Part shown: piece by piece, positions 1 to 64,000 of the stretch
Layout of the letters: each line of letters begins with the position of its first letter
Position numbering within the stretch: position 1 is the stretch's first letter
NCBI GenBank assembly: GCA_963969365.1
Contig: OZ017757.1
Span: 1,984,001 to 2,048,000, forward strand
DNA from: Asterochloris sp. CNOR1
Lineage: Eukaryota > Chlorophyta > Trebouxiophyceae > Trebouxiales > Trebouxiaceae
Reading direction: 5' to 3'
Length of the DNA stretch: 64,000 bases
Translations under genes and position numbers: made by a program
The notes under the pieces: generated by a model
What the model saw: the letters and a program-made list of their open reading frames with translations, nothing else
Database searches by the model: none
What the model was told of the DNA's origin: nothing

Positions 1-3000
1 CGGATGGGCATTGTACGCTCCAAGCGGGCTCCAAGCGCCATGCACCCCTACGGCTACATGAAGGACAAATTTGTGTGGTCCCTCATATCAGCTGTGGGCA
101 TCTTCTGCTTGGGAGCTGGCGTGACAGTCATGCATGGCCTTCAAAGCATGTTCCTGGAGAAGCAGATCGAGCATGTCGCAGCCACAGCCGCAGGTGAGGG
201 AAATGGCAGTCACGGTACCCTCCTGAGCACTCTCTGACTGGCGGCAGGTTGTGCGTTGCTGGCAAGCCAACAGACCCGCCTGCGCATCAGGAGGCAGCTC
301 CTGGCGACACAGAACAGCTTAACCGCTGCGTCATGCAGTCACCCAGCTGCTGTGCTTGGTATCTGTGCAGGTCTGAGGCATCCCAGTGTGCTTGAATGAT
401 GCTGCCGCAATGCCATTCCAATGCTGTTTGGCAACTGCTGACCAAAAAGTGCCTGGTGTAGTCCTAGGGCTCAATATGTGCTGGAGGGCAATGCGCTGCT
501 GGTCCAAAGTGTTGCTCTGCTTTGTGCAGTCCTGGGCTCTCCTCTGCCCATTCCCACATCAATTGTGGAAGTTGCTGCCCTCATGTCTCCACAAAGCAGC
601 CCCACGATTCTCATGTGTGCTGGACAGCCGCTTGCTGCTGCTTAAAGTACTGCCCTGCTGTGAGCAGTCCTGTTGCTTTCCTCTGAACTGCCTCACATGA
701 TGTGAGGGGGTCATTGACCAGATATTCTCTGATGCAGTCCTGGGGCTCTCATTTGTGCTGGAGGGCTACTCGTTGCTGGTGGCTGTGCGCACAGTGGCCG
801 CAGGGGCAGCCTCCCATGGGCTAACCTTCATGGAGTTTGTGCGGCGCGGCATGGACCCCACCAGCATTGCTGTCATGATGGAGGACGGCGCAGCAGTGGC
901 AGGCCTCGTCCTAGCCGGTGAGTGATGCTTCACATGTTGTGGGCAGTCCAGGCTGTCCCAAGCTGCTCAGACGGGCTGGCCCAGCACCAGTGTATCTGGT
1001 AAAGCCTGGTGTGTCAGTGCTGGGCCATATCCTGGTTGGCAAGGTATGTTCTTGAAGTTGACAGGCTGCCAATACATGCTGTTCAAAGCTGCCAATGCAG
1101 GTTGTTTGAGCAGCAGCAGACCTTGTGCTTCTCTGGCTGCAATGTTGTGTTGTTACCATCTGACTCATCATGAGACTAAACCCTGTCATAAGTTGAGCTT
1201 TGGCAGCTAGCGCGTGGGCCCCTCTGTGCCAGGCAAGGTCAGCAGTGGCGAGCCCAGTGCATGCCAATAGTACCTTTGCTTGCCTGTGTACCAGTGAGGG
1301 GTTTTCAGCATTGCGGTGACGCAGGCTGGCTTAGCAGCGGCAAACCCAATGCTAGCTGGTAGGTAACGCTGCTCAGTTGTGCGGCATCAGCAGGTCCAGA
1401 GCATGGTTCTGGATGCCCTTTGTGCTTGGCGCTGCAGCAATGATGGGTCTGGTGCTTGCTGGTGGGTGCACTTTGAGGATTTGGAGTTGGAGGGCTGTCA
1501 GCTGCATGCGCTGGCTGCCGCAGCAGCAGTAATATGGTTGCTGGCTTACAGCTGACATCTGGCTGTGAAAGTCTTGCTGCCTGCCACAGTGATTCATGCC
1601 GGCTGGCCAAGAGAAGGGTTTACAGCCTCACTTCGGCACAGCTGTCAGCAGCAGCCAGCTTCCTAGTCAGCACAAGTCATGGTCTGGGCTTCCAGCACAT
1701 GCATATGCAGCGTATCGCCCAGGGACACTTCCTTGGCAGCCTTCTGCACCAGCAGCCAGCCACATAACAGGAGACAAAGCGCACAAAGCCTGTGGCTGCC
1801 CTGCAGGCATTGCCACCTTCCTGACGTGGCAGACGGGCAGCGGTGTGTGGGATGCCCTTGGCTCCATAACCATCGGCATCCTGCTGGGGGTCACAGCGGT
1901 CTTCCTCATACAGAAGAACAGGCAGCTCCTCATTGGTGAGCCGGCAATGTCCTGCACCGTGAGGTGCAGGACTGTCGCGTTGGACTCAAATCATCTGCTC
2001 AAGCGCCTTGATTGCTGGCATACACCTGCTGGCCAGGCTGCACCTGTCACTTCTTGGGCTGATCAGTGCTGTCGCCCTCCACCAGATTGCTCTGATGTCC
2101 CATGCAGCACGTTGGGATGCAGGTCGATCGATGCAGGACGTAGATATGTCTAAAGTGTTGAAACATCTGCGACAGGACCCAGTTGTCAAGGTCAGCCTGC
2201 TTGTTCCTTTGTTTGTGTTATGTGCATGGCTCTTGATCCGCATGGGCTGAGCTATCCTGTGGCTGCTGTGGGCGCCAGGACAAGTTTCTGTGTGTCACAC
2301 TTGAGGGTTTCACGTGAAGGCTTGGTAGCCTTGAGGCTGCTGTGGGTGTGGCCCAGCAGCAGCTGTGACTCCTGCAAAGGACCGTTCAAAGAGGCGGGCA
2401 TTGGTGCTGTCGCCGCCTGCAGGCAGCCCCTCCTCATTCACGGTCGGGATGTGTACTGTGCAGGCAGTCTACGATGCCAAGAGTGAGGAGATTGGGCCAG
2501 GCGTGTATCGCTTCAAGGCTGAGATAGGTGAGAGGTGGATCCCTGTGGGTCGGCCTGTCACCCTGGCCTGCCTGTGCCTGCCCTGCCTGTGCAGTGCTCG
2601 TACTCCCATTGGCACTGTCTGGCCAGAACACTGACACTCGTGAGGCCAGATGTTTGCGGCCACTCGTCAGAGCTGCTCCCTCACATCCTGTACCCCTGGA
2701 GGAGGCACTGGCCAAGAGATCCATTGCTTCCGTTGCAGACTTCTGTGGGGAGAAGGTGGTTGAGCGCCACATGTCGCGTCTGGGCCGGGAGCCTCTGTAT
2801 GAGTGCATCACAGCTGCCTCCAAGACCAGAGACAGTAAAGCCATGGAGCTGGTGCTCATGGAGTATGGTGAGCACTGATTGCCTCACCACCAGCCTGACA
2901 GTCAGGACACTCCTGCCATGTCTCCTGCACAATGTTCCTACCTGTGGTATGCCTTGGTTGTGCAGATGTGCTGCACAACCTGTCCACAGCTGGTGCCAGA

Positions 3001-3662
3001 TAGTCTGAGGTCTGGCGCTCGTAGTACAGATCACCAGTCACGATCTAACCTTGTTGAGGCTGATAAATCTGATCTGCTCGTGGAGGGGGTTCTCATCAAT
3101 GTGTTGAAGGACTGGTGCAGTGCTGCGCTCTGTGTGAAGCTTCAGCCGGGGGTTAGTCAGGCTCCGCTTTCATTGGGCTCTGCCAGGCGGGCTGTGTGCT
3201 GGAAGTCCTGGACTGCCCACCTCTTTGCTGAGCTCACAGAAATTGCTCAGGGGCATTGCAGTCACAATCTTTGCCATTCACTGGAGTAGCAGCTGCAATG
3301 TGAAGTTGCGAATAGTAGGTCTATCCACACGCGCACCTTGACCCAACTATCCTATGCAGGCAAAGACATGGTGAATGCCCTTGGGGCAGAGGTCGACAGG
3401 TTGGAACAAGAAGTGCGTCTGCTGGTGCCTGGGCTGAGGCACATAGACTTGGAGACTGACCGGGGCAGAAGGGATGGCACTGCTTCCCAGGTGGGGGTCA
3501 GCAGCCTGCGCTTGCTTGAGGGCTCGCGACTCCATTTGGCTGATTCACGTACCACACTCATCGCTGCAGGATGACCTGGACGCACTAAGATTTGACAGTG
3601 TGCCCACCTACACCTCAGGACTGCCATCAAATGGCTTGCAAGCTTCTGCTGGAGTTGCGTGA
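1..3662 (+). CDS. SLC30A9: Zinc transporter 9-like cation efflux protein, 5' partial
   Basis: Member of the cation diffusion facilitator family closest to SLC30A9/ZnT9, a multi-pass membrane protein. Inferred exons: <1-193, 738-917, 1807-1935, 2123-2190, 2464-2527, 2739-2867, 3360-3490 and 3570-3662. All phases agree and the stop is at 3660-3662. Exon 1 carries a transmembrane segment (VWSLISAVGIFCLGAGV). Exon 2 reads LEGYSLLVAV and later MEDGAAVAGLVLAG. Exon 3 has VWDALGSITIGILLG, with the Asp/Gly pattern of the family's TM5. Exons 5-7 give the cytosolic tail typical of ZnT9 (VYRFKAEIDFCGEKVV, then NALGAEVDRLEQEV and LRHIDLE). The N-terminus lies outside the window. Introns 1 and 2 contain decayed copies of exon edges. 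Family assignment is firm; metal specificity is inferred from family only. Confidence 0.86.
455..700 (+). repeat. Acceptor-side echoes of zinc transporter exon 2
   Basis: Intron 1 holds decayed copies of the start of exon 2 (738 onward). The copy near 455-505 matches the first ~45 bases of the exon. Weaker pieces occur near 523-545, 608-650 and 661-690. They keep the order GCAGTCCTGGGCTCT then TGTGCTGGA-GG then GCTGCTGGT, but the reading frame is lost. Confidence 0.6.
1236..1475 (+). repeat. Donor-side echoes of zinc transporter exon 2
   Basis: Intron 2 holds two clear and one weak copy of the 3' end of exon 2 plus its donor (real junction at 917/918). The copy at 1428-1470 still translates as GAAAMMGLVLAG before GGTGGGTGC. 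The copy at 1329-1370 ends in a donor-like GGTAGGTAAC. A weaker one sits at 1236-1275. Confidence 0.6.
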
Positions 3663-4006
3663 AGCAAGTTCACCTCTCTCTGCAGCATGCTTAACTACAT
3701 GACTGTATGTTTGCCACAGCCTCTTTGCTTGCAAGGGTCAGGAAAGCCAAAGCTGCTCACATCAATTGGTATTTGCATAGTCAATAATAATAATTATGAT
3801 CACTGGCCACATGATCAGTCATTGAATTAGGGTCGGGATCCAGGTCCTGCTGGTGGTGTTGTAACAGCCACGGAACCAGGCCGATCCCAGCCGGCTCAGT
3901 CCTGGCATCGGTGGACAGAGGTTGTGCGATAGCGATCTAAGCTTTCTCGTACAGGTGAGCGAGTGCGCAACCCAAAGATCCTCCTCCCAAGGGGAGAGAA
4001 GTCGCC
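3663..4006. other. Intergenic, zinc transporter to armadillo-like gene
   Basis: 344 bp between two same-strand genes, expected to hold the 3' UTR of the first and the promoter of the second. It contains a short AAT repeat near 3782-3797. No clear polyadenylation or TATA signal was recognised. Confidence 0.4.
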
Positions 4007-7000
4007 ATGGGGCGAACAACGCCGCCTCAGACATGGAACGGCAGCATCCTCTCTCAATCTGGCATGCAGGCCTGTGCTGGTGCAACAGATCCAGTGCGTC
4101 TTGTGGGCATGCTGGCTGCGCAGCATGGACCTGACGATCATTCAGGCTCCCAGAGCCCATGGAAGGGCTGCGGTGGCTCAAAGGCTGCAAGCCCTGACAA
4201 GGTCAGCTGGGCATCAGACATGTGACGCATGCTTGCCTCATTCTTCATCATGCTGAACGATGGTATGATTGCGTCTTGCTTCAAGTTCAAACCACGGTGT
4301 CACGCCCATGAGGTCACATCATAGTGTCACTCCCAGGAGGCAACGCTGCTGCAGGTCACACCGGCAGGAGCCAAACGGGCACCAAAAGCCTTCCTGCATG
4401 AGAGCGAGGGCAGCGACAATGAGTACAGCGATGCCACCGCAGGCAGCACGGGCCTGCCCTCGGCCCCCAGCTCCCCAGTCGCTGGGGCTGGCCTACATAG
4501 GGCAACAGCTGGGCATCCCACACCCACGACAGCAGCAGGTGATGGCCCAACTACACCCATGAACGGTGCCGCATCAGACGCCCTGCCCTCCACGGCCAGC
4601 TCTCCCTCCACAGGAGCTGGCCAGCGCCATGTCCCGGCTAATCAGGTAGACCCCACACTGATGATGGATCAGCAAGGCTGTGAGCTTCCTTGGGAACAGC
4701 ATCTGCCCGGTCCAGCTGTGGCAGGGGCTGGCCCTCACACGCCAACAAAGGACCAGCGGGGCTCTGAGGGCTCTGCTGCAGCCGCTGCACCGCAGAGGCA
4801 CTGTGCCATGGCTGTCTCAGCAGCGGTAGATGAGCCAGCGGTCAGCCGCTGCAAGCCCACTGTTGCCGCGCCAGTCCCAGAGCCCAGCTCTGATGAGGTC
4901 AAGGGGGAAGCCGTGCTCACCCAGGCCGCGCTGATGGAGGACTTGCCAGCCAGTGCGCTGCTGCCCAGAAGCGGCAGTGCTGAGCTGCCACCGCTGGACG
5001 CAGAGGACTTGGGGGTAGCACTGAAGCAGAGGTCCAACAGCGTGCAGGTGCGCTTTGCATGGCGACTCCCTCTATGGCAGGGTTGGCATGAAAAGGTGCC
5101 CTCTGCAGGTTCAGCTTTTGATCTGCGGCTGGTCCCTAGATCACCATCTGCAGAGGGTTCCAAAGCGATGTGAAACGAAAGGCCCGTACCTGCATCAGGC
5201 TGAGCAGCTGTTGTCACTGGCCGCGCGCAGCTCTTGATCCTGTCAGGGTGACAGAGCGTGCCTCACAGTGCGACCTGCATCTGCTTGACAGGCACGCCTG
5301 CCTATCAGATGGGGCAAAGCAGGTGCACTCCACAGCATGACCAGCTGCTGCTGGACAGCCGCTTGCACTGCTTCAGTGCACTCTGGACAAGGCTGAGGCG
5401 GGTTCGCTCCCATGGGTCAATGGCCATGCCGCCCTGGCTGACGGTGCCCTTGTGCTGCAGTGCATTCTGGACACGGGGGAGGAGGTGCAGGCAGGCAGCC
5501 CTGCCTCCCATGGGGCAGTGGACATGCTGCTGGGCCTCCTGCGCGAGGGCAGCAGCATGAGCTCCATTGCTGCAGCGGAGTCCTCCCTGAAGAACATGCT
5601 GGGTGAGCGCCTGGTACACTGCTGCACAGAATCTTCCGTGAGGAATCTGCTGGGTGAGCGCCTCCAGGGTAAGTCTCGGAGCGGTCTGGCATGCCATGCT
5701 CTTAGCTTGGCGTGCAGGTTCAGCCAGCATCCCCAGTTGACCCCCGTGATCTGCCTGGCAATGTCAGGCACCTGTGCATACTCAGCCGGCACAATTGTTG
5801 TGAGCGTGTTTGGTTATTGGGCAGGAGGTGGCTGCAAAGCATGCCAACCTGTGCCCTCTGTGCTTGGGGCCTACTCTCACTGCAGGCTGGCAGGCAGGCA
5901 ATTGGACCTCGACCACTGGGGGGTTCTCAAACTCCTTCTGCCTCTGCAGGCATTGATCAGGCCCAGGAGCGGAAGCAGACAATTGCAGATATCCGGCAGG
6001 AGCTGCAGGGGGATTTGGTGGCCTCAGCCCAGGCAGTAGATTGGAGTGCTGAGGCTGGCTGGGCACTGGTGAATACCCTGCTGCTGGGTAGGTTCCTATG
6101 CTCTGCCAAGGGGTTGTCAGTACGTCATGAGTGCCGAGGCACTGGCTGACACCCTTCTGCTGAGTGAGTGCTGCTCATGCAGGAAGGCTGCCAAGGGGCC
6201 AGGCCTGCCTTTGTGGCCTTTGGTACCGACTCCTGCTGCGCTTGGGTGGACATGCCGCCGCTGGGGTACTGCCTCTGTTCCAAGCGGCTTCAACTGCCTG
6301 TGTCTCCAAGACCTATGGGGCTGGCTGGGCTTTGCTGGACACCAACCAACCTGGGGTGCTCCTGCATAGGCAAAGGCGTTGCAAAGCGGTTGTGCCTGCC
6401 TGTCTGATGCGGAGGCCAGGGAGGTTTCAGTCTAGCAGCCCCATTGACCAAGGAGTTTGCCCAGCTGCACGGCAATAGGAGATCCTGAGATTGAGAGCCT
6501 GCTGGTGTCAGCAGCAGGCCCTGACTGCTGCAATGGCTCCTGCCAGCCCATCTCATCCTTGCAGCCGGTCTCAAGTACAGACCTGCCTGCCTGCAGAGCC
6601 TGAGTCTGAGCGGCTGGCAGCCACCACTGACAGGTGCATACGCAACCTTATCATGCACCCAGACTGCCACACTGCCATCTCGGCAGGGTGAGTGCTGCCC
6701 ACCTGATCAGGCTCTCAACAGTCACACGCATGCTGGGAGCCTGCACAAAACTTGACTTTGCACACTGAGCACTGCTGCTTCCGAAGGCATTCTGCCTCCA
6801 TGTGAAAAGCCATGTGCTTTGTTGACTTCCTGGCTGATGCCCCACTTTGCAGCCTGCAGGCTGTGACTGACAGGGTCCCACTCTGCTGCAGTGACCTGTC
6901 TGTGTTTGCCCTGAATGTGGATCTCTGCCTGTGCGCTGAGAGCCAGAAGGCAGCAGTGCAGCTTATCATCTGTGCTCTGGCCTTGATGCCGCCACACAGC

Positions 7001-10000
7001 AGCCTCACCTGTCTGACGACTGTGGCTGATCCTCACAGGGTAAGACTGCAACGGGGCATTGCTGTGGGACCCCCTTCTGCCTTCTCTTGGCAGCCGTCTG
7101 AACACCACTGCACTGCTTGTGTGTCAGCTCTGTGGATGCCTGAGGCAGCACCACCGCTGAGGCGTCGCTTTGCTTGTTGGTGATGCCTTCAGTCCTTGCG
7201 AGAACCAATACCTTGAATGCCTCTGTGCAGGCGCTGGTCAAGATTGCTGAGGGGCATAACGATGCTGCCGGCCAGCTAGCTCTGTGGGGAGTCATGGTGC
7301 TGGCGTGCCTCTCCGAGTGGCACACAGAAGCTCTGGCGCGTGCAGGTGAGCATTGGAAGTCCCTGTCTGCTGCCTGGCCGCCTGCAGGCCTCCCTGGCCG
7401 CAAGATCTGTGTGGCGCCTGTCTGATGCTGACAAGCTGCAGGCGGGACCCTCCTGCCTTCTGTAAGGCTGGCTGCGATGCATGGGCGACATCAAGCTCAG
7501 GCTGGTATATTCAGTCCCTGCGTGCCCGGCAGCTCTGGGTGCCTTGAAGGGATGGGTGAGCTTGCGCTGGGGTCCTTGCGGTGCATGCATTGATTGCATG
7601 GACCCAGCCACTTGCTAGAGCAAATATGGAGCAATGGACGCACAGGACCGGTGCACATGCCAGGAAGACAAGGGAGAAGACGTGTACAGCAAGGGGTGCA
7701 CTGCCATTCCATCCAGTTGAGGGGAGGTGCACGTGCAGGGTCTGACTCCTGCAGTCTCAGCGGGCCACCCAGTCACACGGTGTCAGAAGTTGTGGTGCAG
7801 GTGCCACTGCGTTGGTGGTCCCCCTGACCTACCAGGCCGACAGAGCGGGGAGGGATGGCGCCCTGCAGGCACTGGCGCGCCTGGCCGCCAAGGAGCCTGC
7901 GGCCGCCAGCCAGACCATGTTGCACAGCGCAGGTGAGCTGTGCAGGCCCACCTCCATGCAGCAGAGCCACTTTCCAGGTACAGACCGGTTGGTGGGCCTG
8001 CAGGCCATGTTGCATGGTGATTGGGCACTGGTCGCCTTGTTCCACCTTTGGACTCTCTCAGCAGTATGCACCAGCAGTTCTTGGAGAAGAGCCTGACGTG
8101 CTGAAGTGTTGTGCTGCAGGCATCCCCCCGCTGATGGGCCTGATCGCGGACCTCTCAGAATTGCACTTGAGGGGTGGGCAGGAAGGCGTCCTGCGTGCTG
8201 CTCTAGAGCTGCTGGCAGCTCTCCTAGGCGAGGCAGGTCCACAGGCAAGTCTGGGCGGGGCTTCCACCCTCTGGTCTGTGCTGGCCACTTCAGCCGCAGT
8301 GCGCAGCTTGGCGGCCCGGACCTCCTGTGCGGCTGGGCTGAGCTGTCAGGCAGGCCACCCTGCATTCAGGTGCTTACGGACACCATTGGGCGTCATCATG
8401 GTCATTGTTCTGGGCTGCTGGCAACAATGATGAGCAGGGCAGGCCTGCGGATCAGGCCTATGCAGAATCCCTGCGCAATACAGCTGCCAGCCGCCTGGGG
8501 CCTGCTGCATCGGGTGCATGCAGAGGCTCACCTCCTCCAACTTGTGGATTGCCTCAGCCATGTCTTTGCTTCTGGCGCTGGTGCCTCTCTGCAAGGGTGC
8601 AGCCCCGTTGCCATACAGCTGCCAGCCGCCTGGGGCCTGCTGCATCGGGTGCATGCAGAGGCTCACCTCCTCCAACTTGTGGATTGCCTCAGCCATGTCT
8701 TTGCTTCTGGCGCTGGTGCCTCTCTGCAAGGGTGCAGCCCCGTTGCCTGCGAGCTGGGCAAAGCTCGTCTGTTTCTGAAATGGGGACAGAGCAGCCTTGG
8801 AGCCCCACAAGTCTCACTCTCACGCCCCAGCTGCACCTTGCTGCACGTGACTCACAGAGCTCATCGGGCCTGTTGAAGCATCATCTCCACAAACGATGTC
8901 TTGTGGGTGCGACTTGCCTGCCAGCACCAGAGATCCGTGCACCTGACTCAGCATGTGGTTCACACTGTGGCATGCAAACATACACATATATATACACACA
9001 CACATAGACAATCTCTGCCTGATGTGCAGGCAGAGGTGGCCTCTGAGGTGATGCTGTGCCGGGGAGAGGCAGCCTTAGTCATCTGTGGTGACTTGTGCGA
9101 CCCCACGCTCAACCTGCCCGCCATCACCGCCCTGCGTCAGATTGCCCGCCTGGCCCCCGACTACCGTGCCGCCATTGCAGCGGTAGCTGAGGGCACCACC
9201 GTCAGCGGGCGAGTGCTGCAGGGTGAGGCACAGATGAATGCAGCATGCCGCCGTTGAATGGAGTGAGCTGCCTGCAGCGCATGTATCGAGCAGCACGGAG
9301 AATGAACAGGGGGATGTTGAAGGGTGAGAGACCCGGTTGCAACCAACACATCAATGTTGGCTTGTTGCCTGGGGCCCAGCAGACATTGCTGCAGCAGCTG
9401 AGAACATGAATGTCAGCGGGCGTGTGCTGCCGGGTGAGGGGCACTTGAGGACAGCGTGCCGGCAGCTGCCTGTAGCCCAATGGCTGTACAGTCGTTGAGG
9501 GCACCATATGTGGTGAGGCATTAGCGTGGCGGGCAAGTCAGCGTCTGAACAAGGCAAGGGTCCATGCAGCCATGCTGCAGCACCTGAGAGCGCCTCTGTC
9601 AGTGGGCGCATGCTGTAGGGTGACTGGGAGGGTTGGCGTAGAACGCTGCTGATTTCATTGAGATCCGCTGAGTTTCCTTGCAATAGTGGCTGTGAGTACC
9701 GCAACCCGAGTCTAGGGCAGGCTGGCTGGCTGGCTAAGCACTTCTCGACCCCGGTTCCGACACCTGTGCTTAGGCTGCCTGGAAGTTGCTGACCCCTTTG
9801 CTGTGCTGGCGCTCTGGCGAAGGCCGTTTTTTAGTTAAGGCTCTTCTTACTTCTGCCATCTGCTGCACTGCTGCAGACAGGACCACGTCGTTCAGCACTG
9901 AAGCCGGATCTGGAGAGGCAATCAAGGAGGTGCGCTGTGCGCATCAGTACCATAATTCTGATGGTTTGCACCAAACAGTCAGCTGCCTGTCTGCGCCCAT

Positions 10001-13000
10001 CAGAGCCAGCCTGTCTGCCCTCCTGTCAAAACCTGCCCCCAAATTTTCTCTGCATGCCTTGGTGAGCTGCACTCCTCATGCATGCCAGACAGGCGCTCCC
10101 TGCACCATTCAACGCAGACCACTGAGGAGAAGTTGCCTGGCCCCTGTGCATTCGCCTGCCTGGCAGGCGACAGGAGGCGGCTGTCAGTCTCCTGCACCCA
10201 TGCCCAGCAGGCCACACCTTCACAATGGCCTGTATGCCAGCAACAGCTGCTGCCACCCATCCTACGCTCCTCATTTGCTCACAACAGCCCCTCAATGCTG
10301 CCCCTCTATGTTGACTGCAGATGTCCATGAGCCGGGCGCTGCCTGGGGGAATGAAAATTCGGACTGAGCAGGACCTGCAGGTGGATCAGCATTCAGATGT
10401 GCCAAATTTTGCCCTTTCAATGCTGCTTCCTTCCCTTGGATTGTTGTGGAGCGTACTGCTTAATGTGCAAGTCCAGCTGCCTTGCCCTGCAAGTCCTGCG
10501 CCCTGCCTAGCGAGAGTCCCACCCTGCAGCATTCATTCAATGCTGCCAGAGGCTGCTGTTAGCACTTGCTCTCCACAAGGGATGTATCGGCAGGGGAATT
10601 TGCTTGCGTGTGTCACACCCACCAAGGTCACTACTCAGCAGCCAGTCAGCTTCTAGCATGGGCACCCAACGCCAGTCTGCAGGCTGCCTTGCGCAAGGAG
10701 CATGCTTCACAGTCGCTGGCTCCACATACTGACTTCCACATCACGCCTGTTACTGGTGTTGGCCTGCTGGAGCACGCTGACCGCTTCTAGAACCAGCAAC
10801 AGCTTAGCACAGGACTGAGGCGACCCTCCAGCGACGACCTGCAGGCTGTGATGCGCATGCGCCAGGAGCACGCGGACCGCTTCCAGCACCAGTCAGGGGC
10901 AGAGGAGGGTCCTGTTCACCTGTACAGCGCACGGGAGCATCCCATGCATGCGCGCCTGCGCAGCTTGCGCAGTGTGCAAGCATCGGCCATCCCGGCTGCC
11001 CAACCGGAGGGCAAACCACGCAGGTCTGTTGCTTGCAGTAGGGAGGTTGATGGGCACAGCACGGTGCTGCTGCATGCTTGCAAAAACAGCGAACAGCTGC
11101 TGCACTTCAGAGGAGGAGCCAGGAGCTGATCATGTACGGCATCTTGCAAAGAGTCCTGCTGCTGCCCGATTGCGCAGCACATGAGAGGCCACTATCACAC
11201 TACCCAGCCAGGGAGCAAGGCAGAAAGGTCCCTCTGCAGCCCCAGATTGTGTTCGGGCTGGTACCTTTTGGCTGCATGCATGGCTCCACACGGTTGGCCA
11301 CCACAGCCCCCGCGCCAGAAAGCAACTAGAGCACAGGTGGTGAGGGACTGTGGTAGTGGATGCTTGAAGTTTGGCAATGGCATTGAATGCAAGTACTTCC
11401 CCAAGACCCCAAGCACGGTCACACTGTGAGCCCAGCCCAGGCGTCACAATGTCAACCCAGTGATGTTCTGTGGCATTGCTTCGGTTCTTGAGCGTGGTCC
11501 TCACAGCTGGAGGCAAGTTGTTCGCTCTCTTGGGGGCTGTCTCAACAGCAGGGCACCGCAGGAGGCATCGCAGCACACTGCCTCCATCTTCTGCAGATTC
11601 TCGTTGTTTGGGCGCTTCAGCACCAGCTCTCCGCGGGTGAGCTCAGCAGCTGGCAGCGGCACCAGTGGCCTGGCAGTGGCGGCAGGAGATGGCGTGTCCT
11701 CCAAGCGTGCCCTGTTTGAGCAGTGGCAGAACGCGCAGCCACCCCCGCAGGACCCAGCCTCACCCCAGTCAGGCAAGCCGCACATGTTTCGGGAAGTATT
11801 GATTGAACTGGAGAATGTGCTAAGGAGCACACCTCTGCAGCAGCAGTGACCAGCAGCACGGGCAGGCCCAGCCTGTAGCGAGCCAGCAGGACAGCGGCTG
11901 CACCGGAGGCAGCCACCACTACAATCAGGCCAGCTCCAATGTCCAGGGCAGTCCGGGCTGCACCAGCCACCACTGTTTCCACTGCATCAGCTGCATTGCC
12001 TGCTGATGGCTACATTGTGAATGTGGCGGTAGCCCTGTCACCAGCTGCACCTCTCCAAATGGCAATCTGACTCCGGGAGGGAGGAGGTCCCCTTCAGGTA
12101 AGCCACACATGCTGCTGCCCGTCACCTGAGCATGGACTTCGTGCAGAGTCACCCGTTGCTGTCAGGCAACTCCAGAGCAGCTGTGCATCCTGGAGATGTT
12201 GGAATGTTGTGCGTGCAGCCGCCACCTCCCCTGCCAATGCAGGACCTTGACAGCTGCTGACAGGAACCGTTGGGATGCCTGCAGCCACTGGCAGCCGCCG
12301 TCAGAGCGCTCCAGGCAGCAGGGGTCAGTGGGAGCAGCCACGGCAGCAGGGTCTGCTGGACTCGCACCATTCATTTGGGCAGCCCAAGACTCCAGCCGCG
12401 TCCTTGAGGCGCCCATTCCCTGACTGCCTTGCCCAGGCAGCGACTGCTGGCGCCCATAACAGTAATAGTAATAATAAGGGGGTCTTTGGTCCCCCCTGCG
12501 GCCCCAATCTGCCCAAAAACAGCATGGGGACTGCCGACCCGCTGCGGAGCACGGGCATCGATCTTGACGACATCCTGCCCCCTGAGGGTGGCCACCAGGC
12601 CACCGCGGTGCTGAACACGGTGCAGGCCTACGAGATGGCCATGCTGAACACGGCCGACATGCAGGGCTCCAACCAGGGCCCCCACCGCGTCACATCCCAC
12701 GGCGGGTGGGACAGCTTGCAGCGCACTGTGCCGCTGCCTGAGCCAGCTTTGAATGGGTGAGCGATTGTCCCTGCTCCTATAGGACAGAGATTGGCATCAC
12801 CAGTCATATGTAAGTGCTGCTCCTGTCAGTCTGATACCAGCACTGGTGTGTACTGCCAACATTGTATCCTGAAGGGGACACTTTTGCACCTGCAAACCTG
12901 CAGCTTTCTGGTTGCTTCCCATGCTTTGTCAACAGCGACTGGCAGGCGACCATCAGCATGTTGCCCGCATGTAGGGCCCAGTCGGGTGCCAGCATTGAGC

Positions 13001-13752
13001 GTGGTCTTTGTAGTGGCGCCCCCTGAGCCAGCCCCTGCAGCTGCCTGGCTGACATGCATCACGTTCTGCCGGCACGCCAGGGGCGCCGCTCCGGGGAAGC
13101 GCTGTGACTCAGCATGCAGATTGTCCTAACAGGTCGGGAGCCCTAGCTTCTTGCCTTCTGGCACGCCAGGGGCGCTGCGACCAGGTGTGCAGTGTGCCCA
13201 GCAGGACTTTGCAAGCAGTCTTTGAAGCACCGTCTCGTACCTGCAGGCCTGCAGGGGATGCTGCCTTGCGTAACACCAGCAGACCAGCACAGCAGGAGCT
13301 TGCACCTGACGGGGCTTAGATGGCAAGCTTGTGCACAAAGTTCGTGTGCCTGCAGGCATATCAGGGGCGCTGCCCTGGGTGAGCCCTGCGACTCAGCATG
13401 CAGCGTACCTAGCAGGACCTCGCGGGTGGCCGAGCTGAAGCAGGCCCTCTCCCAGCAGGGGCAGCAGGCCAAGCTGCCGGCACTGGCGCCCCGCCCCAGC
13501 CCCGGGCGCGGGCGCGTGACTCAGCTGTTGGAGTGCCTGTCTGGGGCTTCCACACAGACTGGCCCCATCAGAGGGGCACGCTCGGGGCGCCGCTTCGGCA
13601 GAACCCTGCGACGAAAGCTGGGCAGGTGGGTTGGGGTGTCTGCACGGCTGGCTGCTGTCGGCTGTGGGCAGCAAGCGGGCGTACCTGGCCGGAAGAGTGC
13701 TACTGTTGGCAGCCATCAAGCTGGGCAGATGGATGCAGGCTGCCTGTGGTGA
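4007..13752 (+). CDS. Large armadillo-like helical-repeat protein, function unknown
   Basis: Not recognised as a named family. The phase-consistent model is 4007-4201, 4355-5047, 5269-5322, 5461-5602, 5950-6087, 6597-6687, 6892-7039, 7231-7345, 7801-7932, 8120-8236, 8524-8810, 9030-9222, 9877-9929, 10321-10380, 10845-11023, 11597-11772, 12285-12756 and 13416-13752 (about 1193 aa). The N-terminal ~300 residues are Ser/Pro/Ala-rich and look disordered. Exons between 5461 and 9222 encode short amphipathic helices of armadillo/HEAT type (e.g. VDMLLGLLREG, ALQALARLAAKEP, AITALRQIARLAPDYRAA). The C-terminal third is low complexity with basic patches (RRFGRTLRRKLGR). The intron after 11772 uses a GC donor (CAG|GCAAGC). 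Exons at 5269 and 8524 and the 3' end are the weakest parts; the end could instead be an exon near 13786-13819. Confidence 0.6.
5376..5670 (+). repeat. Edge duplications flanking an armadillo-like exon
   Basis: The start of the exon at 5461 (TGCATTCTGGACACGGGGGAGG) has a diverged copy just upstream near 5376-5400 (TGCACTCTGGACAAGGCTGAGG). Its end, reading SLKNMLGERL, is repeated at 5632-5668 as SVRNLLGERL. All candidate donors, after 5602, 5658 and 5668, keep the same phase, so alternative splicing is possible. Confidence 0.6.
6100..6360 (+). repeat. Donor-side echoes after exon 5950-6087
   Basis: The exon end AEAGWALVNTLLLG plus its donor is repeated at 6127-6172 as AEALADTLLLSE followed by GTGAGTGC. 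A weaker fragment (GGGGCTGGCTGGGCTTTGCTGG) lies near 6316-6340. Confidence 0.6.
8478..8747 (+). repeat. Exact 135-bp in-frame tandem duplication
   Basis: Two identical units, 8478-8612 and 8613-8747, with no mismatch seen. The period equals 45 codons. In the preferred frame each unit contains AWGLLHRVHAEAHLLQLVDC, an amphipathic helix suited to an armadillo-like repeat. Both units can be read through without a stop between 8524 and 8810, so the duplication may lie inside one exon. Confidence 0.9.
8976..9006. repeat. AC/AT microsatellite
   Basis: Mixed dinucleotide run ACATACACATATATATACAC followed by further CA units, in an intron about 25 bases upstream of the exon at 9030. Confidence 0.85.
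9185..9640 (+). repeat. Serial donor-side echoes of exon 9030-9222
   Basis: The exon end and donor (GTCAGCGGGCGAGTGCTGCAGGGTGAGG) recur in the following intron as GTCAGCGGGCGTGTGCTGCC near 9412-9440 and GTCAGTGGGCGCATGCTGTA near 9599-9625. Each is followed by a GGGTGA donor-like motif. Spacing is about 190-220 bp. Confidence 0.7.
10676..10800 (+). repeat. Acceptor-side echoes of exon 10845-11023
   Basis: CTGCAGGCTG then GCGCAAGGAGCATGC at 10676-10705, and GGAGCACGCTGACCGCTTCT at 10769-10790, copy the acceptor and first ~45 bases of the exon at 10845. The second copy has a TAG where the real exon continues. Confidence 0.6.
13060..13420 (+). repeat. Repeated acceptor region before the last armadillo-like exon
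   Basis: A unit of GGGCGCTGC, then GACTCAGCATGCAG, then CCTAGCAGGAC-type sequence is present at about 13080-13135, 13168-13210 and 13368-13420. Only the last copy leads into open coding sequence, at 13416. Confidence 0.6.
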
Positions 13753-15072
13753 AAGGGTGTGACTGGGTGGGAGTGACTGCTGCAGGGGGCGCTTTTCAGC
13801 ACGCTGTGGCGCAGGCTAAGCAGGTGGGGAGAGAGGGTGAGCAGGTAGATGCAGCAGGCTCAGATGGCTGCATGTACTTGGACCAGGGTCGGCGCAGCTG
13901 AGCTCTGCTCAGCGGATGGAGGGTCCCCACTTCAGCCGTATGAGCATGCTGCAGTGCCGGCTGGGATGTATTGGCAGGCTTGCAGCCTGCTCACAGCTGT
14001 CTGCAACTGGCCAGAATCAGGCAGCGTCAGGGTTGGACGCCAGGGCGTGTAATCTCTGTCAGGCTGGGCACATGCATCTTGAGGCATGATGCCATTTGGA
14101 TGACTGCCTGGTCTGATTCTGCACCAGTCTGAGGCCGATGCTGGTTGTTTCGCCCCAGCTGACCGTTGTCAGCAAAGTCTTGAGCCTCAGGCTGGTGCTG
14201 TGCATCACCTGACTCATGCCAAGCAGGTGGCTGAGACCGATGCTCATGCTGTTGCTGCAGGTGGGCCTGCATAGACGAGGAGCATCCCGTGCCCAGTGAT
14301 CCTCTGCCATCAAACCACCTGCCACTTGTTCAGTAAACTGTGAGACAGGGGTGGTTTCCCCGAGCTCCAATGCACCCAGAGAGTGCAGAGCAGTTGGAAG
14401 CAAGACTTGGCACTGCTACTACCCGCTAGAGAGACGTCTGTTACCAGCGCTGGGGGATTGTGCCCCCCCAGGACTTTGCCTCCACGACTTCACTCGTGGC
14501 ATCTGCTGCATGTGTGCAGCCAGCTGACCGCAAGCTATGCCACCTCACAACATGTGTGACCCTTAGGCTTTGAAGTGCCTCTAGGCCTGCCAGGTGCCCT
14601 GCCTTCCTGCAGTTTTAGACTAGTATCTTGACAAACACATTGCACCCTTTGATCTGGCCTTGCTGTTGCTCGGTCCAACTGATACAGATGGTCTCCATAA
14701 GCATAGCCTGCAGTCCTCATGCGCTTTGCACATGAGCTTCAATACCCCCCTGTTCACTTGCTGCGCTGTTCAAGTGTGTATTCACGCTGACCCACCAGCT
14801 TGCCGCCCACACCAGTCCACACCTCAGCTCGCAATGACTTACCACACCACGCATCCTGGCTGGTGCCCTGCTTCCACCTCCACACAGTGTATATATGTCC
14901 CACAGTGCAGACTCATGGCAGTCAGCATGCCCAAGCCATTACTTTCCCCTATTATTCTCTGTTGCCGTGGATGAATTTGCATGACTGCTGGGCATATGGC
15001 TGCCCCTGCCCATACATCTGACTGTTGTGAGAGTTGATTTAACTGAGTACATAACTAACTTTGTGGCAAACT
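13753..15072. other. Intergenic, convergent 3' ends
   Basis: 1.3 kb between the armadillo-like gene (+) and the TPP carrier (-). It should contain both 3' UTRs and possibly a last exon of the first gene near 13786-13901. A TGTAA motif, the usual green-algal polyadenylation signal, lies at 14048-14052. No RNA gene or further conserved coding exon was recognised. Confidence 0.45.
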
Positions 15073-18000
15073 TTAGGGTCTTCTGCGTTCCTGGGCCTGA
15101 TTAGAGTGCTCATGCATAAGGGTAGCAAGATAGGCCACCACAAACTCATAAGTTGCAAAGGTCACGGCTGCAGAGGGAGCTGCCTTGATCAGGCTGGGCA
15201 GGGCGCCCTTGTAGAAGCCGCGGATGCCCTCCCTCTGGTAGATCTGGGTGAGACATGTGCGCAGCGTCTTCACGGTCTCCTGCCCAACTCTCTGCCCATA
15301 CCTGCAGGCAGTGGGACGCAGTGCCATGCAGCTGCTGCCTTGGTAGTGGGCGCAGACACAGCAGGCAACAAGCAAGAAAAGTTGCGACTCATCAATTTTG
15401 CAGAAAGCAATGCAGTCAGTCACCAGCGTCATGGGCTGCTGAGGGTGTCTGCAAGCAGAGCCGAGGAGAGTTAGCAAATGCAGAAGCCTTGCTGAGGGGC
15501 CCAAGCACTGCAGGGCGGGTCTGCACAATCTTGGGGTGCAGTTCAGGCCCAACAACCTGCCACCTAGCTCGCCTTACCCCCCTCTCCCTCCTCCCCTTGA
15601 GGAGCTTGGGCACAGCTTTGTGGGTGCCCTTGGTGTGGTTGCAGTCACACCACAGGCTCTGCCGGGATCGGGATGCACTCCTCTGGACCAGTCAGTGTCG
15701 CCACACCAAGCCCACCTGAGGTCTCGCTGCAGGCCAGCCACCTGGTAGCGCTTCTTGGCCACGTCCAGGGGGTGCGTGCCCAGCTTGGCCAGAGTGCCTG
15801 CCACTAGGCCGCACATGAAGCGCTCAAAGCCCGTGACGCTCTCGCTCCCCTTTAGGGTGTGCCCCTTCAGGATGAGACATAATCTCAGGCAGAGCAGATT
15901 CCAGCGAATCCCCTGTCGCTGGGCATCAGGTCCTGCTGTCGCTATTGCAGTCTGCCCCAGCGCGTTGCCACATCAGGCAGCAGCCAGCCAGCATCTGCTG
16001 CTGGGTAGTCCCAGAGCCTTGCTGCACCCTGTCTCGCACACATTGGGCTGGTTTCAACAAGCAGAGCACCTGCTCCACCAGCAGAGCAAGCATCAACTCA
16101 AGAGCCCAAGGCTGTTGCACAACCACACCAGAGCACCTCCATGCCAGGTGTGTTCTGAACGCTGCCTGCTTGCCAGGGCTTAAACCATGCAAGCCAATGC
16201 AAGGGCATCACTCATCCCCTTGGGTACCCTGCCGAGTCCTGCAGCCTTGCCTGCAGGTACACAAGTATGCACATGCTCTTGCAGCACCAGAACAGGGCAC
16301 CCAACACGATCCCAGGCGCGCGCCAGTCAGCATGCCGCCCACAGCTTGAACTGCATGACTTGTGGTTTGCATGCATGCTCCAGCAGCAAAGGATCTGAGG
16401 GTCAACTTGCCTGCGCTTGCCACCTTGCCCGCCGCGCCTTGCCCCAGGCCACTGTGAAAGTATCGTACAGCCCAAACTGGAGGGCTGCATAGGGCACAAT
16501 CTCGACCAGGGTGATTCCCAGCCCAGTGTAGAGGCCGCGCACCCCGCTGTGTTGCACAATGCCTTTGGCAGCCTCAGTCATGGAGCGATACACCTGCACG
16601 CATGCACGTTGCCTGAATTCAGCAGGGGGCAACTTCTTGATGCATGACGGGTGGTTCATGGAGTGAAGAACATGCAAAGCACAAACAACTGGCCTGCAAT
16701 CAGTGCGTCTTGGGTGCTTGGGAAAGGAGCTCTGCCTGGGCGCCCTGCTGTGTGGGGTGCTGGCACACTCAGGGGAGGGGCAGGCGGTCAGGCAACAGGC
16801 TGCTGCACCCCGCAGAAATCTCTGTTTGACTTGGGCAGGGATATCAAGCGCAATTAGCGGTGCGGCTTCCAGTGTCAAGCAAGCATACCCCAGCCTCAAT
16901 GTCCCTGGAGCCTGCCTTCAAACAGGACGTACAGCTGCTGCAGATGACCCGCTGCACAGATGGCCAAACCCCTCACACCTTGGGCTCACCCTGGACTGCC
17001 AGGGTGGTCCTCAGGAGGTCAAAGGGATAGGACGCGGCAGTGGCGGCTGCGCCAGCCAGTGCTCCGCTGATGAAGGACAGCGAGGGCGCCCAGTCCGACT
17101 TGGCAATCCCTGTCCGCTGTGCAAAGGCGCGCACCTGGACAGCAACAAGAAGCCACCTGTGGCGCAGGCAGCCACGCTTGGCTGCATAAGGCACCCATCA
17201 CAGCAGCAGCGGCCTCTGTCTGCACTGGACGCAGAAGTTTGTGAACTTGGACAGCAGGAGCGCCAGTCTGCCCTTGACAACTCCGTATACTGCGCCCCTA
17301 GATTGCAACCAACCCTTTGTGTGGGCAGCAGCCTGCGAAATGCGACCATGACAGCAGCAGCAGCAGCCCCCATCTGCACAGGCTCCAATGCTCAAGCCTG
17401 CAAGGCGACACGGTGGACGTGCGTGAGAGGGCGCCAATGTGACTGGGGCTTCTATCCGGCCACCTGACAAACCCCCTGGGTGTATGGCTGGTTTACCGAT
17501 TAGGGAATCGGGTGCAGAAGCGCACACCTGCACCGCGGTGCAGTGTGCCTGTGTGAGATTCGAGCCCTGTCAAATTCAGGCCGACCCTTGGACGCCAGCA
17601 CAGATGAAATTGACCTGGAAATTGGCCTAGGTAGTCTGAAGAGCGCACTCAGGGCGGCAGTGGCAGGAAGGTCTGCTGTAAACACAGCAACGAGGCCATA
17701 GGCTGTTGACTTTGCAGAGTACACAGGGCTCAAAATCGGGCAGAAGATTGCTGCATGGAACATTGCGAGAGGAAGCAGTGCAGTCTGTGCCTCATGCTAA
17801 TGTCAGGTAGCGTGCCAACCATGGTGGGCACGACAACCCTCAGGCGATGAGATCGCACCTGATGCAGCGTCGCAAACTGGACGGCTGTGTAAGGGATCGT
17901 CAGCAGCTGCCCAGGCAGCAAGCCACGCCAAAGCCCCTGCAGGCACTGAAGTGTCCTCCCAGCAATCCCAAAGTGACATCTGAGGAGGCAACAGCATTTG

Positions 18001-18882
18001 CCACAGCAGCAGAGAGATGCGACACTACTTGCAGCCACCTGCTGTGTGTGGAACAGCTTGTCATCAACATAGAAGATGCGGATGGACATCATGAAAGCGT
18101 GCTACACAGCAGGCGCACAAGATGCACTCCGAAGCCCTACCTCAGAAAGGCTCACAACATGTCTTCCATTCTTACTATAGCTAGTCACCCAGGCCTACGC
18201 CCAGACACTAGCATGTGCAGACAGGTGCTGCAGCTATCTGCGGTGTTGCAGGAGGCTGCCATCCACCCTGACGCCTTCTGCTCAAGGCACACTCACAGAA
18301 GCCTGACCATGACAAAGTGCTTGCCCAAACCATGTGCAGAGGGCTGCAGCAGCCATCTGCAGCTGTTGCAAGGGCAGTGACCCACCCTCACGCCTTCTTC
18401 TCGAACGATGGTCACAAAGGCCTGGCGAATGCCTGTGTACTTGGACTGCAGGCTGCCCAGTGGCAGGGACTGCACTGTGCGGGGTCCAACGCTGCTGGGC
18501 AGCGGCTGGGGCAGGGCCTGCCTGATTGGCTCCACTTGACACTGCACAGGCAGCCAGCAGAGCGGCTGTCCTAGCTTGCAGCTGTCCACAGAGCGCTACT
18601 GATGCATGGTGGGGTTGTGTGGCAACGCTTCTGGTCTGCCGAAGAGGCTGAAGCAGCGCGCAGATGAGGGTGTATTGAGTATGCAAACAACGATGCATGG
18701 CACCAGCAGATGTGCAGCCATCAACCATCAAAGCAGTGCATGTGCACCTGAAATCTGATCTTGAGGACATCCAGGGGCTGCACCACCAGGCGAGCCACAC
18801 ATCCCGCAATGGCACCAGCTGTTGCATCCAATGCCGCCCTGTTCTTCACTCCGCCTGCACTTCCCTCACTGTGGATCGTCAT
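15073..18882 (-). CDS. TPC1: Mitochondrial thiamine pyrophosphate carrier
   Basis: Mitochondrial carrier family member of the SLC25A19/plant TPC type, which imports thiamine pyrophosphate across the inner membrane. Exons in coding order: 18882-18748, 18541-18386, 17936-17859, 17134-16979, 16593-16411, 15849-15716 and 15301-15073, giving 356 aa. The three repeat signatures are visible: [10 protein letters not shown] in exon 1, [10 protein letters not shown] in exon 4 and [16 protein letters not shown] in exon 6. The pieces [49 protein letters not shown] and [17 protein letters not shown] match plant TPC. The start is the ATG at 18882; an in-frame TTG upstream was not used. The intron after 16411 appears to use a GC donor (CAG|GCAAGT). 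The acceptor at 15849 is weak, so a few residues there are uncertain. Confidence 0.88.
18205..18430 (-). repeat. Donor-side echo of TPP carrier exon 2
   Basis: Plus-strand 18205-18300 is a diverged copy of 18330-18430, which spans the end of exon 2 and its donor. Shared blocks include CCACCCT-ACGCCTTCT and the GCAG-GCTGCAG-ATCTGC block. The copy lies within intron 2, about 125 bp downstream of the real junction. Confidence 0.6.
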
Positions 18883-19691
18883 GCCTGATGTGCTGCCCAC
18901 CAGAGACCCATTCAAGCGGCCCCAGCACTTATAGCTTCGCTGCAAATAGTGCTATGTCTGATGGTCTGCCACATTGGCTCCAAGAGTCTTGGAATGTGCG
19001 CGGATATCCCTTGCCGTGGTCAGATACTGGCGGTGGCCGCGGTGGCTCATTGCAGAGTTTGGAGCACGACCTAAGGCCCGATCACATGTACTGAATACAA
19101 GAGCTGGCATGCTTGATGCATGCATCAGCCCTGGCTGTTAATTTAATTGCATGCAACGTGCAAGAATGCAATTGCAAAGAACACGACGCCGAGGTGTGTT
19201 GGCTGGGCTGCAGCTGCCAACATATTACTGGGGACTAGCTGGCAGCCAATGTCTAGCAGGGACTAGCACCTCAATAAGTCTTTCAGGGCTGATGATAGGC
19301 ATTCCCTGGAGAGAGAGGTTTGGTGGTGCTGCTTTGATAAGGGAAGGCTTTAGAGGTTGAGACTGAGATCCTGAATGGCCCAAGGGCCAGCACCGTCATA
19401 CAACAGCAAGGGGTCAGATAGAGGGGACATGGTTATTTTCGACGATGTCGTTGTGAAGGCAAGCACAGGCCTCTTGATGCTCAGCGATAGATCAGTTGTG
19501 ACCGTGCTGCCCGTCGCCTGAGATCACACATTTGACCTGGTCAACTGGACATAATATACAAGAGAAACTGAGGAGCACATGTTGTCAGTATCTCGACTGC
19601 ATTGTTGAGGCAACTGTGCTGGCCTGCTGTTGTCGATTGTGCTGTCTGGTCAGCCAACTGCCTGACCTGGGTGCCATTTGCCAGCAGCCCA
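18883..19691. promoter_or_regulatory. Divergent promoter region, TPP carrier / TraB
   Basis: 809 bp between the start codons of two divergently transcribed genes, so both promoters and 5' UTRs lie here. A 10-bp palindrome TTGCATGCAA sits at about 19147-19156 in a locally AT-rich stretch. No TATA box was recognised with confidence. Confidence 0.5.
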
Positions 19692-22600
19692 ATGCCTGCC
19701 ACAATGCAACTGGCTGGGTATGAATGTGATGAGGCTGTTCCCGGTGCAGCTGTTGTTCTGGAGCATCCTGCTGGTGGCAAGGTGGTTGGCAGCACTGTCT
19801 TCTTTGACAGTGCATCGCGGTGGTGTTCAAAGCGTATGCTCGTGAGCTGCAGGTATACCTGGTTGCTGTCTCCCATGCATCCCACAGGGCTCCAAAGGAC
19901 GTGGCAGACTGCATCCTTGCCACCAACCCAGCTGTCATTGCACTGGAAATAGACCAGGTGAGAGGCTTGGGCACCTGGAGAAACCTGCTGCAGCTCACCA
20001 CAGCTCAGCTTGTTGCGCAAGCGAATACTTCCTGCAGGAGGAGATCAATAGGGTGCCTGCTGTAGCTCACACGAGCTGAGCTTATGAGCAAGTGCATGCT
20101 GCGTGCAGGAGCGGTACAAACGGCTCCAGGACAGAGCTGCCTCAGGAGATCCCTATGACATGCACAAATTCAAAGGCGCCCACACCCCACTGCAGGTCTG
20201 CATTTCAGTGTCCTGCCATTGTTTTGCTGCAAGGCCGATACATGGCACTCCCGGTGCTGAGCCCCAGTGTGGAAGCTGTATGGGCTGTGCAACACCAGAC
20301 GCAGCACCCTTATTCATGAGGTCGTAACCATGGCTACCCAGACATGCGCACCTTGAACGGCACGCCTGGAAGTGGTGTGACCTCTTTGGTGTCTCCTGCA
20401 GACCTTGGCACTGCTGTGGAACGGCAAGCTGTTTGCCAATATGGTGTCCCAAGTAAACACGATATGGGCAGCGTTGGTAGGCATCGCGCCTGGCAGCGAG
20501 TTCCTCACGGCAGCCGACCTCTCCAGGCAGGTGAGCACCAAGCAGCTGGAGCAGCTGTCAAAAGGGTCTGCCCAGTGTCTTGTGCCAGTTTGTACCCAAT
20601 GACTTTGCAGATGTACAGCCAGACTTCCTGTCTGTGGGCTACAAGATCTGGGTCTGCTTGCATTTAGCAGCTCAGCAGAGGCCAGGGCGCCGATCATGTC
20701 TGTCGACAGCAACTTCTGCGTTTGATTGCATCGAGCATTCAGCGGAGGCCAAGGCGTCCCCTGTGCTGCAGGTTGGGGCCGAGGTCAGGCTGATAGACAG
20801 GTGAGCGGTCTTCCTCCTCCAAGCACCCATTTTCCAGCTTTGTGTTGTCGCTGGGCTGGTTCACTTGCTGACTGTGGGCCTGGGAAAATCAGGTAACAAT
20901 GGTGCGGTGCCAGAATGCTGCAATGTCCTGCTCTGTAGGGACCAGAAAGTGACCATGGCCCGCATGGTGACCCTCACCCAGCAGCTGCAACAGCAGGGGC
21001 AGCCTGCCATACAGCTGCCGCAGCCACCAGGTGGGGCCAGATCATTTCAGCAACCTCATCTCTGGACAAGAGGGGCAATGCCAGGTCCTGCAGGCTGCAT
21101 TGCTGGTCCCAAAGGCCATTTCATGCTTTCCCTTGCTGTGGCAGTACCAGCTTTGGTCTGCGCTGCTTGACAAGAACACAGATCAACTTTGAGAGACAGC
21201 CAACAGCTTCACAGACAGCAGGTAGCAGCCACTCCAAAGCCTTGCCAGTTGGCCTGCAGGGCCACATGCTGGAGCCATCACAGAGCAGCCCGGCCTCACT
21301 GGCGATCAGTCAGATAGTCTGGACAGCCCTGCCAGTCAGGAGTCCAGCTCTTTTGGGTCTGACAACCTCCAGCCACAGTCACCCCCTGAAGCACAGAATC
21401 TAGCAGGTGCAGCATGCGTAAGATCCTGTGCATCTGCTGCACAGCAGCATCATAGAGACGGCATCGCCTCCATACATATACGCCCTGCAGACAGCAGCAG
21501 CAATGAAGATTGCCAGTGCGTGTCTTACACACACCGTGTGCACAGTGGATCGGTCTGCATCAAGCTTGGAGCCTGCAGGCAGCAGCAGGACAATGTGACA
21601 TGTCGCACACCTCTGTACAGCAGAGCACAGATGATGGCGTCCCTGTTTGCAGCTGTGGCGCCCAGCATGCAGCTGTGGCATGCTCATGAGGGAATGTCTG
21701 CACATGGCCGTGAACCTGTGCAGGCAGCAGCAGTGTGCATCTGAGGCAACGCCCAGATCTGGCGGTCCTTCCCTGCAGGCAGCGGCAGCAGACAGGACAT
21801 GGCCCAGACCATAACGCTGGAGTGGCGCAACAGACTCAGGGCAAGTATCTGAACCGTGGCATGCCCCACAGGGTGTAGACGCCGCAAGCATGGAGCCTGC
21901 CCTGCGCTGCGTGGCTGCCTGTTACACAGAGCTCCTGCTCTGCACAGAGAGCCTTGCATGGTGCTCAGTATTGCAGGACATCAAATGCTGTCCCGCAATA
22001 TCTGTAGCTGCCACAGGCTCAAGACAAGCCCCACCCATCAACATGTGGATCCCTGTCTGTGCACGCCCTGCAGTGTCACCTCTGTAGCAGCTGTTACTTG
22101 GCTTCCTGGTGCAGCACCTGATTTTCTGCTTGTTGCGCCTCACAGCCTCCATGGTGCCTACCTCAGAGCTGCTCTGCCATGACTGCCTGAGTGGCAGAGC
22201 AGGGGTCTGCCTGTCGAGCATTGCGTGAGCAGGATGCTTATGCGGCAGGCTGTGGCTGCGGCCTGCATTTGCGCTTGACACTTGTATGTGCTGATTGCAG
22301 AGTGGCGGCTGTGACAATGCAGACGAGGTGGTGGACACCTTCAAACGCATGCTGCAAGAAGGTTAGACTCAGTTCTGGAGGACGTGCAATCCAATGCTGT
22401 CATTTTTAGCCTGCTGCCTACCTGTCGCTATGAGACACAGCTCGATGTCTGTCGGCTTGTCTGTGGTTTGTACTGCGGCGCATCTACTGCGCAGCCTGTG
22501 GTATGTGCTGTGAATTCGGCATGCTGATCAATTGGTGGCAGCTCAGGCGGCTACCTGCCTTCAGCAAGTTGTGGCTTGCATGCCCTCAGCGTCTCAGCCA

Positions 22601-24362
22601 ACCTGTAGCTCGGGACATGGGTACCTGCTCTCAGCTAGTGTGCCCCCATGACTTGGCAAGAATGCAACCAGCATCAGACTCAAGTAACTCAGTACCCAAA
22701 CTGTAACAAGCAGGCTCGAATGCAAGTGCGTCCTGAAACCTGGCAAGGCATGCAATGCAGCTGCTGGTCTTTGGCTGCAGGCAGCAAGAAGGGAGGGCGC
22801 ATTGGCAGCCAAGACCTGTCAGTGGTCAGGGGGTGTGCGCGAAAGGTGGTGGAATCCGAACGGCGCAAGGCGCTGCAAGGTGCGCAACACACCTGCCTTC
22901 TGGGCACAGGGGCAGCTGAACACTCTTGGTGCAGCACCTGTGGTGTCTTCTGCAGCAGCTCTCGCATGCTCCTGGCAGAGGCACAGGCCCAGCAGGGTCT
23001 GCCCCAAGCAAGACCAAGGGCCCTCACGGACAGACGAGGATGCAGCGAGGCCTGGCGCTGTGCCCTCTGTGCCAACTGCTGGGCTGCCAGCTCAAAAGCA
23101 TGCCTGAGGGTATGACGCTGCCTGCCTAAAGCACAGAGACAGGCTGCCCAGCTGCCTGAGGGTGACATGGCTTCACTTCGGCTCAAGAAAAGCCCAGCCA
23201 GGGAGTTGATATTGGTGCTGGAATTGCAAAGGTAGTGGAGGTGGGTGGGCCAGTGCTTCCATAGTGTTCTGCTGCTGCCTGCTCAAAAGTCCATGAGACA
23301 GAGGCCCATCTGACTGTTCTTGGTTGCATATCGTGGTCTTCAAAACAAGTGTATGCTTGCTGCTCTGGTGCAGGGGGCAGCGAGGAGCCTCCCCTGTCCA
23401 TGGAGAGCGTGCAGAGGGCAGCTGGCTTGCCTGTCAGCTCTGGTGTGGCAGCCCTGAAGGAGGTCATTGGGCATGAGCGAGACATGGTACTGGCTAGGTG
23501 CGGTCAAATTTGCGCTTTGATGACGGGGTCTTGGTGCGGCTGGGAGGGCTCTGCTGCACTGTTCAGTGATCACCCTGCTTCTCATGGCTTGCTTACTATG
23601 TTGTCAGGCAGTTCTGGCTGCTGGCCCAGGTTGCTGCACTGCACATGCAGCTGCCTGGTGGTGCCCTGAGGTGTTGTACACAAATTGCCACCATCCCTGC
23701 TGCCACCAGTGGTCTGCAGCCAGCATGAGCTGATGTGTGCAGGCGTCTGTGGGAGGCTGGGCAGGCGGCCAAAGGAGGCAACGTCGTGGGGGTGGTGGGC
23801 GCATCACACTGCCGCGGCATTGCCCAGCACTGGGTGCGGGCGGGCACATCAGCCATGGCCCATGAAGCAGAGCAGTACTGCCAGGCACCTCAGTCCATCC
23901 AGAACCCTGTGGCCTCAAGGCTAGGCTGGATCCTTGCAGGTCGGCTGTGGCACTCCTCTGAGGTCAAGCATGTACTCTCTGCCACAACAACGCAACACTC
24001 TCTGCTACAGCCCTGCCGTCAGATGGCTTTGGCTGCCTGGACACCTTCTACTCTCTTCAAGGCTGCCTACATGGTTCTTGCCACGTGCCCCGTGCAATCT
24101 GCCTGCCTGAGGGTGCTGCACCATGTATCTCTGCAACAAGTTCAACATTTTGGGTTTTGCAGGTAGCGGCCTGGCCTACCTCACATACAAGCGGCCACGT
24201 GCAGTCTTGGTTGTGGGCGGCACCTCAGCGCTCTTCAGCACAGCTGTGCTGTACAGCACCATAGGCCTGGCAATCCAATCAGCCACACGCTTTGCCGACA
24301 ACATTGTAGAAGCAGCTAGCAGCCTTGAGATGGATTCCAGCGATGTCACAAGCTGGTCATGA
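19692..24362 (+). CDS. TraB/PrgY-family membrane protein
   Basis: TraB-domain protein of the eukaryotic type; molecular function is not settled for the family. Exons: 19692-19781, 19853-19957, 20109-20195, 20402-20530, 20772-20800, 20939-21030, 21260-21406, 21779-21840, 22301-22361, 22781-22879, 23374-23497, 23743-23939 and 24163-24362, giving 473 aa with all phases consistent. Diagnostic blocks: GGKVYLVAVSHASHRAPKDV, NPAVIALEIDQERYKRL, GSEFLTAADLSRQVGAEVRL and VVGVVGASHCRGIAQHW. A Ser/Gln-rich insert of about 50 residues (exon 7) interrupts the domain. The C-terminus has a hydrophobic segment (RAVLVVGGTSALFSTAVLYS), so membrane anchoring is likely. One exon is only 29 nt, and the intron at 21841 has a GC donor. 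A second ATG at 19704 is an alternative start. Confidence 0.85.
20000..20120 (+). repeat. Acceptor-side echo of TraB exon 3
   Basis: CTCAGCTTGTTGCGCAAGCG followed by TTCCTGCAGGAGGAGATCAA at about 20003-20047 is repeated as GAGCTTATGAGCAAGTGCAT then GCGTGCAGGAGCGGTACAA at 20076-20119. The second copy is the real acceptor and exon start at 20109. Confidence 0.6.
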
Positions 24363-24804
24363 TTTTGGGATCTTCACAAATCCCTGTGCCCATCAGTTGC
24401 GCCCAAGTGGCCTTGTTACCTGACACGCTTCCCATGCCTGATTACTGGGAAGGCAATTGCTTCTGTGAACAGATGTGTGCCCTTGAGAAACTTCTGAGTC
24501 ACAGTTCATGGTGCTGAGAGAAGTTCACCACTGGACTGGAATTGCCCTTTGTTCAAGGTCGATTGCCCTTTGTTTCAAGGTCAATTATGTCTCGAGGCAG
24601 CACATCTGCAACCAGTCTCACTCAATTTCCTCTTGCGGGCCTGACAGCTTATCCTGCAAGCAGTGACCACCAGAACCTCAGCAGGGAGCACAACAGCCTC
24701 CAAGAGTCAGCAAACCAGTCCCTGCACCCACCCGCATACACATAAACCCAGGAGACGGCAGCAGAGCAGGCACTAGGCTCCAGACCCAAGTCCCAAGCAC
24801 GGGC
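24363..24804. other. Intergenic, convergent 3' ends of TraB and COX5C
   Basis: 442 bp between stop codons of two convergent genes, expected to be 3' UTR of both. Apart from a small tandem repeat at 24541-24583 nothing was recognised. Confidence 0.5.
24541..24583. repeat. Two-copy 21/22-bp tandem repeat
   Basis: ATTGCCCTTTGTTCAAGGTC plus one base at 24541-24561 is followed by ATTGCCCTTTGTTTCAAGGT plus two bases at 24562-24583, nearly identical. It lies in the presumed 3' UTR region. Confidence 0.85.
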
Positions 24805-25591
24805 CTACTTGAGGTGCTGTTCCAGCAGCTGACAGCAAAGAGCCCAACACTCAATGCTTCAGACTTACCTTCTCCATCTTGGCCAGTGTGTGATAGTACT
24901 CCTCAATCTTGCGCTTCTCATTCCAGTGGTAGATCTGCAGCAGGTAGCGATGTTGCTGAGACAAAAGAGTAGGACACAGGTATGGGAATGCAATGGAGAC
25001 TGGCACTTTGAGTCAGGCATAGCCAAACCTGCAGTCTTGCAAAAGGCTCATGTTTGAGCACAGTGCAGGCCATTGTTGGGGAATGTTTTAGGGATTTGAC
25101 AGACGCATGCAGCCAAGACAGGTAGACTCAGTAGCTCAGCCAGGGTTGCAGCAGCATAGACGCCGTGCCTAGAGCAGACAGTATTGGCCAGAGGCATGAC
25201 CGGCAGCATCTACATTGAAGTTGGCCCCTAAGGGAAGTCTTGCGTCTCAGGCACCAATTGCATTAGTGCTGCCCATAAGTGCTAAGGCAGCAGGCAGGGA
25301 CATTTGGAAGGTTTCTGGCTGATTGGGAGCAGATTCATGCAGGTTGGTCTGTGCGCCGCAGCAGACAGCTCAGCAGCCCAGACCAGAGTCAACACACTGC
25401 AGAAGGTGACAGCCCCCACAAACTGCTGCCTGCTATTCGCAAGCTGCAGGGCTCACCTTCCATGTCAGTCCTCCAAACAGACCCAGCGTGACGCCGGCAA
25501 TGCACTCCCGGACGAAATGGACGTTCTGGCTGTTGCCGTGCTTTGTGAACATCTGCTTGGCATGAGCCACGGCATTGGTGCTAGCTGCCAT
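24805..25591 (-). CDS. COX5C: Cytochrome c oxidase subunit 5C (VIc-like)
   Basis: Small structural subunit of mitochondrial complex IV. Exons in coding order 25591-25457, 24934-24869 and 24828-24805 give 74 aa; all junctions are phase 0. The core FVRECIAGVTLGLFGGLTWK followed by IYHWNEKRKIEEYYHTL matches plant COX5C (one transmembrane helix, then a basic HWNE-x-RK stretch). Plant proteins are about 63-64 aa; the extra length is an N-terminal extension (MAASTNAVAHAKQMF) and the tail LLEQHLK. The last exon carries only seven codons plus the stop and is supported by phase and a CAG acceptor, so it is the least certain part. The gene is head-to-head with the gene at 26013. Confidence 0.88.
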
Positions 25592-26012
25592 GGCGCGGGT
25601 CCTCAGAGTGGTCCCTGCCTACAGCAGAGCCTGCACAGCATCAGCAGTGATACATGGCTTTCCCAGGCAGGCAGAAGCGGAGTTCAGGCAATGTGCAATG
25701 CCAGTGCCAATGTTCACTGAATGTCAGGGCTACCTGCTCAGGTTCTGATGTAAAACTGCTTGTGCATCAAAGCATGCCTTCTGCAGAGCTTTCGCACAGC
25801 TGACAGCCTATACAAAGCCCCACCTAAAAGGTCAGCGCTGCAGCGCCACCTCTGAATCTCCCCCTGCCTCGAAAGCCTCTGTGTTATCGTTAAGCCAGAT
25901 GTTGGGACGCTCAGATTTTACATTTCGATTCCACATTTTGACTGATCGCATGTGCCCGTTCTGCACGCTGTCAATGGAGCAGAAGCCGTGAACCCCATCC
26001 TGTGGTAGAGCC
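25592..26012. promoter_or_regulatory. Divergent promoter region, COX5C / unknown gene
   Basis: 421 bp between two start codons on opposite strands. It must contain both 5' UTRs and promoters. No specific element was recognised. Confidence 0.45.
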
Positions 26013-29000
26013 ATGGCCACACACCGGCCCCTTGACCAGGTGCTGTTCAGAGATGGAGCATTGGCAAGCCTTTACAGGAGTCTGGAGGCCTCCTTGATGC
26101 TCAACAAGACTCTGAGAGAGTTCCTGCTGCCCTACACAGAAGCTCAAAGGCCGGAGGTGGGTGCAGAGATCTGGCAGGGCATGAGGTCCGCAATGACAAA
26201 CCTCTGTGCTCGCAGGTGCTCAAGCTGGTCCTGCTGCACGGCACGCTGTGCCTGCAGAAGACCTTTGGGCAGAAGCGTCTCACCATTGCAGAGCTCAGGC
26301 AAGCCATGCTCTCCATGTGATCACTCAAGACAGCCTGACAGCCATCTGGCTGCAGCCATCGTCATGAAACCATGCCGTCCCTTCACCTCTGCAGCAGAGA
26401 CATGCCTGGGGCACATCGCCATTGGCCCAACCCAATCCTTGCGTGCATTTCGTATGCCGCGATGCTGATAGCAGCAGGCGCATGTTCACAGTGCTGCCCT
26501 GTGACGACTGTACTGCCCTGCAGGCGGGTTGTGGAGCGCGGTCACTATGCCATCACAATCGAGGAGGGTGTGCCTGCGCTGGGCCAGGAGATGCAGGGCC
26601 TGAAGCAGATGCTGGCAGACTTTGAGCGTGATCTGGGCGCCCTCCAGGTACATTGCTTCTATATCTTGTGCCGCCTGTGTACTGCAACACAGCACCTGTC
26701 TGCCAGGGGCATCCACACCAGGCGCCAGCAGATTTTCAGCAAGATCTGGAAGCTATCCAGGCAATGACGGCAGCGCTCAATGCACCAATTTCTATTGGCT
26801 GCCTGCAGATCAGGGCAGCTTGCAAGCACAGTGACTGGTGGGGGGTTGTGGGGGTTTCTCGGGATGTGTACCCCAGCTGAGTCCTGTCTGTTTCCCAGTT
26901 GTGGCGTGCCAGCTGCATGCCCAGCGCGTCAAGTGCTGTGCTGGGTTTCTTGCAGGCAGTCGCTGTCCTGTGATGCTGCATGCACAGCATACACAGCAGA
27001 GCCGGGTGTATCGCCCTGCCAATCTGTGTGCATGGCAACATGCTGTTGGGCCACTTGCATCCCCAGCCCTGCAGGCCTCTGCCAGACCCGTTTGGTTTGA
27101 GCCATGTCTCGTCTGCCCCATCAAGCCAACGCCTGCCCAGACCTGCAGGCATCCCCAACACAGCAGGCACCGCCATCTGATTGCATGCAATGTTCCCAGA
27201 CTTGCCCACCGCATGACGCAAACCCTCATCAAGTCAAACACTGATCCCCATTATGTCGACCCCTGACCCTGACCCTGATGTGCAGGCCACCTCAGAGCAG
27301 CAGGCACAGCCACCGCGCGTCAGGCAGCAACCCTCTGCTCCCCCAGCCCCTGCGCCAGCGCACACACAGCGCCCGCGCACAGCAGACGCTGCTGCCTCAG
27401 TGCAGATGGCGCCCGCTGCAGAGGGAGCGCCGCGGCCTGCAGTGCACTTCGCCGCTGCCGGTGAGCTGGTTGAATCGCCAAGGAGGCCTCAGTCAGCGCC
27501 AGAGAGGAGGGGCCCGCAGACCAGGCCAACACCTCAACACCCCAGCCCTGAGGCAAGTCCTACGCAGCAACATCTATTACGTTGTCCTGAGACGCCCAGT
27601 CTTGGATGGGCCAGAGTGTCTGCCCAGTACGTCTCAGCAGCTTCTCCAGCAGCCTGGATTCTCTGCACTGCTGCCTGTCTGTCCTTGCCAAACAAGCCCG
27701 CCTGTGAAGGCTGGGGGATAGACTGGTGTTGCTTTCTGCAAAGTCCTTGGCAGGCCCTCCGCCTGCTCCAGGTAGCCCCTCTGTGTGTGTGACGTCTTTG
27801 TACAGCCATCTAATGTGCCGCCCACTTTACTGCAGAAGGTGACACCCGAGTGGTGGGGGGATGGCAGCGACCGGCCCTCCGCGCCCCAATCTGTGCAGCA
27901 CCAGCTCCAGCCGCGCCGACCGCCACGCCTTGCCTACTCTGTGCAGCCGCCCAGCTCAGCAGACCTGGCGCCGCCGTTGTACAAGTGAGCAGGGTATCTG
28001 TGCATGTTGATAGTTGCAGCACTGGCCTCCACCTCGGCTGCCCTGCTGGGTCCACCCTATGCAGCCGCTCAGCGCAGCAGACCTGTTTTGTACAAGTGAG
28101 CAGGCATCTGTTCATGCACTCCCTTGATGGTGGTGCAGCGTTCACAGGGTGGGACAAGATGAGCACTCACTGGTCAATAGCTTGTGCTTGCAAAGCTGGG
28201 AAGGTCAGAAGGCGTGACTGCAGGCTGCTTTCTCTGTGCCAGGGGCATCAGCTGTGGGAGCCTGCATTGTTTACCTGTGCGGCACCGATGTTGATTGCTG
28301 ATAGGCAAAGAGCTTGTTGGTGCCTGGAGGCAGCACCTGTTGTCCCTGATGCCACGTGGAGGGCCCTTCCCCATTTATGCCGGCCTACAAGGGTAAGCCG
28401 GTCACCATACAGTTCCTGCCAGCCCATTGCCCAGTTGAACAGTGGCTGCCACGCCTGGAGAGCTCTTCAGCCAGAACACCACAGACCAGTATGCTGCCCT
28501 GCCTTCTGCAGGCACGAGCTGGTCAACAGAGATTGCCTGGCAATGCGGCAAATCCCCATTTGGGCAGTAGCTGGATGGAAATCTGTTTGGCAAGTGCAGC
28601 AAGACAGGATCAGCCTCCTGCTGCTCTGCCTGCAGGGATGACCTGGTCTCCACAGAGTACCTGGCAGTGCCAGGCAGTGGTTATGGGCAGCACCATGGGG
28701 CACACAACAGCCCTGGTGCGGCTGCCGGGCCATCAGTTCTGCAGAGTCTTGCACCAAGTCGCCAGCAGCAGCCATCTGACTTGCGGCAGGCCGGATCGCT
28801 GACTCATCAGGTCATTGGGACAGAACCCAGCAGTTGCTGCCGCATGACACACTGCCTGGCAGCAATGCTGGTGACATGACCAGCTGTGCTGCCGTTCTGG
28901 GGCTTCACCATCGCAATGGCAGTTGCTGCTTGCATGCACCTCATGCAGCAAGGGCGACAGCAGCAGGTCTGGGGATATTGCGGAATTCAACTCTGACAGC

Positions 29001-32000
29001 AGCTGGCCTGGGACTGTCAGTAGCAAAGATGATGAGAAGCTGTCTCTGATGCTGTGCCGGATGGGTGCCGATGCAGGGTGTGCTGATCAAACGTTCAGAC
29101 CGCCATATGTTCAGCTAATCAGCCTCTGATGGCCTGCAGGGAGTTGGATATCCCAGGAGCGGCACAGACGAGCACCCAGGCCCTGCAAAGGGCGGGCAGC
29201 CAGGAGCAGTGCAGGCTGGGGCTGCGGCCGCAGCCAGGGACGGCCCTGACTGGCCAGCAGGCGGCAAGGAGAATGCTGCAGCGATGAGTGCAGGGGGGCG
29301 CCAGCGCCAGAAGGGGGCCAAGGGGGTTGGCCACTTCCCTGTGCAGTCGCGGGTCAGGGCGCAGCTTGAGCAGCAGCGCCTGCTGAGCCGGCAGCGGGAA
29401 GTAACAAGGCAGCAGCGCCTGCGAGAGGCTGTGGGGGGCAGGTGAGTGCTGCTGCTGCAGCGCTTGAGTTGCCCACATGCATCAAAGCCACCAATGGGAG
29501 ATCACAGGCCGGTGGCGCCTGTGGGGGGCTGTGGGGGCCAGGTGCGTCCTGTCGCGGGCGCTCTGATGGGCTGCTGCATACACTGTGCAGTGTAACTGTG
29601 TAATGGGTGGGGTTGCGCTGCTTCTGCCTGCTGAGCCAGGTGTCAGATGTCACACGGCAGCAGCGCCTGCAGGAGCCTGGGAGTAGCAAGTGGCTGCTGG
29701 TGCTCGAAACGGGTGTGACGCTTCCCCGCATGCCTCTGCGCTAGCAGCAGGAGGTCAAACGGCAGTGGCACCTGCAGGATCCCAGTGAGCGCTGGTGCTG
29801 CTCCAGCGTTTGCATCAGTGACCCACATCTGTGTCTGAGCCAGCAGCAGGCCGGCCCAAGTACTCAGTCTCACACTCTTCCTGACTGACTTTGCGGCACC
29901 TGCTGAGAGCCTCCCTGCACAGCAGCATCCCCACCCCGACGCCACTCGCTTGAAGCCTGTACGACTGTTCTCTGCGGCTGCAGTAGAACACTGCCCCTGC
30001 AGCCGCAGGAACATTGTTTCTACACACAGTGCCTTCACACCACTTTCCTGGACCTGCAGGAAGCCTTTGCATGCTGCCCTGCCTTGAATCTCAACTGCCC
30101 CTGCAGGGAGCCTCTGTGGACTGCAATATTGCCACCCCTGCGCTGCTGACCCCCAGGTGCCAGGCACCTGCTCATGCCGCTCCGTGGGCTGTTGCATCCC
30201 ATACACATGGTCCCCCTGACACTGTGTGCTGCATCGGCAGGGAACCCCATTAAGCTGCAGCGGCCCCGCCCCTGCATTGCGGATGGTCAGGCCCCCAGCA
30301 CCTGTCAGTGCGGCATTGTGGCTTGCTGCACCTGAAGTTGTGACTGCCATGCCCGTGACGCCACTGTGCTGCAGCTGCAGGGAGCAGCCTCGAGCGGCCG
30401 CACCCCCACCCCTGCGCCAGCGGGACGCTGGCACCCGCTATCGCACAGAGCACCCCCCCATAGAGATCGCTGACCGAGTGGCGACCAACCGCTGGACCGC
30501 AGCCCTGCTGGGCGACTTCAGTGCTGGCGGCCTCCAGGGGCCTGGCAGGGCTGTTGGGCTCAGCCGCATCGGCCTGGGGACCTGGGAGGGCGAGGGGCAG
30601 CCCCTCGGTGAGGGCGTTTGCTGACCAGGCGTTGGAAGACTGACTCCTCTGTGCCTGTGTGGCGACGACGTGGGGTGCTCTGCAGGGTCGGGGCCATGCT
30701 GTCGTACATTGCACTGCAAGTTAGCAGGCATGTGCAGACGACGTGCCTGACTGATGTGGGACCGAGCTGCCCGCCTACATTCTTCGTCACTGCATCTCAT
30801 CACCAATACCCCTGCCAGTGAGCGCTGCAGGCTGCTCTGGGGGCCTGCTGATGCTTGGCTGCACCTCATGGGGATTCCAAGGGCTTCTGCAGTTGGTGCC
30901 TGTGGGTGGAATTGTGGCTGGGTCACTACCCATGCTCCGTCCAACTGCTGCCATACAGTCTGGAGGCTAGTTTGTTGCAAGGCAGTGGCCAGCAACAGGT
31001 TCCATGATGCGGCGCAGGGAAGCAGGAGGCAGCTGAGCCGCCGTTGGGCAGAGGCAGCAGCAGGGGTGCACAGCAGCCAGCAGCAGGCGGCAGTGCAAGG
31101 GAGACACATCCTGCAGAGCCAGCCTGGCATGAACAGCCCTCAGCGGAGAATGACCCAGCTGAGAGCAAAGCTGCAGGAGGGTCACCTCGGGCTGAGGGCA
31201 GGGCTGCAGGGGCGGTGCCTCAGGTTGAGGGCCAGCTGCAGCAGCAGCAGCAGGCTGATAAAGGGAAGCGGCCTGCAGACGCCAGTGGCGCTGGCACCAG
31301 GCAGGCCGAGCAGACTGCTGTGGCATGGCACTCTGAGCCTGAGGCAGCTGGGAGTCGCCAGGCTGAGCCGCCTGCCCGGCCCCGGGCTGCCAAGCCAGAG
31401 GCAGCCGATAGCAGTGCCGCGGATGCTGCGTTGGATCTGGCTGGCAGCAGTGCCGGGCATGCAGCAGCAGGGGCCGCCGGCAGCAGCGCTGAGCATGCAG
31501 AAGCGGGGCCAGCTGTGCAGGAGATGCCCGACCTCCGCCAGCAGCGGCGACGCCAGGCAGCGGCCTGGTGCGGCGACTTTGGGCACCTGGACACGGGCCG
31601 CTTCACCAGGCAGACTAGCAATGCCCTGCGGGCAGACATGCTCAGTAAACGGGACCACCCACCACCGCGCGCTCAGGTGGGCTTGTCTGGCATTGCTGTG
31701 TGCGGCACATCATTTGAGTGCTGCACGAAGACGTGCATGGCAGGGCCTGCTCTGCTTTGGCTGAGGTTGGACAGCACCAGGTAGAGGTACCAAGCAGCAG
31801 GTAACATCAGGATTATGCCAGACATAATTGACATGGGGGATATCGCCAGATGTAATGTGCCAATCTTCTGGCAAAGGTGCAGCTGACAGTCTAAGCTTGT
31901 GGCTGCAGGAGCATGTTGAGGAGCATGAGGGCACAGAGCCTCAAGTTTTACATGACCACCCCGAGCCCAACACGGACGCTTCATCTGACTCTGGCCGCTG

Positions 32001-32028
32001 GGACTGGGACAAGATTCTCATGCAATGA
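26013..32028 (+). CDS. Uncharacterised Gln/Pro/Ala-rich protein
   Basis: No family recognised. The phase-consistent model is 26013-26156, 26216-26298, 26524-26647, 27286-27552, 27836-27984, 28636-28810, 29140-29441, 30381-30607, 31018-31676 and 31909-32028 (749 aa). The first ~117 residues look globular and helical (LRDGALASLYR-like start, KTFGQKRLTIAELRRVVERG, then a coiled-coil-like QEMQGLKQMLADFERDLG). The rest is low complexity with short conserved-looking islands: RQREVTRQQRLREAV (basic helix), IADRVATNRWTAALLGDF, AAAWCGDFGHLDTGRFTRQT and the C-terminal GRWDWDKILMQ. Two introns use GC donors (after 26298 and 27552). The WTAALLGDF and WCGDFGHLDTGRF blocks resemble each other and may be a short repeated motif. 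Localisation and role cannot be stated. Confidence 0.62.
26713..26768 (+). repeat. Donor-side echo of exon 26524-26647
   Basis: GCAGATTTTCAGCAAGATCT then GGAAGCTATCCAG|GCAATG copies the exon end GCAGACTTTGAGCGTGATCT then GGGCGCCCTCCAG|GTACAT, about 103 bp downstream. It still translates as ADFQQDLEAIQ beside the real ADFERDLGALQ. Confidence 0.75.
27940..28105 (+). repeat. Donor-side echo of exon 27836-27984
   Basis: The exon end and donor, ending GTACAAGTGAGCAGGGTATC, recur at about 28055-28112 as CAGCAGACCTGTTTTGTACA then AGTGAGCAGGCATCTG. A complete functional-looking donor is preserved in the copy. Confidence 0.8.
29500..29800 (+). repeat. Echoes of exon 29140-29441 end
   Basis: The exon end AGGCAGCAGCGCCTGCGAGA, then GGCTGTGGGGGGCAGGTGAG, is echoed at 29511-29550 (GGCTGTGGGGGCCAGGTGCG), 29653-29685 (ACGGCAGCAGCGCCTGCAGG) and 29757-29790 (AACGGCAGTGGCACCTGCAG then GATCCCAGTGAGCG). 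Confidence 0.65.
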
Positions 32029-32101
32029 GCACACATGATGAATTTGGCTGAGTGTCAACTGCTGATGCACGATTTGTATCCCATGACATGCACCACTGCA
32101 T
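32029..32101. other. Very short convergent intergenic gap
   Basis: Only 73 bp separate the stop codon of the unknown gene (+) from that of LAS1 (-). The 3' UTRs must overlap or be extremely short. No TGTAA signal is visible on either strand inside the gap. Confidence 0.7.
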
Positions 32102-35100
32102 TCACAATATACAAATCCTGCTACCTTCAATCAGCGAGGGCACAGCTCTGAGGCTGATTGGCTCTGCCTCATCCACAACAGCAAAGGCAGAAAAGGCATC
32201 AGGGTAAAGGGAATCCTGAACAAGCAAGGCTTCTGTGGGTACAGCTTCAGCAGGGGAAGTGGGCTGGATGGCATCAGCCGCCGCCGTCAAGGCACCTTTA
32301 GGTGCAGCACAAGCAGTTCCCGGACGCATTTGAAGCCCCAAGGTGCTGGCTGCCACTGGCAGGCTGAGGTTTTCGTGTTGGGCCAGGCAGGGCAGGCGGC
32401 CGTTAGGATTGTGAGGGCATGGCAGGTGCCCGATGGCACATGACTGCCACTCTGGCACCCTGGTCCATCTCCTCTTCCTGCATGCAAAGAGGCACAGCTC
32501 TGGACCCCAACTGGTCCAGTGTGCCTGTGCACCCAAAACATCCTCAGCAGCATGTCTTGCTGGCCTGAGCACTGCTCCAGTGCGCAATCCCAGGCTGCAA
32601 CGGAGGCTCCAGTGCAGTCCTGGCCAAAGAATTTAGCCAGGTACAGTGATGATTCCCTAACATGCACCCGCCCGGCCAGTGTATGATTGCAGACACTGTT
32701 GCTGGAGGTGCACCTCGGCGTGGCCTGCGCAGGCGATTTGGACCGGCGCCCATGCTGCAGCAGAGCCCCCTGAGCAGCAGCTGCTGCTGCCAGCACCGCT
32801 GGGTCCAACGCCGCTTCCATGGCTTCCCCGACGCGCGAGGTCTGTGCCCCGGGCACTGCCAAGCCAGGCCGTTCACTTACAGCTGCAGGCTGGCTTGAGG
32901 CGGCCCACACACCCAGGCGGCTCCCACTGCTGTCCGTGGCAGCAGGGGCATGCTGCTCTGACACCTCTGATGAGGTCTGTGCCCCTGAAGTCGCTGGTGC
33001 TGCATGTGCAGCACCTGAGAGGGCTTCTGGCGAGCTGAGCTGCAGCAGTACGTCCACTGCTGAGCCCCAGCGAGCATGCTCGTGAGGATGATTGTCCCGG
33101 AGGTGGTCCACTAGCAGCTGGGAGGCTTGCATGAGATACCCTGCCCTCCCAGAGGATGCCTCCGCAATTGTGGTCTGGAGTTGCTTCAGAAGAGCTCTGA
33201 TCTGGGCTGCAGAGATGGTGCAGGGTGTGCTCTGGGCAGGGGCGGAGTCGGCGCTGCTGGTGGTCTTCCTCTTCTTTCCCTTTCCCCCGTTGGGTGGCCC
33301 ATCAGCAGGCCTCTGCAGTCAAATGTCTCATATAAAGACACAACAGAGCGCAGGAAAGATGTCGAACTGGAGCAGTGAACGAGTTACATCAGCGCGCAAC
33401 AGGGTGGATGCAGGCTTCTCTGGAAGAAGAGCAGGCTGCCCAGTGTCCTGTGTGCCAAAATCTACCCACAAGGAGTGGCACATAATCAGCAGGGCGCTTT
33501 CATAGTCCTCGTGCCTAGCAAGCTGGTGCGATCCCAGCACCAGAAACTCCAACCTGTGGCCTGGCCTTGCAGAATGGCTGCTCTGCTTTGAGTAACAATG
33601 AGCAGATCACAGCCCTACACCTGACCATTCTGCAGCAGCCCTCTGGGCCAGCAAAGCAGCTGCTCAAGCACCGTGCAAAGGCACCATATCCTTGCCTAAC
33701 AGGCAGCACATGATCGGATACGCGCATCTGCCCTGGCTGCAGCAGCAGGTCAGCCCAGCTGACCAGGCACTGCATGAAGAGGGTATTCTGTGGGTTGCCC
33801 TTTCTGTGGTTGCCAAACAAGCAGCGCATGTGATGACAGGTGCGCACCTGCCCTGACTGCAGCAGCAGCTCGGCCCAGCTGATCAGCAGCTGGCAGGCCT
33901 CTGCTGTCGTGGGCACCCTACACTGCAGCGGTGGCTCCCCTTCTGCAGAAAGCTCTAGACGCTGCACTGCCCCATGCAGCAAAAGGCCTGGCAGCTGCAC
34001 CCAGTGCTGGAAGAGGGGACCCAGCACGGCCAGGGCAGTGCTGTGCTGGCTGTCCACAGAAAGTAAGGGGTCCATGACACCTGCAGTGCACCCATTGCAA
34101 CTTGTCAGCTGTGTGCTATGTTCCAGAGTCATGTCTGCTGGCCTCAATTGTACAGCATGGACCTGCCTGAGTCCAGCAGGGGGTCCACCAGCAGGCGAGC
34201 CAGAGGTGGCAGCACAGGCACGTCCTTCAGCTGCCCCAGCACTGCAGCACACTGCTGGCTCCGTTCTGCTGGTGTGGTGGCTCCGTTGCTCGCCTGGTGC
34301 AGATCTACCAGAGCCTGCAGCAACAATGGAAGCCTTGCATAGTTGTAGAGTCTTGGCGGGCAAGCGAACCCTGAGTTGCGTTGGCTCCACTGCTCCCTGG
34401 TGGACTCACCAGCGCCTGCAGCAAACAGTACATGTAGTCATAAGAACAGGGGTGCATGCTAGCCTGCAATATGGTCAAAGTGCTGCAGCGCAGTTTGTGC
34501 TGCCTACGTTCAGATTCACCAGCACCTCCATGAGCATCCATCAGCTCCAACAGGCTTGCGTATATCTGAGCAAGTAAAGGGTCTGGCGCTATGCAGGGGT
34601 GCAGATGTGTCATTGACTGTCCGCATGCTAGGCAGCCTACCAGCGTGTGGCAATGGCAAGGCTGTGCTTGCTGGATGTGCAGATGTGTATGGCAGCTGAA
34701 CATAGCTGACAAGCTGTTGCCTGAGGGCTGCAGGCGGACCCTCTAGCGGTGCCGCCAGGGGCCAGTGCTTCTGTGTGTGCAGGCCTGTCACTTCGTTCTG
34801 AGACAGTCCGGCCCCGCTGCTGCAGGAACTGGCTGCTGGCGCGGTGAGTGAACCAACCATTGCCAATGCAGGGGCAGGTGTGTGGCTGCCCACCTGCAGG
34901 AGCGCGACGATGCGGGTGTGCTGGTGCTGCAGGTGGTCGCTCTGGCGCTGCCAGTAGGCAGCGCGCAGCCAGGCGAGTGCCTGCTGGGCTGCCAGGCGCA
35001 GCAGGGGCAGCGCGGGCAGCTCATTGTGGCTGGCCTCGTGCCTCACATCCACCAGCACCCGCGGAAGACCTGCAGGCAGCAGATCCTGGAGAGGTACGTT

Positions 35101-36931
35101 GGATTGTCCACTGAGCCTGAGTCTAGTTCGGAGAGCCTAGGAATATGGCAAGCGCGTGCCAAACTTCAGGGAGGCCTGCAGACAGAGCCACTATGAAGCC
35201 AATGTCGAAAGGATGTCTGTGCATTGATGTGGCTCAGCGCAGCCGGCCACGTGCCTCAAGTCCACAAGCAACTGGGCAAGGTCTGCAGGCAGCAGCATAT
35301 GAGCCTGTGCAGGCTGGGGCAGGCAATGCATGTCCACTTGAATGCCAATCCGGAGGTGTGGCAGGCCTGCAGGCAGCCCCCCCTTGCGCTTGTGCTCTTG
35401 CTGCGGGGTAAATTCAAAGTCATCACCGTCCTGGGGCAAACCGGCCAGCTCAGCATCTCAGGGCTCACTCTGCAGCTGCAGGTGGCCTGCAGACAGGGAT
35501 GCGCTTGACTGCATGGGGGCTGCACATCCAGGCCCCTGTTGCTGCGTAGCCACTTGAGTAGCCATATGTACAATGTGAATAGGCCGCCTCATGCAGGGAG
35601 AGAGACAGCAACAAACCTGGGCTGTCTCAACTGCCGTTCCAGCTTCATGGCTATTCAGACACGTCAGGTCACATCGTCAGGCAAGGCTTTCATCGCCATC
35701 ATACAAGCACAGAGCCTGCCCAAAATCACTAGCTTTTCACAACATAGCGCGGCGTGCCTGCTTGTGCAGCACCACCAGGCACTGAGGGTGTGCAGGATCA
35801 TCGTTGCAATCACAGAATTGCGCAAAAACTTGGCAACTCAGGCCTGAAAGCACAAGGCCTGGCAGAATTCACTAACCCAAATGGACTTGCCTGCCTGTGC
35901 TGCGTGGCCAGCCACCGAGGCAGCCACCCGTCCCTTCTGGGACGAGTCTGCGATCCCGTTGACCAGCCTGACCACAGCCATGCTGTACTGCAGGCGCAGC
36001 ACCTCGTCAGAGGCTGCACTGGCGCTAGATAGGGGTCCGCCTCCGCTGGCATCCCTGCAAAGCAGGAGAGACCCTTTCTCTGAGACAAGACTTTACAGAA
36101 AGACGGCGCCATGTCCTCAAAGCACATGATGAAGGCTGCAACCGCGCCGCATGCGCATCCGCCTTCTCCCATCCCTGGATGGTAGGAGGCACACTTGGCT
36201 TTGGCATTCCCGCCCCGCTTGCCTGTCCTGTATCTGCCTGACCCTGCACAGCAGCAGAGGCGCCCAAGACATGACAGCACCTCACAAGAGGGCAAACTGT
36301 CTGTGCTCTGCCGGGTCGGCGGCTGTATCATGGCCTATGTCCACCTGCTCCTTACCCCTCTCTGCACGGCAGCCAGAGACAGGATGCGGCTGGCACTCGA
36401 ATCTTGTGTCCCGTCGCCAATGCTTTGCCTTGACCCCGCAAAGCAGCAGAGGAACCCTCACAACAACAGGCTATGCTGCCACTGTGATGAAGCTGTCAGT
36501 CTGCAGGTAGACACATGTGTCAGGCGCCACTGACTGCCCCATTGAAGGTGGCTGGCATGCAGGCGCTGCCTAGGACGGTAACTCTGAGGAGGCAAGGCCC
36601 CTGCGTGCACACTGACCTGAGTTGAGCCTCCACAAGCAATGCAGTGATGTCAACGCCCAGGGGGACCTTGCCCCTGCTGCGCCAGGCTGACAGCTGCGGG
36701 AGCATGAAACACGTGTCAGCTGCAATGTTCAGACGGTTGTATCAGCGGAATTGTCTGTCAAGAAGGGGCTCTGCATCCTGCTCCTCATCTGACTGGTTTG
36801 CCAGTGGTCTGTGGCAACTCTACCTGATTTAGAGCTTGCTGTCGCCTGCCACTTGACTCGGAAAATAGACTTGCATACACCTGTGCCCACTCCTGCCAGC
36901 AGCTCCAGGGCACTACCCTGCCTATGGCCAT
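32102..36931 (-). CDS. LAS1: LAS1 pre-rRNA processing endoribonuclease
   Basis: LAS1/LAS1L family nuclear HEPN ribonuclease that, in yeast and human, cuts ITS2 together with the Grc3/NOL9 kinase. Exons in coding order: 36931-36824, 36693-36617, 36054-35891, 35069-34894, 34565-34410, 34314-34167, 34080-33848, 33585-33466, 33312-32714 and 32477-32102, giving 718 aa. The N-terminus VVPWSCWQEWAQVYASLF, then LSAWRSRGKVPLGVDITALL, is typical. LRLQYSMAVVRLVNGIADSS and GLPRVLVDVRHEASHNELPA follow; RHEASH supplies the HEPN Arg/His/His catalytic motif. The middle contains helical repeats and a basic KGKKRKTT nuclear-signal-like stretch. The C-terminus WQSCAIGHLPCPHNPNGRLP fits the family tail. GC donors are inferred at 35890 and 34166. 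Exons 5 and 8 have the least certain edges. Confidence 0.88.
33718..33790 (-). repeat. Donor-side echo of LAS1 exon 7
   Basis: On the minus strand this intron stretch reads QCLVSWADLLLQPGQMR, a copy of the exon end QLLISWAELLLQSGQ followed by its donor VR. It lies about 121 bp downstream of the real junction at 33848. Confidence 0.8.
35225..35320 (-). repeat. Acceptor-side echo of the LAS1 catalytic exon
   Basis: The minus strand reads CTGCAG, then LAQLLVDLRHVAG, a decayed copy of the acceptor and start of exon 4 (LPRVLVDVRHEAS), about 210 bp upstream of it. The copy lacks the second His of the catalytic motif. Confidence 0.8.
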
Positions 36932-37130
36932 GGTCTGAGCTGTATTGTAGCCTCTGACCTAGCATTCATGACCTAGGCGCTTCTGATCTGACAAACTTCC
37001 AGGTGGCACATCGCATCCCAGCAGGCTGCAAAAGAGCCTAGAATCTCGGATCGGGATTGTGACAAGCTGTCAGCTCTGGCATCCTAATGGGAGCTTCGCT
37101 CACCTGCTAGTCTTTCCCTTAAAAAGCCGC
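36932..37130. promoter_or_regulatory. Short divergent promoter, LAS1 / SPP
   Basis: Only 199 bp separate the two start codons, so the promoters must overlap. CTTAAAAAGC lies 10-20 bases before the SPP ATG. No defined element was identified. Confidence 0.55.
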
Positions 37131-40100
37131 ATGACTGCCAGCACCAACACAGCCGTGAAGGACCCAGGCGTGCCATGCCCGTGGACCCATCTGCTGCTGG
37201 CAGGCTTTGCGCTGCTGCCACTGGTGGCGCCTGTGCCTGTGAACCTCAACATTGTTGTCACAGCCAGCCTAGCAGTCTATGTGGGATGCCTGCGCAGCAT
37301 CAAGCCCACTCCGCCTGAGGAGTCAATGACCAGACAGGTGATGCTTCAGGCTTTGAAAGGCAGAGGCTCCGCCTCCCAGCCATGATGCAGTGGTCAAGCA
37401 GGAGGCTGCTGCCAGCTGGCAGATAGTGCAGAGTCAAGTTGTGCTACGTCACTGTGGCCTTCAACATATCTGCTGATTTTGTCTCTTGCGGCACTGCGGC
37501 TGGTATGGCTGCCTCTGGGGTCACCCTCAAGTTCTGCCTGTGCACTGCAGGATGCGATGAAGTTCCCCCTCATTGGAAGCGCTGTCCTGTTTGGGCTTTT
37601 CGTGGTCTTTAAGATCCTGCCCAAGGACATGGTCAACCTGGTGCTGACAGGCTACTTCGTTCTGCTGGGGACCTTTGCCGTGACAGCTACCCTGCTGCCC
37701 TTTGTGGCAGCGCTGTGCAGCAAGCAGCTGCGCGAGAAGGAGTGGACCCTGCCTCCCATCCGGATCCCGATGCTCATGAAGGTGAGCTAATGCTGAGCTG
37801 TGGTTGTCAGCCAGAGGGTGGGCCCTTTGCCCAACTTCTGAGCAGTGAGGGGAGAGGCGTCCCTTATGAGGGTGCAATGCTGTGTCTCGACCTCTGCCAC
37901 CACAGTGCTCAAGAAGGTACGCTAAGCTGGCATTTCCAGCATTGGGGTTGGACGTCATTCTCGAGAGGGTGCAATGCTGTGCCCTTTGGCTTATGCCATC
38001 CCAGTGCTTTTGAAGGCAGCCTCTGTGCTATGCTGCAATGAGAGGAGGCTGCAGTCCTCAAAGAGGTGCATAGCCGTGCCACTGGGGCCAGATAGCAGTG
38101 TTCGTGATGGGCTGAAGACAGTTGCAGTGCCTTGATGGTACGCCTGCCAAGCTGCACTTCCACATCAAGACCATTGCAGCCGCACCATAGGAGTCTGTAT
38201 CCGTCATTAATGGAGGTGCAGCTCGGCAGGCAAACTGCACAATTTCTGGACGTGCCATAAGGTCCTGCACCAGAGTGCCGAATTGCATGATACAGAGTCC
38301 AATCGATTCGAAGGGAGCCATTGAGCTGTGTGCAGAGCTGCCATCAACATTGGTGCTCAAGGAAGGTACCCTGCTGTCCCACTGGGCTCTGCTCCAAGCT
38401 GCAACCTGTGTTGTGCACAAGTGGCTGGTGAAGCACTGTCCCAAGCCTTTCTCAAGGCTGCAGACATTGCTCTGGGTTGACCGGTTGCAGACGATGTGTT
38501 GAAGCTGCTGACTGCCACCAAGTTGTATGCCCTTGCTAGACACTGGGACCTCATCTCCTCACGACCTCAAGCATAAACTGGAAGCCTTTGAACCCTCTAG
38601 TGCTTTTGTGAGCTCCATAGGACACCTCCAGCTCCCAGCACTGCAGTCCCCTCCGTCTGCGCTGCAGGAGCCCTTTGAGCTGAAGCTGACTCTCCCAGAG
38701 ACCATTGGACTGCTCCCAGGCGTAGTGCTCTGCGTCTGGTAGGGACTCTGCATGATTACATGCAGAATGCCTGAGCTTTGGGATTTCAATGACGGCTGCG
38801 CCATATGATGATCTGTGCACCTGTACAGTGCCCACTGGCTGCTCCCCAAGTGTGACACATCTCTTGCTGTAAGTTGTGCTTCCCTGCACCTGCAATGGTG
38901 TTTGCCAACCGCCTTCAGCGGTGATGCAGCTGTATGGCATGCACTGTCCTGGTTGGCAGTGGCATTCTGACGCAAGCTCTGCTGCCAGCTGTCTGACAGG
39001 TGTCTCCGAGGACTGAAAGCAACACCCAGTGCTGCCAGCTTGTGTCAGGCACTGGGCCCAACTGCCGTGAGGAAGCACTGCATGGCCATGATCCGCCAGG
39101 GTGCTGCACCTTCTGCTGCCGGCTGTCCAAAGCTTTGCTGCTGCTGTGCAGGTTTGCCTACATGTAGCACTGGTTGCCTGCCTTTGCCACCTTCAGGTAG
39201 ACCAGCGCTCTGCTGCTGCTGTGCAGGTACTGCCTCAAAAAGCACTGGGTGGCCAACAACGCGCTGGGGCTCTGCTTCTCCATTCAGGGTGTAGAACATC
39301 TCTCCCTGGGCGCAGTCTCCACAGGTGTCATCCTGCTCGCTGGGCTCTTCTTCTACGACATCTTCTGGGTGTTCTGCACGCCCGTCATGGTCTCAGTGGT
39401 AAGAAATGCAATGCTGTGTCTATTTACCTCTAGTTTGATCTCTGACATCTCTTGCCATCTATTTGGAGTTCAACTGGCGCCATGTCGCCAGCGCAGCGCA
39501 TAAGCTGACAAGGAGCCCTGCCAGAATGACTCTCAGGCAGGCAGGTGTCGGAGATGAAGACCCGTCAAGCTGACAACTGTCCGGCTGAACTTCATTCCGC
39601 GTCCAGTATATTGCTGTGACCGCAGGCCAAGCCACATCCTCCCTGCATTGCAGCTCAAGTCATTTGCCTAAGCTGCTGCCTCCCTGCATTTGCTATAGTG
39701 GTGGTGCAATTGCCACGACAGGTGGAGCCCCCCCCTGGCACCTCTGTGCACTGGCTCTGCTGCATGCAACTGCTGGCAGTCCTTTGGCTACAGGCCAAGT
39801 CTTTTGACGCGCCCATCAAGCTGCTGTTCCCCCGAGCCATCACAGACCCTGAAGCAAGCCGTCCCTTCTCCATGCTTGGACTGGGCGACATCGTCATTCC
39901 AGGCATCTTTGTAGCCCTCCTGCTGAGATATGATGTGCTGCACCACCGCAAGTACTTCAGAAGGTAATATCAGCTGGTGGCTCTCCGTCTGGGCTTTGCT
40001 GTGAGGAACTCGTGTGGCTGAGATACAAGAAGCTGCACCATTGTGAGCTTTGCAGAGGCAAGACGCCCGGGCGACTTTGTTGTTAGGATTGTCTGATGTG

Positions 40101-40881
40101 CATTGCATCTTTCCTGCTGCGGAGGGACGACAGTCCGCTGTACTGCAGAGTGTGCAGGAGTTAAGAGGTGCTATGTGCATTTCTGCCAAGGGGTTGAGGC
40201 AAGACCCCTGGAGGCCCCTCGTGCCGTATGATGCACTCATTCAAAAGCTTGAGAGTTCTAAAATGCACTTTGCGTCACTCCACCGTATTGTCATCACCAT
40301 GTGACGACGAGCCACTTGGTGGGGTTTAACAGGTGCCTTGCCTTCACAGTGTCCTGCATCTTGCTCTGTGAAGCAGATGCAGGTCAAGTGCCAGCTTGCC
40401 CTCTTAACGAGAGGTGTACCTCACTGCTGCAGCTGCTACATCGGCTATGTCGGGGGCCTAGCGACGACCATTGTCGTCATGAATGTTTTCAGTGCAGCAC
40501 AGCCTGCGCTCCTCTATATAGTGCCAGCGGTGCTTGGGACTTCACTTGGCCATGCTGCCATCAATAAGGAGTTCAACCAGGTGGGCTTGGCGCAAATGCT
40601 GTGCCTGCATCTGTGTTAAAATTGCATCCGGACTCAGTGTTTGTGCAGGCTTGCGGCTGCTGCTGAGCTTGAACTACCGTGCAGCCTGTGGGCCATCACA
40701 ACTGTGGTCAGAAGTGCTGCTGAGGGACCCCTTGGCTTCAATGCAGGTCTTGCACTACTCTGAGAGCAAAGAAGACCAAGAGAAGGCTGGCAACATGGTC
40801 AAGGGTCAACAAGCCCAGCCGAGCACTGAAAGTTCTGCTTCAAAATTGAAAGAGAATGCACAGTTGAAAAAGGCCAGATGA
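37131..40881 (+). CDS. SPP: Signal peptide peptidase (intramembrane aspartyl protease)
   Basis: Presenilin-type GxGD aspartyl protease of the ER membrane that cleaves leftover signal peptides within the bilayer. Exons: 37131-37337, 37551-37781, 38668-38738, 39227-39398, 39794-39963, 40433-40580 and 40747-40881, giving 377 aa with every phase consistent. N-terminal block VNLNIVVTASLAVYVGC; catalytic YD in LAGLFFYDIFWVF; catalytic GLGD in FSMLGLGDIVIPGIFVALLL; PAL motif in AAQPALLYIVPAV. All active-site motifs are intact and about nine membrane segments fit the family. The tail is short and Lys-rich (KLKENAQLKKAR) without a clear KKxx signal. Intron 2 is long (886 bp) and holds degraded junction-like repeats. 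Homology to plant SPP is strong throughout. Confidence 0.95.
39130..39235 (+). repeat. Acceptor-side echo of SPP exon 4
   Basis: CTTTGCTGCTGCTGTGCAGG and the following TTTGCC-ACATGTAGCACTGG (39133-39175) copy the real CTCTGCTGCTGCTGTGCAGG plus TACTGCCTCAAAAAGCACTG (39208-39250). The period is 75 bp. Confidence 0.8.
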
Positions 40882-41808
40882 CACAGGCTATCTACTCTGC
40901 AAGCAATCCAGGTCACCCCTCTCATCCGCAGTTTCGTGCTTTGCATAAAGTTACAACCTGGGTCTTGGCTGCAGCATCAACACAAGTTCATGTCTTCTCA
41001 AGGAGTAGAAGGTTGATGGGCAGGGGTGAAACAGGACAGGGAAGCTGCAGATGTCGCACTCATGCAGTTGGAAAGGAACCTGCCAGACTGGTGGTCAGAT
41101 CATGCTCAGGGATGTGATGCTGATGCCGGTCGCACACTGACTTGAGGTGGGGCATTCGGATGAAGAGCCATTGGGCGGGAGGGCAGGCGCTATGCCTGAC
41201 TCTAGCTGGCTTGCTGGGCAGCGGCACAAGCCCAGGCTGCTGAACACCAGTTGATGGGGTTGTTGTGGTTCTGGTGATCCCTATCTGGGGGTACCCAGAA
41301 TGTGTAGGGTCTGCCCTAGTCGCCGTAGTAGGGCAACGACTGTGCCTTCACCCTGCACAACAAGAAAAGGACTCCTCAACTTGGTGTGCCCCACGAGCTG
41401 AGCAGATGCAAGCTACGCACAGCCAGGACAGATTATAGCTGCTGCATGAGGGGTAGGGACATCCAAAAGGGGATGGCTGGGTTTGCAAGCCTCTCTCTAC
41501 TTGCTGGCGGGCCTTGGGCTATCAACGGTCAGCATTGCACCCTGAGTTCATAAAGCCAGACTTTCCAGCATGATTTGCTGTTGTGCGGATCCACATCAAT
41601 GGCCTGGCGGGCAGTTTTAATGGGCATCATGACGGTCAGCCGGACCACGTTGTCCCAGCCACAGCGTCATACAAGGGCGCAGCACCAGTCAAGCTTTGAT
41701 GGCTTTCAAGACTCTCTGCTGCAATGCCAGCATTGCCACAGCATCTCTGGATCAACCAGACACTGCAGCTGCCCCCTCAATTTCAACCTCACCACTGACC
41801 ACCACAGC
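40882..41808. other. Intergenic, convergent 3' ends of SPP and PEP-mutase-like gene
   Basis: 927 bp with no recognised conserved coding exon, although a further 3' exon of the minus-strand gene is possible near 41600-41750. A small hairpin CTGGGGGTACCCAG (about 41285-41298) and a GCCCTA/TAGGGC inverted pair (about 41313-41334) are visible; their significance is unknown. Confidence 0.4.
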
Positions 41809-44800
41809 TCACCTGACAGTCAGCTTCTCCATGCCGTCCCCCCTGCCATAGCGCTCTTCCAGGGCAAGCCTCTCCTCCAGCCTGACCAGGCTGTTGAACT
41901 CGTCAAAGCTGGCCAGCAGCTTGAATTGGTCTTCATCAAGCTCACCCTTGTCCAGGAGCTGCCCGTACACAGTCAGCAGGGCACGCGCTGCAGCGTAAAC
42001 GCCTGCACAGGTGGGTTGGTGCAGGTCAGATAGCAGTCGATGGGAGTTGCACTGCAAGGTGCAACTGCTCACAGGCAGAGTGTACAGCCAAGAGGTGATG
42101 ATGAAGCTCATCGTGCAGCTCCACAGGCACCATGTAGCTGCTGGCAGCCATCACGGCAGGACATGCACACACAACAGGGGCAGCTGTCAGTCTTATGAGC
42201 TGCAAAGCAAGCATGTGGCATGACAAATTACGAACTAAACAATGCCATACATGGCAGCTGCCTCGAAAAGGGGTAGCGTCTTCAGAAGATGGGCCCACCT
42301 GTGACTGGTCGAAGCACCAAGTTGAATCCCATGTCTCGGCACGAGTCAAAGGTGTGCACTGGGGTCAGCCCACCCTCCAGCATGCTGCATACACGGATGC
42401 CCTGCAAGGCAGGGCATGCAGCAGCAGTAAGGGTCAGCCTCCACACGCATCTTCGCCCTTCATGCCGCCTGCCACACTGCACACAAGAACGCTCGGCAGG
42501 TATTATAAATAAAACAGAGCCATGGAACACCAGAAGATCGGCATTGATGCAGTCTGTCCCCCGGAATGCTGCACATGTGAATGCCCTGCAGGGCAGAGCC
42601 GGCCAATGCAGTCAGGCCCTGCCTGCCTCCACAAAACAGCCCTTAAGGCAGCCACACCTCCCAGCACACAGCTGGTGCAGAGGGCCCTGCGGGCCTGGCA
42701 GCGACGGTCAGCGCCGGCAGCAATTACCTCCAGAGGGTGGGGTGCTGGCGAACATGCTGCACATGCAGGTGCATCGCAGACCAGACATCCAGGAGAAGCG
42801 CACACCAAGGGAGAAAGGTACCTTGGTCTTCTGTCCCACTTCTTTGAGCTCGTGCACATTCCTGGGAGCCTCAACGTAGCTGGCATCAGCACCAGCGTCC
42901 TGCATCAGGGGGGCCACAAGATGATTGGGCCCCCCGCAACATTCAAAGCAAGTGCAACACTGCGGTGCCATTGGGCAGTGCCATGCTGAATGCGTCAACG
43001 CACAGCAAGCAGCATCAAGATGGGGCGCCTGCAGGCCTGCTCATGCTCTCAAGTCAAAAGTACTGATACCAATGTTGCATTGTTGCACCTGGTGAGAGCT
43101 TGCCTTCTTCCCAACCCAGCTCAGCCGGCCGTGCAGGACTCAAGTGGAGCATTTGCTCAGAAGTGCACAGCAATTGGCAGAAGCCACAGGAACAGACAGT
43201 GCAGGGGCCACCCAATCTGAGAATTGCCCTGGAGTCATTCTTGGCAGACTAGACCACCCCTACTGGCAGAAGAACCCCCCTGCTGGTGGCGTGAGCCTGC
43301 CCAGCAATCTCTGCATGCACCACCCAGCCTACGAATGGCCCCAACAGAAGCCAGTGTGACATTGCAAACGCTGAGTGGCCTGACTCACAATGTAGACATT
43401 GGCTCTGGTGATGGCCTCATCGAGGCCGTGCTTGGCAGATGTGGCGCGAACGTCCGTACGGGCGACAAGGAAGAAGTCAGAGTCGCCAATGACTTCCTTG
43501 GCAGCCCTGATCTGCGGCAGGTGAGGGCGACAAGATAACAACTTGGAGGGCATGGGACCTCTGTGCTGAGGAGCACGATGGGTGTATGGAGGCCCAAAGA
43601 TGGCCCAGGCATGGCTGCTAGGGACAGCTCGCCAGATATGCCAAGGATGCGTACCAAGGCTAACGGCAGCGGCTCTCTTTCTCTGCACTCAAGCTGCCAG
43701 GCTGGCACGGCAGATGAAGGCCACACTTCCCAGCCTGCTACATGCTGTGAGGCAGCCAAGCATCCAATTACGGGACGTCCAGCACTCTTACCACCATGCT
43801 CCTCCACCGCAAAATCTGCTTCCATGCATGCCATTTGAGTGTGCAGAGCAATATGGCACAGCCCAAACAGCACAGAGAGCCACCTGGAGCCATCTCTCCT
43901 GAACCACAGAGCAATGCTCTCCTTCCCACGCTGGGCACAACTGCAGCTCGGTCAGAAGGCAACCCACTTTAGCCACGTGCTCCTCCAGCCCAATGACCTC
44001 CTTGCCACGCATGCTGCCACTCTTCTTGGGCCACTTCTGGTCCTCCAGGATGCAGCCCTTAGCGCCGGCAGCGATAAATTGCCGCACTGTGCGCTGCACG
44101 TTGAGCACGTTGCCGCCGCCTGCAGGCACAGCAGCACGCCTGTGCGTTCACAGGAGTGTGGATGACAGTGCTGCATGTTGCACTCCCCAGGAGGACTGCT
44201 ACCTCGTGAGCAGGCGGCTCTCAGGGTCCACGCCAAACAATATGGGGCAACGGGTCAGCTGCAGGGAGCACCTGTGTCAGCATTGATGATGAGGAGGGAC
44301 ATTGCTGAAAAGCAAAATGTCCCCCCCTTGAGTGGCAGGTGTCCTCATTGGCGTCTTACCTGACACAACTTTGCAAAGCTGTAACATCTAGGCTTCATTC
44401 CCACACAGCATGGTTCCAGAGACCTCTGAGTTGCAGGGGTCACCTGTGTCAGCATCCACGATGACGGGGGTCGGCACCGACATGCACACCTGCCCAGCCT
44501 TGCGACTCATCTCTGGGGGTGTGAGGAGCCCCACATCGGGCTCCCCCAACAGGGTGGCAGACACCTGCACAGACAAGCTTCAGGCTGACCAGCTGTGCTG
44601 CAGTGGGTTCAGCAGGATTGTGCCTGAGACCAAAAAGCTGGTTGAGGTGCAGGTGCAAGGGGACTTCTGGCACTGCAAGATGCTCTCAGGCCATGAGTTG
44701 GGTGCATTGAATGGCACCCTGACAAGCACATTGTTCAGCTCTATCAGAGCCATGGGGGAGGCTGAATTTGGCTGAGGTGCAGGGCTGAAGCCAAGCACTG

Positions 44801-45161
44801 CGCACAGGCATAGGCAGGGATGCGTGACCATTGGTGCAATCAAGGGCCAGCAGCGCTCCAATGTTCTTGTGCAATGCATACGCGCTGCAATGGCACACTG
44901 ACGCACCGCATAGCCTGACAGGAAGGCTGCCTTGGCCCCTTGCTGACTGCAGATCCTGGCACTCAGTGCATCATAAATCCCTGGCACGATGAGATTGCCA
45001 TGCTCCTCGATCAGCTTGTGAATCGTGGTTTGACGAGCGCCATTGCTGGCTGCAGCTCGGCAGCTCAAAGGACCCCTCTTGCGCTTGAGGCAACTTTGAC
45101 GACAGGTAAGCCCTGTGGCGACCTGCTGCGCAGCTGCTGATCCCTGCATCGTGCTTTGCAT
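41809..45161 (-). CDS. Isocitrate lyase / PEP mutase family enzyme (CPEP phosphorylmutase-like)
   Basis: Member of the ICL/PEP-mutase superfamily most like plant carboxyvinyl-carboxyphosphonate phosphorylmutase/petal-death-protein homologues. Exons in coding order: 45161-44907, 44564-44444, 44119-43968, 43511-43389, 42899-42822, 42401-42299 and 42002-41809, giving 341 aa. Blocks in order: LIVPGIYDALSARI, LLGEPDVGLLTPPEM, VIVDADTGGGNVLNVQRTV, GCILEDQKWPKK, DFFLVARTDVRATSAKHGLD, DAGADASYVEAP and SMLEGGLTPVH. The ~40-residue Ser/Arg-rich N-terminus looks like an organelle transit peptide. The usual active-site K-K-C-G-H is K-K-S-G-S here, so the catalytic Cys and His are absent. The last codons (LTVR, TGA) overlap a good donor CAG|GTGAGC, so a further 3' exon cannot be excluded. 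Confidence 0.85.
42545..42775 (-). repeat. Two acceptor-side echoes of exon 42401-42299
   Basis: On the minus strand, 42588-42550 reads CTGCAG, then GIHMCSIPGG, and a copy near 42775-42740 reads RCTCMCSMF. Both resemble the true exon start GIRVCSMLEGG. Spacing to the real exon is about 183 bp and then 190 bp. Confidence 0.7.
44262..44305 (-). repeat. Donor-side echo of exon 44564-44444
   Basis: The minus strand reads MSLLIINADTG, then GTGCTCCCTGCAG, a copy of the exon end TPVIVDADTG plus donor GTGACCCCTGCAA, about 171 bp downstream of the real junction. Confidence 0.8.
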
Positions 45162-45521
45162 GCTGTCCGCTGGGACCCTCTTGTGGGGAGAGGGCACTGG
45201 TCAAACATGAGTCAACTTTGCAGTGTTGATGAGCCCCACATAGCCATTCCACGCACAGTCTCTGGCACGCGAAAGCTGGCCCCCGCATTTCTAAGCCATG
45301 TCAGGCATCATCCCAACAGAAGTGTGTATTGACAATCTTGATGCATTGCTCTGCCTCTGATTGGCATCTGCCAAAGGACCATCACGAAAGCCAAAGTGCC
45401 GACAAGTCAGCTAATTACCAACAGACACACAGACTGTCAGCCACAAGCATTTCTCAACAGAGCTCAGGGAGCAGCCAACAACCTAATCAAAAGGAGGCTC
45501 AAAGCGCTGGCAGTAGCAAAG
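45162..45521. promoter_or_regulatory. Divergent promoter region, PEP-mutase-like / CLP1
   Basis: 360 bp between opposite start codons; both promoters must lie here. No individual element was recognised. Confidence 0.5.
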
Positions 45522-48500
45522 ATGAGCACAATGGCAGGGGGCAGGGGAAAGCCCAACTCAAAAAAATTTCAGCTGCACGCGGTATGCCCACACCTCAACC
45601 TTCTTGTTTGAAGCTGTCTGCCAGGCATACGCCATAGCCTGTATGTCTCTGCTGTACTCAAGGACATGCCCGCTTACACCTCAGGCGGAGGCATGTCTCT
45701 GGCCCTTCTTCAGCAGGACAGCCCCAGGCTGCCATGGGACTGACAGCAGCTGCTTGCCTGCAGCTGACAGAGCTGCGGCTAGAGGTGAAGCCTGAGAAAA
45801 TTGTGTACGTCATGGTAAGCACGTGCCTCCCGTACCTTAATTCCCTGATATGCAGCTTGCTGCACAGGCATGGAGGGTCCAACTTGGGAGTTGCTTTGGT
45901 GCTGAACAGTGCTGCATACACTGCACTGGCTGCGCGGGATCTGCTGGTGCTGCCTGACACAGAGTCCATCACCACCAAGCTGTGATGTTTTGGCAGAGCT
46001 GTGGTCAAACTGCTTGTCGGTCAGACTTGCTGCTTTCGTCCCCAGACTCATGCTGAGAATGACTTGTGTCAGGCACCACTTGCTGCTGCCCTGTCTGCAG
46101 CTCAAAGTTGGCAATGCGGAGGTGTTTGGCACGGAGCTGCCGCTGGGGGAGCAGTTAGCCCTACAGGGCCAGAAGATCGCTGTGAGTTGCACTCAACCGC
46201 TTGCTTTGCAAGTCTAAAGCCCTTTGAGATGCTGTAGCGTTCCACTGTGAGCCAGCTGGCAGCCCTGCAACTGCATGTGCTGCATATCTGTGGCACCTTT
46301 GGCTCCAGAGTGGTACACTGCCAGCCAGGCATACAACAGCTAAGTGTGCTGTGCCCCATACTGCAGTCAGCCCACACAATGGCGGATTTATTTGCACCGT
46401 GCCCATGGTGGAGTGTCTGCCTGCAGATCTTCACCTGGGGAGGCTGCACCGTCCAGTTGAGCACGCCCGAGGCAACTCTGGAAACCGCCATTGATGTCGT
46501 GTGAGTCTACTTGTCATGTGGCCACACACATGTGCTGTGCAGCTTTTAAGGGACTCTGCTGGTGTCTACTCTGGCTGGGCATTTCGCGGCAAGGGTTCTG
46601 CTTGGGTCCCTTGGGTGGGCACCACGCGGCATGCCTGCATAGATGCCTGCAAGTCCAGCGCATCTGGCTGACGAGAGCATAAGCCTTCTCAGGCCACATG
46701 TATTGCACAATGCCGGGCCTCTCCACTCACCCTTGCTGCTGTGTGACCCGATTGTGCAATGATGTGGCTGCATCTGGCAGACATCGTGTTGATATGGCTG
46801 GTGCCTGAGCATCTCAATCACAATGTCTGTATGATGTCATAGTTGGTGCCTTAGCACTGCACCCTGGCCACACACGGTGGCTCTGCCATGCAGATTTGTC
46901 TGCGATGGTGAGTCTATGTCACTCTACCTCAACGTCCAGAATAACATGTCTAAATTATTCCTCATCCAATTGCTTTGCAGGTACGACTCCGATGACACAC
47001 CCATGTCCTTTTACCTCAACGTCCATGACACTCTCGAGAACCGGCGGAAGGAGGCTAACGATGAGGGCAAGGGTCATGGGCCAAGAACAATAGTAAGATC
47101 TCCCGTGCTGCGCCAATGCACACCAGCTATGCAGGGTCAGCTGCGGTGTTGGCGGATTTTGGGGCGCTTCCAACTTGCTGTGCTGGCAGGCCTCTCTCTC
47201 ACAGCCACATCACCCACAACTGCTGCAGCCTCTGGCAGACAGGTGAATTGCCCAGGCCATGTCTACTGCCAGCCTGCCTGCAGGTGGTCCTGTGGCCATG
47301 GCACTGCCGTCATGCTTGCAGTGTTATTGACACATGTTCTCGCGTATCCTAAAAGAGAGGGCGGCCTCATGCTTCTGCAGAGGAAGTGCGTCTGCCCCTG
47401 GCGAACGTGTTACACACAGTGCCTAGGCCTCGCCTACTGCCTGCCCCCAGGTGGCTTTGTCTGGGCATAGCAGTCAAGCATGCCAAGTGCCTGCCTCCAG
47501 GTGGCAACGTCTGGGCACAGTAGTCAAGCATGGAGTTCACGCCCTGGTGCATCTCACAAGAGAGTGCTCGGTGCCTGCCTGCAGGTGGTGGGCCCCACTG
47601 ATGTTGGCAAGAGCTCGCTGTGCCGCCTGCTCTTGAACTGGGCAGTCCGCAGCGGGTGGGGGCCCACCATGGTCGACCTGGACATTGGTGAGCAGCCCCA
47701 GTCACTGCTGTCATCACTGCGAGCCAGCAGCACCATGCGTTGGCGCCATGCATCACATCGTGAGCACAGAGAGTCATCAAGGTGACACCTGCAGCTGGCA
47801 TCTGGCAGCGTCTTCTGAAGCATTGTGCACCTCCTCAGCAGAAAGCAGCACTGGCCCTGTCTGAGCGCTCGCCTGGAAGCGCTCGGCGAATCTTGAGTGC
47901 ACAGACAACAAGCAGCGCTGGCCCTGCCTGGATGAAGGGCGAAATGCCCTCCCAGGACTCGGCAGTCTGGGACCCCCCTCGTGCAGATGCAGCGACCACA
48001 GGAATGGCAAGGTCATGTTGCCTGCTGCTTGTGCAGGCCAGGGCTCCATCACAGCACCCGGCAGCGTGGGCGCCACCCCTGTCGAGAGCCCAATCGACAT
48101 CGAGGAAGGGCTGCCTGTTGAGGTCCCCCTCGTCTACTTCTTCGGCAGCCCCTCCCCCACAGACAACCTTGCCCTGTACCGCTACATAGTTGAGCGCCTG
48201 GCTGCCGTCCTGAACAAGCGTGCCAGCTTGAGCCCCCCAGTAAGGCTCACATCCGCGTTCACCTGCTCAGCCTTGGTGATTTTGGCTGCTTCATGTTGCG
48301 AGGATTCAGAGCTTCCTGGGCCTGCGCGCCAGCCTGTGGCCCCACATGAGGCTCATGGCCTGTGTCACCCCCAGTGGGCCATCTGCGCTGCGCAGGGACA
48401 GGTCAAGACAGCACCCTGCACAGGCAGCATTGCAGCAGTCCCCATGCTTGGTCTCGAGACGTAGTGGGCAGGCTGCCGCCTTTGGCATGGCATTCATGCA

Positions 48501-50280
48501 CCCTGAGGCAAGGACACAGGTCACAACCCTTCAGCCTGGGCTTGTCCTCTGGTCCCGCATACATCCTGCCATGCAGGCGGGCGCCTCTGGCATGGTGATC
48601 AACACAATGGGCTTCATCGACGGCGCGGGGTACGACCTCCTGCTGCACTCCATTGAGGCCCTCAAGGCCGATGTGGTCCTCGTGCTGGGCCAGGACCGCC
48701 TGTTCAGCCAGCTGCAGAGCGCGCTGCGGGTGAGTCACAGCGAGCATGGCTCATGACAGAATGCTGTGCACAGTGGGACACAAAGGGGGTCCAGCTGCCA
48801 GGGGCTGCATCGGGACTGTCACCTGCACAGCACTCTGCAGTTCTTCTAGGGTGTCAATGTCTGTACAAGGGCAGTCTTCCCTTTGGAAACTAGACACAAG
48901 CATGAGCTGCAACAACTGCACGGTGTCGTGCACCAGAGTCCCCACTTTTCTGATGTACTGCACGGTCAGCACCTGTCAGCGCTAAGATTCTCAAAGTCTC
49001 GAGATGTTCAGCCACCTGCAGCAAGCCCTGAGCCTGCTGCAGTGCTTGAGGGCTGCCCTTGCCAGCTGCAGACTGTTGGCTTGTGAACAGCTGCAGTGGA
49101 TGCACCCAACCCTTGTGCAGAGCTGGGGGCTTGCCCTGCGCAGCTGTCGGCCTGGGCTGACACAAGCTCAGGGGTTGGGTGACCTGCATGGGTGCACACT
49201 GATGACTACTATTATGCAGAACAGTTTGCATGCAATAGCTGAGGTCTGACAGACCCCTGCCTCCCCCTGCTGCAGTCCCAACAACACATCTCAGTCGTCA
49301 AACTGCCCAAGTCAGGAGGTGTGGTCACCCGGCCCAGCAGCTATCGGCGGCAGGCCCGTGTCAGCCGCGCCTATGAGTACTTTTATGGGCCCCGTCATGA
49401 CCTGAACCCCATCATGGAAACGGTAAGGAGGCCCATGTCAGCTGCGCCTATTGAGTACCTTCATGGGCCCCGTCACGACCTGAATCCTACCATGGAAAGG
49501 GGCATTTGGCTAGCTGGCACCATCAGCTGTTATGCAGAGGACTTGTGAGGCAGGCAGCCAGAAGCACTGCGCACCCAGGCCGAGTCCAAGCCGCCATCCG
49601 TAGGCTCTTGGCAATGCTGGAAGCCCCAGGGGGCTGTCGTGTGCTGCAATGCTGTTGGGGCCTCCCCTGCAGACTTGGGATGGCTGCCTCGCATGCTGCC
49701 GCCTGCCATTGTGCTGCGTTCACTCATGCTGGCCTGTTGTGCAGGTCCCTTTTGACCAGTTGCAAATCTACCGCATTGGAGGGGGCATCAGAGCACCCAG
49801 CTCTGGCGTTCTGCCTGTAGGTGAGCACTGTAAAGTTAGCTGCCAGGCCTTTTGTCTGTTTCATGGCAGGGCACGCAATGCAGCATTCCGCTCGTCTGTT
49901 GCATGTTCATTGCCAGGGAAGTTGCCAACATGCAAAGCAGCGGGGTCCTTTCATGTTGCACAGCATGCTTTCAGTGCCATCTTGAAGCGTTCCTTGCTCT
50001 CTGTGTCTCACCTACAGGCGCAGAGTCCCAGGCAGACCCACTGAAAGTCTCCCCAGTGACCAACATCAACGACATCCTCAATTGCATGCTGGCTGTCTCT
50101 CACGCTGACAGCCCTGAACACCTGTTGTCTGTGAACGTGGCTGGGTTTTTGTATGCAGTAAGCATTGATGCCCGCAAGGATCCTCCAACAGTCACTTATC
50201 TTGTTCCCTGCCCTGGACCTTTACCCGGCAAGTACTTGCTGCTGGGGGCTGGCAAGATGCTCTTCCCTGAACAAGGTTGA
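45522..50280 (+). CDS. CLP1: CLP1 polynucleotide 5'-kinase / pre-mRNA cleavage factor subunit
   Basis: CLP1 binds ATP and acts in mRNA 3'-end cleavage factor II and, in animals, tRNA splicing. Exons: 45522-45581, 45764-45814, 46101-46181, 46427-46500, 46981-47092, 47585-47687, 48037-48239, 48577-48729, 49276-49422, 49745-49820 and 50018-50280, giving 440 aa with all phases consistent (human about 425). N-terminal domain: KKFQLHALTELRLEV, NAEVFGTELPLG, FTWGGCTVQ, then DTPMSFYLNVHDTLENRR. Kinase domain: Walker A GPTDVGKSSLCRLLLN, then DLDIGQGSITAPG, VPLVYFFGSPSPTDN, GAGYDLLLHSIEALKADVVL and GQDRLF. C-terminal domain: RAYEYFYGPRHDLNP and HLLSVNVAGFLYAV. It looks catalytically competent. The first exon (20 codons) rests on weaker evidence. 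Several introns hold exon echoes. Confidence 0.93.
46894..46950 (+). repeat. Echo of CLP1 exon 5 with intact acceptor and frame
   Basis: GCAG then a copy of the exon start at 46981: the echo translates as FVCDGESMSLYLNVQ beside the real YDSDDTPMSFYLNVH. The phase (one extra base after the acceptor) is the same as in the true exon, but no donor is evident. The period is about 87 bp. Confidence 0.8.
47255..47595 (+). repeat. Serial acceptor-side echoes before the CLP1 Walker A exon
   Basis: The real acceptor GCCTGCCTGCAGGTGGTGGG (47573-47592) has copies near 47270-47290 (GCCTGCCTGCAGGTGGTCCT), 47441-47485 (CTGCCTGCCCCCAGGTGGCT then TTGTCTGGGCATAGCAGTCA) and 47492-47535 (GCCTGCCTCCAGGTGGCAAC then GTCTGGGCACAGTAGTCAAG). 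The last two are nearly identical over about 45 bp. Confidence 0.75.
49355..49505 (+). repeat. 77-bp duplication of the end of CLP1 exon 9
   Basis: Bases 49355-49422 plus the donor are repeated at about 49432-49499 at roughly 85% identity (CTATTGAGTACCTTCATGGG beside CTATGAGTACTTTTATGGGC). One inserted base shifts the frame, and the copy lacks the donor (GGAAAGGGGC in place of GGAAACGGTAAG). Confidence 0.85.
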
Positions 50281-50801
50281 ATGGAGCCCATGAAGTGCAA
50301 TATTGGAGATCTCAGCATGAATGCTGACTGCACACGGTCGTCACATAAGCTGCTGACCCCTGCCAGGGGGAGATGATGGCAGGTGTCAAGCGTTGCAATA
50401 CTGAAAAGAATGGCAGGGTCAATGTCTCTCTTTGGGGTCTATGATGGTGAGGCCGCCACCCGGCCAGATGCAGTTCGGGGGGTGCAGCATGGACAGGCTG
50501 TGCATAGTGTACACTCTGTGCACGGAGACTGTCACCTTGATGACATATTATCGCGGCAGTTGTCTTAGATGTGGACATGGGACTGCGTCTTATGCTGAGG
50601 TGTTGGCCTTGTGCCATTATCATGTTGTCACTGCCACTTGCGGCCACGTACTGCCCTGCTGGTACTGCACGGACTGCCACCAGCAGTGATCAACTGCCTG
50701 ACCCGATGTAGATTTCATGCTGCAGGTGAGCTGAGGTCTGGCTGCACCCCGCAAGCTGGGGGCTGAGCCAGTGCTGAGCCGGTGCCAGACTGGGGCATCC
50801 C
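50281..50801. other. Intergenic, convergent 3' ends of CLP1 and SEC14-like gene
   Basis: 521 bp expected to hold both 3' UTRs. No RNA gene, conserved ORF or repeat was recognised. Confidence 0.45.
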
Positions 50802-53800
50802 TCACGCCATGATGGCAGAGGGGTTGGGGATGCCATTGGCCTGTGCCGGCTGCTTGCCCTTGAAGTCTGCTGCCTGCAGGCTCCCAGTCTGCTGGACATG
50901 GTGCCGCAAGAACTCCTCGATCTTGTCCCTTTGCTGGGCGTCGTCCTTCTGACAGGCCACTGCGTACTGCTCATAGTCAAAGGCTTCCGTGTCGGGCAGC
51001 GCGCCGCCCATGCACTGCTCCATCTACATGCAGCAATTGAACTGTTGCTGCCAGATTCAATGGCCATGTGACACATTCTAGGTACCTTGTGGCTGCATTT
51101 CACATAGAAGGGCAGGGGCCACATGGAGAGGCCGCCATAGGCATGGTCTGCATTGTCGCCAGTCAGGCAAGTGTGAAGATAAGGCAGCAGGCTTTCACAG
51201 TGCACAATGTGTGCAACAAAATGGGTAGACAGTCTGCCAGCGAGGGGGCACTTGAAACTCATACAGCTTATGGCAATCAGCGCTTTGCAGCGATGCAATA
51301 AAACAGTGCGGAAGCCAGAAGGCAATTAGCACTTTGCCCCATGCAAATGGACGTGTGGCCTGTGGACCAAGGCCATCTTCCAATCAAGAGAGGTTCACCC
51401 CCATGTTTTACCTGGTCCATATGAAATTGGGCCTCCATTTCAGCCTTGCCAGCTGCGTCCACATTGATGAATCGAACCTTCTCCTTTGTCACAGGGTCCA
51501 GCAGGGGCTTGCACATCTGCAGGCAATGAGCCACACGGGTGAGGCGCGGCACAGAAGTCTTTTGGCCGCCAGATTAAGCCCATCCGTATAGGGTCCTGCC
51601 GTTGGCTAAAAAACCTTTGCAGCTCCCTACACTGCAGGCTGCCATTTATATCTGAAGGCTTGCAAGCGGTCAGACTGCTTCACACCAGAGTCGCAGCTCC
51701 CTATGCTGCAGGCCGCCATCCTTATCTAAAGGCCTGCAAGCGGTCAGACTGCTTCACACCATGGTCGCAGCTAGGTGAGGGTGCAGCATGCCCATCAGGG
51801 CCACAGAGGTGCATAGCATGCTCCATGGTCAAAGAGGCATTGACGTATTGCCAGTTGTCTGTGTGCACAAAGTCCAATGCACCAGGAGACCAGCCGGCCT
51901 GGTTACACATCTGCGGCGCCAACTCGAAGCCGGCTGATACAGCAGCAGGCAGGCTCTGCAGGCCACAGGCCACCGGGGGTTGGGCAGCCTCCAACACCCT
52001 GGGGTCAGCAGCGTGACAGCAGCAGGTCATCGCAGCCAGCCCGTGTGTGTCTCCAGACAGCAGCAGGCAGCAGCAGCCCTTAACGGCTGCTGGAGCAGCC
52101 GAAAGCTGGCGCTGTCCAGAAGCGGCATTGGTGATTGCACAGGATGCCCAAGCAGTTGCTTGCAGACCAGAAGCTGCCGCACTTCTGCTACCAAAGACAC
52201 AGCTGGCCAGAAGGCAGACAAGCTCACCCTCCAGGTGAATGAGAACAGCTTTGGCGGGCTGTAGCAGACCGCCAACCCTAGCCGCTCTGGGTAGTGACTC
52301 TGGAGAATCTTGGTGGTGGCTGCACACAGCATGGTGGATTGCACTGGGGCGGCAGTGAGCAAGGTGCAAGCGCTGTTGTGGCAGAAACCTTGAGGTACAG
52401 GGGCACAAGCAGGTGTCACAGCGCTGATGGGCCTCAAAGGCAAAGGGCGTTGCTGAGGCTGTGCAAGCACCATACAGCAGACTGGGCTGCTCACATATGG
52501 CATGGCTCATAGGGGGAGCATTCCGGTATGAGAACTCCTGAAGGTCTAGAAGCCATGTCATCTGGCCAGCACCTGCAGGCAGAGTGCTGCTTGAAAGAGG
52601 GCTAGCCGCAGCTGACTGCACTGGGACGGTCAGGCACTTGCAGCCAGGTGCAGTTGCTAGACACGAGCAGGGTACCATCAGGGGCTTCATCCCAGCAGCT
52701 CATTGTCCTCAATAAACATGGTAAGGAAGACACTGGGTCTCAACCAGGGCTCAACACGACACTGCACCAGTGCAACCCAGCAGCCTCAGCTGCTCAGAGC
52801 CTCTCAAACCAGCAGCAGCTGTTTACAGCTGCACGGGGTGCCAAGCATAGCAGCAGCTGCCCATCATCCTGCTGCTGTCCTCAGGTGTAGCCACAACTGG
52901 ACAGGTCAGCCCGACAGACAGCAGCCATTTGCTGTCATCCAGGGTGCATTCAATCATTTGTTGCAGCTCACCTGTTGCATCGGCGTCCCTGCATGCTGCC
53001 TCAAGGTGGTAGACTAGAAACCTGATCTGACGATCCGAGACTGGAGTGTTCTCTTTCCTGCAGGCAGAGGCCACCCAGGTCAGGCCTCAGAAATCATGTG
53101 GCAAGCTGCTCAGGCTGCCGGCAGCACATCTCTTGACACACCTGCCAAGCAGGGATGAGGCAGCGCTGTGTGGACCCTCGCATGCAGAGCTGTGCTGTCA
53201 CAGAAGCACCCCTGCGGCCCCGCAGCCTGGCAAGACAGCCAGGCACAAGGCAGCAGCCCTCGCATCTTGTGACGCATCGTGAGCGCAGCACCACGCCAGC
53301 AGCCCTCACAGCACCTCCTTCCCGACCGTGGTAGAAGTGCACGCTGCAGCAGATGTCCTGGCAAACCCTCACCGCGGACGCAACACCAGAACCGGCCGTC
53401 CAGCCCTGTCACGACACCTCATCTTGAAAGTCTTCCCCGTCTCTGCCTCCATCGCCACTTCAGCCCACGTGATCTGATCAGGCCTGTAAGCCAGACGCCT
53501 GCAGCAGACCCCGGAACTGCCTCCATTGTGGCGGGTCACAGGTGCAGGCAGCAGGTGGTAGAACCACAGCCCCCCCACGCACTGGCACACAGGCTGTCAT
53601 GCACTGCAATTGCAGCTGGGCAGCTGTGGAAGCATGACCTGTGCCTTTCATAGCTGTGCCTTGCAGCTCATGGCCCAGGTACGGAAGCCACGCTGTGCTC
53701 TGCCAGGGTGCCCTCCACACTGCCCCAGAGGCTGCCATGCGTCTCAGGTGCAACTAGCCGGCAATACCGCATGAGCTGTGCCGTGTAGCTGCTGCAGAGA

Positions 53801-54664
53801 CTTTGGCATGCAGCTGTGTCGCCTTGCCACGCAGCACTGCCATGTGTTCCAAGTGATCAAGGCAGGGCCACACATGCATATGAGCAGCGCCTTGCAGCTG
53901 ATAAGGCAGCAGTGCTGTTGCAAGAAGCCGACATGGAAGCTGCTGAAGCTGCAGAAACAGCTGCCTGAAAGTGGCCACCAGAGGCTGTTGCACCCCTGTA
54001 GGCCAGCCAGGCTGCAGCTGTCCATGCGACAGGCAGAACCACTCTCGTCATGCGAGCGTCCCACCATGGCTCACCATTCCAACGTTGCTTTGAGCATGGC
54101 TGCTGCCTTGCTGCTGTTCCAGCTTCGGGCTCGCAGGTACCTGAGCAATGTGCTTTGGACGCACCAGGCTGCCAGATGAGGGTGCTCCTGCACCAAGCAG
54201 GCAAAGGACTTGGCTGTCAATGCAAGCCATCTCTCTGCTGAGCAGAAGTTGAGCTGGGTCAATGCACAGCAAGTGGTCAGGATGGCAGGTGTCACATCTG
54301 CTGCCCCGAGGGCCCAGGATTTGGCCAACAGTTGCTGGCCAATGCAAAGCCCTCCATCACAGCAGGGAGTGCAAATGAGGGTACAGCCTTCTGCAGAAGC
54401 ACATGATATGACTACTTGTGGCTGCCCCAGCTCCTGCTACCTGCTTCTTCCGCTCTCAGTGGAAGTGACGCACACTGACATAAGGCACAATGTTTTAGGC
54501 CTCTGATGCTGTGAAGGCGGATTCTGAAGGCCCAGGCCGACCCAGATGCTCACCTGCAATAACCTCTGCACATCAGGGTGCTGCTGCAGAACTTGAAGCT
54601 TCTGTTGGTGATCTGTAGGCAGACTGCTGGGGTCCTCCTCGGGATTGATCTGCTGCGCCCCCAT
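50802..54664 (-). CDS. SEC14-like (CRAL-TRIO) lipid transfer protein
   Basis: Cytosolic phosphatidylinositol/lipid transfer protein family. Exons in coding order: 54664-54554, 54187-54075, 53498-53373, 53057-52972, 52572-52495, 52319-52228, 51516-51412 and 51023-50802, giving 310 aa with consistent phases. CRAL-TRIO-N: LLRYLRARSWNSSKAAAMLK, then LEWRLAYRPDQITWAEVAME and ETGKTF. Lipid-binding domain: GRPVLVLRPR, DRQIRFLVYHLEAA, FSYRNAPPMSHAISTTKILQ, SHYPERLGLAVCYSPPKLF, KPLLDPVTKEKVRFI and MEQCMGG in the position of the family's LPxExGG. The tail after residue ~245 is polar and lacks a GOLD or membrane segment. The first coding exon contains no conserved residues; ATG 54664 was chosen because the frame is closed upstream, but a further 5' exon is possible. 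Confidence 0.86.
51620..51775. repeat. Two-copy 74-bp tandem repeat in a SEC14-like intron
   Basis: Units begin CAGCTCCCTACACTGCAGGC (51620) and CAGCTCCCTATGCTGCAGGC (51694), with a partial third start at 51768. They share the long run GCAAGCGGTCAGACTGCTTC then ACACCA. The repeat lies in the intron between exons 52228 and 51516 and does not match a flanking exon. Confidence 0.85.
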
Positions 54665-54748
54665 GCCTGCCAGCCCGCTTATCGAGGGGACCTCCTCAGG
54701 AGACCGATCAATGAAGTTAGTCAAAGGGGAATAGTGAGGTCTTTACTT

Positions 54749-57633
54749 TCAGGTCTGCTTTTCAGGAAGGGGGAGGGGCCTACAGAATGCACGGCTAGAC
54801 CACAGGGACAGCAGCATGACAAGATGGCACACCAGGAGGACCCAGGAGGACTCAGCACTTGGGGGATAGACGTTCCACACAGACTCAATGCAGAAGAAGA
54901 TGCCTATCCGCGCTGGCAGCCACAGGGTGCCATGCCATAGCAAGAAGGGCAGCATGTGGAAGTACCAGCTGTAGAATTGATAGTGCAGCGTCCGGGAGCA
55001 GACAATCCCAATGAAGTTGCCTGAAAAGATGACAAGCAGCGCATCTTGTGCAAAGGCGGGGCGCTCCAGGCTGCGCAGATGTGCCTGTGCCAGGACTGTC
55101 TCTGCAGAGGTCTGGCGCATGAGTCCGGCCACTGCTGTGGGCGGCTGCAACTGATTCTGCTGGGTAGGAGTGTTTGAGGCCGTTCCTGGAGCTGCCATCT
55201 TGCGGGGCTGCCTGCCGGCAGGCCGCGTGGGCCGCGTGAGCCGCTGCATACACACTTGCATGGTGTGCGGCAAGCCGCCTGTGTTGGCGCACCACCGCCA
55301 GTGCGCAAAGGCCAGCAGCAGCCCAAGGTGTGCCCCCAGCAGGAGCACGGCCAAGCGCTTGGACTCGAACTGCTCCGGCTGCAGGAACTGGAAGTTGACC
55401 GACCACTGGTGCATGAACACGCGGGAGAGCTCGAAGGCGCGGGACAGGTAGGAGGCCGGATGGGATAGAAGGAAAGGTGCTCCCAGCACCAGCTGCAGCA
55501 GCACGCCTGCCACTGACCCGCGCGCAATGTCCTTGGGGGTCGCATACTGCAGGGCAGGCAGGCACTGATTGCAGCCAACATGTGGGAGCTCAGACATGAG
55601 CCGGAAAGGGCAGGCACGCCGCTGTTGGCAGGCAGGGCTGATTGAAGGCGGGCTGCAGCAAGGCCACAGCCGGGACTGGCTGGTGGCTAGCAGGCGCTTG
55701 TCAGCAGCAGGAGTGTTTTCACCTCAGCTCACAGTGTCCAAACAGCATCAAGGAGGCAGCGGACATGCAACACTGGGCCATGAAGAAGCCCTGGTCCATG
55801 GCTGCAGCCGCTCTGCGGCTGGTGTGCTCATAGCAGGAGCACTGCTTTCCCCAAGAGGTGCAATGCAAGCAGCAGATAAATCTTGTTTTCTTGGGTCAAC
55901 GTGAGCAGCAGGACCAGCACCAAGGGCAAGGCTGCATGCAAATTCAAGCTACTGCGAGCAGTCCTCCCAACCATGCTGTCCCAGAGTAAGCAGCAGCACA
56001 ACCACTGCGGGCGCCGGTGGCTGCACATTCATCCTGAATGACAAAGCATTGTTGGGCCACCCTGCCACCACAACAGTGAACACGCGCATGAGCTGCAGCC
56101 AGTAGCTCATGCCGGAAATGATGGAGTCCATGCAGCCACTTTTGGCAGCCCGCAACAGCATCAAGGGTGCCAGCAGCAGCACATCCATGTTGACCGACAT
56201 GCCTGCGCTGTGGGCCACTTTTGACAGCCCACCATCAGCGGCAGAAGGTGAACCTGCAAATACAACCTGCAGCCAGCAGTGCATGCACCTACGAAGTGGG
56301 CCATGCACCCACCTTGAGCAGCAGGACCAGCACCGATGGCGCCAGCAGCAGCACATTCATCTTGACTGATACAGCTGCGCTGTAGGCCACAAGGGCTGCA
56401 GCCCACCACCGCGCAACCAGCAGGGCAGTGGCTGCATAGGCCAGCAGCATGGCTATGCAGTCGTTGAAGAGGCGCAAAACGAACAGGCTGTGCATGCGCT
56501 TGCTGAGGCACAGCAGGGCCAGCGTCCATGGGGGCACTGCCTCACTGCAGATGTACAGGTGGAACACCAGCACCTGCAAGGAGGAGTCGCCCATCAGGGT
56601 GTCACTCTTCAACAAGTCAAACATGAAAAACAAATCTTGCTCGTGATGCCACACGAACTCCTCAACAAGCATGAGATTCCAGGGGCCTGGCCTTGCTTGC
56701 TTGCGGCTGACGGCCTCATAGCGCCCAGAAGGTCTTGTCAGCACAGCAGACCGCGACAGGCAGCAAGGACACTGCCAGCGTGGGCATGTCACAAGGCACT
56801 GAAAGCGGTCCGTCAGTCTGCTTGTCGTGGTGGCCATGCTGCAAAGGACTGCTGCTGTCGCTTTGTGCAATTCAGGGGCCACGGCCAGCAGGATGCTGCT
56901 CCTGCACAACTATGGGTGGTCAGACCGTGCTGTACTCCTCAGCTGTGTTTCAGACACTTGCCTGGGTGAGAAGGTACAGCACCGCGAAGAGGCACTGTCC
57001 CAGCCAGATATTGCCGCCATTGGTTAGCCAGCGCAGTGCACTGTACGCATATACAAAGCCTGCAGGCAAGGACCAGGATGGTGAACAATGTTGGCAAGGT
57101 GGTGGGCTGTGCCTGCACGGTGGCTCAGTGTAGAACCACCAGCACTGATGAGGAGATGCCCTTGGCGGCCATGCAGCAGCAGGAGCTGACCTGCCGGGTA
57201 GACCAGGGGTCCAGTCTGTCCTTTGAGCTTGGCATAGTCAAGCTGGCCCTGCACCCATGTTTGTAGGAGTGTTGTTGATTTGTTAGCACTCAAAAATGTA
57301 CTAGGCACCTGATAACATGCCAGAGCTGTATGAGGGCACTAAGCTATGCAGACTCACATCCAAGAAACCTTCCACCTCCTGCATGTAGGCCACCCAGTCG
57401 ATTTCTGTGTCTGCAGAAGGAAAGGATTGGGTTTCTCTGGCATCTTGAGCATTGAGTTCAATGCAGCACATTGTGGCTTAAGCAGACTTACAGGGAACCC
57501 TCCAGATGATGGCTGCACACAGCACTGCCTCTGCAACAAGGAGGAGTGAGGCAAATCCCCAGGCTGCCCGGCGATCTCGAGGATCGCACAGTCTCTTGAT
57601 CAGTGCCTTTGTCTTGCCCACAGCATCATCCAT
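54749..57633 (-). CDS. ALG3: ALG3 dolichyl-P-Man alpha-1,3-mannosyltransferase
   Basis: ER membrane enzyme adding the sixth mannose to the lipid-linked oligosaccharide (Man5 to Man6-GlcNAc2-PP-dolichol) in N-glycan assembly. Exons in coding order: 57633-57492, 57410-57358, 57248-57191, 57059-56962, 56573-56313 and 55546-54749, giving 469 aa with consistent phases. Blocks: YTEIDWVAYMQEVEGFLD, QTGPLVYPAGFVYAYSALRW, VPPWTLALLCLSKRMHSLFV, LRLFNDCIAMLLAYAATALL, AVSVKMNVLLLAP, FMHQWSVNFQFL, GNFIGIVCSRTLHYQFYSWY and ESVWNVYP. The family's G-D-T-G-P-L is G-Q-T-G-P-L here. The intron after 56962 uses a GC donor (CAG|GCAAGT). Intron 5 (about 770 bp) contains three echoes of the preceding exon end. It starts 165 bp from the divergent PsbP-domain gene. 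Confidence 0.92.
55900..56230 (-). repeat. Three donor-side echoes in ALG3 intron 5
   Basis: The exon end (minus strand AVSVKMNVLLLAPSVLVLLL) is repeated as MSVNMDVLLLAPLMLL at about 56230-56140, LSFRMNVQPPAPAVVVLLLT at about 56040-55980 and ALPLVLVLLLTL at about 55930-55900. The copies differ in length but keep their order and orientation. Confidence 0.8.
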
Positions 57634-57797
57634 AATCACTTGCTGGGCCGACTGCTCAACAAGAAGGCATCATGCCTCAACAAACAGTGGATGCACGTCT
57701 CATGGCCACTGCCTAGGTGAATGCCGACTTGAAATGCGCCCTGAACTTCAGATTCAGGGTTAGACCAGGTCAAGATCCCACAGGACTCCTGCAAGCC
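57634..57797. promoter_or_regulatory. Very short divergent promoter, ALG3 / PsbP-domain gene
   Basis: 164 bp between two ATGs on opposite strands, the shortest divergent spacer here, so the promoters must overlap. No defined element was recognised. Confidence 0.55.
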
Positions 57798-60398
57798 ATG
57801 CAGAGCGCTGGCCAGCAATGCAATTGCAGGGTCCTCCCTAGATCTGGCGCTAAGCCATCCCTAGTGTTTCGGAGACCCGTTCCAACTCGGGCTGCTCGCA
57901 GGCAGCAGGCATGCACATGTTCCGCCGAGCAGAGGCATGCTCATGGCTTAAGCAGAAGAGAAGCACTGCTGGCATTTGGTGGAGCTGCTGCGGTGGCATT
58001 GACACCACTGCCCAGCTCTGCAGAGGAAGGTGGGGCCTGCACTGCTGCAGGCCATCAAAGTGGGTGCACTCGTTGTCTTCACACTCTCAGATTAAGAAGT
58101 TATTCCGTTCTGCTGCAGAAACAAAGACTCTGTATGGCAGAGCCTCCCCACCCACAAGTTATGGTGGCTATGGAGGCAATGCTAAGGAGGCTGCCAAGTG
58201 AGGCATCCATCTGCATTTTATACAATGCAATAACATGGTTGAGATTCAATGCCAGCCTGCAGGGTTCCCTGCTGCTATTTGCAGGTACACATTTGAGTAC
58301 CCAGCCACCTGGAAGCTTGACACAGTCAACAAGGTGGGCCCACACAGAGGCACCTGCACAGTGTCATCCACCTGCCATCGCTTTCATGCATGCCTTTGCA
58401 CTCCTCCCTGCATTGCTTGGGCGGGCCTCTGACTCTGTGAGCGTTGGGTGCTGCAGCAAGAGAAGGGCATGCAGGGCATCGATTCCAGGGTCTTCAACAC
58501 TAAGATTGGCAAAAGTAAGCTGACAGGACATGACTGGCAGGATTTGCGCTCTGCAGCATCCCTGCAGATATGCCCTGGCAGAAGGGTCATGGGCATGGCA
58601 TTTCTCTGAGCTCTTCATCTGCACCCCAATAGAAGAACAGGACGCCTCCAACCAGCTCCAGAGCTGCAGCACAGCAGGACACCAGGGCACTTTCATCTAT
58701 CAAGCAACATGTTGATCTCAGCCTGGCTTGTTGGTATTGCTGGCCTGACTTCCCCTCTTGTTCTCTGCTTTGTGATTGAACCTGGACACATTGCAGTGTT
58801 GCCTGGGGTTTGCCTGCTTGCTGCACGTCTCATGCATTGGTTGCAGCTGAGATGTTGGTGGGTTTCCCTGGGGGTTCTCATGACGGCGCAAGGAGCCCGC
58901 AGCTGAGAACACGGGCTGCCTGCTGCCAGGCAAGGCCTGGACGGCCCACAGGCAGCTCACAGCTGTAGTGCTGAGCTGCCACCATATGCAACATTTCAGC
59001 TTGGGAATCCATAACGCAGAGCAGAGCGTGTCGCCTTGTCACCTGTGGGCAGGCAGTGACGCACAGCGACATGTGACAGATGCCCTTCATGCCCTGCAGA
59101 GCAACGTGCTTACATCGTCATCCTTGCGCAAACAGGGTGGCAGGCTGACATGTGACACGTGTTTTGCAGAGCAGAGCGCTTTTGTCGTCACCTTTGGGCG
59201 TGCGGGGGAGGACAAGAAGTTTTCCAAGCTGGGTGATGTGGAGCAGACTCTGCAGGGCTTTGCAGGAGCAGACTACGACCTCAACGTGAGCTGCCGTGCA
59301 CCGCTGACTCCGTGGCCTGGCTGCTGTCTGGCACAAGTCCAAAACGGGTGTGGCTGCAGCTGGTCCCGCCCTTCTCCCTTGTGAGCTCCTGGGCAAGACT
59401 GTGCTGCTGCCCATGCCTCATTGTCTGCTTCTGTTTCTGTTCAGGGTCTGTGCACGGTGGTCTGGTAGCAGAACCTGCAGAAGGATTGGGCATGTGTCTC
59501 CGACCTGCTCAAGTGCAATGTCCTACAGCCGAGCTTAGCTGTTAGACAGCTTTTGAAGCTGTCCCTGCCCCGCCGTTGCAGGACGCCGTCGTCCGTGCCT
59601 GAGCCTTCCCTGCTGCAACTGTGCAGGACGCGCTTGTGAGTGCGACAGACAAGAAGAGCTCCTCCCGAGAGCTGGATGGGCAGATCTTCTATGACTACGA
59701 GGTGGCCGGGGAGGTGAGTCAGGGGCATTCCCTTCCTTGAAGACCCTGCAGTCCTTTCTGTATCATTGCCCTGTCTGGTCTCGTCAGGAAGGTGAAGGTG
59801 AGGTGCGAGACGGGGAGCACACCAACGCGGTGGCCTACTGATTCGGCTTCCAGACAGCTCCCACTAAGATGGCATAGAGGCCAGTGCAAGCAAATAGCAT
59901 TTGGGCAGCCTCCCCAATGGCTCCAGAGAAATAGAACGTGCCAACCCTGGCATATCATTCGCTCAGGCAGCTCCACCTGCTGAATGCTCGTATGGACTAG
60001 GGTGCAAGTTGAGTGTCCATGCGCTCGATACCATGCTGCTCAGCTTCAGCAGCTGCACATGTGCCTGCTGCAAGCAATACGCCTCTGTGCAAGGGCCTCA
60101 ACATCATGCCATCTTTTGTCTCTGAAGCATCAAGCTGACTGTTTGCAGGACCTGCACTACCTGGCGTCCATCACTCTCGACAGTGGCAAGGTGTTTGCAC
60201 TCTTTGTGAAGTCCCCTGCCAGGGTGAGTCTGTGTGCACATTGGCTCCCTGTGCGGCATCAGCTTCTGCACTTCATTGTGCAGGCTGGCTTGCTGTTCAT
60301 CAGCCTCTGTGACTGACACCAGTGTGGTGCTGCAGACCTTTGCAACAGAGCGTCCCAAGCTTGAAAAAGTGATTGAAACCTTCAAAATCATGAAGTGA
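57798..60398 (+). CDS. PsbP-domain thylakoid lumen protein (PPD type)
   Basis: Chloroplast PsbP-domain protein related to the oxygen-evolving-complex subunit PsbP and its PPD paralogues. Exons: 57798-58029, 58119-58197, 58285-58333, 58457-58514, 59170-59285, 59627-59713, 60149-60223 and 60336-60398, giving 252 aa. The N-terminus is a bipartite signal: Arg/Ser-rich stroma-targeting part, then the twin-arginine signal SRREALLAFGGAAAVALTPL ending near SSAEE, so the protein should enter the lumen by the Tat route. Mature domain: YTFEYPATWKLDTVNK, QEKGMQGIDSRVF, FVVTFGRAGEDKKFSKLGDV, LQGFAGADYDLN, ELDGQIFYDYEVAGE, LHYLASITLDSGKVFALFVK and TFATERPKLEKVIETF. A TGTAA signal lies at 60500-60504, about 100 bp past the stop. 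The exact PPD subgroup is not assigned. Confidence 0.9.
59010..59180 (+). repeat. Acceptor-side echoes of the PsbP-domain exon 5
   Basis: The real acceptor and exon start (TTTGCAGAGCAGAGCGCTTT then TGTCGTCACC) at 59164 is preceded by CGCAGAGCAGAGCGTGTCGC at 59015 and CTGCAGAGCAACGTGCTTAC then ATCGTCATCC at 59094. Periods are about 80 and 70 bp. A similar small echo of the next exon (GCAGGACGCCGTCGTCCGTG) lies at about 59577-59597. Confidence 0.8.
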
Positions 60399-60564
60399 CT
60401 GCACCTCACCAGGTCTGGACAAAGAGTGAATCAAATCATGAAAATGCATGTTCTCGTAAGTCAGTCTTGCCTAAGATGGATAAGGCATTCAGTGTACCAT
60501 GTAATGCCACAGGTTGACGTGACTACACAACACAAATGGAGGGGTGTTGAGCTGTGAAGCTTCC

Positions 60565-62273
60565 CTATTCAAATGCCCACTGATTCTCTCGCCTGCAGTG
60601 TACAGCATAGGGCAGCAGTGTCATGGGCCGCTATGTGCACCAATGAGCAGTCATGCCTGAAACCAAGTCAAGCTCACTGGACCTCCTCCTCCTCTTCAGG
60701 TTTGAAGTCATTTGTTATCTGGAAATACTGCAGGCGGCAGCAGGAATGCCCTTCAGAGGACAGGAGGCAACATGCAGGCAGCGACAACCATTGCTGCACT
60801 CAGGCCATGTGCCTGCACACACCTGCCGAATCTCTTCAGGGGTCTTGCCTGCAACAGGAGATGCAAGCATCACAGACCACACTCAAGATGCCATGTCCAG
60901 AGTGGTCACATGGCCAAGGAGTTGGCAGGGCACAGGAAGGAGAACTCAAGCACTGCCCATTGCCTGTTGCTCAGTCACCAATGGGGTTCTCACCTTTGAT
61001 GATGTTTGCAACCGTCGTAGCACACAGGTCCCTACACCCACAGAAGTATGGTCACAGTTCTCAGATTTCCACAAGATAGCTGGCAGACATAGCATGCAGG
61101 GCACAGCAGGAGTGCAACTTGCTATGCTGACTGTAATACGCAGTTGCTCTCTGTAGCAACAGAGGGCTCACAGCAGAGACTTGATGTTGAGATAATTGGC
61201 AGCCAATAGGAGATGATACAACACTGCCTCGTCAACTGATATGAACTCCTGCAGGGCCAAGATGCCCAAGTCACTGCAGTATGGAACCTGGATGATAGCA
61301 TTGCCATTCAAGAGAGCAGCTCAAGGGTCTGGCTTAGCAGTTCTGCAAAAACAGCATGCTGCCAAGCCTCAGGCCTCAGCACCAGGCAGGAGCCTCAAGG
61401 TGTCCTAGGACCCAGCCCAGCATTGCCATGTCGTGAAGAGATCATGCTGACAAATGTCTGGCAGGGCCAAGGGTCCATGACATAACAAGCCTTACCATGC
61501 AGAAGTTCAGAAGATGGCATGGCAACACAGCATCTCAGGGTACACCTAGCCTTGCCTGGCATGCAGAGGGTGGGCTCACGGGTGCCAAGGAGTTGGCAGG
61601 GGCCTCACCATGTCCCAGGCTGCAAGGTCCTGTTCTTTCTTTCTGCGGGCGGTGTCATCAAGGTCAGTCAACTCCTTGTGGCTGTCCACGTGTTTGTCGC
61701 AGTACTCTAGCACCTGCAGGTGATGCCAATCGATGAAGACCAGCCTAGGATGCATAGCTTTGAGCAGTACAGATGGCAACAGCCTCCAGGCTGTGAGCGG
61801 CATTTGCTCCCGCACAGCGATGCTCATGTTTGTAACTGCCATTTCCTCCCCACTGTGCTGATGTCAGCGCTGGGAAGCTTCCAGCACATCCAGTTCTTCC
61901 GTTCAGGGCACGGCTGAAGGGCCGAGTTCTGCATTGCCCACGCTGGCCACCACACCGCACTTGCCTTGCTCATTGTGACGCCTAGAACATTTGGCACAGG
62001 CACCTGCAAGTCGCATGGCTCAAGATAAAGACTTTTCTTGAAAATGCATCCGAATGCACTGCTAGCTAGGCGTGTGCCCACCATGTCAGCTCCCTCTGTG
62101 TCCCCAACCATCTGAGCAATTGTCTGCAGAAGGGGAAACCAGTTCTGGAAGCAAATGTGCAATATGCAGCCTGACTAATGCCTTGTACACACCTCGCTCA
62201 TGCATGCCACCTCATGAGGCACCTCAAAGGTCTGCTTGTCGCTGGACCGCAATGTGATGGTGTCAGAGGCCAT
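60565..62273 (-). CDS. SKP1: SKP1, SCF ubiquitin ligase adaptor
   Basis: Links cullin-1 to F-box proteins in SCF E3 ligases. Exons in coding order: 62273-62193, 62123-62082, 62003-61965, 61713-61609, 61248-61172, 61031-60994, 60848-60823, 60727-60678 and 60592-60565, giving 161 aa, the usual SKP1 length. Blocks: DTITLRSSDKQTFEVPHEVA, TIAQMVGDTEGADM, VPVPNVLGVTMSKVLEYCDK, HVDSH, EFISVDEAVLYHLLLAANYL, NIKSLLDL, GKTPEEIR, FQITNDFKPEEEEE and the terminal RENQWAFE. The last junction matters: reading on past VQ gives a stop, but the donor CA|GTGAGC and the 28-nt last exon restore the invariant WAFE end. The third intron has a GC donor (AAG|GCAAGT). Two exons are under 30 nt. Confidence 0.95.
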
Positions 62274-62633
62274 CAGGCCGCCTGAAGGAGAGGGCAGGTG
62301 TAATGAGAAGATTTGCCAAAGGTCAGAACAGCATGACTCCTGCCTGCTGCACTGCCAGTACTGAGCCCGTTACTGGATCAGTCTGATGTTTACCTGTGAC
62401 AAATGATTGGCTGGTGCAGTTGCTTTCCTGTGTGCCAATGTCTAGACCAGAACATCAGCTGCAACAGATTGCGACAGTCAGATTGGACATATCAGATAGG
62501 ACATCGAACACTTCACATTGCCTGTCGGTCTCTGGATTGGGAAACACCACATTCAGCGAGCTTGTGTTTTGGAAACGTCATCAGCAGACCTACATAGAAG
62601 GCCTAGACACAGACTTTCAGATTGCATAGTAAC
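62274..62633. promoter_or_regulatory. Divergent promoter region, SKP1 / PRKRIP1-like
   Basis: 360 bp between opposite start codons. It includes a relatively AT-rich patch around 62480-62560. No specific element was recognised. Confidence 0.5.
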
Positions 62634-64000
62634 ATGGCCTTGCAGGAATACAAAGCCCCAAGCACAGCCAGTAGCGATGCTGGAGCAATTGTGGCAGTGC
62701 GGGGTGCTGAGGAGCTCACACAGGAGGAGTATGACAAGCGCGTGAAGGACGTAAGATCTCTGCTGCACTGTTGCATCTGCAGAGCTGCATGCTCCCTGAT
62801 GATGTGGAGTCTGCTGATAAGAAGCCTGATGGAGCCGCTGATGGAGAGCGCTCCTCTGCTATGCACAGGGGTCAGCGGCACTGCAAGCAAAGCAGGGACA
62901 GGCTGCTGTCCTTGGTGCGCCCTAGCTGGCCACAGCTCGCCAAGAACCATGCACATTAACCAGTAACCACGCACAAGCATGGGTGCACATAAGTGCTTCT
63001 GCACACTCAAGGCAGGCATCATGCACAAGCCCCAGCCAGCCATCGCCCAAAGCTCCGCAACACACAGGCTCACACCAGCCACTTTTGCGCTGCAGGCTGA
63101 AATTCTGGAGGAGAAGCTGAAATTTATCACAGAGAAGATTCCCACACGCATCATGAACACAGCAGGCTCTAATGCAGGAGCAGGCAGTGGCGAGTTCCAC
63201 ATGTACAGGATGGTGAGGTGCTGCAGCAAGCTTATGCTGCCTTCTGCTCTTGTCAGGTGAATAAAGTTGTGGAAGGCCCAGGTCACGTCTCATGTGCAGC
63301 ATGATGAGACCACCAGCAGGCTCATGCCGCGTCTGGTTGGCAGCAGCTTAGGCTCAAGTTATAGCCAGTCTGTGCCATGGCCACATGCAAAGAATGATGA
63401 GAGCAGCAACACGCTGGTGCAGCATCCATGCTGCGTTTGAACAGCCGCTGCGTCTGCATTGCAGATCAAGCTGCTGCATCTTTGGCTCCTGCCATGCTGC
63501 ACGCAAGCATTGCACACATGCTGGTTGTTGGACACCGTGGCAGCCGCTGCATTTTGCGTTATCAATCAAAACTTGCCCATGCAGGCACGGCGGCGAGAGA
63601 TCATGAGGCAGCAGCGCATAGCAGAAGACGCAGCTGCAGAGCAGGAAATGCAGGAATTTGAGGTGTGCTGCAGTGCAAGATCAGTGCCGTTCAGCAGCAT
63701 CATAGGTTTCCTGGACTATGCTTCAACAGGCGCTGGCCTTTGTCAATGTTGTGCATTAATGGCCTGCAGGAACAGAAAACCAGGCTAATGCAGCAAGATG
63801 AGGAGAGGACAGCAAAGAGGAGGGCAAAGCGGCAAAAACAGAAGGTGCTCTTCTGCCCCGCTGCCGTCAGTTGAAACTGCGTTACAAGAAAGTTTTCTGT
63901 CGAGCACAGACACTGACATACTTGTCTGCAGGCCAAACAGCAGCAGTCCAGAAAAAGTGCCAAAACTGAGGGCCAAACCAAACCCCAAGCTGAATCTGGA
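62634..64000 (+). CDS. PRKRIP1: PRKRIP1 / DUF1168 nuclear protein, 3' partial
   Basis: DUF1168 family (human PRKRIP1, a double-stranded-RNA-binding protein found in spliceosomes). Exons: 62634-62750, 63096-63212, 63585-63662, 63770-63844 and 63932->64000, all phase 0. Diagnostic core: GSNAGAGSGEFHMYRM, then ARRREIMRQQRIAEDAAAEQ, DEERTAKRRAKRQKQK and the basic tail AKQQQSRKSAK. The family's GAGSGEFH-x-YR motif is exact. The N-terminal 39 residues (exon 1) are not conserved and the ATG at 62634 is the first in frame. Highly charged, predicted helical and probably nuclear. The stop codon lies beyond the window. Confidence 0.85.

Follow-up and report, generated by a model that had tools for sequence, protein, structure and literature searches.

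Some introns of Asterochloris sp. CNOR1 carry decayed copies of the adjoining exon end, probably surviving from small tandem duplications in genes

Introduction

The window, a 64-kb stretch of the Asterochloris sp. CNOR1 genome, raises the question of how introns come to contain copies of the exon end that adjoins them (here called echoes), and whether these copies reflect a mechanism aimed at splice junctions.

Materials and Methods

The data comprised the 64-kb window and 23 further 10-kb stretches of the same genome (294 kb in total). Splice junctions were ab initio predictions of a gene finder and do not derive from RNA, and the 17 gene models of the window are inexact, ALG3 being split in two. 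Self-BLAST pairs, direct versus inverted, were counted when the copies lay at most 1 kb apart, with a cut-off of 34 bits. Short periods were scarce in self-BLAST, which at 36 bits gave no period under 65 bp, probably because BLAST discards matches near the diagonal; a second repeat scan independent of BLAST, scored S, was therefore adopted, with offsets of 3,000-3,992 as its far control. The test of exon edges against introns used introns of at least 80 bp flanked by an edge of 30 or more exonic bases (n = 425 acceptors and 418 donors). Events with a period below 40 (13 of 181) were left out of the event set. The loci L012 (an apparent repeat-protein gene) and L013 (an intergenic repeat cluster) were omitted from the simulation comparisons, the event-category placement counts and the extent of acceptor echoes, and L013 alone from the intergenic, exon and intron pair ratios at periods of 60-450; all loci were retained in the edge-versus-intron tests, the donor and acceptor event counts, the codon-position and splice-site retention, the per-gene counts, the intron coverage and the Rogers test. 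Rfam and tRNA scans of the window gave no matches.

Results

Echoes of exon ends against controls

The BLAST-independent scan of the 294 kb found 184 segments of same-strand local repeats at S ≥ 20, versus 2 at the far offsets, and self-BLAST at 34 bits gave 122 direct pairs versus 1 inverted pair, with at least one direct pair in 20 of the 24 stretches. At S ≥ 14, the exonic edge matched its own intron at 42 of the 425 acceptors and 36 of the 418 donors, whereas random introns matched at 0.4-0.5% and the next intron at 0.6-1.8%. At S ≥ 16, the matches numbered 33 and 27, respectively, versus 2 of 3364 and 2 of 3308 in random introns, 1 of 329 and 1 of 324 in the next intron, and no acceptor or donor match either in the reversed intron or in the intron shuffled in blocks of three. 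Thus, echoes that share the exon's strand and adjoin its junction exist far above chance, as the first-pass annotation had claimed; shuffled or randomly paired introns, which it had named beforehand as counting against the claim at an equal rate, matched at a rate near zero, not equal to that of the gene's own intron.

The pattern is less general than first claimed. An echo at S ≥ 20 was present in 33 of 84 gene models overall and in 9 of the 17 in the window, so that the earlier figure of at least 12 of 15 genes was overstated, although some introns do carry decayed copies of the adjoining exon end. When the 12 cases named at that time were assigned to junctions by the analyst and scored on exonic sequence only against 300 controls each, seven beat all controls, two (PsbP and the zinc transporter donor) were borderline (1 and 2 of 300), and three (TraB, signal peptide peptidase and the LAS1 donor) were unremarkable (19, 10 and 12 of 300); these three show local repeats once intron sequence or gaps are allowed (41.9 bits, S 25 and S 35, respectively).

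The window contained 36 events of period at least 40, namely 26 exon-intron (14 donor-side and 12 acceptor-side), 5 intron-intron and 5 exon-exon; in the whole sample, donor-side and acceptor-side events were about equal (42 and 46). The periods of 142 segments at S ≥ 22 were 60-149 bp in 72, shorter in 14 and longer in 56, with a maximum of 940, a wider spread than the 50-215 bp given earlier. The earlier proposal that local duplications spanning junctions had added intron length agrees with the data: echoes at S ≥ 18 were found in 17.6% of introns longer than 400 bp versus 3.2% of those of 80-150 bp, and 87 exon-edge events fell on 72 junctions, some of which therefore hold more than one copy. 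Detectable segments make up 5.8% of intron bases.

Copies at individual loci of the window

Acceptor-side echoes on the forward strand include that of the cation-efflux (zinc transporter-like) gene (Pfam Cation_efflux; 439-780), where positions 439-503 repeat the edge 716-780 (acceptor 738) at a period of 277 (S 33, also aligned), the exon-only S of 20 being reached by 0 of 300 controls. Others were found at 5369-5485 (echo 5369-5401, edge 5453-5485, exon from 5461, period 84, S 21), 13066-13403 (echo 13066-13119, edge 13350-13403, exon from 13356, period 284, S 32, also aligned), 27136-27312 (exon from 27286, period 137, S 20), 28506-28670 (exon from 28636, period 124, TGCAG retained in the echo, S 23) and, in the CLP1 gene (Pfam CLP1_P), 46884-47025 (echo 46884-46938, edge 46971-47025, exon from 46981, period 87, S 21; 0/300 controls). 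The LAS1 gene (Pfam Las1, reverse strand) has such an echo at 35019-35295 (edge 35019-35082, acceptor 35069, echo 35232-35295 with TGCAG, period 213, S 34, also aligned; 0/300 controls). In the signal peptide peptidase gene (Pfam Peptidase_A22B, forward strand; 39116-39251), the echo 39116-39176 precedes the edge 39191-39251 (exon from 39227, period 75), and the gene finder called a 12-base exon (39152-39163) within the echo, so that this pair, weak in the exon-only test, was scored exon-exon.

Among donor-side copies, the mitochondrial carrier gene (Pfam Mito_carr, reverse strand; 18212-18424) repeats the edge 18331-18424 of exon 18386-18445 at 18212-18305 (period 119, S 34; 0/300 controls), and donor 29441 (forward strand; 29378-29769) has its exon edge followed by two downstream copies (periods 100 and 248, S 31 and 53; 0/300 controls). 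The interior of LAS1 exon 33764-33917 (reverse strand; 33605-33891) is echoed at and past its donor (periods 120 and 227, the second at S 20), this being the LAS1 case negative in the exon-edge-only test. The echo 44257-44330 of the PEP-mutase family gene (Pfam PEP_mutase, reverse strand; 44257-44502) retains the junction sequence of the edge 44429-44502 (donor 44444, period 172, S 28, also aligned; 0/300 controls). In CLP1 (forward strand; 49352-49501), the last ~71 bases of exon 49276-49422 are followed by gtaagg and then by an 87% alike copy, without an intact donor at its end, reaching ~49501 (period 77-78, TRF, S 50; 0/300 controls). As to dispersed copies of the kind left by introner-like elements or transposons, one 181-base piece, at 49340-49520, was sought genome-wide and matched itself alone. 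Two donor-side echoes of the edge of exon 56313-56672 in the ALG3 gene (Pfam ALG3, reverse strand; 55897-56390) lie at 55980-56047 and 55897-55927, and another copy, counted as exon-exon, occupies 56156-56218 (S 32, 23 and 39; 0/300 controls).

Two forward-strand sites hold several copies. At 9168-9623, three copies (9168-9250, 9379-9461 and 9573-9623; periods 186, 211 and 397; S 41, 27 and 27) form two donor-side pairs and one exon-exon pair, and at 29888-30419 acceptor-side and donor-side copies cluster around exons 30107-30156 and 30381-30607 (periods 134, 140, 201 and 475; S 21-25). The youngest tandem duplication seen (8475-8756, forward strand) consists of two near-identical head-to-tail copies with a period of 135 (TRF 100%, S 137, identity 0.97) and covers the predicted donor 8513/8514 of a putative gene. 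Head-to-tail tandems also lie inside predicted introns of CLP1 (47432-47532, forward strand; period 50, S 35) and ALG3 (51619-51772, reverse strand; period 74, TRF 87%, S 60, aligned length equal to the period plus 6).

Layout and decay of the copies

The copies are small, same-strand tandem duplications made locally, and the youngest pairs are laid out head to tail: in 6 of the 11 youngest (identity ≥ 0.84, aligned length ≥ 0.6 of the period), the aligned length was at least the period, a length filter that itself favours tandems, and older pairs have decayed too far for this to be judged. Mismatches in the pooled pairs were distributed almost evenly over the three codon positions (0.26/0.23/0.30 on the donor side and 0.24/0.21/0.28 on the acceptor side), from which it follows that the echo is not maintained as coding sequence; coding or alternative exons with both copies constrained were rejected on the pooled pairs.

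Excess at exon edges and neutral simulation

Exon-edge events numbered 82 versus 48 expected by random placement (L012 and L013 omitted), and the ratio of edge to intron-only events was 82/36 = 2.3 (periods 60-450). An exon/echo pair should remain visible longer because decay affects one side alone, and a neutral simulation with such survivorship gave ratios of 2.26-2.30 for ages of 0.2-0.6 or 0.2-0.45 substitutions per site, an agreement found post hoc after varying ages, holding in two of eight settings and obtained with units of 50-150 bp, whereas the 82:36 count spans periods of 60-450. The same eight-setting simulation gave 0.67-0.72 for ages from 0 and 0.90-1.16 for ages from 0.1 or 0.15, and other unit sizes gave 1.00 (ages 0-0.8), 1.34 (0.15-0.55), 5.3 (0.25-0.5) and 6.2 (0.3-0.4). 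The settings closest to the proportion of young edge pairs actually observed gave ~1.15, which leaves an approximately twofold edge excess over. The extent of donor echoes fitted the simulation in 8/8 settings (Mann-Whitney p 0.30-0.94), and the reach of acceptor echoes into the exon was shorter than in the simulation (median 36 versus 50-53; p 0.0002-0.13 over eight settings). It should be noted that strong targeting of junctions had been suggested by a first simulation (0.44-0.56; units 105 ± 25, uniform ages, no splice-site constraint), which was dropped, the real pairs being older.

Since the simulated ratio reaches 2.3 if the duplications are old, a mechanism aimed at splice junctions is, on this modelling, possible but not needed. 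The genome-wide habit at junctions proposed earlier stands as an excess at exon edges but does not call for targeting. With ages of 0.2-0.45, the 82 + 36 detected events would imply ~650 events (~210 to 970 over the eight settings; L012 and L013 omitted).

Discussion

Origin and survival of the echoes

The reading preferred here, to which a probability of about two in three is given, is that the echoes are survivors of undirected small head-to-tail tandem duplications in genes, hidden by splicing and lengthening introns. Such duplications would arise in genes, with about half of the periods at 60-149 bp and some sites hit repeatedly. Where a block lay inside an intron or across one junction, the first donor or the second acceptor would be used and the extra copy spliced out; the protein would be unchanged and the duplication could persist, whereas most duplications within exons should be lost. 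With the exon copy under selection and the intron copy decaying, exon/echo pairs would be visible longest and the intronic parts would fade first, so that survivorship may account for the edge excess, as the simulation suggests. The rule noted earlier, that donor copies follow and acceptor copies precede the real site, is read as what splicing allows to survive.

By analogy, breaks with long overhangs, or paired nicks, may have given rise to the duplications through end-joining repair. In the available parts of the sources, breaks with complementary 3' overhangs are described as yielding small tandem duplications in mouse and human cells (PMC8355091), and rice insertions as often tandem (review PMC7407515). 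Genome matches to Ku (2) and to family-A DNA polymerase (9) are in slight agreement with such an origin.

Shortage between predicted genes

The first-pass annotation did not mention the near-lack of such repeats in predicted intergenic DNA. At periods of 60-450 with L013 omitted, pairs with both copies intergenic amounted to 0.18-0.22 of expectation across thresholds, exon-intergenic pairs to 0 versus 4.7-14.2 expected, exon-intron pairs to 1.43-1.53 and intron-intron pairs to 1.09-1.14 of expectation. By placement (L012 and L013 omitted), 2 intergenic pairs were found versus 16.3 expected, with 0 of 400 placements as low; ~11 were expected from the simulated ratio, and stop-codon-side pairs were 0 versus ~4 from simulation. 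Intergenic pairs so far below expectation argue against genome-wide undirected duplication and for a process confined to, or strongly favouring, intron-containing gene bodies, for example via transcription or splicing (nicking, R-loops), with introns built preferentially from local copies. However, the intergenic sample is small (72 predicted segments, 48 kb), faster turnover or constraint may affect intergenic DNA, L013 contributes 10 of 13 intergenic pairs and so indicates that the process can act outside predicted genes, one exon-intergenic pair occurs at a period of 610, and no preference for one gene end, hence no 5'-3' trend, was seen along genes (mean rank 0.517 for 83 events versus 0.500 for 507 introns). 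A gene-body bias is considered rather doubtful, and equally tentative is the corollary that this lineage has or had a process tied to gene bodies that copies ~100 bp blocks in place, its introns growing by accretion of exon-edge and intron copies.

Splice sites, intron gain and composition

That selection maintains the echoes, whether as alternative exons or as spare or regulatory sites of splicing, appears very unlikely. When intron sequence was allowed in detection, AG was retained in 30/42 and GT in 17/29 echoes and TGCAG positions matched at ~0.9, and even with exon-only detection TGCAG was retained in 13/30 acceptor echoes versus 0.28 for exonic 5-mers; but with exon-only detection AG (17/30) was retained about neutrally against 0.62 for exonic 2-mers, GT (11/29) and the donor 5-mer (2/29) fell below the exonic rates of 0.62 and 0.29, and the codon-position mismatch is flat. 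Thus, the supply of spare splice sites suggested earlier is not supported by these retention rates.

In the Rogers model, an exon piece containing AGGT is duplicated in tandem and gives rise to an intron equal to the duplicated unit. This route is known in other organisms, as reported in the available text of PMC3443670, and the tandem units here are of intron-like length. Its signature, an offset equal to the intron length across both junctions, reached S ≥ 14 in none of the 562 introns (highest score 10), and the two-sided class was 0 versus 2.6 expected. Recent gain of this type was not seen in these introns, decayed old gains would be invisible, and as an explanation of the echoes the model is highly improbable.

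Compositional noise from CTG/CTGCAG-rich sequence, to which the strongly TGCAG acceptor consensus and the named cases not clearly above controls on exonic sequence alone lend some colour, is ruled out for the whole set by the near-zero random, shuffled, reversed, next-intron and far-offset controls and scarcely credible in general, although it may hold for single weak cases.

Significance and comparison with known systems

At the simulated ages of 0.2-0.45, and if introns do grow by a process tied to gene bodies, ~650 events of ~100 bp would correspond to the order of 60 kb in ~150 kb of intron. On the survivorship reading, exon edges would serve as slowly decaying tags for duplications that otherwise fade, giving a measurable footprint of the accumulation of intron DNA, and, if the intergenic shortage holds up, a link between the process and gene bodies would be indicated. 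A caution for ab initio gene finding is that echoes can become false micro-exons.

Exon-edge echoes as a genome-wide intron pattern were not found among the matches listed, judged by titles and abstract openings. As far as the available portions of the cited sources describe them, Rogers-type intron gains (Hellsten 2011 as cited; Drosophila, PMC2891723; potato RdRp, PMC4974935) likewise involve a tandem copy across exonic and splice-site sequence, whereas the geometry of offset equal to intron length is missing in the 562 introns here; the potato study also records a tandem duplication of 83 bp within an intron that left the structure unaltered (PMC4974935). Partial within-gene duplications altering exon-intron structure (via PMC3443670 and PMC4974935) are similar in lying inside genes, whereas the Asterochloris copies sit in existing introns, with no new intron detected. 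Tandem duplications from break repair, as outlined for natural insertions in rice (Vaughn and Bennetzen 2014, cited in PMC7407515) and for Pol alpha-primase/CST fill-in (PMC8355091), resemble the present copies in their same-strand head-to-tail layout, in a unit size of tens to hundreds of bases and in lacking any element of their own; the copies in Asterochloris differ in being mostly old and decayed and in lying in introns and exon edges, rarely between genes.

Sequence Sample and Gene Models

The genome comprises 56.4 Mb in 21 contigs (C1–C18 of 2.0–4.5 Mb each, C19 of 43 kb and C20 of 110 kb) and is that of a photosynthetic organism, with 31 matches to chlorophyll a/b-binding proteins in the genome and a PsbP gene within the window; this agrees with the first-pass annotation's reading of the source as a green alga. 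Besides the window, the analyzed sample (294 kb in total) included 23 10-kb stretches, 18 of which were taken at a fixed place, one per contig on 18 contigs, and five by random draw. Genes were predicted ab initio using a hidden Markov gene finder self-trained on the sampled sequence. Individual predicted junctions may be in error; in the signal peptide peptidase gene, the finder placed a 12-base exon (39152–39163) inside an echo, i.e., a decayed intronic copy of the adjacent exon edge. The training pieces contained 545 introns at convergence (median 235 bp), with the consensus AG/GTGAG at donors and TGCAG/G at acceptors. The acceptor motif was strict, the bases T, G and C before AG being present in 92%, 94% and 97% of these introns, respectively. 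The intron set for testing comprised 562 introns from the final prediction. All ten window proteins tested exceeded the curated Pfam cut-off (cation efflux, mitochondrial carrier, signal peptide peptidase, PEP mutase, CLP1, Las1, PsbP, Skp1 and two ALG3 models); the two ALG3 models hit separate parts of the same family and probably represent a single gene that the finder divided.

Local Repeats and Exon-Edge Echoes

Local repeats were identified by ungapped same-strand alignment (match +1, mismatch −1; score S) at offsets of 8–1000. At S ≥ 20, 184 local segments were found versus 2 at offsets of 3000–3992 and none against the parallel complement. Self-BLAST of the 24 stretches at ≥34 bits yielded 122 direct pairs and one inverted pair, with at least one direct pair in 20 stretches and none in four. 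The sole inverted pair above 34 bits was located in stretch L009 (7812–8036; 44 bp, 88.6%, 54.5 bits).

Exon edges were tested with 60 exonic bases at the junction and no intron sequence (introns ≥80 bp, exonic part ≥30 bases). At S ≥ 14, matches in the edge's own intron were found for 36/418 donors and 42/425 acceptors, versus 18/3308 and 14/3364 in random introns, 2/324 and 6/329 in the next intron, and three and two in both reversed and block-shuffled introns. Consequently, the repeats are beyond chance, and the rate did not fall to that of shuffled or randomly paired introns. The habit described in the first-pass annotation, with echoes in at least 12 of 15 window genes, is thus real, but it is not near-universal among genes: about one edge in eleven carries an echo, and at S ≥ 20 echoes were present in 33 of 84 intron-bearing gene models overall and in 9 of 17 in the window. 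At S ≥ 18, they were found in 17.6% of introns longer than 400 bp, 8.2% of those of 250–400 bp, 1.7% of those of 150–250 bp and 3.2% of those of 80–150 bp. Still-detectable segments made up 5.8% of intron bases.

Nature of the Copies

The youngest pairs (identity ≥0.84, aligned length ≥0.6 of the period) numbered 11, and in six of them the aligned length equaled or exceeded the period, which identifies plain tandems, although the length filter biases toward these. The clearest consisted of two copies of a 135 bp unit (8475–8756). Periods, i.e., offsets between copies, peaked at 80–130 bp; among 142 segments at S ≥ 22, 72 had periods of 60–149, 56 had longer ones (up to 940) and 14 shorter ones, and certain long periods were sums of shorter ones at the same site (186 + 211 = 397, 9168–9623). 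In CLP1 (49352–49501), the copy boundary lay almost at gtaagg, the donor in use, which looks as though the intron had absorbed an exonic duplication.

Mismatch between exon and echo over the three codon positions was 0.26, 0.23 and 0.30 on the donor side, and 0.24, 0.21 and 0.28 on the acceptor side. As it was almost level, the echoes, taken as a set, are not maintained as protein code. Third positions in the sampled pairs mismatched barely more than first and second ones, and because of this slight difference silent exon sites seem to evolve far more slowly than echoes. Repeats with periods such as 99, 219, 387, 504 and 723 were also observed within predicted exons of stretch L012 (5022–7000), apparently a repeat-protein gene; the period was a multiple of three in five of its six exon–exon pairs.

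Placement of Duplications and the Simulated Null

Sorting of 168 repeat pairs (events; period ≥40, all loci) by gene model revealed 46 acceptor-side events (29.7 under random placement), 42 donor-side (29.3), 42 intron–intron (54.9), 24 exon–exon (22.6), 13 intergenic (16.2) and one exon–intergenic (8.3). With periods of 60–450 and with L012 and L013 left out, the 136 events comprised 82 exon–intron versus 48 expected, 36 intron–intron versus 42.2, 16 exon–exon versus 19.4 and 2 intergenic versus 16.3, with no start-side or stop-side events (3.6 and 3.5 expected). By the logic of splicing, if a duplication spanned a donor, use of the first donor would leave the protein unchanged and the copy downstream; across an acceptor, use of the second would leave the copy upstream. 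Since these choices preserve the protein, the rule that echoes follow donors and precede acceptors would require no special device. Decay can account for some or all of the edge excess, because divergence affects only one copy of an exon/echo pair but both copies of an intron pair.

Undirected tandem duplication (units of 50–150 bp, coding-disruptive events lost) was simulated under eight settings, with ages in substitutions per site. The edge:intron ratio, observed at 82/36 = 2.3, was 0.67–0.72 for ages starting from 0, 0.90–1.16 from 0.1–0.15 and 2.26–2.30 from 0.2; other versions of the simulation gave 1.00 (ages 0–0.8), 1.34 (0.15–0.55), 5.3 (0.25–0.5) and 6.2 (0.3–0.4), and 0.44–0.56. The null can thus account for the edge excess. 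Identity of ≥0.85 was observed in 16/88 edge and 8/42 intron pairs; the settings yielding 2.3 gave shares of 0.12–0.13 for both, and those yielding 1.15–1.16 gave 0.17–0.20 and 0.09–0.11, respectively. A residual edge excess of about twofold may exist. The scarcity of young pairs suggests that the duplication process may have slowed or that copying may be error-prone. The extent of donor echoes agreed with the null, and acceptor echoes had a shorter exon side (median 36 versus 50–53 bases simulated; p = 0.0002–0.13 over the eight settings).

Intergenic pairs, sampled in 72 predicted segments, reached about one-fifth of the expected number, whatever the threshold. No exon–intergenic pair was found at periods of 60–450 in the sample, and one had a period of 610. 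A duplication spanning a stop codon should be harmless; the simulated ratios predicted about 11 intergenic and 4 stop-side events, with 2 and 0 observed. Any one of three causes could be responsible: quicker turnover of intergenic DNA, constraint where intergenic spaces are short, or a duplication process linked to gene bodies. Across the window (1–64000) and the other stretches, introns were rich in local repeats and predicted intergenic DNA was poor in them. Stretch L013 held 10 of the 13 intergenic pairs; its predicted intergenic DNA at 1981–3730 is densely packed with diverged direct repeats.

Splice Sites within Echoes

Where the intron side aided detection, which biases the measure, AG was kept in 30/42 echoes, GT in 17/29 and the TGCAG positions at about 0.9. 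With detection from exonic bases only and segments ending no more than 10 bp from the junction, AG was kept in 17/30 and TGCAG in 13/30 acceptor echoes, and GT in 11/29 and the donor 5-mer in 2/29 donor echoes; exonic retention was 0.62 for 2-mers and 0.28–0.29 for 5-mers, and simulation predicted 0.52–0.67 for GT and 0.49–0.71 for AG. Echo acceptors look neutral or a little favoured, and echo donors partly purged. The proposed role of echoes as spare splice sites finds no sign of use in these rates.

Comparison with Known Systems

Repair of breaks with overhangs is known to yield small tandem duplications in mammalian cells (PMC8355091), and the same origin has been proposed in rice, as told in PMC7407515. 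Within-gene duplications have likewise been described, as has the gain of introns through tandem duplication (PMC3443670, PMC4974935, PMC2891723); the signature of such intron gain, a known form elsewhere, was present in 0 of the 562 introns here. Judged among the literature matches listed, systematic decayed copies of exon edges through one algal genome may be new.
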